In this document: positions 1 through 64,000 of the stretch, in pieces | How positions within the stretch are numbered: position 1 is the stretch's first letter | Layout of the letters: each line of letters starts with the position of its first letter | Source of the DNA: Pseudomonas putida | GTDB taxonomy: Bacteria > Pseudomonadota > Gammaproteobacteria > Pseudomonadales > Pseudomonadaceae | DNA: 64,000 nt | Assembly: GCF_002741075.1 (NCBI RefSeq) | Contig: NZ_CP016634.1 | Location: forward strand, 1,070,501-1,134,500 | Reading direction: 5' to 3' | Notes under the pieces: model-generated | What the model was told of the DNA's origin: nothing | The model's database searches: none | The model's input: only the letters and a program-made list of their open reading frames with translations | Translations under genes and position numbers: made by a program

Positions 1-2
1 TC

Positions 3-998
3 TACACCGAGGAGGATGCCAAGCGGGCGCTGGCGCTGTTTCGCCCGGTAGAGTTGCACCACAGTACCGTGGTTGCCGAGGGCATGGAGCTTCTGCTGCG
101 TACGGCGGGGCACATACTGGGTGCCGCGACCGTGCAGATCACCGCCGATGGCCAGCGGCTGCTGTTCTCTGGCGACCTTGGGCGCCCGCAGGATCCAATC
201 ATGCAGGCGCCCGAACTGGTCAGGACGGCAGACATACTGCTGGTGGAGTCCACCTATGGGGATCGCAAGCATCCTGACGAATCCACCGAACAGTACCTGG
301 CCCAGGTCATCAACCAGACGCTCCTGCGCCATGGCATCACCCTGGTGCCATCCTTCGCCGTAGGCCGTGCCCAGCTGTTGATGTACTACCTGTACAAGCT
401 CAAACGCGATGGGCTGATACCGGACATACCGGTCTACCTCAACAGCCCGATGGCCACCGATGCCACCACCCTGTACCAGCAGTTCAGGAGCGAGCATCGT
501 CTGTCAGCGGCGGAGTGCGCGGCGATATGCAGGGGTACGCACATCATCCGCACCGTCGATGAATCCAGGCACCTGGACCAGTTACGCGAACCGGCGGTGA
601 TCATTGCCGCCAGCGGCATGGCCACAGGTGGGCGGGTTCTGCATCACCTCAAGGCGCTGGCGCCCAACCCACGCAACAGCATCCTGTTTTCGGGCTTTCA
701 GGCCGGAGGTACGCGCGGCGCCGATATCGTCGCCGGCGCGCGCAGTGTGCGTGTGCATGGCGAGGATGTCCCCATCCGGGCGCAGGTGTATGCGATGGAG
801 AATCTGTCGGCGCACGCCGATGCCGATGAAATCATGGAGTGGTTGCGCGGCTTCACCCGACCGCCGCGCCAGACCTATGTCATCCATGGTGAGCCGCACG
901 CGGCCGACACCTTGCGCCGGCGTATCAGCATCGAACTCGGATGGCAGGTCTGCGTGCCCGAGCATCAGGAAACCGTTGCCATAGACCCTGTGCGCTAG
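3..998 (+). CDS. MBL-fold/beta-CASP metallo-hydrolase, RNA-specificity type (5' truncated by window edge)
   Basis: C-terminal 331 residues of a metallo-beta-lactamase/beta-CASP protein; the reading frame is open to the window edge, so the start and the first metal motif (HxHxDH) lie outside. Visible family motifs in order are GHILGAA, FSGDLGRP (motif 3 Asp), ESTYGDR, the beta-CASP segment with AASGMATGGRVLHHL, LSAHAD and the C-terminal IHGEP. Proteins with this architecture act as RNA endo/exonucleases or are annotated as RNA-metabolising MBL proteins. The gene precedes a small membrane protein by 19 bases, suggesting co-transcription. In this window it forms the left part of a stress island. 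The substrate cannot be told from sequence. Confidence 0.9.
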   Translation, partial: YTEEDAKRALALFRPVELHHSTVVAEGMELLLRTAGHILGAATVQITADGQRLLFSGDLGRPQDPIMQAPELVRTADILLVESTYGDRKHPDESTEQYLAQVINQTLLRHGITLVPSFAVGRAQLLMYYLYKLKRDGLIPDIPVYLNSPMATDATTLYQQFRSEHRLSAAECAAICRGTHIIRTVDESRHLDQLREPAVIIAASGMATGGRVLHHLKALAPNPRNSILFSGFQAGGTRGADIVAGARSVRVHGEDVPIRAQVYAMENLSAHADADEIMEWLRGFTRPPRQTYVIHGEPHAADTLRRRISIELGWQVCVPEHQETVAIDPVR

Positions 999-1017
999 TC
1001 TGGCGCGGGAGGCGGTC

Positions 1018-1662
1018 GTGGATATACAAGCAAGGGCAAAACTGAAGGCATGGATGCAACGGCCCAGGGGCAGCCTGGGGTGGATCATGGCCATCCTCAC
1101 CTGGGTGATAGCCGCCTCCGCCTACCAGGCCCTCAGCCCGCCCTGGCGCCTTCCCCTGCGTGATCCCGCTGTCCTGCTGACCTTGCTGGCTTTGAGCATC
1201 GCGGTGGGGTGGGCCGTGCAACGCGGCGTGAGACGCACGGTGGGCAAAGCCATTTTCCAGGGGCAGACCACCGGCTGGCAGGCCAGGCTCGCCCTCATCC
1301 GCACGGTCGCCCGGGAGTCGAACGTGCTGCTGGGCATGCTGGTGCTCTTGGCCGTGCTCGGCGCCAGCACGCTTTGGCTGGCAGGTCGCTCCGTGGAGCG
1401 CATCGTGGATCGGTGCCAGGCCAACCTGCTGGCCCAGGCGCAGGTTCCCGAGGCCGAACCGCTCGCCACGCTGGTGGGCAGGCCCGTGTGCACATGCCTG
1501 GCGCAGACCTTTCTGGACCGCAATGGCGTGATTCGACTGGCGATGTTCCAGACGCCGCTGCAGCCAGTGGTTACCTTCCAGGCCTTGACGCCTGCGGACG
1601 AACGGCATTGTCTGGCGCAGTTCGACTTGCTGCCGGAAGACGCGGCCTCGACGCGCCCCTGA
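1018..1662 (+). CDS. Hypothetical inner-membrane protein
   Basis: A 214-residue protein starting with GTG, 19 bases after the MBL gene. The start is supported by a GGGAGG stretch about 5 bases upstream. Three hydrophobic segments are visible at about residues 22-40, 44-62 and 94-113, followed by a soluble C-terminal region of about 100 residues with a CTC pair near residue 160. I do not recognise a named family. Its position between the MBL hydrolase and a phosphoribosyltransferase suggests it belongs to the same stress-related transcription unit. No function is assigned. Confidence 0.75.
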   Translation: MDIQARAKLKAWMQRPRGSLGWIMAILTWVIAASAYQALSPPWRLPLRDPAVLLTLLALSIAVGWAVQRGVRRTVGKAIFQGQTTGWQARLALIRTVARESNVLLGMLVLLAVLGASTLWLAGRSVERIVDRCQANLLAQAQVPEAEPLATLVGRPVCTCLAQTFLDRNGVIRLAMFQTPLQPVVTFQALTPADERHCLAQFDLLPEDAASTRP

Positions 1663-1720
1663 ACGCGCGACGGCCGATCGAATCAACAACCGGTGTCCTG
1701 GGTGACGCAGGAGGTTCCTC

Positions 1721-2425
1721 ATGATCCAGAATCTTGCACGGCAGACCACCTTCGCGAACCGCTGCGAAGCAGGTCGAGCCCTGGTGGAGCCGTTGAGCGA
1801 ATACGCCAACAGGCCTGATGTGATCGTGCTCGCATTACCCCGTGGTGGCGTGCCGGTGGCGTATGAAGTTGCTACGGCCCTCGGGCTTCGCCTGGACCTG
1901 CTGGTAGTGCGCAAGCTCGGCGTACCTTCGCATCCGGAGTACGCCATGGGCGCCATTGCCAGCGGGGGCATCAGGATTGTCAATGACGATGCGCTGCAGG
2001 CATACCCCATCGACCGCGCCCGTTTCGAGGCCGTGCAGGCCCAGGAAACCCGGGAACTGCTGCGACGGGAAAAGCAGTACCGGGGTAATCGCCCACCCCT
2101 GCAGCTCAAGGACCAAGTGGTGATCCTCGTCGACGACGGCCTGGCCACAGGCGCTTCGATGATGGCCGCCGTTCACGCGGTGCGGGCACAGGCGCCTTCG
2201 CGCATCGTGGTCGCGGTGCCGGTCTCGCCGCCGGATACGCTCGACGCCTTGTACGCAGAGGTGGAACAGGTCATTTGCCCGCTGGTGCCAGAGCGGATGG
2301 TTTCAGTCGGCTATTGGTACCTGGATTTTCCACAGACCACCGACGAAGAAGTCATGGCGCTCATGCACAAGGCAAGCCTAAATGAGGCTGCCTCGGACAG
2401 TCCCCGGGAACGTGGAGACGACTGA
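1721..2425 (+). CDS. Phosphoribosyltransferase-domain protein
   Basis: A 234-residue type I phosphoribosyltransferase fold protein. The PRPP-binding loop is VVILVDDGLATGASM near residues 130-144, and the N-terminal half has the LALPRGGVPVAYEVA segment typical of stand-alone PRTases often found beside dienelactone-hydrolase and stress genes. A strong AGGAGG ribosome site precedes the ATG. Such proteins usually bind PRPP and transfer the ribose phosphate to a base, but the acceptor is unknown. A broken hydrolase gene overlaps its 3' end. A second PRTase (18.9-19.5 kb) and a PRPP synthetase (15.3-16.3 kb) occur in the same island, suggesting shared nucleotide or PRPP metabolism. Confidence 0.88.
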   Translation: MIQNLARQTTFANRCEAGRALVEPLSEYANRPDVIVLALPRGGVPVAYEVATALGLRLDLLVVRKLGVPSHPEYAMGAIASGGIRIVNDDALQAYPIDRARFEAVQAQETRELLRREKQYRGNRPPLQLKDQVVILVDDGLATGASMMAAVHAVRAQAPSRIVVAVPVSPPDTLDALYAEVEQVICPLVPERMVSVGYWYLDFPQTTDEEVMALMHKASLNEAASDSPRERGDD

Positions 2426-2590
2426 GCTTTTATCCCGTTCGCTGCCATTGCCGAGTGTCGAACTGCTGGCCGATGTGCGTTCGCCACCCCATGCCCAGGC
2501 GTTGGTTGTTTTCGCGCACGGCAGCGGTCGCACAAGCCCACGGGCCCCGTAGATGGCTGATGTCCTCGCGGGGCGTGGGCTGGGTCGCCC
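2412..2590 (+). pseudogene. Truncated dienelactone-hydrolase-like (alpha/beta hydrolase) gene
   Basis: In the frame starting at GTG 2412, overlapping the PRTase 3' end, the translation contains LVVFAHGSGRTSPR, the typical N-terminal strand and HGSG oxyanion segment of the small dienelactone-hydrolase family that often follows this PRTase. The frame hits TAG at 2550-2552 but continues in the same frame with MADVLAGRGLG, matching the next helix of the family. After about position 2590 the similarity stops, close to the 3' end of the opposite-strand esterase gene. The N-terminal quarter therefore remains with an in-frame stop, and the rest is deleted. Assignment rests on motif recall, not on an alignment. 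Confidence 0.6.
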
Positions 2591-2611
2591 ATTAAAGGCC
2601 TGCAGTCAATC

Positions 2612-3979
2612 TCAGACACCGAACGGATAGGTGTCGTCCTCTGGCTCCAGGTGTTGTTTTTTCGGTAGAGGCAGTGCAGTGACCGGCTGGGTCTGCTCGA
2701 TCCAGAGCATGGCATCGAACTGTTCGGCCAGTACCGCCTCGAAGTAATGACTGAGCCGTTCGCTTTGCGGGCGATAGATCACGCCGATCGCCCGTTCCAG
2801 CAAGGGTGTGGACAGGACTCTGCGCAGCTCTTTTCGCTGCGGATCTCGCCAGTCGGTCAGGGATGCGGCAACGCCGGCCAAGCGGAACTGATGCTCCCAG
2901 CTGTCCGACCGGGCTGGGCGAATGTCCTTGATGTGCATTTCGCCGTCCCAGTCATCGGCGGCGGCCACCTGGCCTCGGTCGGTCGCCATGCCGATCAGCA
3001 CCGCATCACGACCGAAGGCACCTCGACACAGTTGGCCGATGTTGAACTGGCCTTTCCAGCCCATTTCGGTGGCGCCGGCATTGCCGATATGGGAGTTGTG
3101 CGCCCAGACCACGGCCTTGGCGTGCGGTCCCCGGTGTTCGAGCAGTGCGCGCAAGGTATCGAACATGTGCCTGTCACGCAGGTTCCAGGACGCTGTCGCT
3201 CCTCGATAGATCGCGCGGTAATACTGCTCGGCTGCGATGATCACTCGAGCGTTCTGGGCGGCATTGAAGAACGCTTCATCCTGGCAGATAAGCCCAGACA
3301 GTTGCTCTGCCAGCATGGCATTGAGCTGCTCGACCACTGGCTTTTCGCAAGGCATGACGCCACCGCGCTCCACGAAATGCCCATACAGCGCAGGGTCATC
3401 CTGCCAGGGGGTAAGGCAGCCATAGCGTCGCCGGGCTTCAAGGGCCAGGCGCGGGTCTACCCGGTCCAGGTAGGCGAGCACTTCATGAATGGAGTTGCGC
3501 AGGCTGTAGACATCCAGGCCACGGAATTCGACGCGACGTTCGGCGCTCAACAGGTGATTGTGCCCGTGTAGCCAGTGAGTGAACGTTTTCACCTCGCTGT
3601 TACGCCACATCCAGGTCGGAAATCGGCTGAAGATATGGCGTTTCCAGGCCGAATGCGCCAATCCCCGCACGTATTGATCGACATGACCGGCATCCGGCCA
3701 GTCTGCCTCGACGGCGACAATTCTGAATCCATGCTGCTCGATCAATCGTCGGGTAATCGCGGCACGCGCGCGGTAGAACTCGCGGGTGCCATGGCTCGCC
3801 TCGCCGATCATCACCACGCGCGCATCGGCAAAGCGATCGAACATTTCAGCGAAGGCGGGGGCGTCCAGGTCCGGCAAAGGTTCGGCGTACTGGCGCAGAA
3901 CAGGGGCGATATCGGCTCGTTCAACGTGAAACTGCCGGCCGTAGAGTTTTTCCAGCAAGGTGTTCGAAGGTGCGTTCAT
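2612..3979 (-). CDS. Erythromycin esterase-like family protein
   Basis: A 455-residue protein of the erythromycin-esterase/EreA-like fold. The signature GEASHGTREFYRARA lies near residues 40-55 and is followed by VAVEADWPDAG, with further conserved histidines (AHNSHIGNA near residue 300). The start is placed at the ATG 9 bases after GGAGGG; longer in-frame starts upstream lack such a site. Family members hydrolyse macrolide lactones in resistance strains, but chromosomal versions in environmental bacteria are of unknown substrate and often sit among stress genes. It lies 61 bases downstream of the GNAT gene on the same strand, so it probably shares the FNR-boxed promoter at 4677-4690. Confidence 0.88.
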   Translation of the reverse strand: MNAPSNTLLEKLYGRQFHVERADIAPVLRQYAEPLPDLDAPAFAEMFDRFADARVVMIGEASHGTREFYRARAAITRRLIEQHGFRIVAVEADWPDAGHVDQYVRGLAHSAWKRHIFSRFPTWMWRNSEVKTFTHWLHGHNHLLSAERRVEFRGLDVYSLRNSIHEVLAYLDRVDPRLALEARRRYGCLTPWQDDPALYGHFVERGGVMPCEKPVVEQLNAMLAEQLSGLICQDEAFFNAAQNARVIIAAEQYYRAIYRGATASWNLRDRHMFDTLRALLEHRGPHAKAVVWAHNSHIGNAGATEMGWKGQFNIGQLCRGAFGRDAVLIGMATDRGQVAAADDWDGEMHIKDIRPARSDSWEHQFRLAGVAASLTDWRDPQRKELRRVLSTPLLERAIGVIYRPQSERLSHYFEAVLAEQFDAMLWIEQTQPVTALPLPKKQHLEPEDDTYPFGV

Positions 3980-4040
3980 CAACGTCATCCCTCCAAATGA
4001 ATAGCCGACGGCGGCCACGGCGGGCCGCCGCGACACACGC

Positions 4041-4610
4041 TCAAGCCAGCGACAGGCGATGGATGACCTGACTTGCGTCCTCCGGGTCCCGGGTCGTGGT
4101 GAAGCCCGTGGCCTTGGCCAGGTCACGCATCGCTACGTTAGAGGCGGCGTCGATCGAATACATCGCCCGCAGGCCTTTAGCGCGGGCGTGGTCGATCAGG
4201 TGTTTGAGCAGCAGACGGCCCAAACCGTGGTGTTGCCAGCTGTCGAGGACCGTTACCGCGCATTCGCATTCGTCGTCCTTCGCGCAAGCGGCATAACGGG
4301 AAATACCCACTTCCTGCAATTCACCGTCGACGTGGGCAAGCGCGACATAGGCGGCGTGCCGGTCCTGGTCAACATCCATCAGTTGGTTAAGCATTGCCTC
4401 GCCAGGCTCCTTGAGCTGGCACAGGAAGCGAAAGTGACGCGATTCTGGCGATAGCCGTTCGATAAAGGCTTTTTCGCGCTGGCGATCCTTGGATTGCAAG
4501 GGCCTGATCAGCACATGGGTGCCATTATCGAGTGCTTCGATCCAGTGCTCGCCGGAGGGCACGGGGAACGAGGGGGCGGTGTGCTTAGGGGTCATATCGG
4601 CGGTAGCCAT
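4041..4610 (-). CDS. GNAT family N-acetyltransferase
   Basis: A 189-residue protein with a GNAT fold. The acetyl-CoA loop is seen as WQHHGLGRLLLKHLIDHAR, and beta-strand 5 as LRAMYSIDAASNVAMRDLAKATGF. The N-terminal part resembles the acyltransferase domain of protein lysine acetyltransferases (LIRPLQSKDRQREKAFIERLSPES). The start at 4610 follows GAGGAAA at correct spacing; the longer open frame has no ribosome site. It heads a two-gene unit with the esterase-like gene. A perfect FNR/ANR box lies 67 bases upstream of the start, suggesting induction at low oxygen. Whether it acetylates proteins or a small molecule is unknown. Confidence 0.88.
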   Translation of the reverse strand: MATADMTPKHTAPSFPVPSGEHWIEALDNGTHVLIRPLQSKDRQREKAFIERLSPESRHFRFLCQLKEPGEAMLNQLMDVDQDRHAAYVALAHVDGELQEVGISRYAACAKDDECECAVTVLDSWQHHGLGRLLLKHLIDHARAKGLRAMYSIDAASNVAMRDLAKATGFTTTRDPEDASQVIHRLSLA

Positions 4611-4676
4611 GGCAATTTCCTCGGTTGCAAAGCGGGACGATGGAGATTCAGTTTCAACGTTCAGGCTTTGGCCGAC

Positions 4677-4690
4677 TTGATCGTTATCAA
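4677..4690 (-). promoter_or_regulatory. FNR/ANR box upstream of GNAT gene
   Basis: TTGATCGTTATCAA, a perfect match to the FNR/ANR consensus TTGAT-N4-ATCAA. It is intergenic, with its centre 73 bases before the GNAT start. Class II placement would put transcription start near 4642. Binding is inferred. Confidence 0.75.
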
Positions 4691-4817
4691 GTGCTCGGTT
4701 GCCGGTCATCGCAGCTGTTCGACATCCACCTCACGGTCCTTCACGAGCAGGTCCGCCGTTGTTCCCGTGGGAACGATTGCCAGGTGCATGAGGATGACGA
4801 GGATTCAAGGGCTTGCC

Positions 4818-4831
4818 TTGACTTTCCTCAA
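4818..4831 (+). promoter_or_regulatory. Possible imperfect FNR/ANR box upstream of the Crp/Fnr gene
   Basis: TTGACTTTCCTCAA deviates by one base in the right arm (CTCAA for GTCAA). It is intergenic, 104 bases before the Crp/Fnr start. It could mean auto- or ANR control of the regulator, but it is weaker than the other boxes. Confidence 0.35.
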
Positions 4832-4934
4832 GTCCTGGCGCGAGGCGGACCCCCCTTGGTCGGCCATGGCGCCAACCCCAGGGGAAGTGGCTAATGTTTA
4901 TTAATGCCCTGCATGAAAAAGCGGAGGCACCCTC

Positions 4935-5666
4935 ATGTCAGGCTCAGAAGATTTGGGAGCAAGGCCCCAGGTGAAGTGCCTTGCGTGCTCATTGAGTCGG
5001 CTTTGCCTGCCCGCCAGCCTCAGCGCTGACGAGGTGGACAAGCTCGAGCGCATCGTGCGCCGGAATCGCCCACTGAAGAAGGGCGAGTACCTGTTCAAGG
5101 CCGATGAGCCCATGGATCACGTATTTGCCCTGCGCTCAGGGGCCATCAAGAATTTCCTGCTCGACGCCGAGGGCAACGAGCGGGTCAGCGGATTCATCCT
5201 GCCGGGAGAAATGTTGGGCCTGGATGCCATCGGTGCCAGTCATTACCGCAGCTACGCCCTGGCGATGGACGTGTCGTTGGTGTGCTCGATCAAGCTCGAT
5301 CAACTGGTTGACCTGTCGGGACAGATTCCCGGCTTGCGCTACCAGTTGTTGCACATGCTCAGCCTGGGCATTCAAGGCAAGGATGAACACCTGCGGTGCT
5401 GTCATGGGCGTGCCGATCAGCGCCTGGCGATTTTCCTGCTGGGCATGTCGGCTCGCTATCACCAACGGGGCCTGCGCACCGACCTGATCAGGTTGCCCAT
5501 GTCCCGGAGTGACATCGCCAATTACCTGGACCTCACCCTCGAAACCGTCAGCCGGTTGTTCAGCCGATTCACCCAGGCGGGGCTCATTGAGTGCGTCGGC
5601 CGTGAAGTCAGGCTTGTCGACCAACCAGGCCTGGTCAACCTCAGCCGGATGGAGGATGCCGGTTGA
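4935..5666 (+). CDS. FNR/ANR-type oxygen-sensing transcription regulator
   Basis: A 243-residue Crp/Fnr family protein. Cysteines C15, C18 and C24 form the CX2CX5C motif, and C117 (SLVCSI) supplies the fourth ligand expected for an oxygen-labile [4Fe-4S] cluster. The cNMP-like beta-roll spans about 30-140. The winged helix near 185-225 has recognition helix residues E203, S206 and R207 (ETVSRLF), the ExxSR pattern that reads TTGAT half-sites. P. putida is known to carry three FNR paralogues of different oxygen sensitivity; this looks like an accessory one. It is surrounded by genes with TTGAT-type boxes and is the likely local regulator, alone or with ANR. Its 3' end overlaps the convergent reductase-like gene by 26 bases. 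Confidence 0.93.
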   Translation: MSGSEDLGARPQVKCLACSLSRLCLPASLSADEVDKLERIVRRNRPLKKGEYLFKADEPMDHVFALRSGAIKNFLLDAEGNERVSGFILPGEMLGLDAIGASHYRSYALAMDVSLVCSIKLDQLVDLSGQIPGLRYQLLHMLSLGIQGKDEHLRCCHGRADQRLAIFLLGMSARYHQRGLRTDLIRLPMSRSDIANYLDLTLETVSRLFSRFTQAGLIECVGREVRLVDQPGLVNLSRMEDAG

Positions 5667-6369
5667 GTATCCAGAGCACCCGGTCATAGCGTTGCACCGG
5701 CCCCCCCAATGCTGATCGCCAGGCCCCGCCAGGGGGCGCGGCTTGATCCGTACGCAGCCAGATACGCTGTGCAGGTACGCCTTGTTGCCAGCACAGGCGC
5801 GCGGCCTGGCGGGCGATTTGCTCCGGCGCGCAGCAGTAGACGGTGTCCGGTCTGAAACGCTCCAGTTGATCCGTAAGTTGTGCCCATCCGCTGCTGTTGC
5901 GGGGGAGGGCAGATGACGCTGAGAGCCGGTGAAGGCACTCCGCAGGAAGGCGATCGGAGGGGAAACCCTCATGCGACAGTTGCACGTGCACCCAAGGTAG
6001 CCAACAGAGGATCTCATCCAGCGCGCACAGGAGGGCCAGGATCCCTTCGCCCCGGGTGATGGCCAGCAGTCGAGCGCTGTGCAAAGGAATCGGCCAGGCG
6101 CTGCCCAGCGGCCCTGAGTAGTCGAGAACATCGCCTGCCTGCCCCAAGGCTTGGGCGCGATGCGTGGTCACGATGAAACGCCTGGCCAGGCCAGGCAGGC
6201 TGATGTAGCTGCAGGGCAGGTCCAGTCCGCGGTTGCCCAGCAGGCAGAACTGGCCCGGCATCGCTTCCGTGAGCGGCGAGCCGCACAACTCCAGACGCAA
6301 GCACTGCTGGGTGCCTGGGCCCGGTAATGTCTCCAGCAATCGGACACGTCCCCTGTCTTCCCGCCTCAT
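5641..6369 (-). CDS. Ferredoxin-reductase-like FAD/NAD-binding protein (orphan)
   Basis: A 242-residue protein resembling the ferredoxin-NADP reductase superfamily (PyrK/sulfhydrogenase gamma type). The FAD-barrel pattern AMPGQFCLL is followed by a PCSYIS segment in the place of the usual RPYSI-type motif. A DYSGPLGSAWPI turn, a LLAITRGEGILALLCALDEIL nucleotide-binding start and a late YCCAPEQIARQAARL segment follow. No C-terminal iron-sulfur cysteine cluster is evident. The start at 6369 follows GAGG; a longer frame would begin inside the upstream FNR box and is rejected. The gene is single and has an FNR-like box at 6431-6444, so a redox role at low oxygen is plausible; its partner is unknown. 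Confidence 0.7.
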   Translation of the reverse strand: MRREDRGRVRLLETLPGPGTQQCLRLELCGSPLTEAMPGQFCLLGNRGLDLPCSYISLPGLARRFIVTTHRAQALGQAGDVLDYSGPLGSAWPIPLHSARLLAITRGEGILALLCALDEILCWLPWVHVQLSHEGFPSDRLPAECLHRLSASSALPRNSSGWAQLTDQLERFRPDTVYCCAPEQIARQAARLCWQQGVPAQRIWLRTDQAAPPGGAWRSALGGPVQRYDRVLWILNRHPPSG

Positions 6370-6430
6370 AAGCGCCTCGTGCGTGCGTTTGCATGCTTTC
6401 TTCAGGCTAGGCCCCTGCCAGAGGTGCACT

Positions 6431-6444
6431 TTGATCAGGGTCAA
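6431..6444 (-). promoter_or_regulatory. FNR/ANR box upstream of reductase-like gene
   Basis: TTGATCAGGGTCAA fits TTGAT-N4-GTCAA. On the minus strand a possible -10 (TAGCCT, 6404-6409) sits 31 bases from the box centre, as expected for a class II FNR promoter. Confidence 0.65.
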
Positions 6445-6473
6445 ACCGGCACCCGATGGCTTGCTTCTGCCGG

Positions 6474-6487
6474 TTGATAAAGATCAA
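6474..6487 (+). promoter_or_regulatory. FNR/ANR box upstream of hsp20-CBS-phosphoketolase
   Basis: TTGATAAAGATCAA is a perfect FNR/ANR box, 43 bases centre-to-centre from the oppositely used box at 6431-6444. Class II placement predicts transcription start near 6522, 37 bases before the hsp20 ATG. Confidence 0.75.
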
Positions 6488-6558
6488 GTGCAGCGCCGCC
6501 GTGCGGCGGAAGATCAGAGTGTCTCCAAGGGAGGCATCATTCATTCGAGGAGGTCGCC

Positions 6559-7119
6559 ATGTCTGAAGTCGCCAAGAAAGTCCCCGTCACTCCCGTTGCC
6601 GCCCAGCCGGCCAAAGCTGCGCCGCCCAGCACAGAGTCGTCCGATCTGTGGCGCCCCTTCCAACAGCTGCGACGCCAGGTCGATAGCCTGTTCGAGGATT
6701 TCGGACGGCGGCCACTGCGCATGCCGTTTACCCATACGCCGTTCGACATCGAGCCATTCTGGCGTCGTGAGCTGTTCACCCATGGCATGCCGGCAATGGA
6801 CATCAGCGAGCTGGCCGACGAGTACCGGATCAGCGCCGAGCTGCCTGGTGTGGACGAGAAGGATATCGAGATCAAACTGGCCAACGGCAACCTGGTGATC
6901 CGTGGCGAGAAGCACGAGGAAACTGACGAAAAACGCAAGGAATACCACTTGTCCGAGCGGCACTACGGCAGTTTCGAGCGCGTCTTCCAACTGCCCCGCG
7001 AGGTCGACGCTGAAAAGATCAATGCCCAGTTCGCCAAGGGTGTGTTGCTGGTGCGCCTGCCCAAACGCGCCGAGGCGATTCACCCAGAAAAGCTGATCCC
7101 GATCAAAAGTGGCAAATGA
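6559..7119 (+). CDS. Hsp20/alpha-crystallin small heat shock protein
   Basis: A 186-residue small heat shock protein. The alpha-crystallin domain occupies about residues 75-175: MDISELADEYRISAELPGV, then NLVIRGEKHEE, and the closing GVLLVRLPKRAEA. The N-terminal 30 residues are Ala/Pro/Lys-rich and low complexity, and a LFEDFGRRP segment is typical for bacterial class A sHsps. It would act as an ATP-independent holdase in the cytoplasm. GAGGAGG lies 7 bases before the ATG. It heads a three-gene unit with the CBS protein and phosphoketolase, downstream of a perfect FNR box, so oxygen limitation rather than heat may be its main inducer. Confidence 0.95.
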   Translation: MSEVAKKVPVTPVAAQPAKAAPPSTESSDLWRPFQQLRRQVDSLFEDFGRRPLRMPFTHTPFDIEPFWRRELFTHGMPAMDISELADEYRISAELPGVDEKDIEIKLANGNLVIRGEKHEETDEKRKEYHLSERHYGSFERVFQLPREVDAEKINAQFAKGVLLVRLPKRAEAIHPEKLIPIKSGK

Positions 7120-7177
7120 GTCGAGCCAGCATCAGGAGCAAGGACGCTCCGCCCTCGCTATTTACAGGTAGAACATC

Positions 7178-7642
7178 ATGTCCATTGGTAAATACTGCAA
7201 CCGGGAGGTCGTCACTGCGCCGCCCACCCTGTCGATCTACGCTGCCGCCCGCAAGATGAGCCAATATCATGTCGGTGACCTGGTACTGGCCGAACCGGTC
7301 GACCGCGACCGTTATCGGCCTGTCGGCCTCATCACCGACCGCGACCTTGCGCTCAGGATCATTGCCCGCAATCCTCCCGATCAGGAGGATCTGCAGGCGA
7401 TCGATGTGGTGCCCCGACCGCTGATCACCGCGAATCAGAACGAAGACCTGTTCGATGTCATTCAGAACATGCGCCGCGCCAACATACGACGGATCCCGGT
7501 GGTGGACGATTTCGGTCTGTTGGTCGGGATTGCCACGGCCGATGACCTGGCAGGGTTGTTGATCGACAACCTGCATGAGTTGTCATTGCTGATTCGTCAG
7601 CAGAGCCGGCGAGAGGAAGATATCCGCGTCGAGGATCTCTGA
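7178..7642 (+). CDS. CBS-pair domain protein
   Basis: A 154-residue protein made almost entirely of two CBS motifs (about residues 1-60 and 75-135; GLITDRDLALRIIARN and GIATADDLAGLL are the two closing segments). Such stand-alone CBS pairs bind adenine nucleotides (AMP, ATP, NAD or SAM) and often modulate a partner enzyme. It lies 58 bases after hsp20 and 63 before phosphoketolase on the same strand, and probably senses energy charge in this low-oxygen unit. The partner is not known. Confidence 0.92.
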   Translation: MSIGKYCNREVVTAPPTLSIYAAARKMSQYHVGDLVLAEPVDRDRYRPVGLITDRDLALRIIARNPPDQEDLQAIDVVPRPLITANQNEDLFDVIQNMRRANIRRIPVVDDFGLLVGIATADDLAGLLIDNLHELSLLIRQQSRREEDIRVEDL

Positions 7643-7705
7643 ACCCATTGGCAGCGGCCGTGCATGTGGTACCGACTGCCGCGCACCGCGAAGCTGGGGA
7701 CGATC

Positions 7706-10081
7706 ATGAGCGACTTTCCAAGTACCGAAACGCTGGAAGGGCTGGATGCGTATTGGCGCGCTGCCAACTACCTGACCGTGGGGCAGATCTACCTGCAGGC
7801 CAACCCGCTGCTCGACAGCCCACTGACGTTGGCCCACATCAAGCCGCGCCTGTTGGGCCATTGGGGAACGTCCCCAGGCCTGAACCTGCTCTATACGCAC
7901 CTGAACCGCCTCATCCGTGAGCATGACCTGAACATGCTGTTCGTCGCCGGCCCCGGCCATGGAGGGCCGGCCATCGTCGCCCAGACCTACCTGGAGGGTA
8001 CTTACACCGAACTGTACCCAGCGGTCGAGCGCAATGCGCAGGGCCTGGCCCAGCTGTTCAGGCAGTTTTCCTGGCCTTATGGCATTGGCAGCCATGTCGG
8101 GGCCCATGTCCCCGGGTCCATCCATGAAGGTGGCGAGTTGGGTTATGCGTTGGCACATGCGTATGGCGCCGCGCTGGACAACCCGCAGCTCATCGTTGCC
8201 TGTGTCATCGGCGACGGTGAGGCGGAAACGGGGGCGCTGGCGGCCAGTTGGCATTGCAACAAGTTCCTCAATCCCGCACGTGACGGCGCGGTACTGCCAA
8301 TCTTGCACCTCAACGGCTACAAGATCGCCAACCCCACGGTGTTGTCCAGGATCAGCGAGGATGAACTGACCAGCCTGATGTATGGCTACGGCTATGACCC
8401 GTACTACGTCGAAGGCGATGAACCCATGGAGGTTCATCGCGCACTGGTCAGGACGCTCGACGTGATCCTTGAAAAGATCCACCAGATCCAGCGTCTGGCC
8501 CGGCATGTGGAGGCTGACGAGCCTATCGAGCGGCCACTCTGGCCTGTGCTGGTGCTTCGCACCCCCAAAGGCTGGACGGGGCCGAAGTTCGTCGACGGGC
8601 TGCGGGTGGAGGGCACCTGGCGCTCCCATCAATTGCCCCTGGCTGACCTGGATAAGCCACTGCACTTGCAGCAGCTTCAACAATGGCTGGAGAGCTACCG
8701 CCCCCATGAACTGTTCGACGCCCAAGGGGCTCTGCTGCCTGAACTGGCCGCGCTGGCACCGCGCGGGCGACGGCGCATGAGTGCCAACCCTCACGCCAAC
8801 GGGGGCCTGCTGCTGCGTGCGCTGGACCTGCCGCGCTTCGTCGACTACGAAGTGCAGATGGCCGGGCCCGGACGGGTACGTGCGCAGGCGACGCAGGTGC
8901 TTGGTCGGTATGTGCGCGATGTAATGAAAAACAGCTTGGTGTCTCGCGACTTCCGGCTCTTCGGACCAGATGAAACCGCCTCCAATCGTCTGGACGCGGT
9001 TTTCGAGACGACCGGCAAGGTCTGGCTGGACCCTTGCAGTGTCGATGACAGCCACCTCGCAGCGGATGGCCGGGTCATGGAGATTCTCAGCGAGCAGGTC
9101 TGTGAAGGCTGGCTGGAGGGCTACCTGCTGACTGGCCGCCACGGTTTGTTCTCTTGCTATGAAGCCTTCATCCACATCGTCGATTCGATGGTCAACCAGC
9201 ATGCCAAGTGGCTCAAGACCGCTGCCGAGGTGCCATGGCGCAAGCCGATCGCCTCGCTGAACATCCTGCTCACGTCCCATGTCTGGCGCCAGGATCACAA
9301 CGGCTTCTCACATCAGGATCCGGGCTTTCTCGACATGCTTGCCAACAAGAAGGCCGATGTGGCGCGCATCTACCTCCCTGCCGATGCCAACTGCCTGTTG
9401 TCGGTGGTCGACCATTGCCTGCGCAGCCGCGACTACATCAACGTCATCGTCGCGGGCAAGCAACTGGAGTGGCAATGGCTGGACGGTGAAGCGGCCAACC
9501 AGCACTGCCAGGCCGGTATCGGTCGATGGGCTTGGGCCAGCCATGATGACGATGATCCCGATGTGGTCATGGCCTGTGCCGGCGATATACCGACCTTGGA
9601 AGTGCTGGCGGCGGTCACGCTGCTTCGCGAGTGCGTCGCCGATTTGCGGGTCAGGGTGGTGAATGTTGTCGACCTGCTGGCGCTGCAGACATCGCATCAG
9701 CATCCCCATGGGCTACCCGACAGTGACTTCAATGCGCTGTTCACTCACGAGCGGCCAGTCATCTTTGCGTTCCATGGGTATCCGGCCCTGATTCACCGGC
9801 TGATCTACAAGCGCGTGAATCCAGAGCGGTTCCACGTGCGTGGCTTTTGCGAAGAAGGGGCAACCACCACACCGTTCGACATGGCGGTGCTCAACCACCT
9901 GGATCGCTATCAGCTGGTACTGGATGTGTTCGAGCGCGTTCCCCGCTTGCAGGGACACGTCGAGCAGGCGCGGTCCCGTTACTGGTCGACCATGGAAAAG
10001 CACAAGCTTTATCTGATCGAACATGGCGAGGATCTGCCTGAAGTCGCCCAATGGCACTGGACACCGCCACCAAGCGCCTGA
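7706..10081 (+). CDS. xfp: Phosphoketolase (xylulose-5-P/fructose-6-P)
   Basis: A 791-residue thiamine diphosphate enzyme of the XFP family, full length. The N-terminal [25 protein letters not shown], the TPP/Mg motif [26 protein letters not shown] and the C-terminal [14 protein letters not shown] are all recognisable. It cleaves xylulose-5-phosphate (and/or fructose-6-phosphate) with phosphate to acetyl phosphate plus glyceraldehyde-3-phosphate (or erythrose-4-phosphate). The start at 7706 has GGGGA upstream; an in-frame ATG at 7664 has none. No acetate kinase is present in the window. Placement behind an FNR box, with PRPP and phosphoribosyl enzymes nearby, suggests a fermentative or oxygen-limited carbon and ATP route. 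Confidence 0.95.
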
Positions 10082-10088
10082 CGCCTCG

Positions 10089-10514
10089 TTACTTGGCTTT
10101 CCAGTACTTCTGCATTTCCAGGAACAGGAACGACGCGGTCCAGGTGATCAACACCAGGCCTGTCAGCGCTTGCAGGCCTGTGAGGTACTTGAGGTTGCCG
10201 GTGGGGGCGATATCGCCGAAGCCGATGGTGGTGTAGGTGGTGAAGGAGAAGTACACGCAGTCCATGAACGAGCCGTCGAATTGACCAGTGAGCGAGCCCC
10301 AGCCCTGGGCATTGTCCATCAGGTAGTAGGCCAGGGCGAAGCACCACACCTCCAGTGCATGGGCCAGCAGCGCCCCGAACACGCCGACCACGATCCGAAA
10401 GCGGCTCCATAGCTTGAGCCGTGGCAGCCAGTCGTTCAGGCGCAGAAGGCACTCGTAGTGAATGATCACCACCAGGATCACGACCAGTGTGTTGATCAGC
10501 GTGACGGTGAGCAT
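10089..10514 (-). CDS. Two-TM potassium channel family protein
   Basis: A 141-residue integral membrane protein with the K+ selectivity filter TTYTTIGFGD in a pore loop between hydrophobic helices (about residues 3-20, 45-65 and 110-130). It lacks a cytoplasmic regulatory domain, like other short bacterial ion-channel-2 proteins. The ATG at 10514 has GGG 8 bases upstream; a GTG three codons earlier is possible. It is downstream of ftsH (28-base gap), so it should be co-transcribed from the FNR-boxed ftsH promoter. It converges on phosphoketolase with only 7 bases between. Confidence 0.85.
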   Translation of the reverse strand: MLTVTLINTLVVILVVIIHYECLLRLNDWLPRLKLWSRFRIVVGVFGALLAHALEVWCFALAYYLMDNAQGWGSLTGQFDGSFMDCVYFSFTTYTTIGFGDIAPTGNLKYLTGLQALTGLVLITWTASFLFLEMQKYWKAK

Positions 10515-10542
10515 GGCAGGCACCCTGTCTGGAGTCGGGTCA

Positions 10543-12384
10543 TCATTTCGCAGTGCCGACCCACGGGTAGGTCACCGGCTCCTTGAGCTGCGGCTGGAGT
10601 GCGGGAAACTCTTCGGGTGTGATGGTTTCTTTGGCCAGCAGCAAGTGCGCGCCAGCGTCCAGGTCTGCGCGGCGTTGTTCGAGCAAGGTCTGGGCTCGCT
10701 GGTAGGCCTGTTCGAGCAGCTCACGGATACCGAGATCGATTTCCCGCGCGGTCTGCTCGGAATAGTCCTTGTGTTCCTGACGCAGCAGGGCCTCCCCGAG
10801 ATAACTGGCCTGCTGGCGCTCCAGCACCGCCTGACCCAACTCCGGGCTCATGCCGAACCGGGTGATCAGTTGTCGGGCGATATCGGTGGCGCGTCCCAGG
10901 TCATCGGCGGCCCCGGTGGACACCTGGCCGAATGCCAGGTTTTCGGCCGCGCGTCCGGCCATCAGCACGACGATACGGTCCCTGAGCATCTGCGCGCTGA
11001 TGAGGAAGCGGTCGTCCGTCGGCCGTTGCAGGGTATAGCCCAGCGAGCCTGCGGCACGGGGGATGATCGACACCTTGTGGACCGGGTCCATCGCCGGCAG
11101 GCTGCTGGCAGCCAGGGCATGGCCCATTTCGTGATACGCCACGATCTGGCGTTCGTCTTCACGCAGCACGGTGCTCTTGCGCTCCACGCCGGCGACCAGA
11201 CGCTCGACCGCTGCGGTGAAGTCCTCCAGCTCGACCCACTGGCTGGCGCGCCGGGTGGCGACGATGGCCGCCTCGTTGACCAGATTGGCCAGGTCGGCGC
11301 CGGTCAGGCCTGGGGTGATGTCGGCGATGCGCTCGCAATCCAGGTCGTTCTTGTAGACGATCTTGTGCAGGTGCACTTTCAGGATGGCCAGGCGGCCTTT
11401 GCGATCAGGCCGGTCGATCAGGATCTGCCGGTCGAACCGCCCAGCGCGCAGCAACGCCGGGTCCAGGACCTCGGGGCGGTTGGTCGCCGCCAGCAGCACG
11501 ACGCCTTCGCGAGGATCGAAGCCGTCCAGTTCGGCCAGCAACTGGTTAAGTGTCTGCTCCTTTTCGTCATTGCCGCCCAGGTTGCCGATACCGCGCATCT
11601 TGCCCAGGGCGTCCAGTTCATCGATGAAAATGATGCAGGGTGCTGCCTGCCGAGCCTGGTCGAACAGGTCGCGTACCCGGGCGGCGCCTACCCCCACGAA
11701 CATTTCCACGAACTCTGACCCGGAGATCGAGAAGAAGGGGACGCCCGCTTCCCCGGCGATGGCCTTGGCCACCAGGGTCTTGCCGGTGCCAGGGGGGCCG
11801 ACCAGCAGTGTGCCTTTGGGGACGTGGGCGCCCAGGCGTGCATACCAAGCCTGGTTTTTCAGGAACGAGACGATTTCGATCAGTTCATCCTTGACGTCAT
11901 CGATCCCGGCAACGTCGGCGAAGGTGACCTGGATGTCCCGCTGGGCATAGACCCGCGCACGAGACTTGCCGACGCTCATCAAGCCGCCTAGCCCCTGCTT
12001 TTCGCCAAACCCTCGGAAGATGAAGAACCAGGCACCGAGCATCACCAGCAGCGGCAGCAACCAGCCCGCCATGTCGGCGATCGTGTTGTCTTCCGCCAGG
12101 CCGGTAAAGGCCACGCCGGACTGGCTGAGCTGCGCCGACAGTGCCGGGTCGACGCGCACGGTGGTAAACCGCTCGCGTCCGTCGATGGGCTCCTGCAGCC
12201 TGCCCTGGATACGATTGCGCCTGATTTGCAGGTCACTGACTTTCTGCTGTTCGAGCAATTGCAGGAACTGGCTGTAAGGCAGGGTTACGACAGCCGAGCG
12301 GTCGAACAGGCTGAACAGCAGGGCGGTGAGCAGCGCCAGCGCGATCGCCAGGTAATACAGTTTCGATGGCTGATCTTTTTTCAT
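10543..12384 (-). CDS. ftsH: FtsH-family AAA+ zinc metalloprotease (accessory paralogue)
   Basis: A 613-residue membrane-anchored ATP-dependent protease. Two N-terminal TM segments (about 10-26 and 106-124) flank a periplasmic domain. Walker A GPPGTGKT is at 196-203, Walker [11 protein letters not shown] at 251-260, the second region of homology is [25 protein letters not shown], and zinc motif HEMGH is at 418-422. The start at 12384 follows GAGGAA; a longer frame has no support. The housekeeping ftsH normally sits beside rrmJ/folP, so this copy among hypoxia genes is probably an accessory quality-control protease. An FNR box lies at 12507-12520 with a TAAAAA -10 correctly spaced for this gene. 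Confidence 0.93.
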
Positions 12385-12506
12385 GGCCGCAATTCCTCGA
12401 GACAAGGGGCTCGGGCCTTCCATTGCTGAGGCGACTTAGGCGCTGTCGATAGGTGCGCAGGCGACATTGCCTTGAGCTGTTTTTACCCGCCAGTGGCCTG
12501 GCGCGA

Positions 12507-12520
12507 TTGATAAAGGTCAA
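12507..12520 (-). promoter_or_regulatory. FNR/ANR box upstream of ftsH-channel unit
   Basis: TTGATAAAGGTCAA matches the FNR/ANR consensus. On the minus strand TAAAAA (12480-12485) lies 31 bases from the box centre, ideal for a class II promoter driving ftsH. Confidence 0.72.
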
Positions 12521-12551
12521 GATCGGCGTGCAGCCCCCACGCTACAGGAGC

Positions 12552-12565
12552 TTGATAAATGTCAG
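12552..12565 (+). promoter_or_regulatory. FNR/ANR-like box upstream of lipoprotein-ATPase unit
   Basis: TTGATAAATGTCAG deviates only in the last base of the right arm. Its centre is 45 bases from that of the divergent ftsH box. Predicted start near 12600, just before the lipoprotein gene. Confidence 0.55.
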
Positions 12566-12625
12566 GCCGCTGCCTGCTGCGCTGCGGATACTCAGGCTAT
12601 CTTCGGCACCTGCGAGGGCATGGAC

Positions 12626-12874
12626 ATGCGACGTTATCTGTTTATCGGCTTGTCGAGCGTGCTGGTATTGGTTTCTGGCTGCAGTCCTTGGCGTACCGAG
12701 GAACTCGACGCGCGCCTGGAATCGGCCGAGAACAATGCTGCCACTGCGCGGCTGCGCGCCGATCAGGTCTGCTACCGGATCGATCTGGTCGAGCAGACTG
12801 CCAACCAGGCGCTGCGTATCGCGACCCAGACCCAGGAAGAGGTCCGACGGTTGCAGCAGGCCAAACAGAAGTAA
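12626..12874 (+). CDS. Small Lpp/OprI-like outer-membrane lipoprotein
   Basis: An 82-residue lipoprotein. The signal peptide MRRYLFIGLSSVLVLVSGC ends in the lipobox LVSGC. The remainder is an Ala/Glu/Gln-rich predicted coiled coil (RLESAENNAATARLRAD, then a QEEVRRLQQAKQK tail), like Lpp/OprI. The second of two nearby ATGs is chosen because GAGGG is 8 bases before it. The last residue is Lys, as in Lpp proteins that attach to peptidoglycan. The stop is 5 bases before the ATPase gene, so the two are translationally linked and probably share FNR control. Confidence 0.82.
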   Translation: MRRYLFIGLSSVLVLVSGCSPWRTEELDARLESAENNAATARLRADQVCYRIDLVEQTANQALRIATQTQEEVRRLQQAKQK

Positions 12875-12879
12875 CCGCC

Positions 12880-15162
12880 ATGTCTCGTCGGTGGCTGGAC
12901 CTGGGCCTGTTGCTCGTCAGTGGCTTGGCCTTGCTGTTCGGCGCAGGTGCCTATGCCGCGCAGCAGCCTGCCTGGGCAGCGCTGATCTGGGCGGGGGGCA
13001 GCAGTGTGATGGCCTTGGTGCTGGCGGTGGAAATCGCCAGACGCCTGGTCAGGCGCGAAGCGGGCATCGATCTCATCGCACTGGTGTCGATCCTGGCGGC
13101 GCTGTGGCTTGAGCAGATGCTGGTCGGCGCGGTGATCGCGCTGATGCTGGCCACCGGGCGCGCACTGGAAGCACTCAGCCTGCAGCACGCCGAGCGCGAG
13201 CTGCGGGCCTTGATCGAGCGGGCACCCCAGCGTGCCTGGATCCAGGAGAACGACGGGCTGCATGAAGTGCCCGTGGACGCGGTTCAGCCCGGTCAAACCG
13301 TATTGGTGCGCCTGGGCGAGGTGGTGCCGGTCGACGGTCGCCTGGTCAGCGCTCAGGTGATCCTGGATGAAGCTGCGCTCACCGGTGAATCGCTGCCTGT
13401 CACGCGCTACGCGGGCGAACTGCTGCCCAGTGGTGTAACCAACACCGGCGCGCCGGTGCAGGTGTTGGCCATGCGCACGGCGGCGCAGAGTACTTACGCA
13501 GGCATCGTGCATCTGGCCGAGGCGGCGCGCCGATCACGCGCGCCTTTCGTTCGATTGGCCGATCGTTACGCCTTGGGCTTCATTGCGCTGACATTGTTGG
13601 TCGCAGGGGCCGCCTGGTGGCTCAGTGGTGATATGCAGCGTGTGCTGGCCGTGTTGGTGGTCGCTACACCCTGTCCGCTCATATTGGCGGTGCCCATCGC
13701 CATCATTTCTGGTATTTCCAGGGCCGCGCGACGCAATATCCTCATGCGTGATGGCCAGGTTCTGGAAGCGCTCGCCGGGATTCGGCAAGTGTTTCTGGAC
13801 AAGACCGGCACCTTGACCGGCGGCCACGCCCACGTGCAATCGATCGAGGTCCAGGGCGAGGGTGCGCCGCTGCAAGTCCTGCAATGGGCCGCTTCGTTGG
13901 CGCAGGCTTCTTCGCATCCGATCGCTCAGGCCATTGTCCAGGCCGCTCGTGTGCGGGGTGTGTCGCTGATACCGCCGCAGGCTGTAGAGGAGGCTCCCGG
14001 GCAGGGGCTTGCCGGCACCGTACAAGGTCATGCCGTGCGCCTGGGCACCGTGGGCTATGTCCAAGATGAAGCACAGACCGATGCCTGGGCTCAGGCGCGT
14101 TTGCAGGAACTGGATTACCTGGCCTGCAGTGGCAGCTTCGCCACGATCGACGGCCAGTTGAAGGGGGTGATCAGGCTGGCCGACAACCTGCGTCTGGAGG
14201 CGCCCCAGACCCTGCGCTTGCTCCGCGCCCGTGGTATCGAGAAGGTCGCCATGCTCACGGGCGATCGTCTGGAAACCGCGCAGGCGATCGCGCTGACGGC
14301 GGGCATCGACGAACTGCATGCTGGCCTGACGCCCGAGGACAAGGTGCGCCTGGTACAGGAAGGCTGCCGTCGTGCGCCGACGTTGATGGTCGGCGATGGC
14401 ATCAATGATGCGCCCGCCCTGGCCGCCGCCGATGTCGGCGTGGCCATGGGCGCGTCTGGTATCACGGCCTCGGCGCAGGCGGCCGGTGTGGTCCTGCTGG
14501 TGGACCGATTCGACCGGCTGGTCGAGGCCTTGGACATTGCCCGACATGCCGTGCACATCGCTCGCCAGGGGGTGTGGGCCGGGATGAGCCTGTCTTTGCT
14601 GGCCATGGTCATCGCCGCGGCAGGCTACCTGCCGGCCTTGCTCGGCGCCATCCTGCAGGAAGGGATCGATCTGCTGATCATCGGCAATGCATTGCGCGCG
14701 CTAGGGCCCTGGCCTGGTAGACGACGCGCCGGGATCGACGTCGCAGCGATCGACCGGCTCGAGGATGAGCACCGGCAGTTGGATGGGGTGCTGACGGACC
14801 TGAGCCAGATGGCCCGGGATTTTTCCAGCCGCCCCCTCGACAAGGCACAGGGCGATTTGCGCAACCTGGTCGCCGCATTGCACAACCTGTTGGAGCGCCA
14901 CGAGCGCGATGATGAACGCCGGCTCTATCCGCTGCTGAGCCGCTTCATGCCCGGTGAAGATCCGCTGTCGACCATGAGCCATACCCACCGAGAAATCTTT
15001 CGGCTCATCCATCTGCTGTCTCGCATGAGCGACGATTTCAGCCAGGCCACACGGCCTCCCAGCGCTGATGAGATACAGCATCAGCTCATTCGCCTGGACA
15101 CCCTGGCGAAGCTGCATTTCGACCAGGAGGAAGCGCTGTACCGGTATCTGGATCGGCACTGA
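12880..15162 (+). CDS. P1B-type metal-transport ATPase with C-terminal hemerythrin domain
   Basis: A 760-residue fusion. Residues 1-610 are a P1B ATPase: actuator LTGESLPV, membrane motif TPCP at 263-266, phosphorylated D307 in DKTGTLTGG, TGDR, and the hinge GDGINDAPAL. There is no N-terminal CxxC metal-binding domain. Residues about 619-760 form a hemerythrin-like four-helix domain with ligand-type residues in DEHRQ, LLERHERDDERRLYP, SHTHREIF and LHFDQEEALY. A TPC membrane motif plus C-terminal hemerythrin is the hallmark of the P1B-5 subgroup (Nia-type; nickel and iron have been proposed as cargo). The diiron site may let oxygen or iron status control transport. The start is 5 bases after the lipoprotein gene. 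Confidence 0.9.
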   Translation: MSRRWLDLGLLLVSGLALLFGAGAYAAQQPAWAALIWAGGSSVMALVLAVEIARRLVRREAGIDLIALVSILAALWLEQMLVGAVIALMLATGRALEALSLQHAERELRALIERAPQRAWIQENDGLHEVPVDAVQPGQTVLVRLGEVVPVDGRLVSAQVILDEAALTGESLPVTRYAGELLPSGVTNTGAPVQVLAMRTAAQSTYAGIVHLAEAARRSRAPFVRLADRYALGFIALTLLVAGAAWWLSGDMQRVLAVLVVATPCPLILAVPIAIISGISRAARRNILMRDGQVLEALAGIRQVFLDKTGTLTGGHAHVQSIEVQGEGAPLQVLQWAASLAQASSHPIAQAIVQAARVRGVSLIPPQAVEEAPGQGLAGTVQGHAVRLGTVGYVQDEAQTDAWAQARLQELDYLACSGSFATIDGQLKGVIRLADNLRLEAPQTLRLLRARGIEKVAMLTGDRLETAQAIALTAGIDELHAGLTPEDKVRLVQEGCRRAPTLMVGDGINDAPALAAADVGVAMGASGITASAQAAGVVLLVDRFDRLVEALDIARHAVHIARQGVWAGMSLSLLAMVIAAAGYLPALLGAILQEGIDLLIIGNALRALGPWPGRRRAGIDVAAIDRLEDEHRQLDGVLTDLSQMARDFSSRPLDKAQGDLRNLVAALHNLLERHERDDERRLYPLLSRFMPGEDPLSTMSHTHREIFRLIHLLSRMSDDFSQATRPPSADEIQHQLIRLDTLAKLHFDQEEALYRYLDRH

Positions 15163-15290
15163 GCGAGGGGGGCGGACGATTGATGAAAATCGAGCACCCG
15201 CGCCCGCGCGGGGCGATGCTGGTCGCAGGAGGAGGTGTGCCCACCCCCGCTCACCGCCCATCATGAGCCATTATCAACGCCTGCTGTTGA

Positions 15291-16277
15291 TCATGCGCCC
15301 TGTCCTGCGCCAATCCAGCGCGCCGGATCCCTGCCGTTTTCAAGCAGCAACTCGGCGACCAGAGCGGTCGTGTCGAGGATCTCCAGTTGCCGCTGGCAAT
15401 GCGCGGGCAGGCGCAAGGGCGGGACACTGTCGGCGACCAGGACACGTTCGAACACGCCGGCCTCGAACAGCTGACCACCGGTGGTGAACAGACCGTGGGT
15501 GGCAGCGGCCAATACCCGGCTTGCGCCTGCCTGCAGGCAGGCCTGCCCGGCACGCAGCAGTGTCTGACCGGTACTGATCAGGTCGTCGAAAACGATGACG
15601 GTTCTGCCGGCTACGTCACCTACCAGATGCTTGCCCCGCAGCCCTGTCGGGTCACGGTGTTTCTCCATCAAGGCGCCCGATACCGGTTGGGCCAGCAGGC
15701 CAGCCAACGCCTCGCGGAAATGTTCGGCACGTTTGGCGCCGCCCAGGTCGGGCGAAACCACTGCAACCGGCTGCTCACCCAGGAGCGTGGCGAAGCGATG
15801 GGCGAACACCTGCGTGCATTGCAGGTTCCAGGCTGGGATGCGATAGGCATTGTCGAACGCACTGGGGTTGTGTACATCCAGGGTCACGATCCGATCCACG
15901 CCACAGCACTCCATCAGGCGCGCGACATGCCGGGTAATCGTCGAATCCTGGAACTCGACCTTGCGGTCCTTGCGGCCATAACACAGGTAGGGCGCCACCA
16001 CTGTGACCTGGCATGCACCTGCGTCTTTGAGGGCTGCGCAGAAAAACAGCAGGCGGCACAGCTTGTCATGCGTGCTGCGGTGTTCGTCACCGTACAGCGA
16101 GTGGAAGACGACCACCTGGCGACCGTTGGCCGATACGGTTGGCCAGCATTTGTGCTCACCGTCTTCGTAGTCGCGCTCTTCGTGCATTGACACCGTCACG
16201 CCTAAACGTCGCGCCACCGCATGGCCATAGGCTTGGCTGCCTTGCAGGGCGAACAACAGTGGACAGGTAGCGTTCAT
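15291..16277 (-). CDS. Divergent ribose-phosphate pyrophosphokinase (PRPP synthetase)
   Basis: A 328-residue protein with the two-domain PRPP-synthetase layout: LVVFHSLYGDEHRSTHDKLCR (compare the canonical ANDxLMELL region), VAPYLCYGRKDRK (ATP loop, canonical PYxxYARQDR), LDVHNPS, and the PRPP loop VIVFDDLISTGQTLL. It makes PRPP from ribose-5-phosphate and ATP if active. Several canonical positions are replaced, so it is a paralogue rather than the housekeeping prs. The start at 16277 has AGGT close upstream. An FNR box with a well-placed TATGTT -10 lies directly upstream. The link with the two phosphoribosyltransferases in the island is an inference. Confidence 0.85.
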   Translation of the reverse strand: MNATCPLLFALQGSQAYGHAVARRLGVTVSMHEERDYEDGEHKCWPTVSANGRQVVVFHSLYGDEHRSTHDKLCRLLFFCAALKDAGACQVTVVAPYLCYGRKDRKVEFQDSTITRHVARLMECCGVDRIVTLDVHNPSAFDNAYRIPAWNLQCTQVFAHRFATLLGEQPVAVVSPDLGGAKRAEHFREALAGLLAQPVSGALMEKHRDPTGLRGKHLVGDVAGRTVIVFDDLISTGQTLLRAGQACLQAGASRVLAAATHGLFTTGGQLFEAGVFERVLVADSVPPLRLPAHCQRQLEILDTTALVAELLLENGRDPARWIGAGQGA

Positions 16278-16334
16278 GACCTGCGCTCCGAGCCGGGTTT
16301 TCAACTCAACATAAGGGGCGAGCCGCCCCTCGAT

Positions 16335-16348
16335 TTGACCATTGTCAA
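16335..16348 (-). promoter_or_regulatory. FNR/ANR box between PRPP synthetase and zinc-ribbon genes
   Basis: TTGACCATTGTCAA has fully symmetrical arms. On the minus strand TATGTT (16308-16313) is 31 bases from the centre, fitting a class II promoter for the PRPP synthetase gene. It may also act on the plus-strand gene, where no clear -10 is seen. Confidence 0.7.
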
Positions 16349-16434
16349 GTCCAGCATAGGCAGCCCGCAGACACTGGATAGGCCAACGCATGCGCACGCC
16401 TGCGATCCTCACACCCTGCACAGCGAGTACGCCA

Positions 16435-16926
16435 ATGGACAAGTATCAGAAAAGCCGCAAGGACAAATTGTTCAAATCGCATCCGCTCGATCCCTATGCC
16501 ATGCCGCTTCGTCCTGGCGGCAAAGCCCGCTGCCCACAATGCGGCGCTGCCTATCACGATGGCGAGTGGCATTGGCACAGCCCTACCGGGCCAGGGCATG
16601 TGGAGTCGACAGTATGTCCAGCATGCCGTCGCATCGAAGACCGTGCCGCAGCCGGCCAAGTCCGGGTTTCGGGCCGGTTCCTGGACAGTCATGAAGATGA
16701 GATTCGCCAGCTCATGCAGCACACCGAGCAGCAAGAAAAGCAGACGCACGTGCTCGAGCGCTTGATCGCCATCGACCGTCAACAGAACGAGCTGGTGGCA
16801 ATGACCACCGGCACCCACTTGGCAAACCGCATCGGCCATGAACTGGAAGCGGCCTACGATGGCCACTGCAGCTACCAGTACAGTGACAGTGAGGTCTACC
16901 TGAGCGTCGACTGGCACCGCGACTGA
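16435..16926 (+). CDS. BCAM0308-type zinc-ribbon protein, function unknown
   Basis: A 163-residue protein with two CPxC pairs, RCPQCGAAY near residue 32 and VCPACRRIED near 60, which probably form one zinc ribbon. The N terminus (KYQKSRKDKLFKSHPLDPY) matches my recollection of the uncharacterised BCAM0308 family, where a basic helix is followed by such a ribbon. The C-terminal half is charged and mixed alpha/beta. The start at 16435 (MDKYQ) is preferred over an upstream frame because the family begins there; the ribosome site is weak. It is divergent from the PRPP synthetase over a shared FNR box. The pattern suggests a nucleic-acid or ribosome-associated role, which is inference. Confidence 0.75.
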   Translation: MDKYQKSRKDKLFKSHPLDPYAMPLRPGGKARCPQCGAAYHDGEWHWHSPTGPGHVESTVCPACRRIEDRAAAGQVRVSGRFLDSHEDEIRQLMQHTEQQEKQTHVLERLIAIDRQQNELVAMTTGTHLANRIGHELEAAYDGHCSYQYSDSEVYLSVDWHRD

Positions 16927-16988
16927 GCGGTGCCGCTGGTCGCCAGGCTGATTCGGGCCCACGCCCGTCCAGTCTGGCGATTCATCGT

Positions 16989-17885
16989 TCAACTGTGGAT
17001 GGCCAGAATGCTGGACTGTACTTTGTACAGGGCCTGCTCGGTGGTGCTGCCGACAACCTTGGTGAGCCCTTCATGGTAGAGCGTCCCCATCACCATCACA
17101 TCGAAGCCGTGCTGATTGGCGTATTCACTGACCACCTTGCTGGCGGGTCCACGCAACAGATGCAAGTGATCTTGTCGGATGCCGTAGTCGGCCCCCAGCT
17201 TTGCCATGCGCTCGCGTGCGCGGCCGGTCATTTCCTCGACCAGCGCCTCGGTCCAGGCCACCGGGGCGGCTGCATAGGCAACGAAACTGGGGCTGGGCTC
17301 GTATGCCTGAAGCATGTGCAGTTGCGCTTTACAGCGCTGGGCCAGGGCATGGGCCGCTTGCAGGATGCGATCGTTGAGCTTCTGAATCGTCGGGTCGTTC
17401 TCGGCCAGTTCCACAGCGGCAATGATGCGTTGCGGCAGTGTGGGCTCGGCATGGGCTACCAGGTGCAGAGGGATCGGGCAACGGCGCAGCAATTGCCAGT
17501 CCAGTGGCGTGAGCAAGGCGCGGCTCAAGGCGGTTTCATGCTTGATGTCCTTGATCACCATCTCCACCCGATGCAGTTGGGCCAGGCGGATCAAGTCCTT
17601 GAGCGGATCATCCTCGTCCACTGCTTCGGCGTAGGCGGTGATGCCAAGTGCAGCCAACGCCGTGACTTGTTCGGCCAGCCAGGCCTTGCGATGTTCGGCG
17701 TCTTGCTTTCGGGCACTGCTGCGCAGCACCTGGTCTAGCGTCGTCAAGCGGTTTGGCAGTTGGCTCAACACCACAAGGTGCAGGGTAGCCCCCATGCCAC
17801 TGGCCAGGGCTTGCGCGCGGGCCATGGCGGGCGAGGGGTGCAGACCGGGATGGCAGATCAACAGGAGTCGTGAATAGGTAGTCAT
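16989..17885 (-). CDS. Tandem universal stress protein (UspE-like)
   Basis: A 298-residue protein with two Usp domains (about 1-145 and 150-298). The first starts SRLLLICHPG; the second starts QRIIAAVEL and ends VMGTLYHEGLTKVVGSTTEQALYKVQSSILAI, close to the Usp nucleotide-loop pattern. The start at 17885 has GAGGAGG 5-6 bases upstream. It is divergent from a second tandem Usp gene, with one perfect FNR box between them. Universal stress proteins of this size in Pseudomonas are known to be ANR-controlled and to support survival without oxygen. Confidence 0.92.
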   Translation of the reverse strand: MTTYSRLLLICHPGLHPSPAMARAQALASGMGATLHLVVLSQLPNRLTTLDQVLRSSARKQDAEHRKAWLAEQVTALAALGITAYAEAVDEDDPLKDLIRLAQLHRVEMVIKDIKHETALSRALLTPLDWQLLRRCPIPLHLVAHAEPTLPQRIIAAVELAENDPTIQKLNDRILQAAHALAQRCKAQLHMLQAYEPSPSFVAYAAAPVAWTEALVEEMTGRARERMAKLGADYGIRQDHLHLLRGPASKVVSEYANQHGFDVMVMGTLYHEGLTKVVGSTTEQALYKVQSSILAIHS

Positions 17886-17964
17886 GATGGCCTCCTCGGC
17901 GATGGCTGCCTTGAGCAAGGCGCATCGGTACAGGCCAAGGGTGACCTATCGGGCCTTTCAAGCC

Positions 17965-17978
17965 TTGATTTTTATCAA
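17965..17978 (+). promoter_or_regulatory. FNR/ANR box between divergent Usp genes
   Basis: TTGATTTTTATCAA is a perfect box. For the plus-strand gene GATAAT (18001-18006) lies 32 bases from the centre, so transcription should begin near 18013, 36 bases before the ATG. It probably serves both genes. Confidence 0.8.
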
Positions 17979-18048
17979 GATTGGCCAAGCCCACAGTTCC
18001 GATAATGACGGGGCTGCGAGTGTCTACCCTCGCCTCGGGAGGTGACTG

Positions 18049-18942
18049 ATGAGCCCGTACCGTCGGATTCTCGTGATCATGACCAAAACCGAGCCGCGTC
18101 CGGCCGCCTTGCGCCGGGCCCTGGCGCTGGCGGACGCGTCGGGTGCTGCGTTGCATGTTCTCGCTGTCCATGAACCCGCTGAGCTGCAATTGCACCATGC
18201 GCTGCAGGAACCCGCTGTCTCGACCGCAGCGTTCGCACATTTCAGCGCCGAGCTCAAAGCATTGCTGGACGAGCAGGGCGCCCACCAGACTCGCCCATCG
18301 TTCGAGGCCGTTCAGACCCTCGACGCGCGTGATTTCATCCCCGCCTATATCGCGAAGTTCGCACCTGATCTGGTGATCAAGGATTGTCCTGTCAGCTCGA
18401 TGGTCGACCAGATCGCACAGACCTCCCTCGACTACGCGCTATTGCATGCTGGCCAAGGGGCGTTCCAGTTCGTGCCGGCCAATGCCCCTGCCATGCCGGC
18501 TCAGGTGTTGATCGCGGTGGATGTAGCCAGTCCGCAGCCCGCTCAGCAGGCGCTCAACCACCAGTTGGTTGAGGCCGGTCAGCAGCTGGCGCGTCTGTGC
18601 AAGGGACAGGCTCACTTGTTGTCGGCCTATGACCTGCCCATGGCCATGCTGGCCAATGCGGCGCTTGCCGAACCATGGGCGCAGGAGGTGCGCGAGTCAC
18701 TGCGGGTTCCGTTCGATGCCCTGGCCGATGCGCACGGCATTGCCTATTCGCATCGGTACTTCGTCGAGGGGGCACCGCTGCGCACCATCAAGGCACACAT
18801 CAGCTCGCTGATGATCGATGTGGTCGTGGTGGGGGTGGTGCAGCCCAAACGCTGGGCCAAGCTGATTGGGGACACCACCGACAGACTCCTTGGCAATGCC
18901 CCCTGCAGCATTCTGGCGATCAGGCCGAAACCTGCCGGCTGA
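18049..18942 (+). CDS. Tandem universal stress protein
   Basis: A 297-residue protein with two Usp domains (YRRILVIMTKTEP at the N terminus; AQVLIAVDVASPQPAQQ at about residue 150). The second domain ends VVVGVVQPKRWAKLIGDTTDRLLGNAPCSILAI, the usual G-x2-9-G(S/T) loop region in degenerate form. GGGAGGTGA precedes the ATG. It is a diverged partner of the minus-strand Usp gene and shares its FNR box. Its 3' end overlaps the convergent phosphoribosyltransferase by 23 bases. Confidence 0.92.
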   Translation: MSPYRRILVIMTKTEPRPAALRRALALADASGAALHVLAVHEPAELQLHHALQEPAVSTAAFAHFSAELKALLDEQGAHQTRPSFEAVQTLDARDFIPAYIAKFAPDLVIKDCPVSSMVDQIAQTSLDYALLHAGQGAFQFVPANAPAMPAQVLIAVDVASPQPAQQALNHQLVEAGQQLARLCKGQAHLLSAYDLPMAMLANAALAEPWAQEVRESLRVPFDALADAHGIAYSHRYFVEGAPLRTIKAHISSLMIDVVVVGVVQPKRWAKLIGDTTDRLLGNAPCSILAIRPKPAG

Positions 18943-19516
18943 CCGTGGCGGTGCTGTGCGCTTGGCCATGGCGCACCACTTCAATACAAAAGTCGGCTTC
19001 ATAGGGCGGAACGTGGCACTCGATGATGTCTTGCGCGGCCACCTGCAAATGGACGCCGACAATGTCTGCATGGACTGGTTGGCGGCAGACGTGCCGGTCG
19101 ACGAGTACGGCGCTCAGTACGCGGCGCGCACCCAACTGAGCCAGGTAGGCACAGGTGCGCAGCAACGAATGCCCTTCATAGAGCACGTCGTCGACCACCA
19201 GCAAGGTGGTCTCGGCCAGGTTCAAGGTGTCGAGCGAGGGGTTTTCGATGAGCTGCGTATGGGCATGCAGAAGGGTGAGGTCGTCCGCGTAGCGCTTGAC
19301 CTTGATAGGGTAAAGCGGCAAGGGAGGCTGCCCGGTCAGTTGCTGGATATGCTCTTGTAGACGACGAGCCAGCGGTTCACCACGGCGCTGTATGCCGATC
19401 AGGGCAGCTTGGGACGGCGGCAGGCATGCCGTGGCCTGGCGTGCCATCGCCCGCAGCACGCCCTCGAGGTCGTCTGCATCGTACAGGCGTGTTCTTGAAG
19501 GGGCGGGAGAGTTCAT
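18920..19516 (-). CDS. PyrR-like phosphoribosyltransferase
   Basis: A 198-residue PRTase with the PRPP loop LLVVDDVLYEGHSLLRTCAYL near residue 105 and an N-terminal AALIGIQRRGEPLARRLQEHI, both close to PyrR (uracil phosphoribosyltransferase/attenuation protein). No pyrBC genes are adjacent, so it is not in the usual pyr operon. The start at 19516 follows CGGAG. The upstream FNR-like box and its place beside Usp and PRPP synthetase genes suggest a base-salvage role when oxygen is low. Whether it binds RNA is unknown. Confidence 0.85.
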   Translation of the reverse strand: MNSPAPSRTRLYDADDLEGVLRAMARQATACLPPSQAALIGIQRRGEPLARRLQEHIQQLTGQPPLPLYPIKVKRYADDLTLLHAHTQLIENPSLDTLNLAETTLLVVDDVLYEGHSLLRTCAYLAQLGARRVLSAVLVDRHVCRQPVHADIVGVHLQVAAQDIIECHVPPYEADFCIEVVRHGQAHSTATVSRQVSA

Positions 19517-19578
19517 CGGGCGTACTCCGAAGCAAAGGGACGTCACGCCTTACCTTAGTCGGCGAAGTCCAGGCTGTT

Positions 19579-19592
19579 TTGACAAAGGTTAA
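19579..19592 (-). promoter_or_regulatory. FNR/ANR-like box upstream of PyrR-like gene
   Basis: TTGACAAAGGTTAA differs at one base of the right arm. On the minus strand TAAGGT (19552-19557) is 31 bases from the centre, which supports a class II promoter for the PRTase gene. Confidence 0.55.
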
Positions 19593-19640
19593 GTCTTGGG
19601 CAGTTCGTCAAACCGGTAGATTGCAGCTGCCAGCGCCCCG

Positions 19641-19790
19641 GTGTTCACGGAACAGAACGCTGAGGCCCATTTCATCGGGTTCTCGGAGCGTGCCGGTGTG
19701 GCGTTGGGCTTGGTGGTTGCGGCGTGCCTGCGTGAAACGGCGCTGGCGCGTTGCGAGCTGAGCGAGCCCGCGCCCACGGAATGGCCTTGA
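19641..19790 (+). other. Possible 49-residue ORF or gene remnant at the island edge
   Basis: A frame starting with GTG reads VFTEQNAEAHFIGFSERAG and then a hydrophobic run (VALGLVVAACLRE), ending EWP. Composition is protein-like, but no ribosome site is clear and I do not recognise it. It occupies the roughly 250-base space between the stress island and arsJ and may be a remnant. Confidence 0.2.
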
Positions 19791-19840
19791 TCCCGAGACG
19801 CCAGCCTGAAATCGAGCCCGTCACTGCCCCGCACTACCTG

Positions 19841-21073
19841 CTAGTGCAGGGCAGTGACCCCTTGGGCGTGCCGTGGCAACGCGATTGAAATCAAGGCCGC
19901 CAGCAGCACGCAAGCCGAGGAGATCCACAGGCAAGCCACAAGGCCATACGCCTGGAACACCCACCCCGAAAGCAGGGTGCCGACCAGCCGCCCCAGGGCG
20001 TTGGACATGTAGTAGAAGCCCACATCCAACGATACGCCGTCCTCCTTGGCATAGCTGACGATCAGGTAGCTGTGCAGCGATGAATTCACCGCGAACAGCA
20101 CACCGAACAGCATCAAACCGCCGAGTAGCACGGCCTGGGCCGGCACTCCGGCAGTCAGGCCCAAGGCAATCAGTGCGGGCAGCCCGGCCAAGGCAATGGC
20201 CCACGTGAAAGCCGCTCGGCCGTCCGGCACATGGCCATGCTTCTTGCCGGTAATGTAGGGGGCAAACGACTGGACGATGCCGTAGCCGATGATCCAGACG
20301 GCCAGGAAACCGCCGACCTTCCAGAAATCCCAGCCAAAGGCGGTGCTCAGGTACACCGGTAACGCCACGACGAACCACACATCGCGGGCGCTGAAGAGAA
20401 ACAAGCGTGCCGCCGAGAGGATGTTGATCGCCCGGCTTTTGGACAGCATGTCGCGGAACTTCGGCTTGGCCTTGGCTTTGCCAAGGTCCTTCTTCAGCAG
20501 GACCAGGCTGGCGATCCAGATCAAGGCGAGGACCGCCGCCATGGCCAGCACCGCCAGGGTGAAACCGAGCAGTGCGAGCAGTGCGCCGCCCAGGAAGAAA
20601 CCCACGCCCTTGAGCGCATTCTTCGAGCCTGTGAGGACGGCCACCCACTTGTAGAGCGTGCCTTGCTGGCTGTCCGGCACCAGAAGCTTGAGGGTGCTTT
20701 TGGCACTCATCTTGTTCAGGTCCTTGGCGATGCCGGACAGCGCCTGGGCGGTCATCACCCATGGCACCGTCAGCCAGGCAGCCGGCACCGTGAGCATCAG
20801 CAAGGCCAGCACCTGTAGGCCCAGGCCGATGTTCATGGTGCGATTGAGCCCCAGGCGGGCGCCGAGGTAGCCACCCACCAGGTTGGTGATCACGCCGAAC
20901 ACTTCGTAGAACAGGAACAGCGCCGCGATCTGCAGCGGCGTGTAGCCCAGGGTATGGAAATGCAAGACCACCAACATGCGCAGGGCGCCGTCGGTGAGGG
21001 TGAAGGCCCAGTAGTTGCCGGTCACCAGCAGGTACTGACGCACTTCCAGAGACAGGGCTGACAGCGCCTTCAT
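19841..21073 (-). CDS. arsJ: Organoarsenical efflux MFS transporter ArsJ
   Basis: A 410-residue major facilitator with about 12 TM segments. The N-terminal YLLVTGNYWAFTLTDGALRMLVVLHFH and the segment SGIAKDLNKMSAKSTLK are characteristic of ArsJ. It exports 1-arseno-3-phosphoglycerate, the unstable product made by the linked glyceraldehyde-3-phosphate dehydrogenase, so the pair confers arsenate resistance. It lies 9 bases downstream of the gapdh gene on the same strand. ArsR control is likely through read-through from the promoter at 22.65 kb. Confidence 0.95.
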   Translation of the reverse strand: MKALSALSLEVRQYLLVTGNYWAFTLTDGALRMLVVLHFHTLGYTPLQIAALFLFYEVFGVITNLVGGYLGARLGLNRTMNIGLGLQVLALLMLTVPAAWLTVPWVMTAQALSGIAKDLNKMSAKSTLKLLVPDSQQGTLYKWVAVLTGSKNALKGVGFFLGGALLALLGFTLAVLAMAAVLALIWIASLVLLKKDLGKAKAKPKFRDMLSKSRAINILSAARLFLFSARDVWFVVALPVYLSTAFGWDFWKVGGFLAVWIIGYGIVQSFAPYITGKKHGHVPDGRAAFTWAIALAGLPALIALGLTAGVPAQAVLLGGLMLFGVLFAVNSSLHSYLIVSYAKEDGVSLDVGFYYMSNALGRLVGTLLSGWVFQAYGLVACLWISSACVLLAALISIALPRHAQGVTALH

Positions 21074-21082
21074 GATCGTTGC

Positions 21083-22087
21083 TTACTCCGCCGCGCCGAC
21101 CAGCCGTGCCAGTTCCGCTGCGCGGTTGGCGTAGCCCCACTCGTTGTCGTACCAGGCGTAGAGTTTCACCTGGGTACCGTTGACCACCAGGGTGGACAGC
21201 GCATCGATGATCGAGGAGCGCGGATCGGTGCGGTAGTCGATGGACACCAGCGGACGCTCTTCGTAGCCCAGGATGTCCTTCAATGGGCCCTCGGCAGCGG
21301 CTTTGAGCAGTGCGTTGACCTCTTGGGCCGTGGTCGCACGTTCCACCTCGAACACGCAGTCGGTCAGCGAGGCATTGGCCAGCGGTACGCGCACGGCGTG
21401 ACCGTTCAGCTTACCGCGCAGTTCGGGGAAGATCTCGGCGATCGCTGTGGCCGAACCGGTGGTGGTCGGGATCAGGCTCATGCCCGAGGCACGGGCGCGG
21501 CGCAGGTCCTTGTGCGGCGTGTCGAGAATGCTCTGGGTGTTGGTCAGGTCATGGATGGTGGTGATCGAGCCATGGCGGATGCCCAGGTGCTGGTGAATCA
21601 CCTTGACCACTGGTGCCAGGCAGTTGGTGGTGCAGGAGGCGGCGGTGACGATGCGGTGCAAGGCCGGGTCGAACAGGTGCTGGTTGACGCCCATCACCAC
21701 GTTCAGTGCGCCTTTTTCCTTGACCGGGGCACAGACCACCACGCGTTTGACGCCCTGGTCCAGGTAGGCCTGAAGCACGGCCACCGACTTCATCTTGCCG
21801 CTGGCTTCGATGACCAGGTCGCAGCCCGACCAATCGGTGTCGGCAATCGCCTTGTTGGCGGTGACCTTGATGCGCTTGCCCTCGATCACCACCGCGTCGC
21901 CTTCGGCACTGGCTTCGTGGTGCCAGCGCCCGTGGACCGAGTCGAAGTTGATCAGATGTGCGTGGGTTGCGGCATCACCGGCCGGGTCATTGATCTGGAC
22001 GAACTCGAATTCTGGCCACGCCCAGGACGCGCGCAGCGCCAGGCGACCGATACGTCCAAAACCATTGATGCCTACTTTGATTGTCAT
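21083..22087 (-). CDS. gapdh: ArsJ-associated glyceraldehyde-3-phosphate dehydrogenase
   Basis: A 334-residue GAPDH: NAD site [18 protein letters not shown] at the N terminus, catalytic [12 protein letters not shown] with the active Cys, and the C-terminal [11 protein letters not shown]. In arsJ loci it uses arsenate in place of phosphate to give 1-arseno-3-phosphoglycerate. The start at 22087 (MTIKVG) matches the family; the ribosome site is weak. Co-directional with arsJ (9-base gap) and arsR. A relic of arsH lies between it and arsR. Confidence 0.93.
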
Positions 22088-22149
22088 GTGCTTGTGCTCG
22101 TAGTGCGGTAAGCCCACCTCCAAGGGAAGTGGGGGAGGTCATGAGGGGC

Positions 22150-22251
22150 TCAGATAGAACGTTGATTGACGCGCCTGGACAGTTCCTCTGCCGACGCCTT
22201 GCGCTCGGAATAGCGCTCGACCAGGTAATCGGCGCGGTCGCGCAGCAGCAG
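22150..22251 (-). pseudogene. arsH: arsH 3' remnant
   Basis: Just downstream of arsR on the same strand, a frame ending at TGA 22150-22152 reads RDRADYLVERYSERKASAEE, then LSRRVNQRSI. This corresponds to my recollection of the C-terminal tail of ArsH flavoproteins. Nothing of the upstream part of arsH remains: the arsR stop is only a few bases away. It looks as if a deletion removed the middle of an arsR-arsB-arsC-arsH operon and left the last 30 codons. Confidence 0.6.
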
Positions 22252-22255
22252 TCCA

Positions 22256-22612
22256 TCAGCAGCAGGAGGCAGCGCGCTGGGGGCGCTCGCCCATGGCATC
22301 CAGGCGTCGGGTGCTGGTGCTCAGCCATTCGCGGTTGGCCTCCAGCGTGGTTGCCAGCACTTCACGGACCCAGGTAGGCAATGCGGGATGCAACCGGTAG
22401 TAGACCCACTGGCCCTGACGGCGGTCTTCCAGCAGGCCACAGGTGCGAAGTTGCGCCAGGTGGCGTGACACCTTGGGTTGGCTTTCTTCCAAGGCACAGA
22501 TCAATTCGCACACGCAGAGTTCTTCCTCGCGCGCGATCAGCAGCATCATGCGCACACGGTTCTCGTCGGCGAGGCACTTGAAAACCTGGGTGGGCGACAA
22601 GGGGTCAATCAT
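22256..22612 (-). CDS. arsR: ArsR-family arsenite-responsive repressor
   Basis: A 118-residue winged-helix repressor. The metalloid site is ELCVCEL with C33 and C35, followed by the helix-turn-helix SQPKVSRHLAQLRTCGLLEDRRQGQWVYYRL. The C terminus ends in CC, a possible extra thiol pair. The start at 22612 has GAGAG 6 bases upstream; another ATG at 22624 lacks a site. It should repress its own operon (with gapdh and arsJ) through the AT-rich repeat region directly upstream. Confidence 0.93.
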   Translation of the reverse strand: MIDPLSPTQVFKCLADENRVRMMLLIAREEELCVCELICALEESQPKVSRHLAQLRTCGLLEDRRQGQWVYYRLHPALPTWVREVLATTLEANREWLSTSTRRLDAMGERPQRAASCC

Positions 22613-22648
22613 GGCGGCTCTCATGGGCTGATGAGCACAAGTCTCGGT

Positions 22649-22694
22649 GGATATATGATTTTTTGAATATACGCTTTATCGAATATATCTCAAG
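22649..22694 (-). promoter_or_regulatory. arsR promoter/operator region
   Basis: An AT-rich stretch in a GC-rich context. On the minus strand TTGAGA (-35) and TATATT (-10) are separated by 16 bases. It contains two GAATATA copies and an ATATATGATT run that could form the ArsR operator. Inferred from spacing and composition. Confidence 0.5.
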
Positions 22695-22715
22695 CCCCCG
22701 CTGATGGAGGGCCAC

Positions 22716-24053
22716 TCAGCGCATGTGCAGGATGATCGGGCTGCTGCTGGCCGGGTCGGTGTGCCCGCGTAGCTTGCCGACCGCCTGAGCCTGCACCGCG
22801 CCACCGTGGTTGCCCCAGGCGCTACGCATGAACGTCAGGACATCGGCGATCTGCTGGTCCGACAATTGCTCGCGGAACGCCGGCATCCGGTAGGCGTCCG
22901 GTTGGCCTTGGGCGACGACCCGTTGCGAGCCGTTGAGGGTGATGTTGATGGCCGAGGCGTCTTCCTTGGCCAGCGCCGAGGTGGCCCCGGCCAGGGGCGG
23001 CATCCATTCGGCCTGGCCCTTGCCATCGAGGCCATGGCAGGAGGCGCAGCGGGTGAGGTAGGTCTGGGCGCCTGGGGAATCCAGGTGCGCCGCGGGCAAG
23101 GCCTGGTATTGCCAGGGCGCGCCGTCGCGTTGACGGTCGCCCGGCAAAGACTTCAGATAGCGCGCGATCGCCGTCAGGTCCTCATCGCTCATGAATTGGG
23201 TGGAGTTGTTGAAGGCTTCGGTCATCGAGCCGAACACCACGGCATGCGGGTTTCGCCCGGTCTTGAGGAACCGCACGATGTCCGCCTCGCTCCAGCGCCC
23301 AAGGCCGGTGTTGTGGTCACCGCGCAGGCTCGGGGCATACCAGCCATCGAGCAGGGCACCGGCCAGGAACGGCGCGCCGCGCTCATCCAGAGCCTTCTCG
23401 TTGAAGGCCAGGCCCCGAGGGGTATGGCAACTGCCGCAATGGCCTGGGCCTTGGACGATATAGGCGCCACGGTTCCACAGTGCATCCTGCGCGGGTTTGG
23501 CCGCATAGGGGGTGGTGGGCGAGAACAGGCCGTTCCACAGGGCGATGGGCCAGCGCAGGTTCAGCGGCCAGGGAATATCGCTCTGGATGTTGGCCTGGTT
23601 GACCGGCTGTACGCCGTGCATGAAGAAGGCATACAGCGCCTTGACGTCGTCGTCGCTGAGCTTGGCGTAGGAAGGGTAGGGCATGGCCGGGTACAACCGT
23701 CGGCCTCCCGGGGCGACGCCCTGGCGCACGGCGCGGTCGAAGTCGGCCAGGCTGTAGGAACCGATGCCGGTCTGTCGGTCCGGGGTGATGTTGGTGGCGT
23801 GGATCGAGCCCAGCGGCGTGGCCATTTCCAGGCCGCCGGCGAACGGCTTGCCCGTCGGCAGGCTGTGGCACGCGACGCAGTCGCTCAGGCGCGCGACGTA
23901 CTCGCCACGACTGACCAGCGCTGCGTCGGGCGGCGCCTCGCCGGCCAGGGGCGAGCCGGGCTCACGGGTGACGTACCAGGCCAACAGGCCTGCCGTGACC
24001 AGACACGGCAGGGCCAGCCAGCGGGCGGCGGTTGCGAGTCGGCGATTGTGCAT
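22716..24053 (-). CDS. Three-haem cytochrome c subunit of a periplasmic molybdo-dehydrogenase
   Basis: A 445-residue protein with an N-terminal membrane/signal segment (about residues 13-27) and three haem c sites: CVACH, CGSCH and CASCH. Its layout matches the AdhB-like cytochrome partner of IorAB/aldehyde and nicotinate dehydrogenases. It would pass electrons from the molybdenum enzyme to the respiratory chain in the periplasm. It lies 16 bases after the large-subunit gene in the order 2Fe-2S subunit, Mo subunit, cytochrome. Confidence 0.92.
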   Translation of the reverse strand: MHNRRLATAARWLALPCLVTAGLLAWYVTREPGSPLAGEAPPDAALVSRGEYVARLSDCVACHSLPTGKPFAGGLEMATPLGSIHATNITPDRQTGIGSYSLADFDRAVRQGVAPGGRRLYPAMPYPSYAKLSDDDVKALYAFFMHGVQPVNQANIQSDIPWPLNLRWPIALWNGLFSPTTPYAAKPAQDALWNRGAYIVQGPGHCGSCHTPRGLAFNEKALDERGAPFLAGALLDGWYAPSLRGDHNTGLGRWSEADIVRFLKTGRNPHAVVFGSMTEAFNNSTQFMSDEDLTAIARYLKSLPGDRQRDGAPWQYQALPAAHLDSPGAQTYLTRCASCHGLDGKGQAEWMPPLAGATSALAKEDASAINITLNGSQRVVAQGQPDAYRMPAFREQLSDQQIADVLTFMRSAWGNHGGAVQAQAVGKLRGHTDPASSSPIILHMR

Positions 24054-24069
24054 GGGTGGCCCCTGCGAG

Positions 24070-26319
24070 TCAGCTGAAGGTATAGCGACTAAGCGGCATG
24101 CTGCGAATGCGCTGGCCGGTCAGCCGCGCCACCGCGTTGGCCACGGCAGGCGCCACCGCCGGTAGCGGTGGCTCGCCGATCCCGCCCATTTTCGCGCCGC
24201 TCTCGACGACGCGCACATGCACCCGCGCCATGCGCGAAGGCGGCAGCACCGGATACAGGTCGTAGTTGCGCGCTCGCGGCATGCCGTTGTGCCAGACGGC
24301 TTCTTCCAGCAGCACCTGGGACAACCCAAGGGCCACCGCGCCGTTGACCTGGGCTTCGATGATCGCCGGGTTGACGATGCTGCCCGGGTCGATCGCCTGC
24401 CAGATGTCGTGCACCTTGACCTGGCCGTTCTCGATCGACACCTCAGCGATCACCGCCGCCTCGGAACCGAACGGCGAGGCCATGGCCACGCCACGGGCGC
24501 GCTTACTGCCATCCTCGGCGGTGAAGGGGCCGCGCGTCCAACCGCCGGACAGCTCGCCAACCGCCTGCAGCAGCGTAGTCAGGCGCGCGTTGCCCTGCAG
24601 CAGGTGCAGGCGCAACGCGTACGGGTCCTGGCCGCCCTTGTCGGCCAGTTCGTCGAGGAAGGCCTCGTAGAAGAAGTCGTTGAGCGAATTGCCCACCGAG
24701 CGCCAGTAGCCGAGCATGGCCGGTCCTTTGACGTAGACCTGGGCGATGCGCGTGTTGGCGATGGCGTAGGCCTTGCCCGACAGCCCTTCGAGTGCGGTGG
24801 GGTCCAGTTGCTCGCCCTGCTTGCCGGCGATGGCTTCGGTGGGGCCTTCGGTGGCGCTCACCGCTTCAAGCGCCACCGGCAGGCCTTTGTCATCGAGCCC
24901 TGCGCGGAACTTGACCACGGCGACGGGGCGCAGCACATCGCGTAGGAATTCTTCCTCGCGCGTCCAGATCACCTTGACTGGGCGTCCGACCGCCTTGGCC
25001 AGCGCGATGGCCTGGGGGTAGGGGTTGGCTGAGTCATAGAGGAAATGCCGGCCGAAGAAGCCGCCGAGCAAGGGCGAATGCAGGGTGATCCTTACAGGGT
25101 CGAGCCCGCTGCGCTTGGCGATGTCGTCACGGAACATGTCCGGCGCCTGATTCGGCAGCCACACCTCCAGAGAACCGTCGGGGTTGAAGCGCGCCGTCGC
25201 CGATGGCGGTTCCAGTTGGGCATGGTTGAGGTACTGATTGTGGTAGGTGGCCTCGACCGTGGTCTTGGCGCTGGCCAGGGCTGCGGCCACATCGCCGTGC
25301 TTTTCGTCATCACGGCCTGGGCCCGGTTGGGCCGCCAGGTGCTCACGCCAGGCATCGCTGGAAAAATCCTTGGGCATGGGCCTTACGGTCGACTCCGGGC
25401 CTGGCTCCTGCCAGTCGACCTGAAGTGCCTCCGCCGCGCGCTTGGCGTGCCACCAGCGCTCGGCGACCACCGCGACCGCGCCGGGCAACGTGTGCACCGA
25501 ATGCACGCCTTTCATGGCCTTGACCTGGTCTTCGTTGCGTAGGGTGCCGACGGTCATCCCCAGGCGTGGTGCATGCTGCACGGCTGCCTGAAGCATGCCG
25601 TCGACGTGGGTGTCGATGCTGTACTGGGCCTTGCCGGTGGACTTGTCGTAGGCGTCGACGCGCTTGACGGGCTTGCCGATCCAGCGGAACTGGCTGGGGT
25701 CGCGCAGCGTGACGCTGGTCGGGTCCGGCACGGGCAGGTCCATGGCGCGCCCGGCCAGCTCGCCATAGGTGATGCTGCGGCCAGAGGCGCCATGGATGAC
25801 CTTGCCAGGCTCGGTGGACAGCTCGCCCACCGGAACGCCGAAGTGCTCGGCGCCGGCCTGCAACAGCATGGCGCGGGCCAGGGCTCCGAGGCGGCGCATG
25901 GTCGGGTAGCTCATGCGCACCGACATGCTGCCACCGGTGATGCGCATGCCGTTCTCCATCACCACGTAGGCCTCGCCGGGTGGGGCGCTGTCGACCACGA
26001 ATGTGGCCGGGTCGGCATCCAGTTCCTCGCCGACGATCTGCGCCATGGCGGTGTAGGTGCCTTGGCCACCTTCCATGAACGGGCTGAGCAGGCGCACGGT
26101 GTTGTCCGGGCGAATCTCCAGGAAGGCCGGCACCTGGGTGCCGCGCTCAGGGCTGCTGGCGGCGGCCGCCTGGACCCGGGGCGAACCCAGGGGCAGGCCG
26201 AACCCCAGCACCAGCGCACCGACGGCGGTGCCGGCGAGAAAGCGCCGACGCGACAGGTTGACGGTTTCGCCGGCCGCCAGGTTGAACAGCTCTTCGGGGG
26301 TGTCGAGGGGCGTCTTCAT
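24070..26319 (-). CDS. iorB: Molybdopterin-binding large subunit, isoquinoline 1-oxidoreductase beta type
   Basis: A 749-residue xanthine-oxidase-family large subunit. A Tat signal is seen (R24-R26, SRRRFLAGTAVGALVLG), so the enzyme is exported folded. Family segments include VRMSYPTMRRLGALARAML, GGFFGRHFLYDSANPYPQA and the C-terminal GGIGEPPLPAVAPAVANAV with the probable catalytic glutamate. It oxidises N-heterocycles or aldehydes in IorAB-like enzymes; the actual substrate is unknown. The start codon overlaps the stop of the 2Fe-2S subunit by one base (TGATG), so translation is coupled. Confidence 0.92.
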   Translation of the reverse strand: MKTPLDTPEELFNLAAGETVNLSRRRFLAGTAVGALVLGFGLPLGSPRVQAAAASSPERGTQVPAFLEIRPDNTVRLLSPFMEGGQGTYTAMAQIVGEELDADPATFVVDSAPPGEAYVVMENGMRITGGSMSVRMSYPTMRRLGALARAMLLQAGAEHFGVPVGELSTEPGKVIHGASGRSITYGELAGRAMDLPVPDPTSVTLRDPSQFRWIGKPVKRVDAYDKSTGKAQYSIDTHVDGMLQAAVQHAPRLGMTVGTLRNEDQVKAMKGVHSVHTLPGAVAVVAERWWHAKRAAEALQVDWQEPGPESTVRPMPKDFSSDAWREHLAAQPGPGRDDEKHGDVAAALASAKTTVEATYHNQYLNHAQLEPPSATARFNPDGSLEVWLPNQAPDMFRDDIAKRSGLDPVRITLHSPLLGGFFGRHFLYDSANPYPQAIALAKAVGRPVKVIWTREEEFLRDVLRPVAVVKFRAGLDDKGLPVALEAVSATEGPTEAIAGKQGEQLDPTALEGLSGKAYAIANTRIAQVYVKGPAMLGYWRSVGNSLNDFFYEAFLDELADKGGQDPYALRLHLLQGNARLTTLLQAVGELSGGWTRGPFTAEDGSKRARGVAMASPFGSEAAVIAEVSIENGQVKVHDIWQAIDPGSIVNPAIIEAQVNGAVALGLSQVLLEEAVWHNGMPRARNYDLYPVLPPSRMARVHVRVVESGAKMGGIGEPPLPAVAPAVANAVARLTGQRIRSMPLSRYTFS

Positions 26320-26774
26320 CAGGCTTTACCCCCTTGGGCCAGGTCGTGCATGGCGGCGTGGATGGCGTTGTAGGTGCCGCAGCGGCACAGGTTGACCATC
26401 GCCGCGTTGATCTGCTCTTCGCTGGGCTTGGGCGTGTGCTTGAGCAGCGCGGTGGCCGCCATCACCTGGCCGGACTGGCAATAGCCGCACTGGGCCACCT
26501 GATGCTCGACCCACGCCGCCACCACGCGCTTGCCCACCTCATCGGCCTCGATCGCCTCGATGGTGGTCACCTCCCGCCCGACCACACCGGCCACCGGCGT
26601 GACGCAGGCGCGCACCACGTTGCCGTCTACCAGCACCGAACAGGCGCCGCACTGGGCCAGGCCGCAGCCGTACTTGGTGCCGGTCAGCCCCAAATCGTCG
26701 CGGATCACCCACAGCAGCGGCGTGTCGGCTTCGGCATCGACCTGATAGGTCTTTTGGTTGATTTTCAGCTCCAT
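26319..26774 (-). CDS. iorA: 2Fe-2S small subunit, isoquinoline 1-oxidoreductase alpha type
   Basis: A 151-residue protein with a plant-type ferredoxin cluster (GCGLAQCGACSVLVDG, then C further on) and a second helical cluster (CQSGQVMAA and LCRCGTYNAI), the standard small subunit of molybdenum hydroxylases. It carries electrons from Mo to the cytochrome. The first gene of the three-gene unit; GGTGAG precedes the ATG. Confidence 0.95.
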   Translation of the reverse strand: MELKINQKTYQVDAEADTPLLWVIRDDLGLTGTKYGCGLAQCGACSVLVDGNVVRACVTPVAGVVGREVTTIEAIEADEVGKRVVAAWVEHQVAQCGYCQSGQVMAATALLKHTPKPSEEQINAAMVNLCRCGTYNAIHAAMHDLAQGGKA

Positions 26775-27092
26775 GGCTCACCCGTAATCAGTCGGTTGAT
26801 GTGTCGATTCTTAGAGGCAGGAGGGCAGGGCACCCAATCAGGAAACGCTAGCACAGACGCAGCGCAGCATAGCCCTACGGCCATCGAAGGCGCTCAAGGT
26901 TCACGCCCCATGGCGCACAGGCCGCTGGATTCCAGTCGGCAGTATTAAGCCGATGCCGCATGATCATGAGTCTGATTGCAGGGTAGCCCACCGGTTGTCT
27001 GATTCAGTTCTCATTCCTACCCGCTGCGGTTGCTTACCCAGGCGATTTCGATAGGGTGACCCTCTTGGACAGGAGCGTCGCAGGAGGCCGAC
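26775..27092. other. Intergenic, no gene seen
   Basis: About 320 bases between the divergent iorA and the small plus-strand gene at 27093. I see no convincing ORF, RNA gene or repeat; it presumably holds both promoters. Confidence 0.5.
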
Positions 27093-27383
27093 ATGCGTAT
27101 AAGGGGTAATGTGTTTTGGAACTGGGCGGATGCGACCCTTCATCACCGCACGCACCAGGAAGCGCTCGACGATGGCACCAGTGTCGATGTGCAGGTGAGG
27201 TTGTCCCGCACTGGGGCGACGCAATTGTTCGTCGGGGTGTATGCGCGCGGCGGCAAGTCCTTGCACGAAGAGGCCTTCGATGCTCGCCCAGGCGAGACCA
27301 TGACCCGGGCGCTGGCCTGGGGGGTGGGGCGCGCCAGGTGGATCGCCAGCGAAGGTGTTGCGACACCCGCCTGCGCCAAGTGA
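27093..27383 (+). CDS. Small conserved hypothetical protein
   Basis: A 96-residue protein with an AGGAGG ribosome site 6 bases before the ATG. Contains FWNWADATLHHRTHQEALDD and a beta-rich middle (TQLFVGVYARGGKSLHEEAF). No signal peptide or TM segment is evident, and I do not recognise a family. It precedes the hemerythrin gene by 120 bases in a series of small stress-type genes. Confidence 0.7.
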   Translation: MRIRGNVFWNWADATLHHRTHQEALDDGTSVDVQVRLSRTGATQLFVGVYARGGKSLHEEAFDARPGETMTRALAWGVGRARWIASEGVATPACAK

Positions 27384-27503
27384 CCGACGCCACACTTCGC
27401 GGCCGGTGCGCTGCCATTTATCGGCCACTGCGAACCGACATCACGGGCGCTGACTCCACACAGGGCAAGTCTTTGTATTCCCATCGACTGATGAGGCCCG
27501 ACA

Positions 27504-27968
27504 ATGAATGCCATCGAACTGCTGATCCAGGATCATGAAACCGTCAAGAAGCTGCTCGAAGAGCTGTCCGCCACCACCGAGCGCGCCGTGAAAAAGCGCG
27601 GGGAACTGCTCGCGCGCATCGAGCACGAGCTGCAGGTCCATACGGCCCTCGAAGAGCAGATCCTCTACCCGGCCATCAAGCAGGCCGGGGGCAAGGAAGA
27701 GGAGAAGATGTACTACGAGGCCAAGGAAGAACACCGCACGGTCGATTCGCTGGTCTTGCCCGACTTGCTGCAGACCGACACCGGCACTGTGGAATTCGCA
27801 GGCCGGGTCAAGGTGATGAAAGAGCTGCTGGAGCACCATATCGAGGAAGAGGAAGGCGAGCTCTTTCCGACCGCCAAGAAGCTGCTGGGCAAGCAGGCGC
27901 TCGAGGAGATGGGCGTCGCCATGCAGGCCCACAAGAAGATGTTAAAGGCCGACCAGAAAGCCGCCTGA
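27504..27968 (+). CDS. Hemerythrin HHE-domain protein
   Basis: A 154-residue four-helix protein with repeated hemerythrin ligand motifs: LLIQDHETVKKLL, EHELQVHTALEEQILYP, EAKEEHRTVDS and LLEHHIEEEEGELFPTAKK. Such proteins bind a diiron centre and have been tied to oxygen, NO or iron sensing and storage. It is unrelated in position to the ATPase-linked hemerythrin domain at 15 kb but is the second HHE protein in the window. It is apparently monocistronic. Confidence 0.93.
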   Translation: MNAIELLIQDHETVKKLLEELSATTERAVKKRGELLARIEHELQVHTALEEQILYPAIKQAGGKEEEKMYYEAKEEHRTVDSLVLPDLLQTDTGTVEFAGRVKVMKELLEHHIEEEEGELFPTAKKLLGKQALEEMGVAMQAHKKMLKADQKAA

Positions 27969-28027
27969 CGCCCCCTGCGCGACCGGGTAGCCGGTCGCGT
28001 CTCATTTTCTCGACAGGAGCGCCATTC

Positions 28028-28069
28028 ATGGCCAGTCATCTGTTTCTGATCAGCTATGAGACCGGATAG
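28028..28069 (+). pseudogene. Truncated start of a DUF6555-like gene copy
   Basis: AGGAG precedes an ATG whose frame reads MASHLFLISYETG and then stops (TAGTAG). It resembles the start of the intact neighbour (MAGQQLFVIEYELHG) 170 bases downstream. It may be the stub of a tandem copy, the rest of which is not recognisable. Alternatively it could be a short leader peptide. Confidence 0.3.
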
Positions 28070-28238
28070 TAGTCCGCACCGGCGACCCGCCCGGTCGGCG
28101 AGGCGGCGCAGGTCGCGCCAGTTCACGGAAGGGGGGCCAGCGGTCGTTTTCGAGGGCTGGCCACAGTCAGTGAATCTCGAATGAATTTTTTTCCCCTGCG
28201 CCTGCTCCATAGGCTTGGAACCACTGAGGAGGCGGGTG

Positions 28239-28520
28239 ATGGCAGGGCAGCAATTGTTTGTGATCGAGTACGAGCTTCATGGCCAATACCGCACGTTCAT
28301 TATTCGCCTGGAGCGCATGGACAATGCCGAGGCCTGGCACTGGGCCTGTTGCGACGCTGGCGTTGGGATCATCCCGCGGTTCGGCCAGCACACGATCAAG
28401 AAGGTCAGCCGGCCCATGGCCGAGCGCTACGGCCTGGCCAACGTGCGTTGGCGTCCAGCGGGGCAGGGGCCCGAGTTCGTCGCCCCGCCCATCGATGTGA
28501 AGAAGTTCAACGGCTCGTGA
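28239..28520 (+). CDS. Small DUF6555-like protein
   Basis: A 93-residue protein beginning MAGQQLFVIEYELHGQYRTF and containing RMDNAEAWHWACCDAGVGII and KKVSRPMAERYGL. From memory this resembles the Pseudomonas DUF6555 family of unknown role. The start follows GAGGAGG, which fixes it; the open frame extends eight codons farther but without support. Function unknown; it may be a stress-induced protein. Confidence 0.7.
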   Translation: MAGQQLFVIEYELHGQYRTFIIRLERMDNAEAWHWACCDAGVGIIPRFGQHTIKKVSRPMAERYGLANVRWRPAGQGPEFVAPPIDVKKFNGS

Positions 28521-28670
28521 GCCCGAGGGCAAGGATCAATGGCCATCGTCGGACGGATGAGCCGGTATGTGTCCCTTCGCTTGAACGGGGCGTCATGTGT
28601 GCAGGTCTTCAGGGAAGAAGCGCCATCCCATGCGCTGCCGATACCCGAACCTTGCCGTCAGAAACGCCGT

Positions 28671-29069
28671 ATGCCTGCAAAGAACACCCGCACAGCCAAA
28701 GCCCGCGCCACGATCATCTGTCTACGCAGCGGAAAGGTCCTGCTCGTGCGCAAGAAAGGCGGGAGGTGGAACCTGCCCGGCGGCGTCATCGAGCCGGGCG
28801 AGACGCCGGAAGAGGCCGCCATCAGAGAGTTGTGCGAGGAAGCCTCCTTGCGTTGGCAGGGCTTGCATGCGCTATGCATGTTGCCGGTTGGCAATGTGCT
28901 TCATCACCTGTTCACGGCTAACCTCGGCGAGCAGGAGCGGGCCATTCCCAGCAACGAAATCGTGGCCTGTAAATGGGTCCGACGCAGCGCGCTGGCTCGC
29001 ATGGAACTGAGCAGCGCCACTGCAGCCCTGCTGGCCAAGAATCTGCCGGTCTTGTCGGCCACGGTGTGA
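28671..29069 (+). CDS. NUDIX hydrolase
   Basis: A 132-residue NUDIX protein. The Nudix box runs from GGVIEPGETPEEAAIRELCE to EASL, with the REL-EE metal ligands intact (the usual EExG glycine is Ala). It would hydrolyse a nucleoside diphosphate linked to another group. The ATG at 28671 (MPAKNTRTA) fits the usual family length; the ribosome site is weak and longer in-frame starts (28539, 28557) add 38-44 residues of unlikely composition. Confidence 0.8.
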   Translation: MPAKNTRTAKARATIICLRSGKVLLVRKKGGRWNLPGGVIEPGETPEEAAIRELCEEASLRWQGLHALCMLPVGNVLHHLFTANLGEQERAIPSNEIVACKWVRRSALARMELSSATAALLAKNLPVLSATV

Positions 29070-29182
29070 CGGCGGCGATCCACTCATCCGTGCCGAACAA
29101 AGCCGTCTGAACTTTGCGCTGCCGCGCGCCTTCCTCTGTTCACACCCTTGGGTTTCTCCAAGCCCGAAAAACGGAGGCGGAT

Positions 29183-29416
29183 ATGAGTGATCCTGTCACG
29201 TATTTCTGGATCGCCCTGGTGGCGATCATTCTGCTGGTCGATCTCTGGGCCATCGTCAGCGTTTTCCGCAGCGACAAGTCCGACGCCACCAAAGTGCTGT
29301 GGTCGTTGCTGCTGGTGCTGTTCCCGGTGATCGGGCTGGCCATCTGGGGCGTTGCCGGGCCGCGCGGCATCAAGCGTGGCACGGGCCCGACCTCGCCTGA
29401 ACACAGCAAGGGATAG
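29183..29416 (+). CDS. PLDc_N-domain small membrane protein
   Basis: A 77-residue protein with two TM segments (about 6-25 and 36-56) in the pattern FWIALVAIILLVDLWAIVSV, RSDKSDATKVLWSLLLVLFP, VIGLAIWGVAGPRG, typical of the cardiolipin-synthase N-terminal (PLDc_N) domain found alone. GGAGGCGGAT lies before the ATG. Membrane-located; role unknown. A tiny hydrophilic protein follows 9 bases later. Confidence 0.85.
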   Translation: MSDPVTYFWIALVAIILLVDLWAIVSVFRSDKSDATKVLWSLLLVLFPVIGLAIWGVAGPRGIKRGTGPTSPEHSKG

Positions 29417-29425
29417 GAGATGACG

Positions 29426-29575
29426 ATGACCGAACCTGTCCGTGAACCCGCCAAGCGCCAGCCCAAAGGTGAGGCCGAGCGCGACAACGATGCCCATCGC
29501 CCCGATGGCTCGACCGGCACCGCGCACGACTCCACGGCGCAAAAGGCCGCGCGGGGCAAAGGCAAGCGCCACTGA
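29426..29575 (+). CDS. 49-residue hydrophilic protein
   Basis: Encodes a strongly charged, low-complexity peptide (TEPVREPAKRQPKGEAERD at the start, QKAARGKGKRH at the end) that is probably disordered. AGGAG is 6 bases before the second of two close ATGs (29420, 29426). It directly follows the PLDc_N-like gene and is probably in the same operon. Not named. Confidence 0.6.
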   Translation: MTEPVREPAKRQPKGEAERDNDAHRPDGSTGTAHDSTAQKAARGKGKRH

Positions 29576-29594
29576 ATCTGGTGATCAGCCGCGG

Positions 29595-30497
29595 CTAAAG
29601 CTCCACCCAGGCCTGGCGCGAGGCCTGCAGCTGGGTCTTGATCCAGTTGGTGAAGGCAAGGACCGCAGGTCGCTCGCATTTCTGCGGATCGGTGACCAGG
29701 TAATAGCCCCGGTGGGAATTGATGACGATATCGAAGGGGCGTACCAGCAGGCCCTTGGTCATGGAGTCGCCGCACAACAGGTTGTCCCCCATGGCCACAC
29801 CTTGGGCCGCGATGCAGGCCGCCTGTGCGCAGTGTGCATCGGAAAACACGATGCCGGTCGCCACGTTGAGCTCCGGGGTGTTCGCTGCCGCCTGCCACAC
29901 GCGCCAGTCGCTGTAGTCGCTCATGTGCAACAGTGGGAACGCCGCCAGATCCTGCGGCGTCTTGAGCCCGCCCAGGGCGTTGATCAGCCGGGGGCTGCAG
30001 ACCGGGAAGTAGTTCAGTGCCGCGATCTGCTCGACCTTCATCTCTGGCCAGTCGCCGATGCCGTAGGAAATGAACAGGTCGGCAGTGTGATTGCTGACAT
30101 CGTCCGCCGACGTCGGCGTGACCATGTGCAGTTGTACCTGGGGATACTCCTTCACGAAGCCGCCGATGTGATGGCACAGCCAGTAGGTCGAAAAGCCTGA
30201 GCTGCAACTGACGCACAGCTTGCCGTAGACCTCCTGGTCATCCACTCGTCGCCCGGCATCTTCCAGGTTGGCCAGAAACCGTTGGATTTCCCGCGCGTAG
30301 CGTTCACCGCGAAACGTCAGCGAAATGCCCCGGCCCTGGCGCTCGGTCAGGGCGAACCCGAGGGTCTCTTCCATACCGGTGATCTGGTGGCTGATCGCGC
30401 TGCGGGTGAGGTTCAGCTCAAGAGCCGCAGCGGTCACGCTGCCCAGTCGGGCAACCGCTTCCAGAGCGCGTAACGCAGGCATCGAGGGCAGACGCAT
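29595..30497 (-). CDS. LysR-type transcriptional regulator (GcvA-like)
   Basis: A 300-residue LTTR. The N-terminal HTH reads LRALEAVARLGSVTAAALEL and NLTRSAISHQITGMEETLG; the C-terminal effector domain ends NWIKTQLQASRQAW. The start at 30497 has GGAG upstream. It is divergent from the M20 amidohydrolase gene across 148 bases, the usual arrangement for an LTTR and its target. It probably controls the amidohydrolase-CobW genes in response to their substrate. Confidence 0.92.
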   Translation of the reverse strand: MRLPSMPALRALEAVARLGSVTAAALELNLTRSAISHQITGMEETLGFALTERQGRGISLTFRGERYAREIQRFLANLEDAGRRVDDQEVYGKLCVSCSSGFSTYWLCHHIGGFVKEYPQVQLHMVTPTSADDVSNHTADLFISYGIGDWPEMKVEQIAALNYFPVCSPRLINALGGLKTPQDLAAFPLLHMSDYSDWRVWQAAANTPELNVATGIVFSDAHCAQAACIAAQGVAMGDNLLCGDSMTKGLLVRPFDIVINSHRGYYLVTDPQKCERPAVLAFTNWIKTQLQASRQAWVEL

Positions 30498-30645
30498 AGG
30501 GGGCTCCAAACACTGAATGTTGAACAAATATAAACATTAATGGCGAAATAAATCGATTGTCGTATTTGTGGAGTCAACAATACTAGGCAGGCCCTGCTGG
30601 CCTGAGCCGCTCTGCGGGGTCATAAACCAATAAGGAATGCCCTCC

Positions 30646-32229
30646 ATGATCGAGCCCAAGGCTTTTGCCCAGAACTGGGTGGAGCAACAGCACAAGACCC
30701 TGTCCGACTGGCACCAGGTGATCTGGCATTACGCCGAGCCGGCCTTTCGTGAATACAAATCCTGCGCCTGGTACGTCGAGTTGCTGCGCAAGGAAGGGTT
30801 CGAGGTGGAGCAAGGCAGCGGGGGGATGCCCACGGCGTTCTGCGCGACCTTTCGCAATGGTGACGGCCCGGTGCTGGCGACCTACGCCGAGTACGACGCG
30901 GTGCCGGGCAACAACCAGGCGGCGACCACGCGGCGCCAGCCGCGCGAAGGCCTTTCGCGTTTCGCGCCGGGCCATACCGACCCCCATTCGGCGCTCGGCA
31001 TCAGCGCCCTGGGCGGGCTGTTGGCGGCCAAGGCCGCCATGCTCGAATACGGTATCCAGGGCACGCTGAAGTTCTTCGGGGAGCCTGCGGAAAAGCTGCG
31101 CGCCTCCAAGCCTGTGCATGCCGCCAAGGGATACTACGACGACCTGGACGCGGCCATCAGCTTTCATCCCACGTATATGTTGCCGTTGAACAACACCACC
31201 ACCTGGGACACCCACTGCGGCATCGCCTACGCCTATATCTACACCTTCACCTGCCAGGCGCCGCAGGACTGGATCGCCTCGGACAAGTACAGCCCCATCC
31301 CGCAGAACCACCTGGCGGCGCGGGCACCCGGCGCCAACGACGCCCTGGTGCACTTCTACACGCTCAACGAAAGCATGCGTCGCTCCACGCTGCCGTTCAC
31401 CGGCCTGTGGAGTTTCAACGAGGCGATCCTGACCGCAGGCCAGGCCACGGCCGACAACCTGCCGCCGCATATTGCCCAGATCCAGTACCTGTCCCGTTGC
31501 GACTCGATCGAACAGGCAGAAACCATTTCTCAGGTGATGGACAACAATGCCGCCGCCGCAGCGCTGGCCACCGGCTGCCAATGGAAGAAGACCTGGGTGT
31601 GCAAGTCCCGTGGCGGGCTGCCCAACCATGTGCTGGCGCAAGCCACCTACGACAATCTGCAGGCCATCGGTGCCCCGACCTGGGACGATGAGGCCATTGC
31701 CATTGCCCGGCAAATCCAGGACAACCTAGGGCTCGAGCCCATGGCCCGTCCGTTCTTGCCCGATACCGAAACCTTGATCGACCCGCAGGCCTGCGAGCGC
31801 CTGCTGCGCGAGCAGATGCCGGCCTGGCAGAAGCACCTGACCTCCGACGACTACCCCGAATACACCTGGCATTGCCCGACGGTGCGCCTGCTGGTGGCCC
31901 GTCCGATGCTCTCGGCGCCGCCTGGCTATACGTACCCGGACTGGGTGCCCAATGCCCTGGGCGGTATCCGCCAGACCATCGACCCGATGATCCAGGTGGC
32001 GGCCAAGACCATAGGCGCCACCCTGGTCGAGCTGTTCACGTGCCCCGGTCTGCTGGCCGCCGCCCGCGAAGAATTCATCGAGCGTACTGGCGGCGGCATT
32101 GGCGGTACACGCTGGCAAGCCCCGCTGCTGCCCAAGGACTTCAAGGTCCCCCATGACTTCCGTTGGCCCGAATACATCCGCACCGCACGTGGTGAAGAGT
32201 GGTGGATTCCCGCTCGGGACGACGAATAG
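30646..32229 (+). CDS. M20-family amidohydrolase (AbgB-like)
   Basis: A 527-residue M20 peptidase-type protein with the AbgB-like features WHYAEPAFREYKSCAWYVELL, ATYAEYDAVPG (metal-ligand region), PHSALGISALGGLLAAKAAM and LKFFGEPAEKLR. Members cleave amide bonds of acylated or conjugated amino acids in the cytoplasm. The start at 30646 is set by AAGGA 9 bases upstream; ATG 30637 directly abuts it. No signal peptide. It is the first gene of a unit with a YtcJ-type amidohydrolase and CobW, opposite a LysR gene. Substrate unknown; the neighbouring arginine transaminase genes hint at an arginine-containing amide. Confidence 0.85.
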   Translation: MIEPKAFAQNWVEQQHKTLSDWHQVIWHYAEPAFREYKSCAWYVELLRKEGFEVEQGSGGMPTAFCATFRNGDGPVLATYAEYDAVPGNNQAATTRRQPREGLSRFAPGHTDPHSALGISALGGLLAAKAAMLEYGIQGTLKFFGEPAEKLRASKPVHAAKGYYDDLDAAISFHPTYMLPLNNTTTWDTHCGIAYAYIYTFTCQAPQDWIASDKYSPIPQNHLAARAPGANDALVHFYTLNESMRRSTLPFTGLWSFNEAILTAGQATADNLPPHIAQIQYLSRCDSIEQAETISQVMDNNAAAAALATGCQWKKTWVCKSRGGLPNHVLAQATYDNLQAIGAPTWDDEAIAIARQIQDNLGLEPMARPFLPDTETLIDPQACERLLREQMPAWQKHLTSDDYPEYTWHCPTVRLLVARPMLSAPPGYTYPDWVPNALGGIRQTIDPMIQVAAKTIGATLVELFTCPGLLAAAREEFIERTGGGIGGTRWQAPLLPKDFKVPHDFRWPEYIRTARGEEWWIPARDDE

Positions 32230-32324
32230 CCGATCGGCGAAGGCGTCTGTGGCGCCTTTTGAACAACGTGGTTTTTTCTTGGACTGGCGCTGATCCCAGC
32301 TGCCATAGAAAGGTATTACCTGCA

Positions 32325-34061
32325 ATGAGTGCGATGACCGACTACCGCTCCAGCCATGTGCCTGGCCCCCGTGGCGCCGCCGACCTGGTGTTCCTCAATG
32401 GCCGTATCTACACCGTCAATGAAGCCGAGCCCTGGGCTGAGGCCGTGGCCATTCGAAATGGTAGTTTCGTCGCGGTGGGCGCAAACGACGACGTTGCCGA
32501 GTTCATCGGGCCTCGCACGCAGGTGGTCGATCTCGATGGCCGTTTCGCTATGCCCGGCATCTATGACATGCACACCCACCCAGACCTGAAGCTTGCGCCC
32601 GGCTACTCCGGTTACCTGGAGGTCGGCGTCAGCGACCCGACCCCGGAACAGGTGCGCCAGGCCATCCTCGACTACGCCGCCGAGCACCCAGGCGATGGCT
32701 GGGTGTATGGGCAGTACTTCGTGCGTTACACCTTCAAGCAGGCCGGGCTGGTGCCGTCGCGTCAATGGCTGGACAGCGTGCTGCCGGATCGCCCGGTGGC
32801 CATCCTCGATCGCTCCTGGGGCTGCATGATGGTCAACTCCCGGGCCCTGGAAATCGCCGGCATCGACGCCGACACTGTCGACCCTCGGCACGGCTACATC
32901 GAGCGCGACAGCGTCACCGGCGAGCCGACCGGCATCCTGGTTGACGGCGCCTATGCCCTGATGCACGCCGCCATGCCCCCTACGCCACAGCACGCGTTGA
33001 AGCGGGCCTACCGTGAGGGCGTGTGGTTCCAGAGCGGTCATGGTGTGGTCGGCACCAAGTATGTGCATGTGTGCGAGCACCGCTTGAATGCTCTCAAGGC
33101 GATCGACCAGGCCGGCGAGCTGTCGGTGCGTGTGGAGGCCGCGATCAGCTGGCAGGACGATATCTTCCCGGTCAAGCGCCGTTGGGAACTGCTGGCCGGG
33201 GAGCGTCACTTCTATCGCAGCGCGCGGCTCAACGCCAACGCGGTCAAGTTCCACTTCGACGGCACCCATGAATCGCGCTCCTCCTACCTGTCCACCGCAT
33301 GGCCGGGCGAGGAGCGTTGGCGCGGCCACCTGAACCTGACCCCCGAGCACATCACCGACATGGTGGTGGACATGGACCGCCGCGGGATCCGCGTCATCGC
33401 CCACTGCACCGGCGACGGCGCGTCCGACCTGTTCCTCGATGCCGTGGCCACGGCGCGTCGCAAGAACGGCCCGGATGGCGTGCGCCACCAGTGCGCCCAC
33501 AGCACCACGTTGCTCGACGGCAACCTGCCGCGCTTCGCCGCGCTCAACGTCACGGCCGAGTTCTCGCCGGTGGGTTGGTTCCCGTCGTCGTTCGCCAATG
33601 CCCGTGCGGTGTTCGGCGAGGACCGCATGCAGCGGGCCTACAACTTCAAAGGTGTGTTCGACCACGGCGGCGTTGCGGTAATGGGCACCGACTGGCCGGT
33701 CTCGAGCATCAACCCCTGGATCGGTTTCGAAGCGATGGTCACCCGGCAGAACCCGTTCGGCGAGGAGCAGGGCAGCTTCTACGGCGCGCCCATCACGCTG
33801 GAACAGGCGATCCGCGTGATGACCATCAATGGCGCCTGGTGCATGGGCATCGAAGACAAGGCCGGGTCCATCGAGACAGGCAAGTCCGCCGACATGATCG
33901 TGCTCGATCGCAACCTGTTCGAAGTCGAGCCCAAGGGCAACATCCACAACACCCAAGTGCAGATCACCGTGCTCGAAGGTGAAGTCACCTGGGACCGCAA
34001 CGGCGAGTTTGACGCCAGTGCCCATGCGGCCACCTGGCGCCGCGAACTCCCCAACTTCTAA
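32325..34061 (+). CDS. YtcJ-type metal-dependent amidohydrolase
   Basis: A 578-residue amidohydrolase-superfamily protein: LVFLNGRIYTVNEAEPWAEA, the first metal motif as FAMPGIYDMHTHPDL (HxH), an IAHCTGDGASDLFLDAV segment, the GTDWPVSSINPW Asp motif and the C-terminal KSADMIVLDRNLFEV. YtcJ members hydrolyse amides or cyclic compounds. The start at 32325 has AAAGG about 10 bases upstream. It lies 95 bases after the M20 gene and 16 before the CobW gene on the same strand. Two metal-dependent hydrolases in one unit suggest successive hydrolysis of one compound. Confidence 0.88.
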   Translation: MSAMTDYRSSHVPGPRGAADLVFLNGRIYTVNEAEPWAEAVAIRNGSFVAVGANDDVAEFIGPRTQVVDLDGRFAMPGIYDMHTHPDLKLAPGYSGYLEVGVSDPTPEQVRQAILDYAAEHPGDGWVYGQYFVRYTFKQAGLVPSRQWLDSVLPDRPVAILDRSWGCMMVNSRALEIAGIDADTVDPRHGYIERDSVTGEPTGILVDGAYALMHAAMPPTPQHALKRAYREGVWFQSGHGVVGTKYVHVCEHRLNALKAIDQAGELSVRVEAAISWQDDIFPVKRRWELLAGERHFYRSARLNANAVKFHFDGTHESRSSYLSTAWPGEERWRGHLNLTPEHITDMVVDMDRRGIRVIAHCTGDGASDLFLDAVATARRKNGPDGVRHQCAHSTTLLDGNLPRFAALNVTAEFSPVGWFPSSFANARAVFGEDRMQRAYNFKGVFDHGGVAVMGTDWPVSSINPWIGFEAMVTRQNPFGEEQGSFYGAPITLEQAIRVMTINGAWCMGIEDKAGSIETGKSADMIVLDRNLFEVEPKGNIHNTQVQITVLEGEVTWDRNGEFDASAHAATWRRELPNF

Positions 34062-34077
34062 AGGCGGGCCGTTTTTC

Positions 34078-35046
34078 ATGAACACGCAGTCTCCCATTCC
34101 GGTCACGCTGGTGTCGGGGTTTCTCGGCTCCGGGAAAACCACCTTGCTCAACAAGATCCTCAGCAGCGATCACGGCTTGCGCATGGCGGTGATGGTCAAT
34201 GACTTCGGTGCGATCAACATCGATAGCGACTTGATCGTCAGCCAGACCCAGACCACGGTCAGCCTGGCCAATGGCTGCATCTGCTGCACGGTCGAAAGCG
34301 ACTTGATCGAGCAACTGAGTCGCTTGCTGAGCGACCGGCAGAATCGGCCGGAGTACATCCTGATCGAGGCGAGCGGAGTGTCGAGCCCAGGCAAGATCGC
34401 CCGCACGCTGAAGTACCCGCAGTTTCGCGAGGCGCTGGCGATCGACAGCATCATCACCGTAGTGGACACCGAGCAATTCGAGCAGCTCGAAGGCGAAATG
34501 GCGCAACTGGCCATGGACCAGCTGGATGTAGCGGACATCATCGTGCTGAACAAGGTGGACCGGGTCGAGCCCGACCAGATCGAGGCGCTCAAGCGCCGTT
34601 GGCTGTACCCCCGGGCGCGGATTCTCGAATGCCAGTATGGCGACGTTGCGCTGGAACTGATCCTGGGGATAGGGCGGGGCAACCCGCTTGCGCCCTTTAC
34701 CCAGGTGAAACCGGCATCACCGCTGAGCCTGGACCGAGAGGAGGCGGATCACGCCCGCGTGTTCGAGTCCTGGAGTTTTGCCAGCGACCGGCCGATGGCG
34801 CTCGATACCCTGCGCTCGACCTTGGCCCAGTTGCCGACGTCGATCTACCGGGCCAAGGGCACTGTGCACATCGCCGAGGTGCCGGGCACGCGTTTCATCA
34901 TGCACCTGGTCGGCAGCCGCTGCGAGATCCTGCCCGACCGCGCCTGGGGCGATGACACGCCGCACACTCAACTGGTGTGCATCGGCAAGCGGGGCACCCT
35001 GGCCCGTCAGGCGCTCGAGGTGAGCTTCCAGGCCTGTAGGGTCTAG
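34078..35046 (+). CDS. CobW/Zng1-type GTP-binding metallochaperone
   Basis: A 322-residue G3E GTPase: P-loop GFLGSGKT at 14-21, the metal-binding CxCC (C67, C69, C70 in ANGCICC), EASGVSSPGKIAR, and the guanine specificity NKVD. The C-terminal CobW_C domain is complete. COG0523 proteins insert zinc or other metals into partner enzymes. It lies 16 bases after the YtcJ-type hydrolase gene and probably supplies metal to that enzyme or to the M20 enzyme; this pairing is an inference from the operon. Confidence 0.92.
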   Translation: MNTQSPIPVTLVSGFLGSGKTTLLNKILSSDHGLRMAVMVNDFGAINIDSDLIVSQTQTTVSLANGCICCTVESDLIEQLSRLLSDRQNRPEYILIEASGVSSPGKIARTLKYPQFREALAIDSIITVVDTEQFEQLEGEMAQLAMDQLDVADIIVLNKVDRVEPDQIEALKRRWLYPRARILECQYGDVALELILGIGRGNPLAPFTQVKPASPLSLDREEADHARVFESWSFASDRPMALDTLRSTLAQLPTSIYRAKGTVHIAEVPGTRFIMHLVGSRCEILPDRAWGDDTPHTQLVCIGKRGTLARQALEVSFQACRV

Positions 35047-35061
35047 GCAGAATCGCCAATA

Positions 35062-35084
35062 GCGCGTCAGGGCACATGACGCGC
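35062..35084 (+). terminator. Terminator-like hairpin after CobW gene
   Basis: GCGCGTCA and TGACGCGC form an 8-bp stem with a 7-base loop, followed by TTCATT. It lies 15 bases past the CobW stop. Confidence 0.55.
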
Positions 35085-35466
35085 TTCATTCACCTCAGGG
35101 GCAATCCCGACCCCGTCCTTCGCGTTCCCCTTCTTGGCGTAGTTGCCGTGCTTTCACGGCACCTGCGCCATCTTCTTCCCCGCCAAGGCCTCTGCGCAGC
35201 GAACACACAGGCCTGGTGAATCCTACCTTTCTGACCCTTGGCGACCGCTCTGGCTTGAGCGGTTTCGGCCTGTTAGGTCATTTCACGACTTGATTGGTTT
35301 CTGGCGACCTCGGCCGCTCGGGGGAATCGCCTTTTCAGGCGCTTTTGGTATACCGGCGAATGGTGAGCAGATATCAACAATGGGCCAAATTTAATTCGAT
35401 TGTGGTTGCCCTGCATCTCCTGAAAAATGCCTCGGCGGTCGAGTAAAAATAACAGGAGAAGACCCA
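35085..35466. other. Intergenic, promoter region of arginine transaminase unit
   Basis: About 380 bases without a credible gene. A 7-bp hairpin (ACCGCTC/GAGCGGT, 35244-35263) with TTTC after it may be a second terminator. The AT-rich 35370-35460 stretch precedes the aruI-like gene and is the likely promoter. An open frame at 35143-35394 is not convincing. Confidence 0.45.
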
Positions 35467-37068
35467 ATGACCAGTTGTGCTCAGGCGCTCGTCAAACTGC
35501 TTGAAGGTTATGGTGTGGACACCGTGTTCGGTATTCCGGGCGTGCACACTGTTGAGTTGTATCGCGGATTGGACGGTAGCCACCTTCGCCACGTCAGCCC
35601 CCGCCACGAGCAGGGTGCAGGCTTCATGGCGGATGGATATGCCCGAGCCAGCGGCAAACCGGGTGTGTGCTTTATCATCACAGGGCCCGGCATGACCAAC
35701 ATTCTCACCGCCATGGGCCAGGCCTATGCCGATTCGGTGCCGATGCTGGTGATCTCCACCACCAGCCGGCGCGAGCACCAGCGCCTGGGTCACGGTTACC
35801 TGCACGAATTGCCCGACCAGCGGGCGATGATTGCCGGGGTGTGTGCCTTCAGCCATACCCTGCAGCGCCCCCAGGAGTTGCCCGAAGTGATTGCCCGGGC
35901 CTTCGCCCTGTTCGGTTGCGCTCGCCCGCGTCCGGTTCATATCGAAATCCCGCTGGATGTGCTCGAGATGCCGGCCGACGGCCTGGACCTGCGCCCACGT
36001 GCCCTGCCTTCGGCCAGTGCGCCTGCCGCTTCGGCCATCGAGCAAGCGGCGGCCCTGCTGGGCAAGGCCCGGCGTCCGCTGATCCTTGCCGGCGGCGGCG
36101 CGCGAGGTGCCAGTGACGCTCTGCGCACCCTGGCCGAGCGCCTTCAGGCCCCGGTTGCCCTGACCACCAATGCACGTGGGCTGCTGCCGCCGACCCATCC
36201 CTTGCTGCTGGACGGCGTCCAGTCCAGCGCCCATGGCCGTGCGCTCTTTGCCCAGGCAGACGTGGTGCTGGCGGTGGGGACCGAGCTGGGTGAGACGGAC
36301 TACGACTTCTTCGGCCTGGGGCCCTTGGCCCTGGATGTGCCGGTCATTCGCCTGGACATTGACCCGATGCAGATCTTGGGCGTGCAACGCGCGGCCATCG
36401 GCCTGCTCGGCGACGCACAGCTTGGGCTGCAAGCCCTGAACGCGGCCCTGCCAGGCACAACCCCTGACAGCGACTGGGCGTCGGTGAGCGTGGCGCAGGT
36501 CAATGCCGCCGAGCGGGCCGGTTGGACCGGCAAACAGCAGGCGATGCAAGCAGTGCTGGATACGCTGCGTGACAGCCTGCCTGCGCCGATCCTGGTCGGC
36601 GACTCGACGCAACCGGTGTACCAAGGCGCCCTGGGCTATCGCGCCCCTGCGCCTTGCACCTGGTTCAACGCCGGAACCGGTTACGGCACGCTGGGATACG
36701 GCTTGCCGGCGGCCATCGGGGCCAAGGTCGCGTTGCCGGAGCGCGCGGTCGTGGCCCTGGTGGGCGATGGTGGCATGCAGTTCTCGAGCGCTGAACTCAT
36801 CGCGGCCCGGGAGCATGGCATCGGGGTCATCCTGGTGCTGTGGAACAACCAGTGTTATGGCGAGATTCGCGACTACATGACCGCGCGTGAGATCCCGCCC
36901 TTGGGCGTGGACATCCTGACGCCGGACTTCGCCGCCTTCGCGCGCTCTTGCCATGTCCAGCATCACACCGCCACCAGCCTGGCTGGCCTACGTGACCTGC
37001 TGCAAGGCCTGGACACCCGCGCGCCGCACTTCATCGAACTGAACGCCTCGGACTTCCTGCCCACCTGA
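35467..37068 (+). CDS. aruI: ThDP-dependent 2-ketoarginine (5-guanidino-2-oxopentanoate) decarboxylase-like
   Basis: A 533-residue thiamine diphosphate enzyme of the acetolactate-synthase family. The Glu region is VSPRHEQGAGFMADGYARAS; the central domain runs around residues 190-320; the ThDP motif is VGDGGMQFSSAELIAARE with the closing NNQCYGEIRDYM. It is close to AruI of the arginine transaminase pathway, which decarboxylates 2-ketoarginine to 4-guanidinobutyraldehyde. A co-directional aruH-like aminotransferase, an amino acid ABC transporter and an aldehyde dehydrogenase follow, which strengthens this call. AGGAGA lies 8 bases before the ATG. Confidence 0.85.
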   Translation: MTSCAQALVKLLEGYGVDTVFGIPGVHTVELYRGLDGSHLRHVSPRHEQGAGFMADGYARASGKPGVCFIITGPGMTNILTAMGQAYADSVPMLVISTTSRREHQRLGHGYLHELPDQRAMIAGVCAFSHTLQRPQELPEVIARAFALFGCARPRPVHIEIPLDVLEMPADGLDLRPRALPSASAPAASAIEQAAALLGKARRPLILAGGGARGASDALRTLAERLQAPVALTTNARGLLPPTHPLLLDGVQSSAHGRALFAQADVVLAVGTELGETDYDFFGLGPLALDVPVIRLDIDPMQILGVQRAAIGLLGDAQLGLQALNAALPGTTPDSDWASVSVAQVNAAERAGWTGKQQAMQAVLDTLRDSLPAPILVGDSTQPVYQGALGYRAPAPCTWFNAGTGYGTLGYGLPAAIGAKVALPERAVVALVGDGGMQFSSAELIAAREHGIGVILVLWNNQCYGEIRDYMTAREIPPLGVDILTPDFAAFARSCHVQHHTATSLAGLRDLLQGLDTRAPHFIELNASDFLPT

Positions 37069-37131
37069 GCACACTGCGTGACCCCGCCGCGTGACGCGGC
37101 GGCCGCTACTCGGTTGGGTTGATCAACAACA

Positions 37132-37950
37132 ATGGGACATCCAAGAATGATCCACGAAAAAGGGCTGCCAAGCCTGCAGTCCACCCCCGTCGTCGCCATC
37201 GATGACCTGCACAAGAGCTATGGCGATCATCATGTCCTGAAAGGGATCTCCCTGCGCGCCCATGAGGGGGACGTGGTGTCCCTGATCGGCTCCAGTGGTT
37301 CAGGCAAAAGTACACTGCTGCGCTGCATCAACCTGCTGGAGATCCCCAACGCCGGCACGCTTCGCGTGAATGGCGAAGAGGTCAAGTTCAAGCAAGGGCG
37401 CAGTGGCGTGCAGGAGATTGCCGACCTGCGCCAGGTCGAGCGGCTTCGCGCCACCCTGAGCATGGTCTTCCAGAATTTCAATCTGTGGCCCCATCGCACG
37501 GTCCTGGAAAACGTGATCGAAGCGCCGGTCCATGTGCTGGGTGAAAAGCGCCAGGATGCGATCGAGCATGCCGAGCAACTGCTGGAGAAGGTCGGGCTTG
37601 CGCACAAGCGCCATGACTACCCCTCGTTCCTGTCCGGCGGCCAGCAGCAGCGGGTCGCCATCGCCCGTGCACTGGCGGTGCGTCCGAAGGTGATGCTGTT
37701 CGACGAGCCCACCTCGGCGCTGGACCCGGAACTGGTCGGGGAGGTCCTTAAGGTGATCCGTGGCATCGCCGAGGAAGGGCGCACGATGATTCTCGTGACC
37801 CATGAGATGGCGTTCGCCCGGGATGTCTCCAGCCAGGTCGTGTATCTGCACCAAGGCCAGATCGAAGAACAGGGCCCGCCCCAGCAGGTGATGCTGAACC
37901 CGAACAGCGAGCGTTGCCGACAGTTCGTCATGGCGCAACATAACCGCTGA
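37132..37950 (+). CDS. Polar amino acid ABC transporter ATPase (HisP/AotP-like)
   Basis: A 272-residue ABC ATPase: Walker A GSSGSGKST, Q-loop FQNFNLWPH, signature LSGGQQQRV, Walker B VMLFDEPTSALDPE, H-loop THEMAFARD. It energises the two permeases encoded three genes on. The ATG at 37147 (MIHEKG) is an alternative start; neither has a strong ribosome site. A CCGCCGCG/CGCGGCGG hairpin (37084-37102) lies between it and the aruI-like gene and could trim or attenuate the transcript. Substrate probably arginine or a related basic compound, from context. Confidence 0.93.
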   Translation: MGHPRMIHEKGLPSLQSTPVVAIDDLHKSYGDHHVLKGISLRAHEGDVVSLIGSSGSGKSTLLRCINLLEIPNAGTLRVNGEEVKFKQGRSGVQEIADLRQVERLRATLSMVFQNFNLWPHRTVLENVIEAPVHVLGEKRQDAIEHAEQLLEKVGLAHKRHDYPSFLSGGQQQRVAIARALAVRPKVMLFDEPTSALDPELVGEVLKVIRGIAEEGRTMILVTHEMAFARDVSSQVVYLHQGQIEEQGPPQQVMLNPNSERCRQFVMAQHNR

Positions 37951-38037
37951 AAACACACGCATTTCATCCGCCGGGGGCGCGCAGCCCTCGGTATGTCCGC
38001 TGCCAAAACCAAACAATAGTTGCAAAAGGACTGTTCA

Positions 38038-38814
38038 ATGAAAAAGACCCTCGTTGCTTTCGTGCAGACATTCATCCTGGCCGGCGCGATCAATGTCGCC
38101 CATGCCGACGACAAAGTGGTGTTCGCGATTGCCCAGGAACCCTATCCGCCGTTTTCCTATAAGGACAGCAGCGGCGTCTGGAGTGGTTTCGAGCCTGAGC
38201 TGATCACTGAGGTGTGCAAGCGCATGCAGGCCGACTGCACGCTCAAGGAGCTGGCCTGGGACGGCTTGATCCCGGCGCTGCGCTCCAAGCAGGTCGACGT
38301 CATCATGAACTCGTTGTCCATCACCCCTGAGCGCGAGCAGGTCGTCGACTTCACCGAGCCCTACATCGAGACCCCGGCATTGTGGGTCGGTGATGCGGCC
38401 CTGGCGCTGACGCCAACGCCTGAAGGGCTCGAAGGCAAGACCATCGGCGTCCAGGGTTCGACCAGCCACTCGGCCTACGTGAAGCAGTACTTCGGCAAGA
38501 CCTCGACCATCCGTTACTACAACGACCAGGACGATCTGCTGGCTGACCTGCGCAGTGGCCGGATCGACATCATGCTCGCCGACAAGATCTCGGTGGAGCC
38601 GATGCTGGCGCTGCCCGACAACGCGATGCTCGAAAGCAAGGGCGTCGCCCCGGCCGACCCGCTGTTCGGCAAGGGCATCGGTGCGGCGGTGCGCAAGGGC
38701 GACGACGCCCTGCGCGAGAAGCTGAACAAGGCGCTGAAATCCGTGCGTGAAGATGGCACCTACGACGCCATCGGCGCGCGCTATTTCAAGGCCACTGCTT
38801 CAGCCTCCCAATGA
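38038..38814 (+). CDS. Amino acid ABC transporter periplasmic binding protein
   Basis: A 258-residue family 3 solute-binding protein. The signal peptide (MKKTLVAFVQTFILAGAINV, cleaved after AHA) precedes VVFAIAQEPYPPFSYKDSSG. The ligand-site pattern WDGLIPALRSKQVDVIMNSL and GVQGSTSHSAY are as in HisJ/ArgT/AotJ proteins. The start at 38038 follows AAGGA. It is encoded 87 bases after the ATPase gene. It should deliver a basic amino acid or guanidino compound to the two permeases downstream. Confidence 0.93.
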   Translation: MKKTLVAFVQTFILAGAINVAHADDKVVFAIAQEPYPPFSYKDSSGVWSGFEPELITEVCKRMQADCTLKELAWDGLIPALRSKQVDVIMNSLSITPEREQVVDFTEPYIETPALWVGDAALALTPTPEGLEGKTIGVQGSTSHSAYVKQYFGKTSTIRYYNDQDDLLADLRSGRIDIMLADKISVEPMLALPDNAMLESKGVAPADPLFGKGIGAAVRKGDDALREKLNKALKSVREDGTYDAIGARYFKATASASQ

Positions 38815-38851
38815 GACCAGTTGCAATGGACGCGGGTGATCGGGTGCTTGT

Positions 38852-39565
38852 ATGACCATTTCTGATATCTCCAATCTGCTGTTCGCCGAGGGCTGGGTGC
38901 AGACCCTGGCCCAAGGCGCGGTCAAAACCCTGGGTATTTCCCTGGGGGCCTTTGCGCTGGGGCTGTGTATCGGCCTGCTGGTCGCGCTGGCCAAGCTCAG
39001 GGGGCCGCGCTGGCTGGTCGCCTGCGCCAATTGCTACACCACGCTGTACCGCGCCGTGCCGGAGCTGCTGTTGATCCTGCTGTTGTACTACGCCGGCACC
39101 GACCTGCTGAACCTGGCGATGGCTGCCATGGGCCGGCCCAGTGTCGAGGTCAACGGCTTCATGGCGGCGGTCGTGGTGCTGGGGATCGTCCAGGGCGCCT
39201 ATTCGGGCGAGGTGATTCGCGGAGCGATCGAGGCGATTCCGCCGGGGCTCGTGGAGGCCGGCAGGGCCTACGGTATGTCCCGGCTGAAACTGCTGAGTCG
39301 CGTCATCCTGCCGTGCATGTTGCCTTTCGCCATCGCCGGCCTGTCCAACCTGTGGCTGGTGCTGGTCAAGGACAGCGCACTCATCAGCGTGGTGGGCTAC
39401 AGCGAGCTGTTGACCGCCGGGCGACAGGCTGCCGCCACGACCAAACACTACCTGCTGTTCTACCTGGCGGTCGCGGTGTTCTATTACGTCATCACCTTGG
39501 TCTCCAGCATGGTGTTCCGCAAGTTCGAGTCCAGCTTCGAGCGCTGGATGCCCAGGAACGTATAA
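38852..39565 (+). CDS. Amino acid ABC transporter permease (HisQ-like)
   Basis: A 237-residue inner-membrane permease with about five TM segments and the EAA-loop region VEAGRAYGMSRLKLLSRVILP. The N terminus is LFAEGWVQTLAQGAVKTLGI. It pairs with the next gene to form the membrane channel of a polar amino acid importer. Its stop is 10 bases before the second permease start. Confidence 0.93.
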   Translation: MTISDISNLLFAEGWVQTLAQGAVKTLGISLGAFALGLCIGLLVALAKLRGPRWLVACANCYTTLYRAVPELLLILLLYYAGTDLLNLAMAAMGRPSVEVNGFMAAVVVLGIVQGAYSGEVIRGAIEAIPPGLVEAGRAYGMSRLKLLSRVILPCMLPFAIAGLSNLWLVLVKDSALISVVGYSELLTAGRQAAATTKHYLLFYLAVAVFYYVITLVSSMVFRKFESSFERWMPRNV

Positions 39566-39575
39566 GGTGACGATC

Positions 39576-40271
39576 ATGGATTTGTCATGGCTGAATAATT
39601 TTTCGAGTGAACTGGTGCGGGGCGCCGGCCTGACCGTGCAGTTGCTGCTCTTCTCGGCAGGCTTTGGTTTCCTGTTGGCCATCGCGGTGGCGCTGGGGCG
39701 CTTGTCGAACAACCTCGTGCTGTCCAACGCGGCCAGGTTCTTCAGCAGCGTGATCCGCGGCACGCCGCTGCTGGTGCAGATCTACATCCTCTATTACGGG
39801 GTGGGCAGTGTCCTGGCCGGGTTCCCGCTGATCAGGGGTGGCGTGTTGTGGCCCTACCTGCGTGAAGGGTTCTGGTATGTCGCCCTGGCCCTGACCCTGA
39901 GCGTCGGCGCCTATGTGGGCGAAGTGCTGCGCAGCGGCCTGCGTGCGGTGCCCAAGGGCGAGCTGGAAGCGGCACGGGCCTATGGCATGCGCCGTGGGCA
40001 GATCCTGCGCCGGGTCTGGTTGCCGCGTGCCTTGCAGATGGTCCGTCCGACCCTGGCGGGGGAGAGCGTCATGCTGCTGAAGTCCACGGCACTGGCCTCC
40101 ACCGTTGCGGTGACTGACCTGTTGGGCGCTGCCAACATCGTGCGTTCGCAGACCCTGCGGGTCTATGAGCCGCTGCTGTTGGTGGCAATCACCTACATTG
40201 TCCTGGCCCTGGTCATCGAAAAGAGCTTCAAACTGATGGGCAACACCGCCTCGCAGCGTCGAGTCCACTGA
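39576..40271 (+). CDS. Amino acid ABC transporter permease (HisM-like)
   Basis: A 231-residue permease with the EAA loop LEAARAYGMRRGQILRRVWLP and about five TM helices. The ATG at 39576 has AAGGTGA 5 bases upstream, overlapping the end of the previous gene; an in-frame GTG at 39567 is less likely. It completes the four-component importer. Confidence 0.92.
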   Translation: MDLSWLNNFSSELVRGAGLTVQLLLFSAGFGFLLAIAVALGRLSNNLVLSNAARFFSSVIRGTPLLVQIYILYYGVGSVLAGFPLIRGGVLWPYLREGFWYVALALTLSVGAYVGEVLRSGLRAVPKGELEAARAYGMRRGQILRRVWLPRALQMVRPTLAGESVMLLKSTALASTVAVTDLLGAANIVRSQTLRVYEPLLLVAITYIVLALVIEKSFKLMGNTASQRRVH

Positions 40272-40315
40272 CTAACGTAATGGCGTGGGTTCGTACGCCA
40301 GAAAAGGAATGTTCA

Positions 40316-41497
40316 ATGAAGTATTCATCTTTGGTTCAACGCATCAGCGGCGAGAGCGTGGCCGCCTGGGACATCCACTACGCCGCCTGCCAAGCGCAGG
40401 AGCGGGGCGAGAACGCGATCATCCTGAGCATTGGCGATCCGGACTTCGCGACGGACGATGCGATCTGCGAAGCGGCGATCCAGGCCCTCAAGGACGGCGA
40501 TACCCACTACACGCCCGTGGTGGGTCGGGCCAAGCTGCGCGAAGCCATCGCCGCCAAGCAACGCAAGCTGCTGGGGATGCCGGTGGCCGCCGAGAACATC
40601 GCCCTGGTGGCCGGTGCGCAGAACGGCCTGTATGCCGTGGCCATGTGCCTGTTCGAAAGCGGTGACGACGTCCTGGTGCCCGAGCCGATGTACCTCACCT
40701 ACGCCGCCAGTGTGCAAGCCAGCGGTGCGCGCCTGGTGTGCATCGAGCAGTCTGCCGACAAGGACTTTCGCCTGACCGCCGAAGCGCTCGAGGCCGCGCT
40801 GACCCCCAATACCCGGGGCATTGCCCTGGCCACGCCGAACAACCCCACGGGCAACGTCTATACCCGCGAGGAGCTGGAGGCTGTTGCCGAGGTGGCGCGT
40901 CGGCACGACCTGTGGGTGATCTCCGACGAGGTCTACTGCCAGCTGACCTATGGCGCACCGCACATCAGCATCGCCAGCATGGACGGCATGGCCGAGCGCA
41001 CGGTGGTGCTCAACAGCCTGTCGAAATCCCACGCCATGACCGGCTGGCGGGTGGGTTGGATCGTCGCCCCGCAGGATCTGATCCAGCATCTGGACAACCT
41101 GCTGCTGTGCATGCTGTACGGCCTGCCGGGGTTCGTGCAGGAGGCGGCGCTCAAGGCCATCGAGCTGGACGACGAAATCGTCGCCTCGGCCCGTGAGGTC
41201 TATACCCGTCGACGCAACCTGATCGCCCGCGAGTTGGACGGGGTTCCGTTGATCAAGGGCAAAGTGCCGGAGGCGGGCATGTTCATGCTGCTGGACATTC
41301 GTGAAACGGGCTTGTCGGGCGTCGATTTTGCCTGGGCGCTGTTCCGCGAGACCGGTGTTTCGGTGCTCGATGCACAGGCCTTTGGCGCCAGCTGCGCAGG
41401 CTTTGTGCGGGTGTCGTTCACCGTCGCCGACAAGGACCTGCTGGACGCTTGCCAGCGGATTCGGCAGTTCATCGAGACGCTGCAGGCCAGCCGCTGA
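40316..41497 (+). CDS. aruH: Arginine:pyruvate transaminase-like class I/II aminotransferase
   Basis: A 393-residue PLP enzyme. LSIGDPDFATDDAICEAA, the ATPNNPTGNVYT segment, ISDEVYCQLTYG and the PLP lysine in SLSKSHAMTGWRVGW are visible. Its N terminus (MKYSSLVQRISGESVAAWDI) closely follows AruH, which transfers the amino group of arginine to pyruvate and yields 2-ketoarginine. With the aruI-like decarboxylase upstream, the first two steps of the arginine transaminase route are present. AAAAGGAA precedes the ATG. Confidence 0.87.
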   Translation: MKYSSLVQRISGESVAAWDIHYAACQAQERGENAIILSIGDPDFATDDAICEAAIQALKDGDTHYTPVVGRAKLREAIAAKQRKLLGMPVAAENIALVAGAQNGLYAVAMCLFESGDDVLVPEPMYLTYAASVQASGARLVCIEQSADKDFRLTAEALEAALTPNTRGIALATPNNPTGNVYTREELEAVAEVARRHDLWVISDEVYCQLTYGAPHISIASMDGMAERTVVLNSLSKSHAMTGWRVGWIVAPQDLIQHLDNLLLCMLYGLPGFVQEAALKAIELDDEIVASAREVYTRRRNLIARELDGVPLIKGKVPEAGMFMLLDIRETGLSGVDFAWALFRETGVSVLDAQAFGASCAGFVRVSFTVADKDLLDACQRIRQFIETLQASR

Positions 41498-41519
41498 GCC
41501 TCGCCTTCGTTCGCGGTGC

Positions 41520-41560
41520 TTGAAGACCCAGCGCTCGCAAGAGGCTGGGTCTTCAACGTT
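41520..41560 (+). terminator. Rho-independent terminator after aruH-like gene
   Basis: TTGAAGACCCAGC and GCTGGGTCTTCAA form a perfect 13-bp stem with an 11-base loop, followed by CGTTTCT. The T-run is short, so read-through into the aldehyde dehydrogenase is possible. Confidence 0.75.
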
Positions 41561-41628
41561 TCTCATGTCGCTACGTCACTGCGCGCTGCAGGCATTGCAG
41601 GGCCGTTGACGCTTGTGGAGTCAATACG

Positions 41629-43089
41629 ATGTTCCATTCTGAATGTTCATCCGAGCTCGTCGCGGGTGTGCTGGTCGGCAACCAATGGCTGGCGGGCGGG
41701 CCGCTGCTCGAGGTCTTCAACCCCAGCACCGAGGATCGCCTGGCCACGGTCAGCACCGGTGACAGTCAAACCGTGGACCTTGCCGTGCAAAGCGCCGCGC
41801 AGGCCTTCCCGGCGTGGTCGGCCAGCACAGGCGCATTCCGTGGCGCGCTGCTCAGAAGGATCGCCGAAGGCGTTCGGCAGAACAGACAGCAGCTGATGAC
41901 GCTGCAATCGCGCAACAGCGGCAAGCCCCTGGCCGAGGCCGGGCTCGACGTGGATGACGTGATCGCCACCTTCGAATACTACGCCGACCTGGCCCAGGAT
42001 CTCGATGCGGCGCAGGACCGTGGCGTTGCGCTGCCCAGCAGCGATTTCGCCGCCCGCTTGCGGCGAGAGCCCTGTGGCGTCGTGGCGCTCATCGTGCCCT
42101 GGAACTTCCCCATGGTGACCACCGCCTGGAAGCTGGCGCCGGCCCTGGCGGCTGGCTGCACGGTGGTGCTCAAGCCCTCCGAGGTCACGCCGCTGCCGGA
42201 GCTTGCGCTGGCGCGGATCATGCTGGACGCCGGGTTGCCCACCGGAGTGCTGAACGTGGTATGCGGCACGGGCTTGGCCGTGGGCGCGCCGTTGTCGAGC
42301 CACCGGCAGGTGGCCAAGATTTCCTTCACTGGCAGCAATGCGGTGGGGGTCCAGGTGATGCAGCGGGCGGCGGAGACCGTGAAGGGTGTGAGCCTGGAGC
42401 TTGGCGGCAAGTCCTCGCTCATCGTGCTCGAGGATGCCGATCTTGAGCTTGCCGTGGAGCTGACCTGCGCCGGCGGGTTCTACAACGCAGGCCAGATGTG
42501 CTCGGCGACCAGCCGGGTGCTGGTGGCCGAGCACTTGGCCGAGGCCTTCGTGGACAAGGTCAAGGCCCGTGCCCGGGCGATCTGCGTGGGCGACCCCTTC
42601 GTCGAAGGCGTGCAGATGGGCCCGTTGGTCAACCGGGCGCAATATGAGCGGGTACTGACCCACATCGCCCGTGGGCTGGCCGCTGGGGCTCGGCTCGAAT
42701 GCGGCGGTCGGCGGCCCGAGGGGATGGACCGTGGGTTCTACATTGCGCCGACGGTTTTCACCGAGGTCGCCCTGGACAGCAGCGTGTGGAACGAGGAAAT
42801 CTTCGGCCCGGTGATCTGCATCCGTCGATTCAGCTCAGAGCAAGAAGCCATCGCGCTCGCCAATCAAAGCGACTTTGGTCTGGTGGCGACGGTGGTCAGC
42901 AAGGACCATGATGCCGCCAACCGCGTGGCCGACGCCCTGCAGGCTGGCATGGTGTGGATCAACGCGCCGCAGGTGATCTTCCCGCAGACGGCGTGGGGCG
43001 GGTACAAGCAAAGCAGTATCGGGCGCGAACTCGGCCCCTGGGGACTGGCCTCGTTCCAGGAGTTGAAGCACGTGGTGCGGGCGGTCTGA
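41629..43089 (+). CDS. NAD(P)-dependent aldehyde dehydrogenase
   Basis: A 486-residue ALDH: PWNFPMVTTAWKLAPALAAG, FTGSNAVGVQVMQ, the Glu motif LELGGKSSL and the catalytic Cys in YNAGQMCSATSR, ending in a full-length C terminus. Placed after the aruI/aruH-like genes, it could oxidise 4-guanidinobutyraldehyde to 4-guanidinobutyrate (the KauB role), but betaine-aldehyde-type enzymes look similar. GGAG lies 8 bases before the ATG. A terminator separates it from aruH. Confidence 0.88.
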   Translation: MFHSECSSELVAGVLVGNQWLAGGPLLEVFNPSTEDRLATVSTGDSQTVDLAVQSAAQAFPAWSASTGAFRGALLRRIAEGVRQNRQQLMTLQSRNSGKPLAEAGLDVDDVIATFEYYADLAQDLDAAQDRGVALPSSDFAARLRREPCGVVALIVPWNFPMVTTAWKLAPALAAGCTVVLKPSEVTPLPELALARIMLDAGLPTGVLNVVCGTGLAVGAPLSSHRQVAKISFTGSNAVGVQVMQRAAETVKGVSLELGGKSSLIVLEDADLELAVELTCAGGFYNAGQMCSATSRVLVAEHLAEAFVDKVKARARAICVGDPFVEGVQMGPLVNRAQYERVLTHIARGLAAGARLECGGRRPEGMDRGFYIAPTVFTEVALDSSVWNEEIFGPVICIRRFSSEQEAIALANQSDFGLVATVVSKDHDAANRVADALQAGMVWINAPQVIFPQTAWGGYKQSSIGRELGPWGLASFQELKHVVRAV

Positions 43090-43196
43090 TCACCCTGGGC
43101 CCCAGGATGTACCTGGGGCCTCGGGCTCGCGACCTGCGATAGACGCTACACTTGCATCGTCGAGATAGGCTGGCACGACTGAACCGAGGGCACCCC

Positions 43197-44021
43197 ATGC
43201 GCAAGCTTTGTCGACCGATGACCTTGGCACTGGCGTTTTCCCTGCTAGCCCCGACGGCTGCCTGGGCGGCGCAGCCGTGCAAGCGACTGCGGGCAACGGG
43301 CAACCCTGAGTACCCGCCCTACTTGTGGCGCGACCCGCAGAACCCGCAACGGCTGATCGGCGCCAACGCCGATCTGCTCAAACGCCTTGGTACCGAACTG
43401 GGGCTTGAGATTGAGGTGGTCTATGGCGGGCCCTGGTCGCGTGCGCAGGAGGAGGTCAAGAGCGGGCGGATCGACTTGATCGCCGGTGCCTTTCGGACCG
43501 CATTGCGCGAAGTCTCCATGGATTTCATCCCGCCGCCGTTCCTGAACACGCCCAGCGTGGTCTGGGTGCGTCACGACGACCCGTTTTCCTACACCGGCTG
43601 GGCCGACCTGCAAGGGCGCAGCGGCGGGACCTTGGTCAACAACAGCTACGGCCAGCAATTTGACGACTACGCCAGTGCCCACCTGAACCTCGAAGCGGTC
43701 CCCAGCGCGGCCCAAGCGTTCCGCAAGCTGTTGTTCAAACGCAACGACTACGTCATCTACGAGCTTTACCCCGGTCTGGCGCTGGCCCGGACCCTGGGCA
43801 TCACCCAGCAGGTCCAGGCCCTGGCCCCTCCGGTTTCCAGTGAGGGGCTGTACCTGACGGTCTCGCATCAATCGCCCTGCAACCAGCCTGAGCTTCGGGC
43901 ACAACTGGCACAGAAACTGACCGAATTGCTCGACCGTTCCGTGCCCAGGCAACTGCTGGAACAGAACCTCAAGCGCTGGCAGGACCAGCAGCCTCAGCAG
44001 GGCGCTGCGGGCAAGCCTTGA
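43197..44021 (+). CDS. Periplasmic family 3 amino acid-binding protein
   Basis: A 274-residue exported binding protein. The signal peptide (MRKLCRPMTLALAFSLLAPT, cleaved after AWA) precedes CKRLRATGNPEYPPYLWRD. Contains GRIDLIAGAFRTALREVSMDF and LTVSHQSPCNQPELRAQL. It lacks linked permease genes and so may serve the upstream transporter or act as a sensor-type orphan SBP. The start at 43197 follows GAGGG. A hairpin at 43098-43120 (GGCCCCAGG/CCTGGGGCC) separates it from the ALDH gene. Confidence 0.85.
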   Translation: MRKLCRPMTLALAFSLLAPTAAWAAQPCKRLRATGNPEYPPYLWRDPQNPQRLIGANADLLKRLGTELGLEIEVVYGGPWSRAQEEVKSGRIDLIAGAFRTALREVSMDFIPPPFLNTPSVVWVRHDDPFSYTGWADLQGRSGGTLVNNSYGQQFDDYASAHLNLEAVPSAAQAFRKLLFKRNDYVIYELYPGLALARTLGITQQVQALAPPVSSEGLYLTVSHQSPCNQPELRAQLAQKLTELLDRSVPRQLLEQNLKRWQDQQPQQGAAGKP

Positions 44022-44029
44022 CGGCGCCT

Positions 44030-45499
44030 TCACGTGAACCAGTTCAGCGCCCGCGGCTCGCAGTTGAGTAGCACATGTTTGAGTTCGCTGAACTCCTCAA
44101 GGCCCGCCGCCGACAGCTCGCGGCCAATGCCGCTGGCCTTGACGCCGCCCCAGGGCGCCTGGGGAAAGGCCAGGTTGTAGTCGTTCACCCACAGTGTCCC
44201 GACCCGTAGCCGCCGAGCCAGACGATTGGCACGGCCAAGATCGCAGGTCCAGACGCCGGCCGCCAGGCCATACGGCGTATCGTTGGCAAGCTGCACGGCG
44301 TGGTCCTCGTGGGTGAAGCGCTCGACGGTGATCACTGGGCCGAAGATTTCTTCGTGGGCGATGCGCATGTCGGCCTGAACTTCGCTGAGCAGGGTAGGGC
44401 GCAGCCAGAACCCCTTGCCCAGGTGCGCTTCTGCGGGGATGTGCCCTCCTGCGCACAGGCGGGCGCCTTCACCCTGCGCCGAGTGAACCAGTGACAGCAC
44501 GCGATCCCGGTGGGCCGCCGATATCAGCGGCCCCATGCGCGTGCGGCTGTCGAAGCCATCGCCCAGGACGATGGCCTCGATGCGTTCGGCCAAGCGCTCG
44601 ACGAAGCGGTCATGGATGCTCGCCTCCAGCAACAGGCGCGAGCCGGCCGAGCACACTTGTCCGGCGTTGAAGAACACGGCGTTGAGCGCTTGGTCCAGGG
44701 CCACGTCCAGGTCGGCGTCGGCAAACACGATGTTTGGGTTCTTGCCGCCGAGCTCCAGCGCCAGGCGCTTGAAGTTGCCGCTGGCGGCCTGCATGACCTT
44801 GGCGCCGGCCATGGCGCCGCCGGTGAAGGACAGCATGTCCACCCGCGCACTGAGCGCCAGGCGATGCCCCACGGCGCCGTCGCCGCAGACGAGGTTGAAC
44901 ACTCCGCGCGGCAGCGCCAGCGTGTCCAAAAGGCCTGCCAGGTGCAGGGCACTGAGCGGCGTCAGTTCGCTGGGCTTGAGAATCACCGTGTTGCCCGCGG
45001 CCAGGGCGGGTGCGAGTTTCCAGGCCGTCTGCAGCAGCGGGTAGTTCCACGGCACGATCAGCGCGCAGACGCCTACCGGCTCGTGGCGTGTGACGCTGAT
45101 GACATGGGCGGGCGCGTGGGGGTGGGCGATATCGGTGCGCGCTTCGAGCAGCCCTGCGTAGTAGCGGAAGGTCGCCACCACGCAGGCCAGGTCGGCCTCG
45201 CTTTCGCCGAGGGTCTTGCCCGTGTTGAGGGTTTCCAGGCGGGCCAGGTGGGCGGCCTCGGTTTCGATGGCTGCCGCGATGTGCAGCAGCACTGCGCTGC
45301 GCTCACTCGGCGGCAGCTGTGGCCAGGGGCCGTGGTCGAAGGCGTGGCGGGCGGCATCGATCGCGGCCTCGACATCCTCGGTGTTGGCTTCCGGCGCCAG
45401 GGCGAGCAGGCTTTCGTCGGCGGGGTTGATGATTTCCCGATAGCGCTTGCTGCGCGGTTCACGCCATTGCCCTGCAATGAAAAGCTGATGGTGCGACAT
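44030..45499 (-). CDS. Aldehyde dehydrogenase (betaine-aldehyde-dehydrogenase-like)
   Basis: A 489-residue ALDH with PWNYPLLQTAWKLAPALAAG, FTGGAMAGAKVMQ, LELGGKNPNIVF and catalytic FNAGQVCSAGSR. It is on the opposite strand to the previous ALDH. The start at 45499 has GGAAA upstream. It is divergent from a class II aldolase gene. Its proximity to a GMC dehydrogenase and a choline/betaine-type binding protein suggests that it oxidises the aldehyde produced by the GMC enzyme. Confidence 0.9.
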   Translation of the reverse strand: MSHHQLFIAGQWREPRSKRYREIINPADESLLALAPEANTEDVEAAIDAARHAFDHGPWPQLPPSERSAVLLHIAAAIETEAAHLARLETLNTGKTLGESEADLACVVATFRYYAGLLEARTDIAHPHAPAHVISVTRHEPVGVCALIVPWNYPLLQTAWKLAPALAAGNTVILKPSELTPLSALHLAGLLDTLALPRGVFNLVCGDGAVGHRLALSARVDMLSFTGGAMAGAKVMQAASGNFKRLALELGGKNPNIVFADADLDVALDQALNAVFFNAGQVCSAGSRLLLEASIHDRFVERLAERIEAIVLGDGFDSRTRMGPLISAAHRDRVLSLVHSAQGEGARLCAGGHIPAEAHLGKGFWLRPTLLSEVQADMRIAHEEIFGPVITVERFTHEDHAVQLANDTPYGLAAGVWTCDLGRANRLARRLRVGTLWVNDYNLAFPQAPWGGVKASGIGRELSAAGLEEFSELKHVLLNCEPRALNWFT

Positions 45500-45703
45500 G
45501 CTGCGTTTCCTCGTTTGCGTTGGCAATGGCCGCACCATAGCCAGGCGCCTGGGCGCTAACTTGACCGAATGCGACAGACGTCGTCGCGCCGTTCATTCGC
45601 GACAAGCCAGGTCGCATCGCATCAAGTCCTCGTTGGCGCGCTCCCTAGACTCGGGAATGTGAATGCGTGCCCGAGGGGCGCGCTCTACGCCTGAGGAGCT
45701 GCC

Positions 45704-46453
45704 ATGCACAACCCATCCATCGCCCTGTTAGACGCCCATGCCCAGGGCCGCGTCGAACTCGCCTGCGCGTTTCGCTGGACCGCCCGTCTGGGGATGCACG
45801 AGGCCATTGCCAACCATTTCAGCCTGGCCGTGTCCGAGGACGGCCGGCGCTTTCTGATCAATCCCTATGGGCGGCATTTTTCCAGGATCCGCGCCAGTGA
45901 CCTGCTGCTGCTCGATGCCGATGACCCATCGGCCCTGCAGCGCCCCGGGGCGCCGGACATTACCGCCTGGGCGTTGCACAGCGCCCTGCACCGGCAGCAC
46001 CCGCACGCGCGCTGCATCCTGCATGTGCATTCCAAGTACGCCACGGCCTTGGCCTGTCTGGCCGATTCACGCCTGCCGCCGATCGAGCAAAACGCCATGC
46101 GGTTCTTCGAGCGCGTGGCCATCGACGAGGGCTTCGACGGCATGGGCCTGGGGGATGAAGCGCAGCGGGTGAGCCGTCAGCTGGGCGACAAGCCGATCCT
46201 GCTCATGGGCAATCACGGCGTGCTGGTGGCGGCGCCCAGCGTGGCCCAGGCCTTCGACGATCTCTACTACTTCGAGCGCGCCTGCGAGCTTTACCTCACC
46301 GCCCTTGCCACTGGGCGCCCGCTGCGCATCGCCAGCGACGCCGTGGCGCGCAAGACCGCCCAGCAATGGCTGGACTACCCGGACTTCGCCGTCCGCCATT
46401 TTGCCGCGCTGCAGGACATCCTCGATGAACAGGAACCGGACTACCGCACCTGA
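45704..46453 (+). CDS. Class II aldolase/adducin family protein
   Basis: A 249-residue protein with the zinc-binding HVHSKYAT in ARCILHVHSKYATAL and GNHGVLVAAPSVAQAFDDLYY. The N-terminal half has FRWTARLGMHEAIANHFSLAV, typical for the family. Members cleave or epimerise phosphorylated sugars or act as decarboxylases on hydroxy acids; the substrate is unknown. It heads a two-gene unit with the binding protein, divergent from an ALDH. Confidence 0.88.
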   Translation: MHNPSIALLDAHAQGRVELACAFRWTARLGMHEAIANHFSLAVSEDGRRFLINPYGRHFSRIRASDLLLLDADDPSALQRPGAPDITAWALHSALHRQHPHARCILHVHSKYATALACLADSRLPPIEQNAMRFFERVAIDEGFDGMGLGDEAQRVSRQLGDKPILLMGNHGVLVAAPSVAQAFDDLYYFERACELYLTALATGRPLRIASDAVARKTAQQWLDYPDFAVRHFAALQDILDEQEPDYRT

Positions 46454-46509
46454 AGGGGGCGTCATCGCCCATTGCCATGCCCACCCTCAACCGTTCTGGA
46501 GTCGCTCGC

Positions 46510-47457
46510 ATGCCGAAGAAAACAGCCGTATCCGTGCTCGCTGGATCGCTGCTCGCCGCATCCATCGCCACCGCCCAGGCCGGTGAGCCCGCCGCCTGCC
46601 AGACCGTGCACTTTGCCGAGGTCGGCTGGGCCGATATTGCCGCCACCACAGGCCTGGCCACCACCGTGCTGCAGGGCCTTGGCTACAAGACCAAGACGCA
46701 GATGCTGTCGATTCCGATGGCGTACCAGGCCATGGAAATGAAAACGATCGATGTCTATCTCGGCGCGTGGATGCCCTCGATGGCAGCGATTTCCACGCCG
46801 TTTTTGGAAAAAGGCAGCGTCGAGCGGGTGCGCACCAACCTGACCGGTGCCAAATACACCCTGGCGGTGCCCGATTATGCCTACGAGGCCGGGCTCAAGG
46901 ACTTCAAGGACATCGCCCGGCTCAAGGATTCACTGCAGGGGCGTATCTACGGCATCGAGGCGGGCAACGATGGCAACCAGATCATCCAGGGCCTGATCGA
47001 CAAGGACCGCTACGGGCTCAAGGATTTTCGCCTGGTCGAATCGAGCGAGGCCGGCATGTTGGTGGAGGTGCGCCGGGCCGTGCGCTCGAAAAAGCCGATC
47101 GTGTTCCTGGGCTGGGAGCCGCACCCGATGAATACGCAATTGTCGATGCGCTACCTGAGCGGCGGCGATGCCGACTTCGGGCCCAACTATGGCGCCGCGG
47201 TGGTCGATACCCACACCCGAAAAGGTTTTGGCCAGGAGTGCCCGAACGTTGGGGCGCTGTTGTCGCGGATGGAGTTCCAGCTGGGAATGGAGAGCCAGAT
47301 CATGGGCGCGATCCTCAACGACAAGCAAAAGCCCGCGTTGGCATCGCGTGAGTGGCTCAAGCGCAATCCGCAGGTGTTGGACAGCTGGTTGGCAGGGGTG
47401 ACGACCTTCGATGGCCAGCCGGGAGCATCGGCGGTACGCAGTTACCTGGGGCTCTAG
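46510..47457 (+). CDS. Choline/glycine-betaine-type ABC substrate-binding protein (ChoX-like)
   Basis: A 315-residue OpuAC-type binding protein. The signal peptide (MPKKTAVSVLAGSLLAASIA, cleaved after AQA) precedes CQTVHFAEVGWADIAATTGL. Aromatic residues typical of quaternary-ammonium boxes occur in GWADIAA, LGAWMPSM and FLGWEPHPMN. The start at 46510 has GGAG upstream. No ATPase or permease is adjacent, so it may feed a transporter encoded elsewhere, as with the CaiX/CbcX/BetX binding proteins. Confidence 0.88.
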   Translation: MPKKTAVSVLAGSLLAASIATAQAGEPAACQTVHFAEVGWADIAATTGLATTVLQGLGYKTKTQMLSIPMAYQAMEMKTIDVYLGAWMPSMAAISTPFLEKGSVERVRTNLTGAKYTLAVPDYAYEAGLKDFKDIARLKDSLQGRIYGIEAGNDGNQIIQGLIDKDRYGLKDFRLVESSEAGMLVEVRRAVRSKKPIVFLGWEPHPMNTQLSMRYLSGGDADFGPNYGAAVVDTHTRKGFGQECPNVGALLSRMEFQLGMESQIMGAILNDKQKPALASREWLKRNPQVLDSWLAGVTTFDGQPGASAVRSYLGL

Positions 47458-47474
47458 CGCCAAGCTGCTGGGCC

Positions 47475-47541
47475 CCCACAGGTACAGCGCCAAGCCGGAG
47501 AACGGCGCTGTACCTGTGGGAGCGGATTTACCCGCGAAGAA
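47475..47541. repeat. Inverted repeat and REP element
   Basis: CCCACAGGTACAGCGCC (47475-47491) is exactly repeated in inverse order at 47504-47520 with a 12-base loop, and is directly followed by a P. putida-type REP motif (GAGCGGATTTACCCGCGAA). It can act as terminator between convergent genes. Confidence 0.75.
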
Positions 47542-47579
47542 GGTGCAGCAGCCCCAAAGATCCGCTGCACGCCACGAGA

Positions 47580-48629
47580 CTAGATCGCCAACGGCTGCCG
47601 ATCATGCCCCAGCGGTTGGCGCATGACCGGTGCGTTCAAGCTTTGCGAACGGTCGTTGCTCGGCGCACAGCCAAACTTGGCGCGGTAGGCGCGGGAGAAG
47701 TGCTCCAGCGAGCCGAACCCTGCGCTGGCCGCGACCTGGGCGACGCTCATGCGGGTCTGCTGCAACAGGTTGTGCGCCCGCGCCAGGCGCAGGCTGAGGT
47801 AGTACTTCAACGGCGTAAGGCCAGTGTGCTGCATGAATTGGCGCTCCAACTGCCGACGCGACAGCGCCACCCGCTCGGCGATGGCTTCACAGCTCAGAGG
47901 CTCTTCCAGGTGCTGCTCCATCAGCTCGATAGCCCGGCCCATCTTGCCCGCCTGGGCATGCAGGCTGCGGCGATAGCCCTCGGCTTGTTGGACCTGCGGT
48001 TCGCGTACCTGCTCGATGAGCATGTGCATGGCCACCTCGCGCGCCAGGTTGCCGCCGGCCAGGTTGTCCAGCCAGTTGAGAACCATGTCCAGCACGGCGG
48101 TGGCGCCCGCGCAGGTCAGGCGTTTACGCCCCAGCGAGTAGAGTTGCGCGCAGGCCTGGACCTTGGGGTAGCTTTCCTGGAAACCTTGCAGGTTGTCCCA
48201 ATGCACCGCAGCTGGGTGGCCATCGAGCACACCGGCTGCGGCGAGCAGTTCGGTGCCGGTCTCGATGCCGATCATGATCGCGCCGAACGCGGCCTGGCGC
48301 TTGATCCAGGCCTTCAGCGCCGGGTTGCGTGCGTGGCGGTGCACGTCGAAGCTGGCAATCACCGCGCAGGCGTCGAACTCGGTGTGCTCGCCAATGCCGG
48401 CCTGGGCGCTGGCCAGCAGGCCGTTGCTGGCGGGCACGGGCTGGCCATCCACCGAGAGCAGGGTCCATTGGAACAGACTACGTTGGGCCAGCCAGTTGGC
48501 GATCGAGAGCGGCTCGATCAGCGAGGCCAGGCCGAAGTTGGAGAATGACGGCAACAACAGGATGCCGATGCGCAGGGGAGGGCTGGCAGGGCCCTGCCAC
48601 TGAAGGCCAAGGGTTTCGGATCGCTTCAT
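47580..48629 (-). CDS. GlxA-like AraC family regulator (GbdR/CdhR type)
   Basis: A 349-residue regulator: an N-terminal DJ-1/PfpI-like domain (GILLLPSFSNFGLASLIEPL, ACAVIASFDVHRHARNP) and two C-terminal AraC helices (LSCEAIAERVALSRRQLERQ; SVAQVAASAGFGSLEHFSRA). Relatives sense betaine, carnitine, choline or arginine and activate catabolic operons. It lies next to the binding protein and upstream of GMC/Rieske genes, and is the probable controller of this locus. The start at 48629 (MKRSETL) is chosen for family fit. Confidence 0.9.
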   Translation of the reverse strand: MKRSETLGLQWQGPASPPLRIGILLLPSFSNFGLASLIEPLSIANWLAQRSLFQWTLLSVDGQPVPASNGLLASAQAGIGEHTEFDACAVIASFDVHRHARNPALKAWIKRQAAFGAIMIGIETGTELLAAAGVLDGHPAAVHWDNLQGFQESYPKVQACAQLYSLGRKRLTCAGATAVLDMVLNWLDNLAGGNLAREVAMHMLIEQVREPQVQQAEGYRRSLHAQAGKMGRAIELMEQHLEEPLSCEAIAERVALSRRQLERQFMQHTGLTPLKYYLSLRLARAHNLLQQTRMSVAQVAASAGFGSLEHFSRAYRAKFGCAPSNDRSQSLNAPVMRQPLGHDRQPLAI

Positions 48630-48685
48630 GGTTGCACCAGGCTCGACAATGGGCGTCGGCTGCATGGGCCGGCGCCTCGTTCACG

Positions 48686-48722
48686 GAAAAGGCCCGCTGC
48701 GCCTATCCAAGCGCAGCGGGCC
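48686..48722 (-). terminator. Terminator downstream of the GMC dehydrogenase
   Basis: A perfect 12-bp stem (GGCCCGCTGCGC/GCGCAGCGGGCC, 8-base loop) followed on the minus strand by TTTTCC. Confidence 0.75.
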
Positions 48723-48740
48723 GGCTTTGGCAAGCGCGCT

Positions 48741-50402
48741 TCAGCGCTGACGCTCGCGCCAGTGCGGGTGGATCCATACCGGCGCATCGCTGGCGGGCAA
48801 CGCGTCATGGCCGCGGATCAGGTCACTGGCCTTCTCGGCGATCATCACCGTGGGCGCATTGGTGTTGCCGCTGACGATCTGCGGCATGATCGAGGCGTCG
48901 ACCACCCGCAGCCCACGCAGGCCATGCACGCGCAATTGCGGGTCGACCACCGCCTGCGGGTCGTCGGCCGGGCCCATCTTGCACGTGCCGCTGGCGTGAT
49001 AGCCGGTCTCGGTGACGCGCCGCGCCCAGGCATCGAGCTGCGCATCGCTTACCTGGTCGGCACCGGGGACCAACTCGTCGCCCGCATAGGCACGCATCGC
49101 TGGTTGCGCGAGGATCTCGCGCACCAGGCGGGCACCGGCGCGCATGTCGGCGCGGTCGCGTTCCGTGGTGAGGTAGTTGAACAGGATGCGTGGCGGCTGG
49201 TGCGGGTCGGCGCTGAGCAGGCTGACGCTGCCCAGGCTGGTGGGACGCATCAGGTCGATGTGCACCTGGAAGGCGTGCTCCGGCACCAGGTCGACGCTGC
49301 CTGGCTGTACGGCCAGGGGCATGAACGTCAGCTGCAGGTCGGGAAACTCCACCCCCGCCCGCGAGCGTATGAAGGCGCCGGCTTCGAAATGATTGCTTGC
49401 CGCCAGGCCATCGTGGCTGGCGAACCAGCGTGCGCCGATCAGCCATTTGCCCGGCGCCCGCGTCCAGGGGTAGATCGACACCGGCTGCTTGCAGCGGTAC
49501 TGCACCACGGTGTCGGGATGGTCATTGAGCCGCTGGCCAACCCCGGGCAGGTCGTGCACCACGGGGATGCCCAGGCGCTGCAGATCCTCGGCGGGGCCGA
49601 CGCCAGAGAGCATCAGCAGTTGGGGTGAGTTGATGGCGCCTGCGCTGAGCAGCACCTCCTGGCGCACGCGCACCTGGTGTACGGCGCCGTCCATTTCGAA
49701 CTCCACCCCGTAGGCCTGGTCGCCGTCGAAGAGAATCCGCCGGCTCAGCGCCGAGGTGGCGACGGTGACGTTGCCGCCTTGGAGGGCTTCGGCCAGGTAG
49801 CCGCGTGCGGTGCTCCAGCGCTTGCCGTCGCGGGTGGTGCGGTCGACCGGACCGAAGCCTTCCTGGCGGTAGCCGTTGAGGTCGGGGCTCGCGCCGTAGC
49901 CGGCTTGCAGGCCTGCTTCGATGAAGGCCTGGCACAGCGGTGGCGAGGTGTCGCCGGGGGTCACGTGGAGCAGTCCGGCGCCGCCACGGTAGAGGTCGGC
50001 GCCGTCCCGATGGTTTTGCGCACGGATGAAGTACGGCAGCACCTCGCGATAGCTCCAGCCCTGGCAGCCGTGTTCGGCCCAGCCGTCATAGTCGCGGGCA
50101 TGGCCACGGATGTAGACCATGCCGTTGATCGACGAAGAGCCGCCCAGGGTGCGCCCGCGCGGCGTGCCGATGCGCCGACCGTCCAGGCCCGGCTCCGGTT
50201 CGCTGTTGTAGCGCCAGTTGAAACGCGTGCCGCCTACCACGATACCCACGGCCGAGGGCATGTCGATGGTCCAGCTGGCGTCCGGTGGGCCGGACTCCAG
50301 CACCAGGATGCGCAGCGCAGGGTTCTCGCCCAGGCGCTTGGCCAACACGCAACCGGCCGAGCCGGCGCCGATGATCACATAATCGTATTCATGCCCGAGC
50401 AT
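48741..50402 (-). CDS. GMC-family FAD dehydrogenase (choline dehydrogenase-like)
   Basis: A 553-residue GMC oxidoreductase: GAGSAG at 12-17, GRTLGGSSSINGMVYIRGH, the second GMC signature GAINSPQLLMLSGVGP, and the C-terminal catalytic His/Asn regions TETGYHASGTCKMGP and VSGNTNAPTVMIAEKA. It resembles BetA-type alcohol dehydrogenases, which turn an alcohol into an aldehyde with electrons entering the respiratory chain. It lies 21 bases after the Rieske oxygenase gene. The actual alcohol is unknown. Confidence 0.9.
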   Translation of the reverse strand: MLGHEYDYVIIGAGSAGCVLAKRLGENPALRILVLESGPPDASWTIDMPSAVGIVVGGTRFNWRYNSEPEPGLDGRRIGTPRGRTLGGSSSINGMVYIRGHARDYDGWAEHGCQGWSYREVLPYFIRAQNHRDGADLYRGGAGLLHVTPGDTSPPLCQAFIEAGLQAGYGASPDLNGYRQEGFGPVDRTTRDGKRWSTARGYLAEALQGGNVTVATSALSRRILFDGDQAYGVEFEMDGAVHQVRVRQEVLLSAGAINSPQLLMLSGVGPAEDLQRLGIPVVHDLPGVGQRLNDHPDTVVQYRCKQPVSIYPWTRAPGKWLIGARWFASHDGLAASNHFEAGAFIRSRAGVEFPDLQLTFMPLAVQPGSVDLVPEHAFQVHIDLMRPTSLGSVSLLSADPHQPPRILFNYLTTERDRADMRAGARLVREILAQPAMRAYAGDELVPGADQVSDAQLDAWARRVTETGYHASGTCKMGPADDPQAVVDPQLRVHGLRGLRVVDASIMPQIVSGNTNAPTVMIAEKASDLIRGHDALPASDAPVWIHPHWRERQR

Positions 50403-50423
50403 AAGGCTCTCCCATGACAGCGG

Positions 50424-51587
50424 TCAGCGGCCTGCGCCGATCCCGTCGAACACCAGCTTGTGGAAGTGATGCACCAGGTGCTCGCTTTCGTTGCTGCGCT
50501 CGGCATCGATCATGTAGCGGCCCTGGTCGTAACCCAGCGAGCGCAGGCCTTTCTGCACACTGATGTTGAGCTCGATGTCTTCCGGGCCCAGGTCCTCGTT
50601 CATCCACTTCATGCAGGCATGGGAAACCGCCGGGACCTGTTCGTGCGGGCTGTAGTAGCCAAAGCGCAGCAGCGAGCGTTCGGCGTCCAGCGGAATCATG
50701 ATGAAGGTGCCGAGGAACTCGGAGAACGGGAAGGTATAGAAGGTGTTGTTCGGCCACAGGCCAATGTTGAAGAAACGCTCGTCCGGGTTGCGCGGCCCGC
50801 TGAGCTTCACGCCGTAGGCTTCTTCGGCCTGCAGGTTGGCCGGGGCGATGTAGGTCCACCAGTTGTCGCGCTTGGTCAGGCGGTAGCCCTTGAAGTCGAT
50901 CAGCTTGGCCAGGTCGATGTGGCAAGGACCGGACAGCTTGAAGTGATACCCCTCGATGGAGTTGTCCATGATCACCTTCCAGTTGGCCGGCACGATCACG
51001 TCCTGCTCCTCGATCAGGCGCATCTTGCCGAGGTCGGGGAAGACTGCGCGTATCGCTTCGTCGGCGCCGGGGAACAATTCGGCCAGCGAGGGTGCTTCGG
51101 CATCGAAGTTGAAGAAGACGAAGCCACCGAGTTCTTCGACGCGGACCTTGGGAATATTGAACTGTTGCTTGTCGAAGGCGATCAGCCGTTCGCTACGTGG
51201 AGCGCTGCGCAGGCTGCCGTCCATCTCGTAACACCAGGAGTGGTAGGCGCAGCGCAGCACCCGCGTGTCGCTGCCACGGCGCACGTCCAGCAGGCGATTG
51301 CCGCGGTGTTGGCAGACGTTGTGGAAGGCATTGATCTTGCCATCGTTGCCGCAGGCCACCACCACGCTCTGGTCAAAGATGTCGCAAACCACGAATTGCC
51401 CGGGCTCTGCGAATTCGTTGCGATGGCCCGCCAGGTGCCAGGCGCTCATGAAGATGCGGTCGCGCTCGGCGGCGAAAATCTGCTCATCGAAGAAGTACCG
51501 CGAGGGCAGGGTGAACGCCTGTTCCGCGCGCTGATCGGCCCAATCTGCAACGCAAGTGCTGTGCTTGAACTGTTCGACGGATTGCAT
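50424..51587 (-). CDS. Rieske oxygenase alpha subunit (carnitine/betaine oxygenase-like)
   Basis: A 387-residue ring-hydroxylating-type oxygenase. The Rieske cluster ligands are C92-H94 (CQHRG) and C113-H116 (CAYHSW). The mononuclear iron site is DNSIEGYHFKLSGPCHIDL with H215 and H223. The class includes GbcA and other demethylating oxygenases that act on quaternary amines. It needs an electron-donor reductase, and none (no FNR-ferredoxin gene) is in this neighbourhood. It heads the unit with the GMC dehydrogenase. Confidence 0.92.
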   Translation of the reverse strand: MQSVEQFKHSTCVADWADQRAEQAFTLPSRYFFDEQIFAAERDRIFMSAWHLAGHRNEFAEPGQFVVCDIFDQSVVVACGNDGKINAFHNVCQHRGNRLLDVRRGSDTRVLRCAYHSWCYEMDGSLRSAPRSERLIAFDKQQFNIPKVRVEELGGFVFFNFDAEAPSLAELFPGADEAIRAVFPDLGKMRLIEEQDVIVPANWKVIMDNSIEGYHFKLSGPCHIDLAKLIDFKGYRLTKRDNWWTYIAPANLQAEEAYGVKLSGPRNPDERFFNIGLWPNNTFYTFPFSEFLGTFIMIPLDAERSLLRFGYYSPHEQVPAVSHACMKWMNEDLGPEDIELNISVQKGLRSLGYDQGRYMIDAERSNESEHLVHHFHKLVFDGIGAGR

Positions 51588-51803
51588 GGCTGGTCTCCTC
51601 CAGACACTGCCCCTTGGGTTCGGTAAGGGGCTTGCTCGGGAGTTAATCTAGGGGAGGGCACAGGGCTGCTCTTGATGGAAAGCGACAACATTCGCCGATG
51701 TTGGCGGGAGCGCTGCACTGACTACCTGGGGCGCTTGTGAGCGCGGTGTTTGCGCGTTGCCTGGCATCGTTCGCAAAGGTTTTGATTTTTTTGAAAAAAA
51801 CGC
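51588..51803. other. Intergenic between Rieske gene and tRNA promoter
   Basis: About 215 bases, with no gene recognised. It holds the minus-strand promoter of the Rieske/GMC unit. Confidence 0.4.
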
Positions 51804-51832
51804 TTTACAGGTTGGGGGCGCCCCCTTAATAT
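51804..51832 (+). promoter_or_regulatory. Promoter of tRNA-Val
   Basis: TTTACA (-35) and TAATAT (-10) with a 17-base spacer and a GC-rich discriminator, about 14 bases before the mature tRNA. Confidence 0.65.
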
Positions 51833-51846
51833 GCGCGCCACACGAC

Positions 51847-51923
51847 AGGCACATAGCTCAGTTGGTTAGAGCACCACCTTGACATGGTGGGGGTCGTTGG
51901 TTCGAGTCCAATTGTGCCTACCA
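51847..51923 (+). tRNA. tRNA-Val (GAC)
   Basis: A 77-base cloverleaf: acceptor arms AGGCACA/TGTGCCT pair fully, D-loop GCTCAGTTGGTTAGAGC, anticodon loop CTTGACA with anticodon GAC, T-loop GGTTCGAGTCC, and encoded CCA. Island-type decayed DNA and a copper operon follow, so this may be an integration target. Confidence 0.95.
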
Positions 51924-51950
51924 AACAAAGCCCCGGGTTACCGGGCACGA

Positions 51951-51980
51951 AAAGGGCGATCCGAAAGGGTCGCCCTTTTT
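51951..51980 (+). terminator. Terminator of tRNA-Val
   Basis: A stem GGGCGATCC/GGGTCGCCC with a GAAA loop and T5, 28 bases past the CCA end. Confidence 0.8.
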
Positions 51981-52009
51981 CGTTTGCAAAATAGATGCAG
52001 AAGCTCTAG

Positions 52010-52138
52010 GACATCGAAGTGCAGCCGCACGAAAGTCCGAGTCAGCAAATTTCTCTTACCGATCCAGATGTCCGTTCAATGGCCACGAGCCTACCGACTG
52101 AGGCAGGCTTCGTAAGTGATGTGGCCGTTGATAGTGGA
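52010..52138 (+). pseudogene. Fragment of an IS1182-type transposase
   Basis: The frame reads DIEVQPHESPSQQISLTDP, then DVRSMATS, then a diverged stretch ending DVAVDSG. The SLTDPDxRSMATS core and the later VAVD match the middle of IS1182-family transposases (usual SLTDPDARSMATSG and NVQxAVDTE). Both flanks are unrelated and a TAG lies just upstream. Only about 45 codons remain. Confidence 0.5.
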
Positions 52139-52433
52139 CAAAGACTATGCGCGGAGTCTCTGCGGCACTACGGTGACTGGTGATTCCTTACCGAGTGATG
52201 ATGCGGAAACTGAAACCAGGCTCGGATACCGAGCTAAATGAAATTACCCGCATGATATCGAGGCTGCCCGCAGGCGGGTAAAATCGCGAAGCACCAATGG
52301 ACGCTACATCGTCACGACCGAGGACAGCGAGCGCCTGCTTGGTTACGCGCCTTGAGGAAGGCAAGAAACGCCGTACTTCTATGACGGCGCTTCAGTCTCC
52401 CGAGTGTTACTTGCGAAACACCACACGAGGAGC
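52139..52433. other. Decayed region with no intact gene
   Basis: About 300 bases without a complete ORF. A plus-strand stretch near 52255-52353 (NGRYIVTTEDSERLLGYAP) looks protein-like but I cannot name it. It presumably belongs to the same relic island segment. Confidence 0.35.
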
Positions 52434-52643
52434 TTAGGCATCTCCACGAAATTGAGCGGCGTAGATCTCGCCTAATAAAACCATGGCTTGCGCGAGCTGC
52501 GGCAGTTGCGCTTCAAGAGAACGCTGCGGATCTGCCTGCATGGCCACGAAGGCACCATCGAAACCTGCTATGGCAAACTACGTCAGCTGGTCGGCTATGA
52601 CCTGAGCGACCTCTTGGCCATAAGGGGCGAAGGATGAAGAAAT
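52434..52643 (-). pseudogene. C-terminal relic of a TetR-type regulator
   Basis: On the minus strand a frame reads FAPYGQEVAQVIADQLT, a TAG (52578-52580), then FAIAGFDGAFVAMQADPQRS and LEAQLPQLAQAMVLLGEIYA, ending QFRGDA. Its helical pattern and length match the C-terminal ligand domain of TetR-family regulators. The HTH part and start are missing and one in-frame stop is present, so it is non-functional. Family call by pattern only. Confidence 0.45.
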
Positions 52644-52800
52644 CATCCTGTGCATGTGGGAACGTCCCTCTAGGCGCACCTTGGTTATCAGCGCATCGAC
52701 ACCAGCTGTGGGAAGGACGTTCGCAGGAACAGTTCTATGATGCCGTGCAGTGGTTGTATGGATGGAATATTGATACCTGCCTGAAGCGGTGAGGCAATAT

Positions 52801-52832
52801 CGGCTTCTTCGCGGGTACCTGCGAAGAAGCCG
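52801..52832. repeat. 12-bp perfect inverted repeat downstream of copB
   Basis: CGGCTTCTTCGC and GCGAAGAAGCCG separated by 8 bases, lying 32 bases beyond the copB stop. It probably acts as terminator. Confidence 0.6.
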
Positions 52833-52863
52833 ATCCCGCTATCAGCGGAATGCTCATTTACAG

Positions 52864-53745
52864 TCAGAACCACATCCGAATCCCGGCAACGAAGCGTGCC
52901 TCGTCCACATCCCCGTCTTCGTCACGAACCAGGTCTGCGGTCTTGCCATAGGCACGGCTCCAGGTGACGCCGATGTAGGGTGCGAATTGGCGAACGATTT
53001 CATAGCGCAGACGCAGACCGACCTCGGTATTGGCAAGACCCGAGCCGACGCCGCGGGCAGGGTCGTTCTTGCCATAGAAGTTGGCCTCGGCGATGGGCTG
53101 CAGGATCAGGCGATTGGTCAGCAGAATGTCGTACTCGCCCTCAAGACGCGCGGCCGTTTGACCGTTCTCGCCAATGAACGCAGTGGCTTCGGCTTCGAAG
53201 TCGTAGAGCGCCATGCCCTGCACACCGAACGCTGCCCAGGTCTGCGGTGATTCGGGCTTGAAATCCTGGCGAACCCCGGCAACCACGTCCCACCAGGGGC
53301 TGATGGCGCGACCGTAGAGCAGTTGCAGCTCGGCATCCTCGGTCACCCCGTTGGTGCGTTCGCCTTCGGAGCGGATCCACAGCCGGTTGATATCACCTCC
53401 CATCCACCCCGAGGCATTCCAGGCCAGCGCGCTGCCTTCGTCCGCGTCCTGGTATTCGAGCTGATCCAGCAGGAAGAAGCTGTTGATCGCGCTGTCGTGC
53501 ATCTTGTGCCCGTCCAGCGGTGGAAACGCAGCCTTGCGGTCGGCGTCGGTGAGGACCGGAATGGGGATTCGACTGGTCGTCCGGGGAGCATCATCGGTGC
53601 CAGGGGTCATCGTTGAATGATCCATGGCGCCGTGATCCATCGCCGAATGTTCCATTTCTTCAGCCGCAAAGCTCGGCACCCCGCTCAGTGCGCTGAAGGA
53701 GACGGCCAATGCCATGAGCGAGGGCCGTACCCGCCTATTGGCCAT
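52864..53745 (-). CDS. copB: Outer-membrane copper resistance protein CopB
   Basis: A 293-residue CopB/PcoB protein: signal peptide (ending SFAAE), a Met/His-rich segment [19 protein letters not shown], and a beta-barrel domain with [27 protein letters not shown] and the closing FVAGIRMWF. It is thought to bind or move copper at the outer membrane. The start overlaps the end of the upstream Met-rich gene by 11 bases. Last gene of the copA-copB unit. Confidence 0.95.
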
Positions 53746-54031
53746 CTTGCCCTGCCTTGGCTTTGTCGCTGCCCTGCGATTCCATCATCTTGCGGTGGTC
53801 CATGCCTTTCATTGAGTCATGGTTCATGCCTTTCATTGAGTCATGATCCATACCCTTCATCGCGCCGTGGTCCATATCCTTCATGGCATCGTGCTTGCCC
53901 GCAGCCTCGGCGGACTTCTGGACCTGCTGCTCAGGGGCATCGCTGGACCATGAGGACGGGGTGTAGGCAGTCAGCAGGCCTGCGAGCGCGGCAGAGAGCA
54001 CAAAGGCATTTCGTTTCATGGGTTTGCTCAT
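53735..54031 (-). CDS. Small Met/His-rich copper-binding protein
   Basis: A 98-residue exported protein: a signal peptide from residue 5 to about 30, followed by a linker, and then four consecutive MDHxxMKG-type repeats ([20 protein letters not shown]). GGAG is 7 bases before the ATG at 54031. Such MxxMDH repeats bind copper in CopA and CopB. It lies between copA and copB and overlaps copB, so it is a periplasmic copper sponge or carrier of the same system. The name is not fixed. Confidence 0.8.
53801..53848 (-). repeat. 24-bp tandem repeat in the Met-rich gene
   Basis: CATGCCTTTCATTGAGTCAT plus four bases occurs twice head to tail with only the last four bases differing. It encodes MDHDSMKG and MNHDSMKG repeats and indicates recent repeat expansion. 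Confidence 0.8.
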
Positions 54032-54045
54032 TTCAGATCTCCAGT

Positions 54046-55791
54046 TCATTCGTCCACACGCACTTCTCGGAACATGCCCCTTTCCATGTGGAACAGCAGG
54101 TGACAGTGATAGGCCCAACGGCCCAACGCGTCCGCCGTCACGCGGTAGCTTCGTTTGGCGCCGGGAGGGATATCGATCGTATGTTTTCGGACCATGAAGT
54201 TGCCGTGCTCATCCTCCAGGTCGCTCCACATGCCATGCAGGTGGATGGGGTGAGTCATCATGGTGTCGTTGACCAGTGTGATACGAAGCCGCTCGCCATA
54301 CGTGAGGCGCAGCGGCTCGGCATCGGAGAACTTGATGCCGTCGAAGGACCAGGCGAACTTTTCCATGTGGCCGGTGAGGTGAAGCTCGACGGTTCGCCCC
54401 GGCGCTCGACCATCCGGATCGACGAAGGTGCTGCGCAGGTCCGCGTAGGTCAACACGCGGCGGCCGTTGTTGCGCAGGCCAATACCCGGGTCATCGAGCT
54501 TTGGTGTCGGCGCCATGGTCTGCATGTCGACCAGGGGGTTGTTGGTTTCCGACGCGGGGTGAGCCTGCATGGCGCCGGCCATTCCGGCCATCGAGCCGTG
54601 GTCCATGCCAGCCATGCTGCTGTGGTCCATCCCGGCCATCTGGCTGTGACCCATGCCGCTCATGCTGCCGTGGTCCATGCCCATGTCGCTCATCGAAATG
54701 AGCGGGCGGGGATCGACCGCGGGGACGGGCGCCTGCATCCCGTCGCGCACCGCCAAGGTGCCTCTGGCATACCCGGTACGGTCCATGGACTGGGCGAAGA
54801 GGGTGTACGCCTGCGCATCCTCGGGCTCGACGATGACATCGTAGGTCTCAGCCACGGCGATGCGGAACTCGTCGACCGAGACGGGATCGACGTACTGACC
54901 ATCCGCCGCGACCACCGTCATCTTCAAGCCGGGGATCCGCACGTCGAAGTAGGTCATGGCGGAGCCGTTGATGAACCGTAGGCGAATTTTTTCGCCGGGC
55001 TTGAAGAGACCGGTCCAGTTACGGTCAGGTGACTGGCCGTTCATGAGGTAGGTGTAGGTGTAGCCGCTCACATCGGCGAGGTCGGTGGGGCTCATCTTCA
55101 TTTCAGCCCACATCGTGCGATCGGCCATGGTCGCCGACCATCCCATTTCTCTCACGTCGTCGACGAAGTCGCCAACGGTGCGCTTGTGGAAGTTGTAGTA
55201 GCCAGACTGTTTCTTGAGCGTGGACAGAACCTGGGCTGGCTCCTCATCGGTCCAATCGCTGAGCATGACCACGTAATCGCGATCATAGGTGAACGGCTCG
55301 GGTTCCTTGGCATCGATGACAAGCGCACCGTACACCCCGACCTGCTCCTGCAACCCAGAATGACTGTGGTACCAGTAAGTGCCATTCTGCTGGACCTTGA
55401 ACCGGTACTCGTACATGCCGTCCGGGGCGATGCCGTGGAAGCTCAACCCCGGTACCCCGTCCATGTTCGCTGGCAGGATGATGCCGTGCCAGTGGATAGA
55501 GGTGTCCTGCTTCAAGCGGTTGCGTACACGCAGCGTGACGGTGTCGCCCTCGCGCCAACGAAGCGTGGGGCCGGGCAGTGAGCCGTTGATGGCCATTGCC
55601 GTACGTGAGGCCCCTGTGATGTTGACCGGCAGATCGGCGATATACAGATCGAACTCGGTGCCCGTCAGCACGTTGGGTTGGCCGGGGCTGGTCACGGCCC
55701 AGACCGGCATGCGCCACATGCCCAAGCCACCCAGCAGTCCGGTCGCGGCCAGGCCTTTGACGAAGGATCGTCTCGTGGTTTTGCTTTGCAT
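54046..55791 (-). CDS. copA: Multicopper oxidase CopA (copper resistance)
   Basis: A 581-residue multicopper oxidase with a Tat signal (R7-R8, TTRRSFVKGLAATG) for folded export to the periplasm. Copper sites include SIHWHGI, YWYHSHSG, HPIHLHGMW and HCHLLFHMERGMF. A Met-rich insert (MDHGSMSGMGHSQMAG and repeats) precedes the last domain. It oxidises or binds Cu(I) in the periplasm. Copper-responsive CopR-type operator candidates lie about 135 bases upstream. No copRS genes are in the window. Confidence 0.95.
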   Translation of the reverse strand: MQSKTTRRSFVKGLAATGLLGGLGMWRMPVWAVTSPGQPNVLTGTEFDLYIADLPVNITGASRTAMAINGSLPGPTLRWREGDTVTLRVRNRLKQDTSIHWHGIILPANMDGVPGLSFHGIAPDGMYEYRFKVQQNGTYWYHSHSGLQEQVGVYGALVIDAKEPEPFTYDRDYVVMLSDWTDEEPAQVLSTLKKQSGYYNFHKRTVGDFVDDVREMGWSATMADRTMWAEMKMSPTDLADVSGYTYTYLMNGQSPDRNWTGLFKPGEKIRLRFINGSAMTYFDVRIPGLKMTVVAADGQYVDPVSVDEFRIAVAETYDVIVEPEDAQAYTLFAQSMDRTGYARGTLAVRDGMQAPVPAVDPRPLISMSDMGMDHGSMSGMGHSQMAGMDHSSMAGMDHGSMAGMAGAMQAHPASETNNPLVDMQTMAPTPKLDDPGIGLRNNGRRVLTYADLRSTFVDPDGRAPGRTVELHLTGHMEKFAWSFDGIKFSDAEPLRLTYGERLRITLVNDTMMTHPIHLHGMWSDLEDEHGNFMVRKHTIDIPPGAKRSYRVTADALGRWAYHCHLLFHMERGMFREVRVDE

Positions 55792-55926
55792 GCCGTTGCG
55801 TCCAGTCAGTCATATTGTTCGCGGATGGGCAGGCTCTTGGATCCCGTTCTTGGTCCAGATAGCACTCACACACGCGTTATAGGCTTTACGTTAGGCAGAC
55901 GGCGCTGTCAGAAACCTGAGCTCGGC

Positions 55927-55941
55927 ATTACAGATCTGTCA
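55927..55941 (-). promoter_or_regulatory. Candidate copper-response operator
   Basis: TGACAGATCTGTAAT (minus strand) is an imperfect palindrome resembling the TGACA...TGTNAT-like sites of CopR/CusR regulators. It lies 136 bases before copA. Weak, motif from memory. Confidence 0.35.
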
Positions 55942-56124
55942 GGTGTCTGCGAACGGCATCAGGCCCATGCCTGAGGTTGGGTTGGGCCGCTGGACGCGCT
56001 GCCACAGGCTGTTGTTCACGATGCATGGGCGTCGTGAGTGAGGCTTGTTCAGCGCATCAACACCCAACACAGCAGACGACCGCGCTGCTGGGGTCATGCT
56101 TCCAGCAGGGCGGTCGGGCGGGGA

Positions 56125-56202
56125 TCAAAGTACGAAGAAGGCGATCAGCAGGCTGGCCAAAGCGAGGAGCTCCAGCCGGTGGCCTTGGGTCCGTTTCGCC
56201 AT
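56125..56202 (-). CDS. Possible 25-residue membrane peptide downstream of lhgO
   Basis: A frame reads MAKRTQGHRLELLALASLLI then AFFVL, i.e. a positively charged start and one TM-like helix. It starts 43 bases after the lhgO stop on the same strand. No good ribosome site is visible, which lowers confidence. It may be a small protein of the operon or chance. Confidence 0.3.
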   Translation of the reverse strand: MAKRTQGHRLELLALASLLIAFFVL

Positions 56203-56245
56203 CAAGTGGAAGGTCGAACGACCTTCCGGAAGCAACAACCTGTGT

Positions 56246-57487
56246 TCAAACGGCTTGGGCCTGAAGTGCCGGCACGGACGTTTTCTTGAATTCATCGCCG
56301 ACGATTTCCTGGACCTTGGAAACGATGTAGGCCCCGATCGGAATGGCTGAGGTGGCCGCCGGGGAGGGCGCATTGCAGACGTTGACGCTACGGGCCGTGT
56401 TGACGAACAGGAAGTCATCGATGAGCTTGCCGTCATTGGACACCGCCTGGGCACGCACACCGGCCGGGTAGGGCTTGAGGTGTTTCTTCTCCAGGCTCGG
56501 GCAGTACTTTTGCACGGTCTTGAGGTAGGCACCCTTGAGCAGCGAGTTTTTCATCTCGATCAGCCCTGGGCGCAGGTTGTCCTTGAGCACTTTGCGGATG
56601 CCCCGGTGCCCCAGCATGCTGCCCAGGTCGCTCAGGGAGACATCGGACTTGCGATAGCCCTCGCGTTTCATGGCCAGCACCGCATTCGGCCCGACCGTGA
56701 CGGTGCCATCGATCATGCGGGTCAGGTGAACACCCAGGAAGGGCATGGAAGGGTCCGGGATCGGGTAGATCAGGTGGTTGACGATCCGGTTGTGCTCAGG
56801 CGGCAGCAGGTAATACTCGCCACGGAACGGGCAGATGGTAAAGCCCGGCTCCACGCCGAGCATGCGCACGACCCGGTCGGCCATCAGGCCGGAGCACGAC
56901 ACCAGGTAGCGGGTCGTGTAGGTGTCTCGGTCAGTCTTGACGACGATCGAGTCCGCCTGTTCGACCAGTCCGGTGACTTCGGTATCGAACTGCAGGGTGC
57001 CGCCTTTTTTCTCGAACTGCTTGGCCATCTGGGTGGTCACGGCGGCGTAGTTCACGATGGCGCTGGAGGGCACGAAGATACCGCCCAGGCCAACGATGTT
57101 CGGCTCGCGCTCACGCAGCTCGCCAGCCGAGAGCCAGTGGCGCTCCAGGCCATTGGCGGCGGTGCGCTCCCACAAGGCGCGCATGCGCTGCATCTCCAGC
57201 TCGTTGGTGGCGACGAGCAGTTTTCCGCAGTTGTCATAGGGAATGGCGTGCTCATCGCAGAAGCGTTTGGTGGCCTTGTTGCCTTCAAGGCAGAACTTTG
57301 CCTTCAGGCTGCCGGGGGTGTAGTAGACGCCCGCATGGATCACACCACTGTTATGGCCGGTCTGGTGCTGTGCTGGGCTGCTCTCTTTCTCGAGCAGCAG
57401 CAGGCGCGCCCCAGGGTACTGGTCGGCCAGTTGCATGGCCGTCGACATGCCGACGATGCCGCCGCCGATGATCACGAAATCGTACAT
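56246..57487 (-). CDS. lhgO: L-2-hydroxyglutarate oxidase
   Basis: A 413-residue FAD protein: DFVIIGGGIVGMSTAMQLAD at the N terminus, GHNSGVIHAGVYYTPGSLKA and YPAGVRAQAVSNDGKL near the C terminus, as in LhgO/YgaF. It oxidises L-2-hydroxyglutarate to 2-oxoglutarate with electrons to the quinone pool. It lies 55 bases after glaH, whose product it uses. AAGGAA precedes the ATG. Confidence 0.95.
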   Translation of the reverse strand: MYDFVIIGGGIVGMSTAMQLADQYPGARLLLLEKESSPAQHQTGHNSGVIHAGVYYTPGSLKAKFCLEGNKATKRFCDEHAIPYDNCGKLLVATNELEMQRMRALWERTAANGLERHWLSAGELREREPNIVGLGGIFVPSSAIVNYAAVTTQMAKQFEKKGGTLQFDTEVTGLVEQADSIVVKTDRDTYTTRYLVSCSGLMADRVVRMLGVEPGFTICPFRGEYYLLPPEHNRIVNHLIYPIPDPSMPFLGVHLTRMIDGTVTVGPNAVLAMKREGYRKSDVSLSDLGSMLGHRGIRKVLKDNLRPGLIEMKNSLLKGAYLKTVQKYCPSLEKKHLKPYPAGVRAQAVSNDGKLIDDFLFVNTARSVNVCNAPSPAATSAIPIGAYIVSKVQEIVGDEFKKTSVPALQAQAV

Positions 57488-57542
57488 GAGTCTGTTCCTT
57501 GCAGGTGGCCTCGGGCCCTAGGCGCCGAGGCCGCGCTGAGCA

Positions 57543-58529
57543 TCAGTTGGAGGTCTGGCCCCGGTGGTGTTCCATTTTCGGGAAGCTGAAGTAGCCGCGC
57601 TGGCGCATCAGCTCCCGACGCAGGCCCGGGTGAGCGACGAAGCGGTCACGGCCATGCAGCCAGAACAGGTTGTTGATCAGCAGGAACGAGCCGACCGGAA
57701 CCGGAATCGACACCTTGGTGGCGCTGCCTTCGAGCGATTCGCCCAGCTGGAACAGCCAGGTGCCTTCCTCGTAGTTCTCAGGCTGTACGAACTGGTCGAT
57801 GTAGCGCATGGTCGGGCGGCCCATCGAGTCGGTGTCGAACACGGCATGGAACACATCTTCGCGGGTGTTCTTGCTGGGCGGCGCGGTCCAGCGCATCACG
57901 CGACGGGCCAGGGGGTGTTTGTAGAAGGTGTCCAGGTCGGCCCAGTCGTCCAAGTGCTGCAACAGGGAGTTGCCGCCTTCCATGTTCTGCTCATCGATTT
58001 TCATCATCAGCACGTAGTCGGTGATCTGGTTCACGAACGTGCCGTCGTTGTGCAGCTCCATCACCCGGTGTGGCTGGCGCAGGTAGCTGTCGGAATTGTC
58101 GACGTTCTCGACCACGAAGCGCGCGTAGAACTGGCCGCTCATGGCATCGAAGTTCGAGCGCCCGAGCAGGTGGGCCACTGCGGTGGAGAGTTTCACCATG
58201 TCTTCGGCCTGGGTGACGTTGTCCAGGCCTTCGGGGATGACCAACAGGCCGCCGGTGCTGCGATCGAGCAAGGTATTGACGATGACGGGGCGCAAGGTGC
58301 CTTGGCACAGGTCGTCGAGGATCTTGCCGAACTGGAAGCGCAGGAACGACTTGTACTCCAGGGCCTGCACCGGCCATTGGGCAACGGCGGCGACGAAGGC
58401 ATCGACCGTTTCCTTGGCAAAGCGCAGTTCCAGCAGGCGTTCGGACTGGGAGGTCGATTGCAAGGTGAAGCCTTGCAGCAGGGCGGGTTGCTCGAGGGCA
58501 GGCATATCGATATGGGCGAGGGCGTTCAT
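57543..58529 (-). CDS. glaH: Glutarate 2-hydroxylase (CsiD/GlaH)
   Basis: A 328-residue Fe(II)/2-oxoglutarate-dependent oxygenase. The metal ligands HxD lie in [10 protein letters not shown] and a distal His near [20 protein letters not shown]. It converts glutarate to L-2-hydroxyglutarate in lysine degradation. First gene of the glaH-lhgO unit, divergent from its regulator. AAGGAG is 7 bases before the ATG. Confidence 0.95.
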
Positions 58530-58602
58530 GGCGACTCCTTATTGACCGGGCGAATGGTGGAGGACGGATCAGGTCGTGGCGTAAAAATATCGCCGAAATA
58601 TC

Positions 58603-58618
58603 AAAATGTCTACATTTT
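58603..58618. promoter_or_regulatory. Candidate CsiR operator
   Basis: AAAATGTCTACATTTT has perfectly inverted 7-base arms around CT. It lies between glaH and the GntR-type gene, and fits the TGT-N2-ACA half-site style of FCD-type GntR regulators. Confidence 0.55.
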
Positions 58619-58711
58619 TAACTTTCGTCGTAATTTTCTGTTTTTGTATGCGATCTGCGTGACGTGACGGAGTTCGGTATGATAGGCGCGCCTAGCAAGA
58701 GAGCCCTCTGG

Positions 58712-59404
58712 ATGGACCACACAGACCTCGCTGAAACCGCATCAGATGCCGCCTATTCGCGCTTGAAATCCGACATTCTCCGAGGCGTCTTCCGCCCTGG
58801 TGAAAAACTCTTGATGAGCGGCTTGAAAGACCGATATGCCGTCGGCGTGGGGCCGATGCGGGAGGTGCTGGCGCGGCTGGTGGGAGAGCGGCTGGTCAGC
58901 GCCATCAATCAGAAGGGCTATCGGGTGGCGCCGATGTCGCTGGACGAGATGCTCGACGTCTACACCGCCAGGGCCCATCTGGAGGCCTTGATCGTCGGGC
59001 TGGCGGTGGAGAAGGGTGATGAAGCGTGGGAGGCGTCCATCGTGGCGTGCTCGCACACGCTCTCGAAGGTGGTCGAGCTGCACACCCCACAGGAAATGGT
59101 CGATATCTGGGATGCCCGGCACAAGGCCTTCCACAATGCCATCGCCAGTGGCTGTGGCTCCAAGAGCCTCCTGCAGGCGCGTGCCTTCCTCCAGGACCAG
59201 GCCGAGCGCTACCGACAGATCTGGCTCAAGCGCACAGTGCTGTCCGAAGAGGCGTTGCGGCTCAAGCGTGAAGAGCATGCCGAGCTGGTCAATACCATCC
59301 TCGGGCGCGACGCCGCCAAAGCCAGCAAGATGATGTTGGAGCACCTGATGACACCCGTCCCCATCATCACGCGGATCATCGAACGCGAATCCGACGTCTT
59401 GTAG
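58712..59404 (+). CDS. csiR: FCD-type GntR regulator (CsiR/GlaR)
   Basis: A 230-residue regulator: winged helix with AYSRLKSDILRGVFRPGEKL and DRYAVGVGPMREVLARLVGE, then an FCD domain (YTARAHLEALIVGLAVE, WDARHKAFHNAIAS). It is expected to repress glaH-lhgO until glutarate binds. The start at 58712 (MDHTDLAET) follows family habit; an ATG at 58679 has a better GGAG site and would add 11 residues. Divergent from glaH. Confidence 0.9.
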   Translation: MDHTDLAETASDAAYSRLKSDILRGVFRPGEKLLMSGLKDRYAVGVGPMREVLARLVGERLVSAINQKGYRVAPMSLDEMLDVYTARAHLEALIVGLAVEKGDEAWEASIVACSHTLSKVVELHTPQEMVDIWDARHKAFHNAIASGCGSKSLLQARAFLQDQAERYRQIWLKRTVLSEEALRLKREEHAELVNTILGRDAAKASKMMLEHLMTPVPIITRIIERESDVL

Positions 59405-59638
59405 CGAAAACAGCAAGCGAGTGCTTCGCACTCGATCGGGCTTCGCCAGCTTCCACAACGCCCGCGTCGAACCGCCGCTCCCACAATGCCGCGTCGATTC
59501 GCAAGGCATCGCTGATCTTTCCACGGCCTCAATTCCCTCAGGATGGCCTTGCACCTGGCGTCCCGACCTCATCTGAACATGTCTGCACTTGTGCTGGAGG
59601 TAGCAGCCGTTTGCCGCGCTCGGCTTGACGCGTGAAAT
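59405..59638. other. Intergenic, hairpin and REP-like debris
   Basis: About 235 bases without an ORF. GAGTGC/GCACTC (59419-59433) is a small hairpin behind csiR; a GCTCCCACAA segment resembles part of a degenerate REP. The minus strand has no convincing gene. Confidence 0.4.
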
Positions 59639-59663
59639 TTTTCATGTATTTTTTCATGAAAAA
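59639..59663. promoter_or_regulatory. Candidate PuuR-like operator
   Basis: TTTTCATG occurs twice, 12 bases apart; the second copy is part of a perfect palindrome TTTTTCATGAAAAA (59650-59663). It is in the promoter of the XRE-cupin gene and probably serves autoregulation. Confidence 0.5.
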
Positions 59664-59696
59664 TAAATCCAATAATTTCACGGCTGCCCCTGAGCG

Positions 59697-60251
59697 ATGA
59701 AGATGGACGAAGAAGTTGAAGCCCTGGCGATCCTCATTCATGACCTGCGCAAGTTCAAGAATCTGACGCTGGGCGAACTGGCCGAGCGCATCGACCGTTC
59801 GGTTGGTTTTCTTTCCCAGGTGGAACGCGGCGTCTCGCGCCCAACGGTGGCGGACCTTACCGCCATCAGCGAAACACTCGGCGTATCGACCGCGTACTTC
59901 TACAACCTGAGCAAACCCCGTGCCGTCAGCTGGGTGACCCGCCCCCATGAGCGGCGCACGCTGTACTTCGGCTCGGGCATCACCGATGTGCTGGCCTCGC
60001 CCACGATCTCGGGCGCGTTCTCGATGCTCGACAGCCGCCTCGAGCCTGGCGCGAGCAGTGGCGAACAGCACCTGAGCGATCGTTCGGAGCAGGGCTGCTT
60101 CGTGCTCGAGGGCGAACTGACGGTCTGGCTGGAGGACGGCGAGGCCGTGACGCTTCACGCCAACGACAGCTTCCAGCTGCAACCTCACACGAAGTTCCGT
60201 TACGCCAACCTGACGGACAGGCTCACCCGCGTGCTCTGGGTCTTCAACTGA
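59697..60251 (+). CDS. XRE-cupin regulator (PuuR-like)
   Basis: A 184-residue regulator with an XRE HTH (LTLGELAERIDRSVGFLSQVERG at about 25-47) and a C-terminal cupin (EQGCFVLEGELTVWLEDGE, SFQLQPHTKFRYANL). This fusion is typical of PuuR-type repressors of polyamine degradation. It directly precedes the gamma-glutamylpolyamine synthetase gene, 28 bases away. Confidence 0.92.
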   Translation: MKMDEEVEALAILIHDLRKFKNLTLGELAERIDRSVGFLSQVERGVSRPTVADLTAISETLGVSTAYFYNLSKPRAVSWVTRPHERRTLYFGSGITDVLASPTISGAFSMLDSRLEPGASSGEQHLSDRSEQGCFVLEGELTVWLEDGEAVTLHANDSFQLQPHTKFRYANLTDRLTRVLWVFN

Positions 60252-60279
60252 ATTCGTTTCACCTCACAAGGATAAGAAG

Positions 60280-61626
60280 ATGAGTGTCATCTTTCCGGAT
60301 CTGCTGACTGAAGTGCGCTCTTTCCGAGCCCAACACCCAGACGTGCGTTACGTCGATCTGATTGCGCTGGATATTCCCGGGCATTTCTATGGCAAGCGCT
60401 ACCCCATGGACATGCTCGAGAAAGTCGCCGCAGGCGCCCCTTTGAAGCTGCCACAGAACTGTGTGTTGCTGGGTACCCAAGGCGGCCTCTACAAGATTGG
60501 TGACTATTGCTTTGCCGATGGTGACCCGGACGCACCGCGACGTTTGGTGCCTGGCACCCTGAAGCCCGTGCGCTGGGAAAAGGAAGTGATCGCCCAGATG
60601 ATGATCACCTCCGATGGCACCGCCAAGCCGATCGAGTTCGAGCCTCGCGAAGTGCTGGCCCGTGTGCTGCAGCGCCTGGCCAGCCGTGGCATCCGCCCGG
60701 TAGTGGCTTTCGAGCTGGAGTTCTACCTGTTCGATCGCACGCTCAAGGACGGCTTGCCACAGTACCCACGCGATACTGCGACCGATGACGAAGACGATCA
60801 GCCGAACATGCATATCGAACGGCTGTCGCGGTTCTCGTCCGTGTTGCACGAGATGGTCGATGTGGCGAACGAGCAGGGCGTACCGGCCAACGTCATCACG
60901 GCGGAACTTGGCCCTGGTCAATTCGAAATCAACTTCTCCCACAGCGACGATGCGCTGAGCGCGGCGGACTGGTCGGCCTTGTTCTGTCGCAGTACCCGCG
61001 GTGTTGCCATGAAACATGGCTATCGCGCCAGCTTCATGAGCAAACCCTACCTGGACGCTCCGGGCAGCGGCATGCATGTGCATGTGAGCCTCTATGATGC
61101 GGACGGCAACAACCTTTTGGCCGGTTACGGGCAGCGCAACCTGCGCCATGCCGTGGCCGGTTGCCTGGAGCTGCTGCCCCATTGCATGCCCCTCTTCGCC
61201 CCCAACCACAATGCCTATCGTCGCTACGGCGCCATGGTCAACGCCGCGAGCGTGGCGAGTTGGGGCTTCGAGGACCGAGATGCGTGCATTCGCATTCCCG
61301 AGTCCGACCCACGCAACCTGCGTATCGAACACCGTCTGGCCGGCGCCGATGCCAACCCCTACCTGGTGCTGGCGGCCATCCTGACCGGGATGGAGCATGG
61401 TCTTGATCGCGGCGTCGAACCCATCGCACCGCTCAACGACGACCGCACGAGCGGTATCGACTTCCCCAAGGATGCCCTGAGCGCGCTGGCGGCCATGCGC
61501 AATCACCCGGTGGTCAACGAAGGGTTGGGCAGTGAGTTCGTGATGGTCTATTGCGAAAACAAACGCCAGGAACAATTGGATTTCATGAATGCGATCAATG
61601 CGCGTGAATATCGCTGGTTCTTGTAA
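60280..61626 (+). CDS. puuA: Gamma-glutamylpolyamine synthetase (PuuA/PauA, glutamine-synthetase family)
   Basis: A 448-residue type III/GlnA-like ligase: FELEFYLFDRT, AELGPGQFEINFSH, GSGMHVHVSLYD, FAPNHNAYRRYG and the R-rich RIEHRLAGADANPYLVLAAI. It joins glutamate to putrescine or another polyamine with ATP. Preceded by AAGGATAAGAAG. It is part of the PuuR-puuA-puuD-spuC run. Confidence 0.93.
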   Translation: MSVIFPDLLTEVRSFRAQHPDVRYVDLIALDIPGHFYGKRYPMDMLEKVAAGAPLKLPQNCVLLGTQGGLYKIGDYCFADGDPDAPRRLVPGTLKPVRWEKEVIAQMMITSDGTAKPIEFEPREVLARVLQRLASRGIRPVVAFELEFYLFDRTLKDGLPQYPRDTATDDEDDQPNMHIERLSRFSSVLHEMVDVANEQGVPANVITAELGPGQFEINFSHSDDALSAADWSALFCRSTRGVAMKHGYRASFMSKPYLDAPGSGMHVHVSLYDADGNNLLAGYGQRNLRHAVAGCLELLPHCMPLFAPNHNAYRRYGAMVNAASVASWGFEDRDACIRIPESDPRNLRIEHRLAGADANPYLVLAAILTGMEHGLDRGVEPIAPLNDDRTSGIDFPKDALSALAAMRNHPVVNEGLGSEFVMVYCENKRQEQLDFMNAINAREYRWFL

Positions 61627-61705
61627 GTTCCAGTCTCACCCGATTGCGCTGCACTTTCTTTCAAAAGTTTGAATATAACTCGCAATAGATTTGCCGGAGG
61701 ATGAT

Positions 61706-62479
61706 ATGCCACGCGTGCCAGTTATCGGCATCACTGCATGCACTCGCATGATTGAACAACATGCGACCCAGACGATCAGTGAGAAGTATGCGCGCGCTGC
61801 GGCCAAGGCGGCGTGTGGTTTGCCCATCGTGATTCCCAGTCTCGGTGAGCTGATGGATACCGCCGACATCGTTGACACAGTGGATGGGCTGATCTTCACC
61901 GGCTCGCCGTCCAACATCGAACCCTTCCATTACAACGGCCCGGCGAGCGAGCCGGGCACCCATCACGACCCGCTGCGTGATGCCACGACCTTGCCGCTGA
62001 TGCGTGCGGCGATTGCCGCGGGCGTGCCGGTGCTTGGCATCTGCCGTGGGTTCCAGGAAATGAACGTGGCGCTGGGCGGCACACTGCACCAGAAGGTCCA
62101 TGAGACCGGCGTGTTCATGGACCACCGCGAAGGCAAGGACGAGCCCGTTGACCAGCAATATGGCCCGCGCCATGCGATGCATATCCAGCCAGGCGGCCTG
62201 ATGGACCGCATGGGCCTGCCCGCGATCATCGACGTCAACTCCATCCATGGCCAAGGCATCGATGTGCTGGCGCCAGGGCTGAGGGTGGAGGCGCTTGCAC
62301 CGGACGGGCTGGTGGAAGCGATCTCGGTTGTAGGCAGCAAGAGTTTCGCCTTGGCCGTTCAATGGCATCCGGAGTTTCGGGTACTTGAAAACCCCCATTA
62401 CCTGACGATCTTCCAATCGTTTGGAAAAGCCTGCCGGCAACGCTCGGTATTGCGTCAGTTGATGCTGAAAACAGCCTGA
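61706..62479 (+). CDS. puuD: Gamma-glutamyl-gamma-aminobutyrate hydrolase (PuuD)
   Basis: A 257-residue class I glutamine-amidotransferase-like hydrolase. The nucleophile Cys sits in VPVLGICRGFQEMNVALGG and the His in FALAVQWHPEF. It frees GABA from gamma-glutamyl-GABA. The start at 61706 has GGAGG at 6-8 bases. 79 bases after puuA, 72 before spuC. Confidence 0.93.
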   Translation: MPRVPVIGITACTRMIEQHATQTISEKYARAAAKAACGLPIVIPSLGELMDTADIVDTVDGLIFTGSPSNIEPFHYNGPASEPGTHHDPLRDATTLPLMRAAIAAGVPVLGICRGFQEMNVALGGTLHQKVHETGVFMDHREGKDEPVDQQYGPRHAMHIQPGGLMDRMGLPAIIDVNSIHGQGIDVLAPGLRVEALAPDGLVEAISVVGSKSFALAVQWHPEFRVLENPHYLTIFQSFGKACRQRSVLRQLMLKTA

Positions 62480-62551
62480 GCCGTGGCCGTTATTGAAACG
62501 TTGAAAGTTTCCCCGCAGCCCGGCTGCGCCTATTAAAGGAGAGCATTAAAA

Positions 62552-63910
62552 ATGAGTGAAAAGAATTCGCAGACGCTTGCCTGGCAAGCCATGAGCCGTG
62601 ACCATCATCTGGCACCGTTCAGCGACGTCAAGCAACTGGCCGAAAAAGGTCCGCGCATCATTACCTCGGCCAAGGGTGTCTATCTGTGGGACAGCGAAGG
62701 CCACAAGATCCTCGATGGCATGGCGGGCCTGTGGTGTGTGGCCGTCGGCTACGGTCGTGACGAGCTGGCCGATGTGGCCGCCCGGCAGATGAAGGAGCTG
62801 CCGTACTACAACCTGTTCTTCCAGACCGCGCACCCGCCAGCGCTGGAACTGGCCAAGGCGATCGCCGATGTGGCGCCCGAGGGCATGAACCATGTGTTCT
62901 TCACCGGCTCCGGCTCCGAAGGCAACGATACCGTCTTGCGCATGGTTCGCCACTACTGGGCGATCAAGGGCAAGAAGGACAAGAAGGTCATCATCGGCCG
63001 CATCAACGGCTACCACGGTTCCACCGTGGCGGGTGCCGGCCTGGGCGGCATGAGCGGTATGCACCAGCAGGGCGGCCAGCTTCCGGATATCGTGCATATC
63101 CCGCAGCCGTACTGGTTCGGTGAAGGCGGCGACATGACCGAGGCCGAGTTCGGTGTGTGGGCGGCAGAACAACTGGAGAAGAAGATCCTGGACGTGGGCG
63201 AGGACAACGTCGCGGCGTTCATCGCCGAGCCGATCCAGGGCGCGGGCGGTGTGATCATCCCGCCGCAGACCTACTGGCCGAAGATCAAGCAGATCCTGGC
63301 CAAGTACGACATTTTGTTCGTGGCCGATGAAGTGATCTGCGGCTTCGGTCGTACCGGCCAGTGGTTCGGTACCGACTACTACGACCTCAAGCCCGACCTG
63401 ATGACCATCGCCAAGGGCCTGACGTCCGGCTACATCCCCATGGGCGGTGTGATCGTGCGGGACGAAGTGGCCAAGGTGATCAGCGAAGGCGGCGACTTCA
63501 ACCATGGCTTTACCTACTCCGGCCACCCAGTGGCGGCAGCGGTGGGGCTGGAAAATCTGCGTATTCTGCGCGATGAGAAGATCATCGAGCAGGTGCGCGA
63601 CGTCACCGCCCCGTACCTGCAGCAGCGTCTGCGTGAGCTGGCCGACCACCCCTTGGTGGGCCAGGTGCGTGGCCTGGGTATGTTGGGCGCGATCGAGCTG
63701 GTCAAGGACAAGGCCACGCGGGCCCGCTACGAAGGCAAGGGCATCGGCATGATCTGCCGCCAGCACTGCTTCGACAACGGCCTGATCATGCGTGCCGTGG
63801 GCGACACCATGATCATCGCTCCACCGCTGGTGATCAGCATCGAAGAGATCGACGAGCTGGTGGAAAAAGCCCGTAAGTGCCTGGACCTGACCTACCAGGC
63901 TGTCCAGTAA
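62552..63910 (+). CDS. spuC: Polyamine/putrescine aminotransferase (SpuC-type)
   Basis: A 452-residue class III aminotransferase: ILDGMAGLWCVAVGYGRDEL, GSGSEGNDTVLRMVRHYW, IAEPIQGAGGVIIPP, VADEVICGFGRTG and the PLP lysine in MTIAKGLTSGYIPMGG. It transaminates putrescine or a related polyamine (with pyruvate in SpuC). AAAGGAGA precedes the ATG. The last gene in the window. Confidence 0.94.
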   Translation: MSEKNSQTLAWQAMSRDHHLAPFSDVKQLAEKGPRIITSAKGVYLWDSEGHKILDGMAGLWCVAVGYGRDELADVAARQMKELPYYNLFFQTAHPPALELAKAIADVAPEGMNHVFFTGSGSEGNDTVLRMVRHYWAIKGKKDKKVIIGRINGYHGSTVAGAGLGGMSGMHQQGGQLPDIVHIPQPYWFGEGGDMTEAEFGVWAAEQLEKKILDVGEDNVAAFIAEPIQGAGGVIIPPQTYWPKIKQILAKYDILFVADEVICGFGRTGQWFGTDYYDLKPDLMTIAKGLTSGYIPMGGVIVRDEVAKVISEGGDFNHGFTYSGHPVAAAVGLENLRILRDEKIIEQVRDVTAPYLQQRLRELADHPLVGQVRGLGMLGAIELVKDKATRARYEGKGIGMICRQHCFDNGLIMRAVGDTMIIAPPLVISIEEIDELVEKARKCLDLTYQAVQ

Positions 63911-63918
63911 GCCCGTGG

Positions 63919-63945
63919 CCCCTCGGCAGGCTCTCTGCCGAGGGG
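63919..63945 (+). terminator. Terminator after spuC
   Basis: CCCCTCGGCAG and CTGCCGAGGGG form an 11-bp stem with a 5-base loop, followed by TGCTTTCT. Confidence 0.8.
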
Positions 63946-64000
63946 TGCTTTCTGCCTCCCGCCACCCCAATCCATCCCCTCGATCCTTGATCTTGCCTTG

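Follow-up and report, generated by a model that had tools for sequence, protein, structure and literature searches.

In mycobacteria, hypoxia switches on Hsp20, Usp and CBS proteins and a P-type ATPase through the DosR dormancy regulon, which is run by an unrelated two-component regulator. Burkholderia cenocepacia has a stress cluster for low oxygen, the low-oxygen-activated (lxa) locus. Several gene kinds of the island described here also occur in rhizobia: the predicted FixK regulon includes Hsp20, phosphoketolase and CBS proteins, and the predicted FNR regulon includes UspA and a P-type ATPase (PMC2908626). Microoxic B. diazoefficiens induces Usp, CBS, phosphoketolase, Hsp20, GNAT and P-type ATPase genes (PMC6515984), and a small heat-shock protein rises about 50-fold at 1% oxygen in an FnrN-dependent manner (PMC11784457). 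However, the rhizobial regulators are others, and FixK2 is not directly controlled by oxygen (PMC2908626).

Pseudomonas putida has three FNR proteins differing in oxygen sensitivity. In the passages of PMC4505428 covered here, PP_3233 and PP_3287 are the slower-reacting ones, and the authors left their targets open; when overexpressed, both drove an FF-41.5 reporter, which oxygen turned down. Two KT2440 loci, PP_3230-PP_3238 and PP_3287-PP_3294, contain these regulator types (FnrB and FnrC) and, like the island, encode a phosphoribosyltransferase, an acetyltransferase, Hsp20, an OprI lipoprotein, Usp, PyrR, a metallo-beta-lactamase fold and a membrane protein (PMC7801951, Table 1, in part). 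In the sections covered, its authors believed the neighbours to be regulated by FnrB and FnrC. In one table, PP_3230, 3232, 3234-3238, 3287, 3289-3292 and 3294 change with ccoOQP-1, an ANR-dependent oxidase, the change being a fall on nitrogen limitation rather than a response to an oxygen shift; the rows covered do not include PP_3231, PP_3288 or PP_3293. Orthology with KT2440 was inferred from gene order and product names rather than from sequence. In the portion of a pressure and oxygen microarray study covered, only PP_3293 of these tags appeared in the text (PMC3621253). The KT2440 genes form two separate groups by locus tags, whereas in the island they are joined into one; phosphoketolase, FtsH, the hemerythrin-ATPase and PRPP synthetase are present in the island and absent from the KT2440 table rows (PMC7801951). 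The published passages on the KT2440 loci give no boxes or promoter geometry.

Borders and gene content of the island

The window, a 64-kb stretch of P. putida DNA, contains most of an island of about 24 kb (-4322 to 19840), which extends from fnrA, just upstream of the window, to about 19.6 kb. The island is very probably a single FNR-family regulon brought together in one location. A first-pass annotation had placed its borders at 4-20 kb, which proved too narrow: the cluster of exact boxes begins about 3 kb ahead of the window start, and two exact boxes (C2:1067396 and C2:1067455) and two one-mismatch boxes, the latter between a GNAT gene and a Usp gene, lie upstream of the window. The genes of the island within the window are as follows.

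1..998, plus: beta-CASP metallo-hydrolase, 3' part; the gene's start lies ahead of the window, where a Usp gene precedes it
1018..1662, plus: family-less protein, membrane-like by sequence; no Pfam or NCBIfam match
1721..2425, plus: phosphoribosyltransferase-domain protein
2612..3988, minus: erythromycin-esterase-family protein
4041..4610, minus: GNAT acetyltransferase (Pfam)
4935..5666, plus: fnrB, FNR-type regulator of the PP_3233 type (Pfam, alignments); CLACSLSRLC cluster motif, ETVSR recognition helix
5641..6369, minus: reductase-like protein (first-pass label); no NCBIfam match; kept with its box in relatives
6559..7119, plus: Hsp20 small heat-shock protein (Pfam)
7178..7642, plus: CBS-pair protein (Pfam)
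7706..10081, plus: phosphoketolase, XFP (Pfam)
10089..10523, minus: ion channel (Ion_trans_2)
10543..12384, minus: accessory FtsH protease (domain match, tree)
12620..12874, plus: Lpp/OprI alanine-zipper lipoprotein
12880..15162, plus: P1B-type ATPase with C-terminal hemerythrin domain
15291..16277, minus: ribose-phosphate pyrophosphokinase family (prs)
16435..16926, plus: zinc-ribbon protein, NCBIfam lxa_BCAM0308 (163 bits, cut-off 100)
16989..17885, minus: tandem Usp protein
18049..18942, plus: tandem Usp protein
18920..19516, minus: PyrR-like phosphoribosyltransferase, below the NCBIfam PyrR cut-offs

Classification as an integrative genomic island was considered and rejected. The nearest match to the tyrosine-integrase family PF00589, the only integrase family searched, lies about 70 kb off, no tRNA gene was found at the island, and GC content is an unremarkable 0.61-0.64 across 1-20000.

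FNR-type boxes and promoter spacing

A predicted FNR-type box precedes almost every transcription unit of the island (14 intergenic boxes in total), so that the block looks like a single low-oxygen switch. The boxes in the window are listed below, with the gene and candidate -10 hexamer toward which each is directed.

4677..4690: predicted FNR box TTGATCGTTATCAA, exact; GNAT gene (minus); GAAACT 4650-4655, 31 nt
4818..4831: weak box TTGACTTTCCTCAA, one mismatch, upstream of fnrB; no fitting -10 toward fnrB
6431..6444: predicted FNR box TTGATCAGGGTCAA, exact; reductase-like gene (minus); TAGCCT 6404-6409, 31 nt
6474..6487: predicted FNR box TTGATAAAGATCAA, exact; hsp20-CBS-xfp (plus); GAAGAT 6509-6514
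12507..12520: predicted FNR box TTGATAAAGGTCAA, exact; accessory ftsH-ion channel (minus); TAAAAA 12480-12485, 31 nt
12552..12565: predicted FNR box TTGATAAATGTCAG, one mismatch; lipoprotein-ATPase (plus); GATACT 12587-12592, 31 nt
15180..15193: decayed box TTGATGAAAATCGA, with GATGCT 15215-15220
16335..16348: predicted FNR box TTGACCATTGTCAA, exact; common to prs (minus, TATGTT 16308-16313, 31 nt from the box centre) and the zinc-ribbon gene (plus, GACACT 16370-16375)
17965..17978: predicted FNR box TTGATTTTTATCAA, exact; common to two Usp genes; GATAAT 18001-18006 (plus, 32 nt from the box centre), weak CACCCT 17938-17943 (minus)
19579..19592: predicted FNR box TTGACAAAGGTTAA, one mismatch; PyrR-like gene (minus); TAAGGT 19552-19557, 31 nt

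All nine boxes of the first-pass annotation were recovered at their positions, and all are intergenic when revised gene starts are used; the decayed box at 15180 had been overlooked. An 867-aa open reading frame taken to start at 12559 overlaps the 12552 box; more likely, the lipoprotein starts at 12620 and the ATPase at 12880.

Copies of the palindrome TTGAYNNNNRTCAA lie upstream of genes, as in class II FNR/ANR promoters. Six exact copies were observed in the window against 0.10 expected, and none of 100 shuffled windows reached six. Eight of the 36 exact sites in the genome are packed into 21 kb at the island. The 2,611 nt of intergenic DNA in the island hold 14 boxes, eight of them exact, compared with two in 5,575 intergenic nt of the remaining 44 kb of the window, where gene borders come from a naive gene caller. 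No exact copy was found in this remainder; its two intergenic boxes (37119 and 52128) each have one mismatch. That palindromes arising by chance between genes account for the boxes is extremely improbable in view of the shuffles, the fixed -10 spacing described below and 60 permuted half-sites, which gave a mean of 0.33 exact matches in the island against 8 for the real motif. No exact box was found in a 360-kb sample of the genome. A box with a -10 at 31/32 nt occurred 14 times in the 24.2-kb island and twice in that sample, at a -10 threshold of 1.4 chosen after the first scan. The -10 scoring weights were set by hand.

For 14 of the 16 directed boxes of the island, the best -10 hexamer sits precisely 31 nt away from the centre of the box. 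As read from the DNA, this fixed spacing is the predicted class II FNR geometry, with the box centre near -41.5. The -10 is weak or absent for fnrA (CACGCT), fnrB and uspC. The -10 hexamers at 31-32 nt reported earlier for five genes were confirmed (31 nt for ftsH, prs, the PyrR-like and the reductase-like gene; 32 nt for Usp), and most other units have them too. Over 41 loci, which include relatives and are mutually non-independent, 90 distances fell at 31 nt, 14 at 32 nt and 1-12 at each other distance. In these loci, a box with at most one mismatch lies within 300 nt of 226/348 island-gene starts but 0/4 flank-gene starts, and a control palindrome gave 1/352; a box plus a -10 score of at least 2 at 31/32 nt was found at 98/348 island-gene starts. 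In several families boxes are present, yet no -10 reaches a score of 2 at 31/32 nt (uspC, 0/19; zinc ribbon, 0/9; BON, 0/5; fnrB, 0/18), and a box immediately precedes only 14 of the 29 starts of ftsH.

FNR paralogues at the island

Two FNR paralogues belong to the island: fnrB inside the window (4935-5666) and fnrA just upstream of it. The four cluster cysteines (C-x2-C-x5-C plus the VC cysteine) of both proteins align with those of Anr, and those of FnrB also with a solved FNR. The E-x2-S-R recognition helix reads ETVSR in FnrB and ETICR in FnrA, the latter with the same Ser-to-Cys change as PP_3287. By alignment with the residues named in the covered text of PMC4505428, FnrB has the PP_3233-type Ala at E. 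coli FNR position 22, and FnrA has the PP_3287-type Arg at 24 and Cys at 212. Both fall below the 228-bit cut-off of the NCBIfam Fnr subfamily PRK11161 (FnrB, 223.1; FnrA, 194.2), and we file them, by sequence, as FNR-like paralogues outside that subfamily.

According to our model, the FNR-type [4Fe-4S] proteins Anr, FnrA and FnrB would dimerise when oxygen falls, bind boxes centred near -41.5 and, by contacting RNA polymerase in the class II manner, activate about 14 predicted transcription units. The encoded proteins, which may serve survival, would be chaperone and protease (Hsp20 and FtsH; GroEL in relatives), tandem Usps, CBS protein, phosphoketolase, PRPP enzymes and the hemerythrin-ATPase. 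FnrB (Ala 22) and FnrA (Arg 24) would be expected to keep their cluster for longer than Anr does, so that island expression could persist at oxygen levels too high for the Anr regulon, a possible division of labour.

Alternatively, Anr alone might switch the island, with FnrA and FnrB minor or acting on other targets, which we regard as rather unlikely. In the covered part of PMC4505428, all three KT2440 FNRs bound one same site in preliminary shifts, and single-copy PP_3233 and PP_3287 gave 128 and 184 Miller units versus 8550 for ANR. In two genomes, G006 and G070, island-like loci carry boxes, yet there is no FnrA-like match at 1e-75 and only a single FNR match at 1e-50. Conversely, in 10/10 P. 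putida-group loci that have both paralogues inside the stretch, the two are found within the island or at its border (in G125 they are on different contigs), and in our genome FnrA and FnrB show the same cluster substitutions as the KT2440 proteins. FnrA-like genes that miss the 1e-75 threshold also occur near xfp in G227, G158, G183 and G247, so that absence of FnrA at 1e-75 is only a lower bound. The passages covered of PMC6588701 describe Anr boxes as impossible to tell from those of Dnr, and the island boxes could serve another CRP/FNR protein, such as nitric-oxide-sensing Dnr; since both island FNR genes have all cluster cysteines, we consider this very unlikely. Density, class II spacing, conservation, the two FNR genes and the KT2440 co-change together strongly support the coordinated FNR-type control of one island proposed by the first-pass annotation.

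Conservation in relatives

In the 41 loci, box and spacing are kept and gene order is scrambled. The reductase-like gene carries a box in all 10 loci that have it (own locus counted), lpp has box and -10 at 31/32 in 8/8, and pyrR has both in 7/9. The 4677 box and its GAAACT are both present in G237. The hsp20 box is absent together with hsp20 in G237, G147 and G025 and retained in G045 although hsp20 is gone; in G234, the ftsH box has relocated together with ftsH. At the place equivalent to 15180, an exact box accompanies a groEL paralogue in G189; our genome lacks that paralogue there. An exact box lies 110.5 nt from fnrB, the same distance as the 4818 box, in G147, G057, G045 and G189, and 111.5 nt in G121; the 4818 box is probably a relic. 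In the covered rows of the PMC7801951 table, fnrB is unchanged where its KT2440 neighbours change; in our own genome, too, fnrB is the gene that lacks class II geometry.

Tentatively, we envisage a hypoxia regulon that spans the genus and evolves as promoter-gene cassettes are shuffled, although this wider reading has somewhat less than an even chance. Each gene would keep its own class II promoter while order and content are rebuilt between species, and oxygen-tolerant FNR paralogues would travel along, setting an oxygen threshold above that of Anr. The island would thus be a dedicated PP_3233/PP_3287-type regulon, and rhizobial plasmids would carry a sister form controlled by FixK/FnrN-type regulators. 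The single pieces are already known; the regulon gathered and shuffled is new. The island offers a compact, testable answer to what the slower FNRs control (about 14 promoters, mostly of one geometry, beside both genes) and a natural library of class II FNR promoters. It ties a Pseudomonas protein-quality-control and Usp set to the microoxic regulons of rhizobia and, in a widely used production host, suggests genes that respond to oxygen gradients in large fermenters.

Comparison with heat-resistance, rhizobial and lxa loci

The tLST/LHR heat-resistance island has Hsp20 and an accessory FtsH, alike in kind, in common with our island. It is nevertheless highly improbable that the latter is of this type. 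The FtsH of tLST belongs to a different clade (100/99), and no FNR box was found in the 400 nt upstream of ftsH on either of the two tLST plasmids read. These plasmids carry ClpK and, in one, YfdX/HdeD, whereas none of these families was found among the island proteins scanned with Pfam; the distant integrase match and the lack of a tRNA gene at the island also argue against it. A sister FtsH lineage on rhizobial plasmids has an exact box in 6/6 promoters read, compared with 0/9 for other FtsH, but the six lack a -10 at 31 nt.

Through lxa_BCAM0308, which the island zinc-ribbon protein matches above cut-off, the island shares a protein family with the B. cenocepacia lxa locus. Fifteen lxa_BCAM0308 loci (12-20 kb, 14 other genomes), 283 kb in all, yielded 17 exact boxes, where permuted palindromes gave 0.7 on average; 8 of the fifteen have no exact box.

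FNR-type boxes cluster on a 24-kb stress-gene island

The pattern TTGAYNNNNRTCAA had six exact matches in the window against 0.10 expected, and none of 100 shuffles reached six; with one mismatch permitted, there were 20 sites against 3.73 expected. The nine FNR/ANR-type boxes of the first-pass annotation (4677 to 19592) were all recovered at their positions as exact or one-mismatch sites, and all are intergenic given the gene starts set in the present analysis. The annotation had noticed no boxes before genes in the rest of the window. This holds for exact boxes, with zero in 19841-64000, but two one-mismatch sites that a naive gene caller places between genes do occur there.

Across the whole genome (5.85 Mb) we found 36 exact sites, and two for the pattern read backwards. 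Eight of the 36 fall within positions 1067396-1088478 of contig NZ_CP016634.1. Two of these eight lie upstream of the window, preceding a Usp gene, and a further two one-mismatch sites upstream of the window sit in the interval separating a GNAT gene from the Usp gene that follows. From the stop of the second FNR gene (position 15678 of L016, a fetched stretch reaching upstream of the window) to window position 19840, 14 intergenic boxes occupy 2,611 intergenic nt. As expected if box density is higher inside the island than outside, no exact box was present in 360 kb of the same genome, sampled as 18 stretches of 20 kb. Permuted half-sites (n = 60) gave a mean of 0.33 exact matches on the island, against 8 for the true half-site. 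On these permutations, the shuffles and the fixed -10 spacing described below, we rejected chance palindromes. The box observation is confirmed and extended. The proposal of one island is borne out by the clustering, but its borders had been drawn too narrowly, as the cluster begins before the window and spans about 24 kb. The best reading is a single predicted FNR-family regulon on this island, which also bears two FNR genes of a type that reacts more slowly with oxygen.

We rejected a classic integrase-borne island: the nearest match to PF00589, the one family covered in the mobile-element search, is about 70 kb away, there is no tRNA at the island and the GC content is ordinary. The only tRNA gene in the window, tRNA-Val (51847-51923), is far from the island.

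Boxes are placed as in class II FNR promoters

In class II FNR promoters the box is centered at -41.5, giving 31 nt between box center and -10 hexamer. An FF-41.5 reporter is termed class II in PMC4505428. We examined 16 directed boxes, namely 15 facing a gene and a decayed box at 15180, searching each for its best -10 hexamer at distances of 29 to 35 nt from the center. The spacing of 31 to 32 nt that had been noticed for five genes proved general: the distance was 31 nt in 14 of the 16, 32 nt in one and 33 nt in fnrB. With the decayed box left out, the mean -10 score was 2.30 against -0.85 (SD, 0.56) for 5,000 simple shuffles, none of which reached it. At a score threshold of 1.4, fixed after the first scan, a -10 at 31 or 32 nt accompanied 14 of the 18 exact or one-mismatch boxes of the island, one of them intragenic; two such combinations occurred in the 360-kb sample and one, intragenic, in the remaining window. 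By hand count, a best -10 of at least 1.9 at 31 to 32 nt accompanied 7/8 exact sites inside the island versus 8/27 outside (27 of 28 read).

Judged by position, a box heads each transcription unit of the island, from the upstream FNR gene as far as the PyrR-like one, with fnrB the only exception. The grouping into operons is inferred from spacing and strand.

Predicted transcription units of the island and their boxes
fnrA (L016 15678-16475, minus strand) and a small ORF: box; weak -10
uspA: box at unit start
gnat1: box at unit start
uspB, betaCASP and the genes starting at 1018 and 1721: box at unit start
gnat2 and EreA: box at unit start
reductase-like gene: box at unit start
hsp20, CBS and xfp: box at unit start
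ftsH and channel: box at unit start
lipoprotein and ATPase: box at unit start
prs: box at unit start
zinc ribbon: box at unit start
two Usp genes: box at unit start; weak -10 for one
pyrR: box at unit start

Box 4818 was rejected as an activating site for fnrB, as in no relative does the best -10 toward fnrB lie at 31 nt. The nearer exact box of fnrA lies 286 to 527 nt upstream in 10 of 11 copies and 1,452 nt upstream in genome G025; its fnrA-facing -10 is weak. A mechanically called 867-amino-acid ORF starts at 12559, overlapping the FNR box at 12552; a lipoprotein starting at 12620 in another frame, with the ATPase from 12880, is the likelier arrangement. The proteins of 1018-1662 and 5641-6369 have no family match, yet are kept in relatives.

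The FNR paralogues and published expression of their KT2440 counterparts

FnrB (4935-5666) and FnrA both carry the cluster cysteines. In alignment, FnrB has Ala where Escherichia coli has Asp22, and FnrA has Arg at 24 and Cys at 212. The same features are given for the P. putida KT2440 paralogues PP_3233 and PP_3287, whose clusters react with oxygen at 38 and 55 per M per s against 280 for ANR (5 to 7 times slower), and whose target genes the authors left as an open question (PMC4505428). Against the NCBIfam Fnr subfamily cutoff of 228 bits, FnrB narrowly misses (223.1) and FnrA misses (194.2).

In wild-type KT2440 under nitrogen limitation, PP_3230, PP_3232, PP_3234-3238, PP_3287, PP_3289-3292 and PP_3294 drop about 6- to 130-fold together with ccoOQP-1, and fnrB is unchanged (PMC7801951; PP_3231, PP_3288 and PP_3293 are outside the Table 1 rows covered). 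We matched these genes to the island by names and order. The authors believed that FnrB and FnrC control their neighbor genes (PMC7801951). Reading the experiment in terms of oxygen is our own step; the model agrees with fnrB both lacking class II geometry here and being unchanged in KT2440. Counting against the model, PP_3293 is the only one of these tags in the text of a microarray study of raised pressure and oxygen, at -1.74-fold (PMC3621253), which made that study a poor oxygen test.

Our literature search, which covered nonsubscription papers, found no island of this kind described with an array of boxes or with class II geometry; the nearest description found was of the two clusters of KT2440 genes whose presumed regulators are FnrB and FnrC (PMC7801951). 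The main text of PMC6588701 does not mention universal stress, heat shock, PP_32 or phosphoketolase, and its supplementary site list may already hold the boxes of the KT2440 genes.

Boxes accompany the genes in Pseudomonas relatives

Of 298 Pseudomonas genomes, 11 (its own included) have an FnrB with at least 81% identity, and seven more have one at 48 to 55%. Carriers with a species name include P. guariconensis LMG 27394 (95%), P. taiwanensis, P. putida KH-21-134, P. vlassakiae and P. parasichuanensis. An FnrA-like protein (1e-75) occurs in 46/298 and the accessory FtsH (1e-230) in 36/298. The hemerythrin-ATPase marks the island poorly (5/115 genomes at 1e-80, own included). We compared 41 loci: regions of 20 genomes (17 with FnrB, 3 with hemerythrin-ATPase), 20-kb windows around FtsH from 20 of its 36 carriers, and our own. 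G005, G006 and G332 belong to both sets, and the two stretches of G332 overlap.

A box, exact or one-mismatch, lies within 300 nt of 226/348 island-gene starts, against 0/4 flank genes and 1/352 for a control palindrome; these counts are not independent, because relatives share ancestry. At 98 of the 348 starts it is joined by a -10 (score of at least 2.0) at 31 or 32 nt. Among box-center-to--10 distances of 16 to 59 nt, 31 nt (90) and 32 nt (14) stood out, with 1 to 12 at each other value; a separate count searching 25 to 40 nt placed 77/123 best -10s at 31. No such -10 was found at 31 or 32 nt for uspC (0/19), the zinc ribbon (0/9), BON (0/5) or fnrB (0/18), and just 14 of 29 ftsH starts are directly preceded by a box.

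Gene order is scrambled, with 123 distinct neighbor pairs, 64 of them seen once. Where hsp20 is absent (G237, G147 and G025), its box is absent too and the neighbor's box is retained; G045, with the box and no hsp20, is the exception. In G234 the ftsH and lipoprotein-ATPase units are separated, each with its own box. In G189 the ATPase is followed by a groEL-like gene that has an exact box; G147, G121 and G271 have exact boxes at this place as well. Our genome has no groEL-like gene there (15180-15290), where the decayed box keeps a -10-like hexamer at 31 nt. G147 carries the fnrA-uspA end of the island in two copies about 19 kb apart (L068-L069), which suggests duplication or recombination between islands.

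Related genes and boxes beyond Pseudomonas

FtsH relatives occur in 216 plasmid records, and we read 15 of the first 20 listed. The best six listed (60 to 64% identity, 92% coverage) all have an exact box centered 64 to 79 nt before ftsH, with no -10 seen at 31 nt; the other nine (57 to 59%, two of them tLST plasmids) have 0/9 exact and 1/9 one-mismatch boxes. At least 60% identity is reached by 22 records, including those six and at least four split Klebsiella copies (63% coverage). In a midpoint-rooted tree, the six are sister to 27 Pseudomonas sequences, and the 16 remaining sequences fall outside this group (100/99); raw identities overlap (58 to 62% versus 55 to 60%). Membership in tLST was rejected: tLST FtsH falls in another clade, and the two tLST plasmids lack an exact box before ftsH.

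Accessory FtsH was a poor marker outside Pseudomonas (8/321 class genomes at 1e-215, own included): the seven others, from other genera and with FtsH relatives that are more distant, showed neither a comparable island nor a box before ftsH. Fifteen zinc-ribbon loci in 14 other genomes (283 kb) held 17 exact boxes, where permuted palindromes averaged 0.7; 8 of the 15 had none. In rhizobia, similar gene sets are described both for the regulons of FixK, FNR and FnrN and for the response to microoxic conditions (PMC2908626, PMC6515984, PMC11784457). A Pseudorhizobium flavum plasmid (L182) has an island-like gene set, in which a ribose-phosphate pyrophosphokinase neighbors an accessory ftsH, but its only box has one mismatch; a further neighbor annotated as xylulose 5-phosphate 3-epimerase is, by its length, possibly a phosphoketolase.
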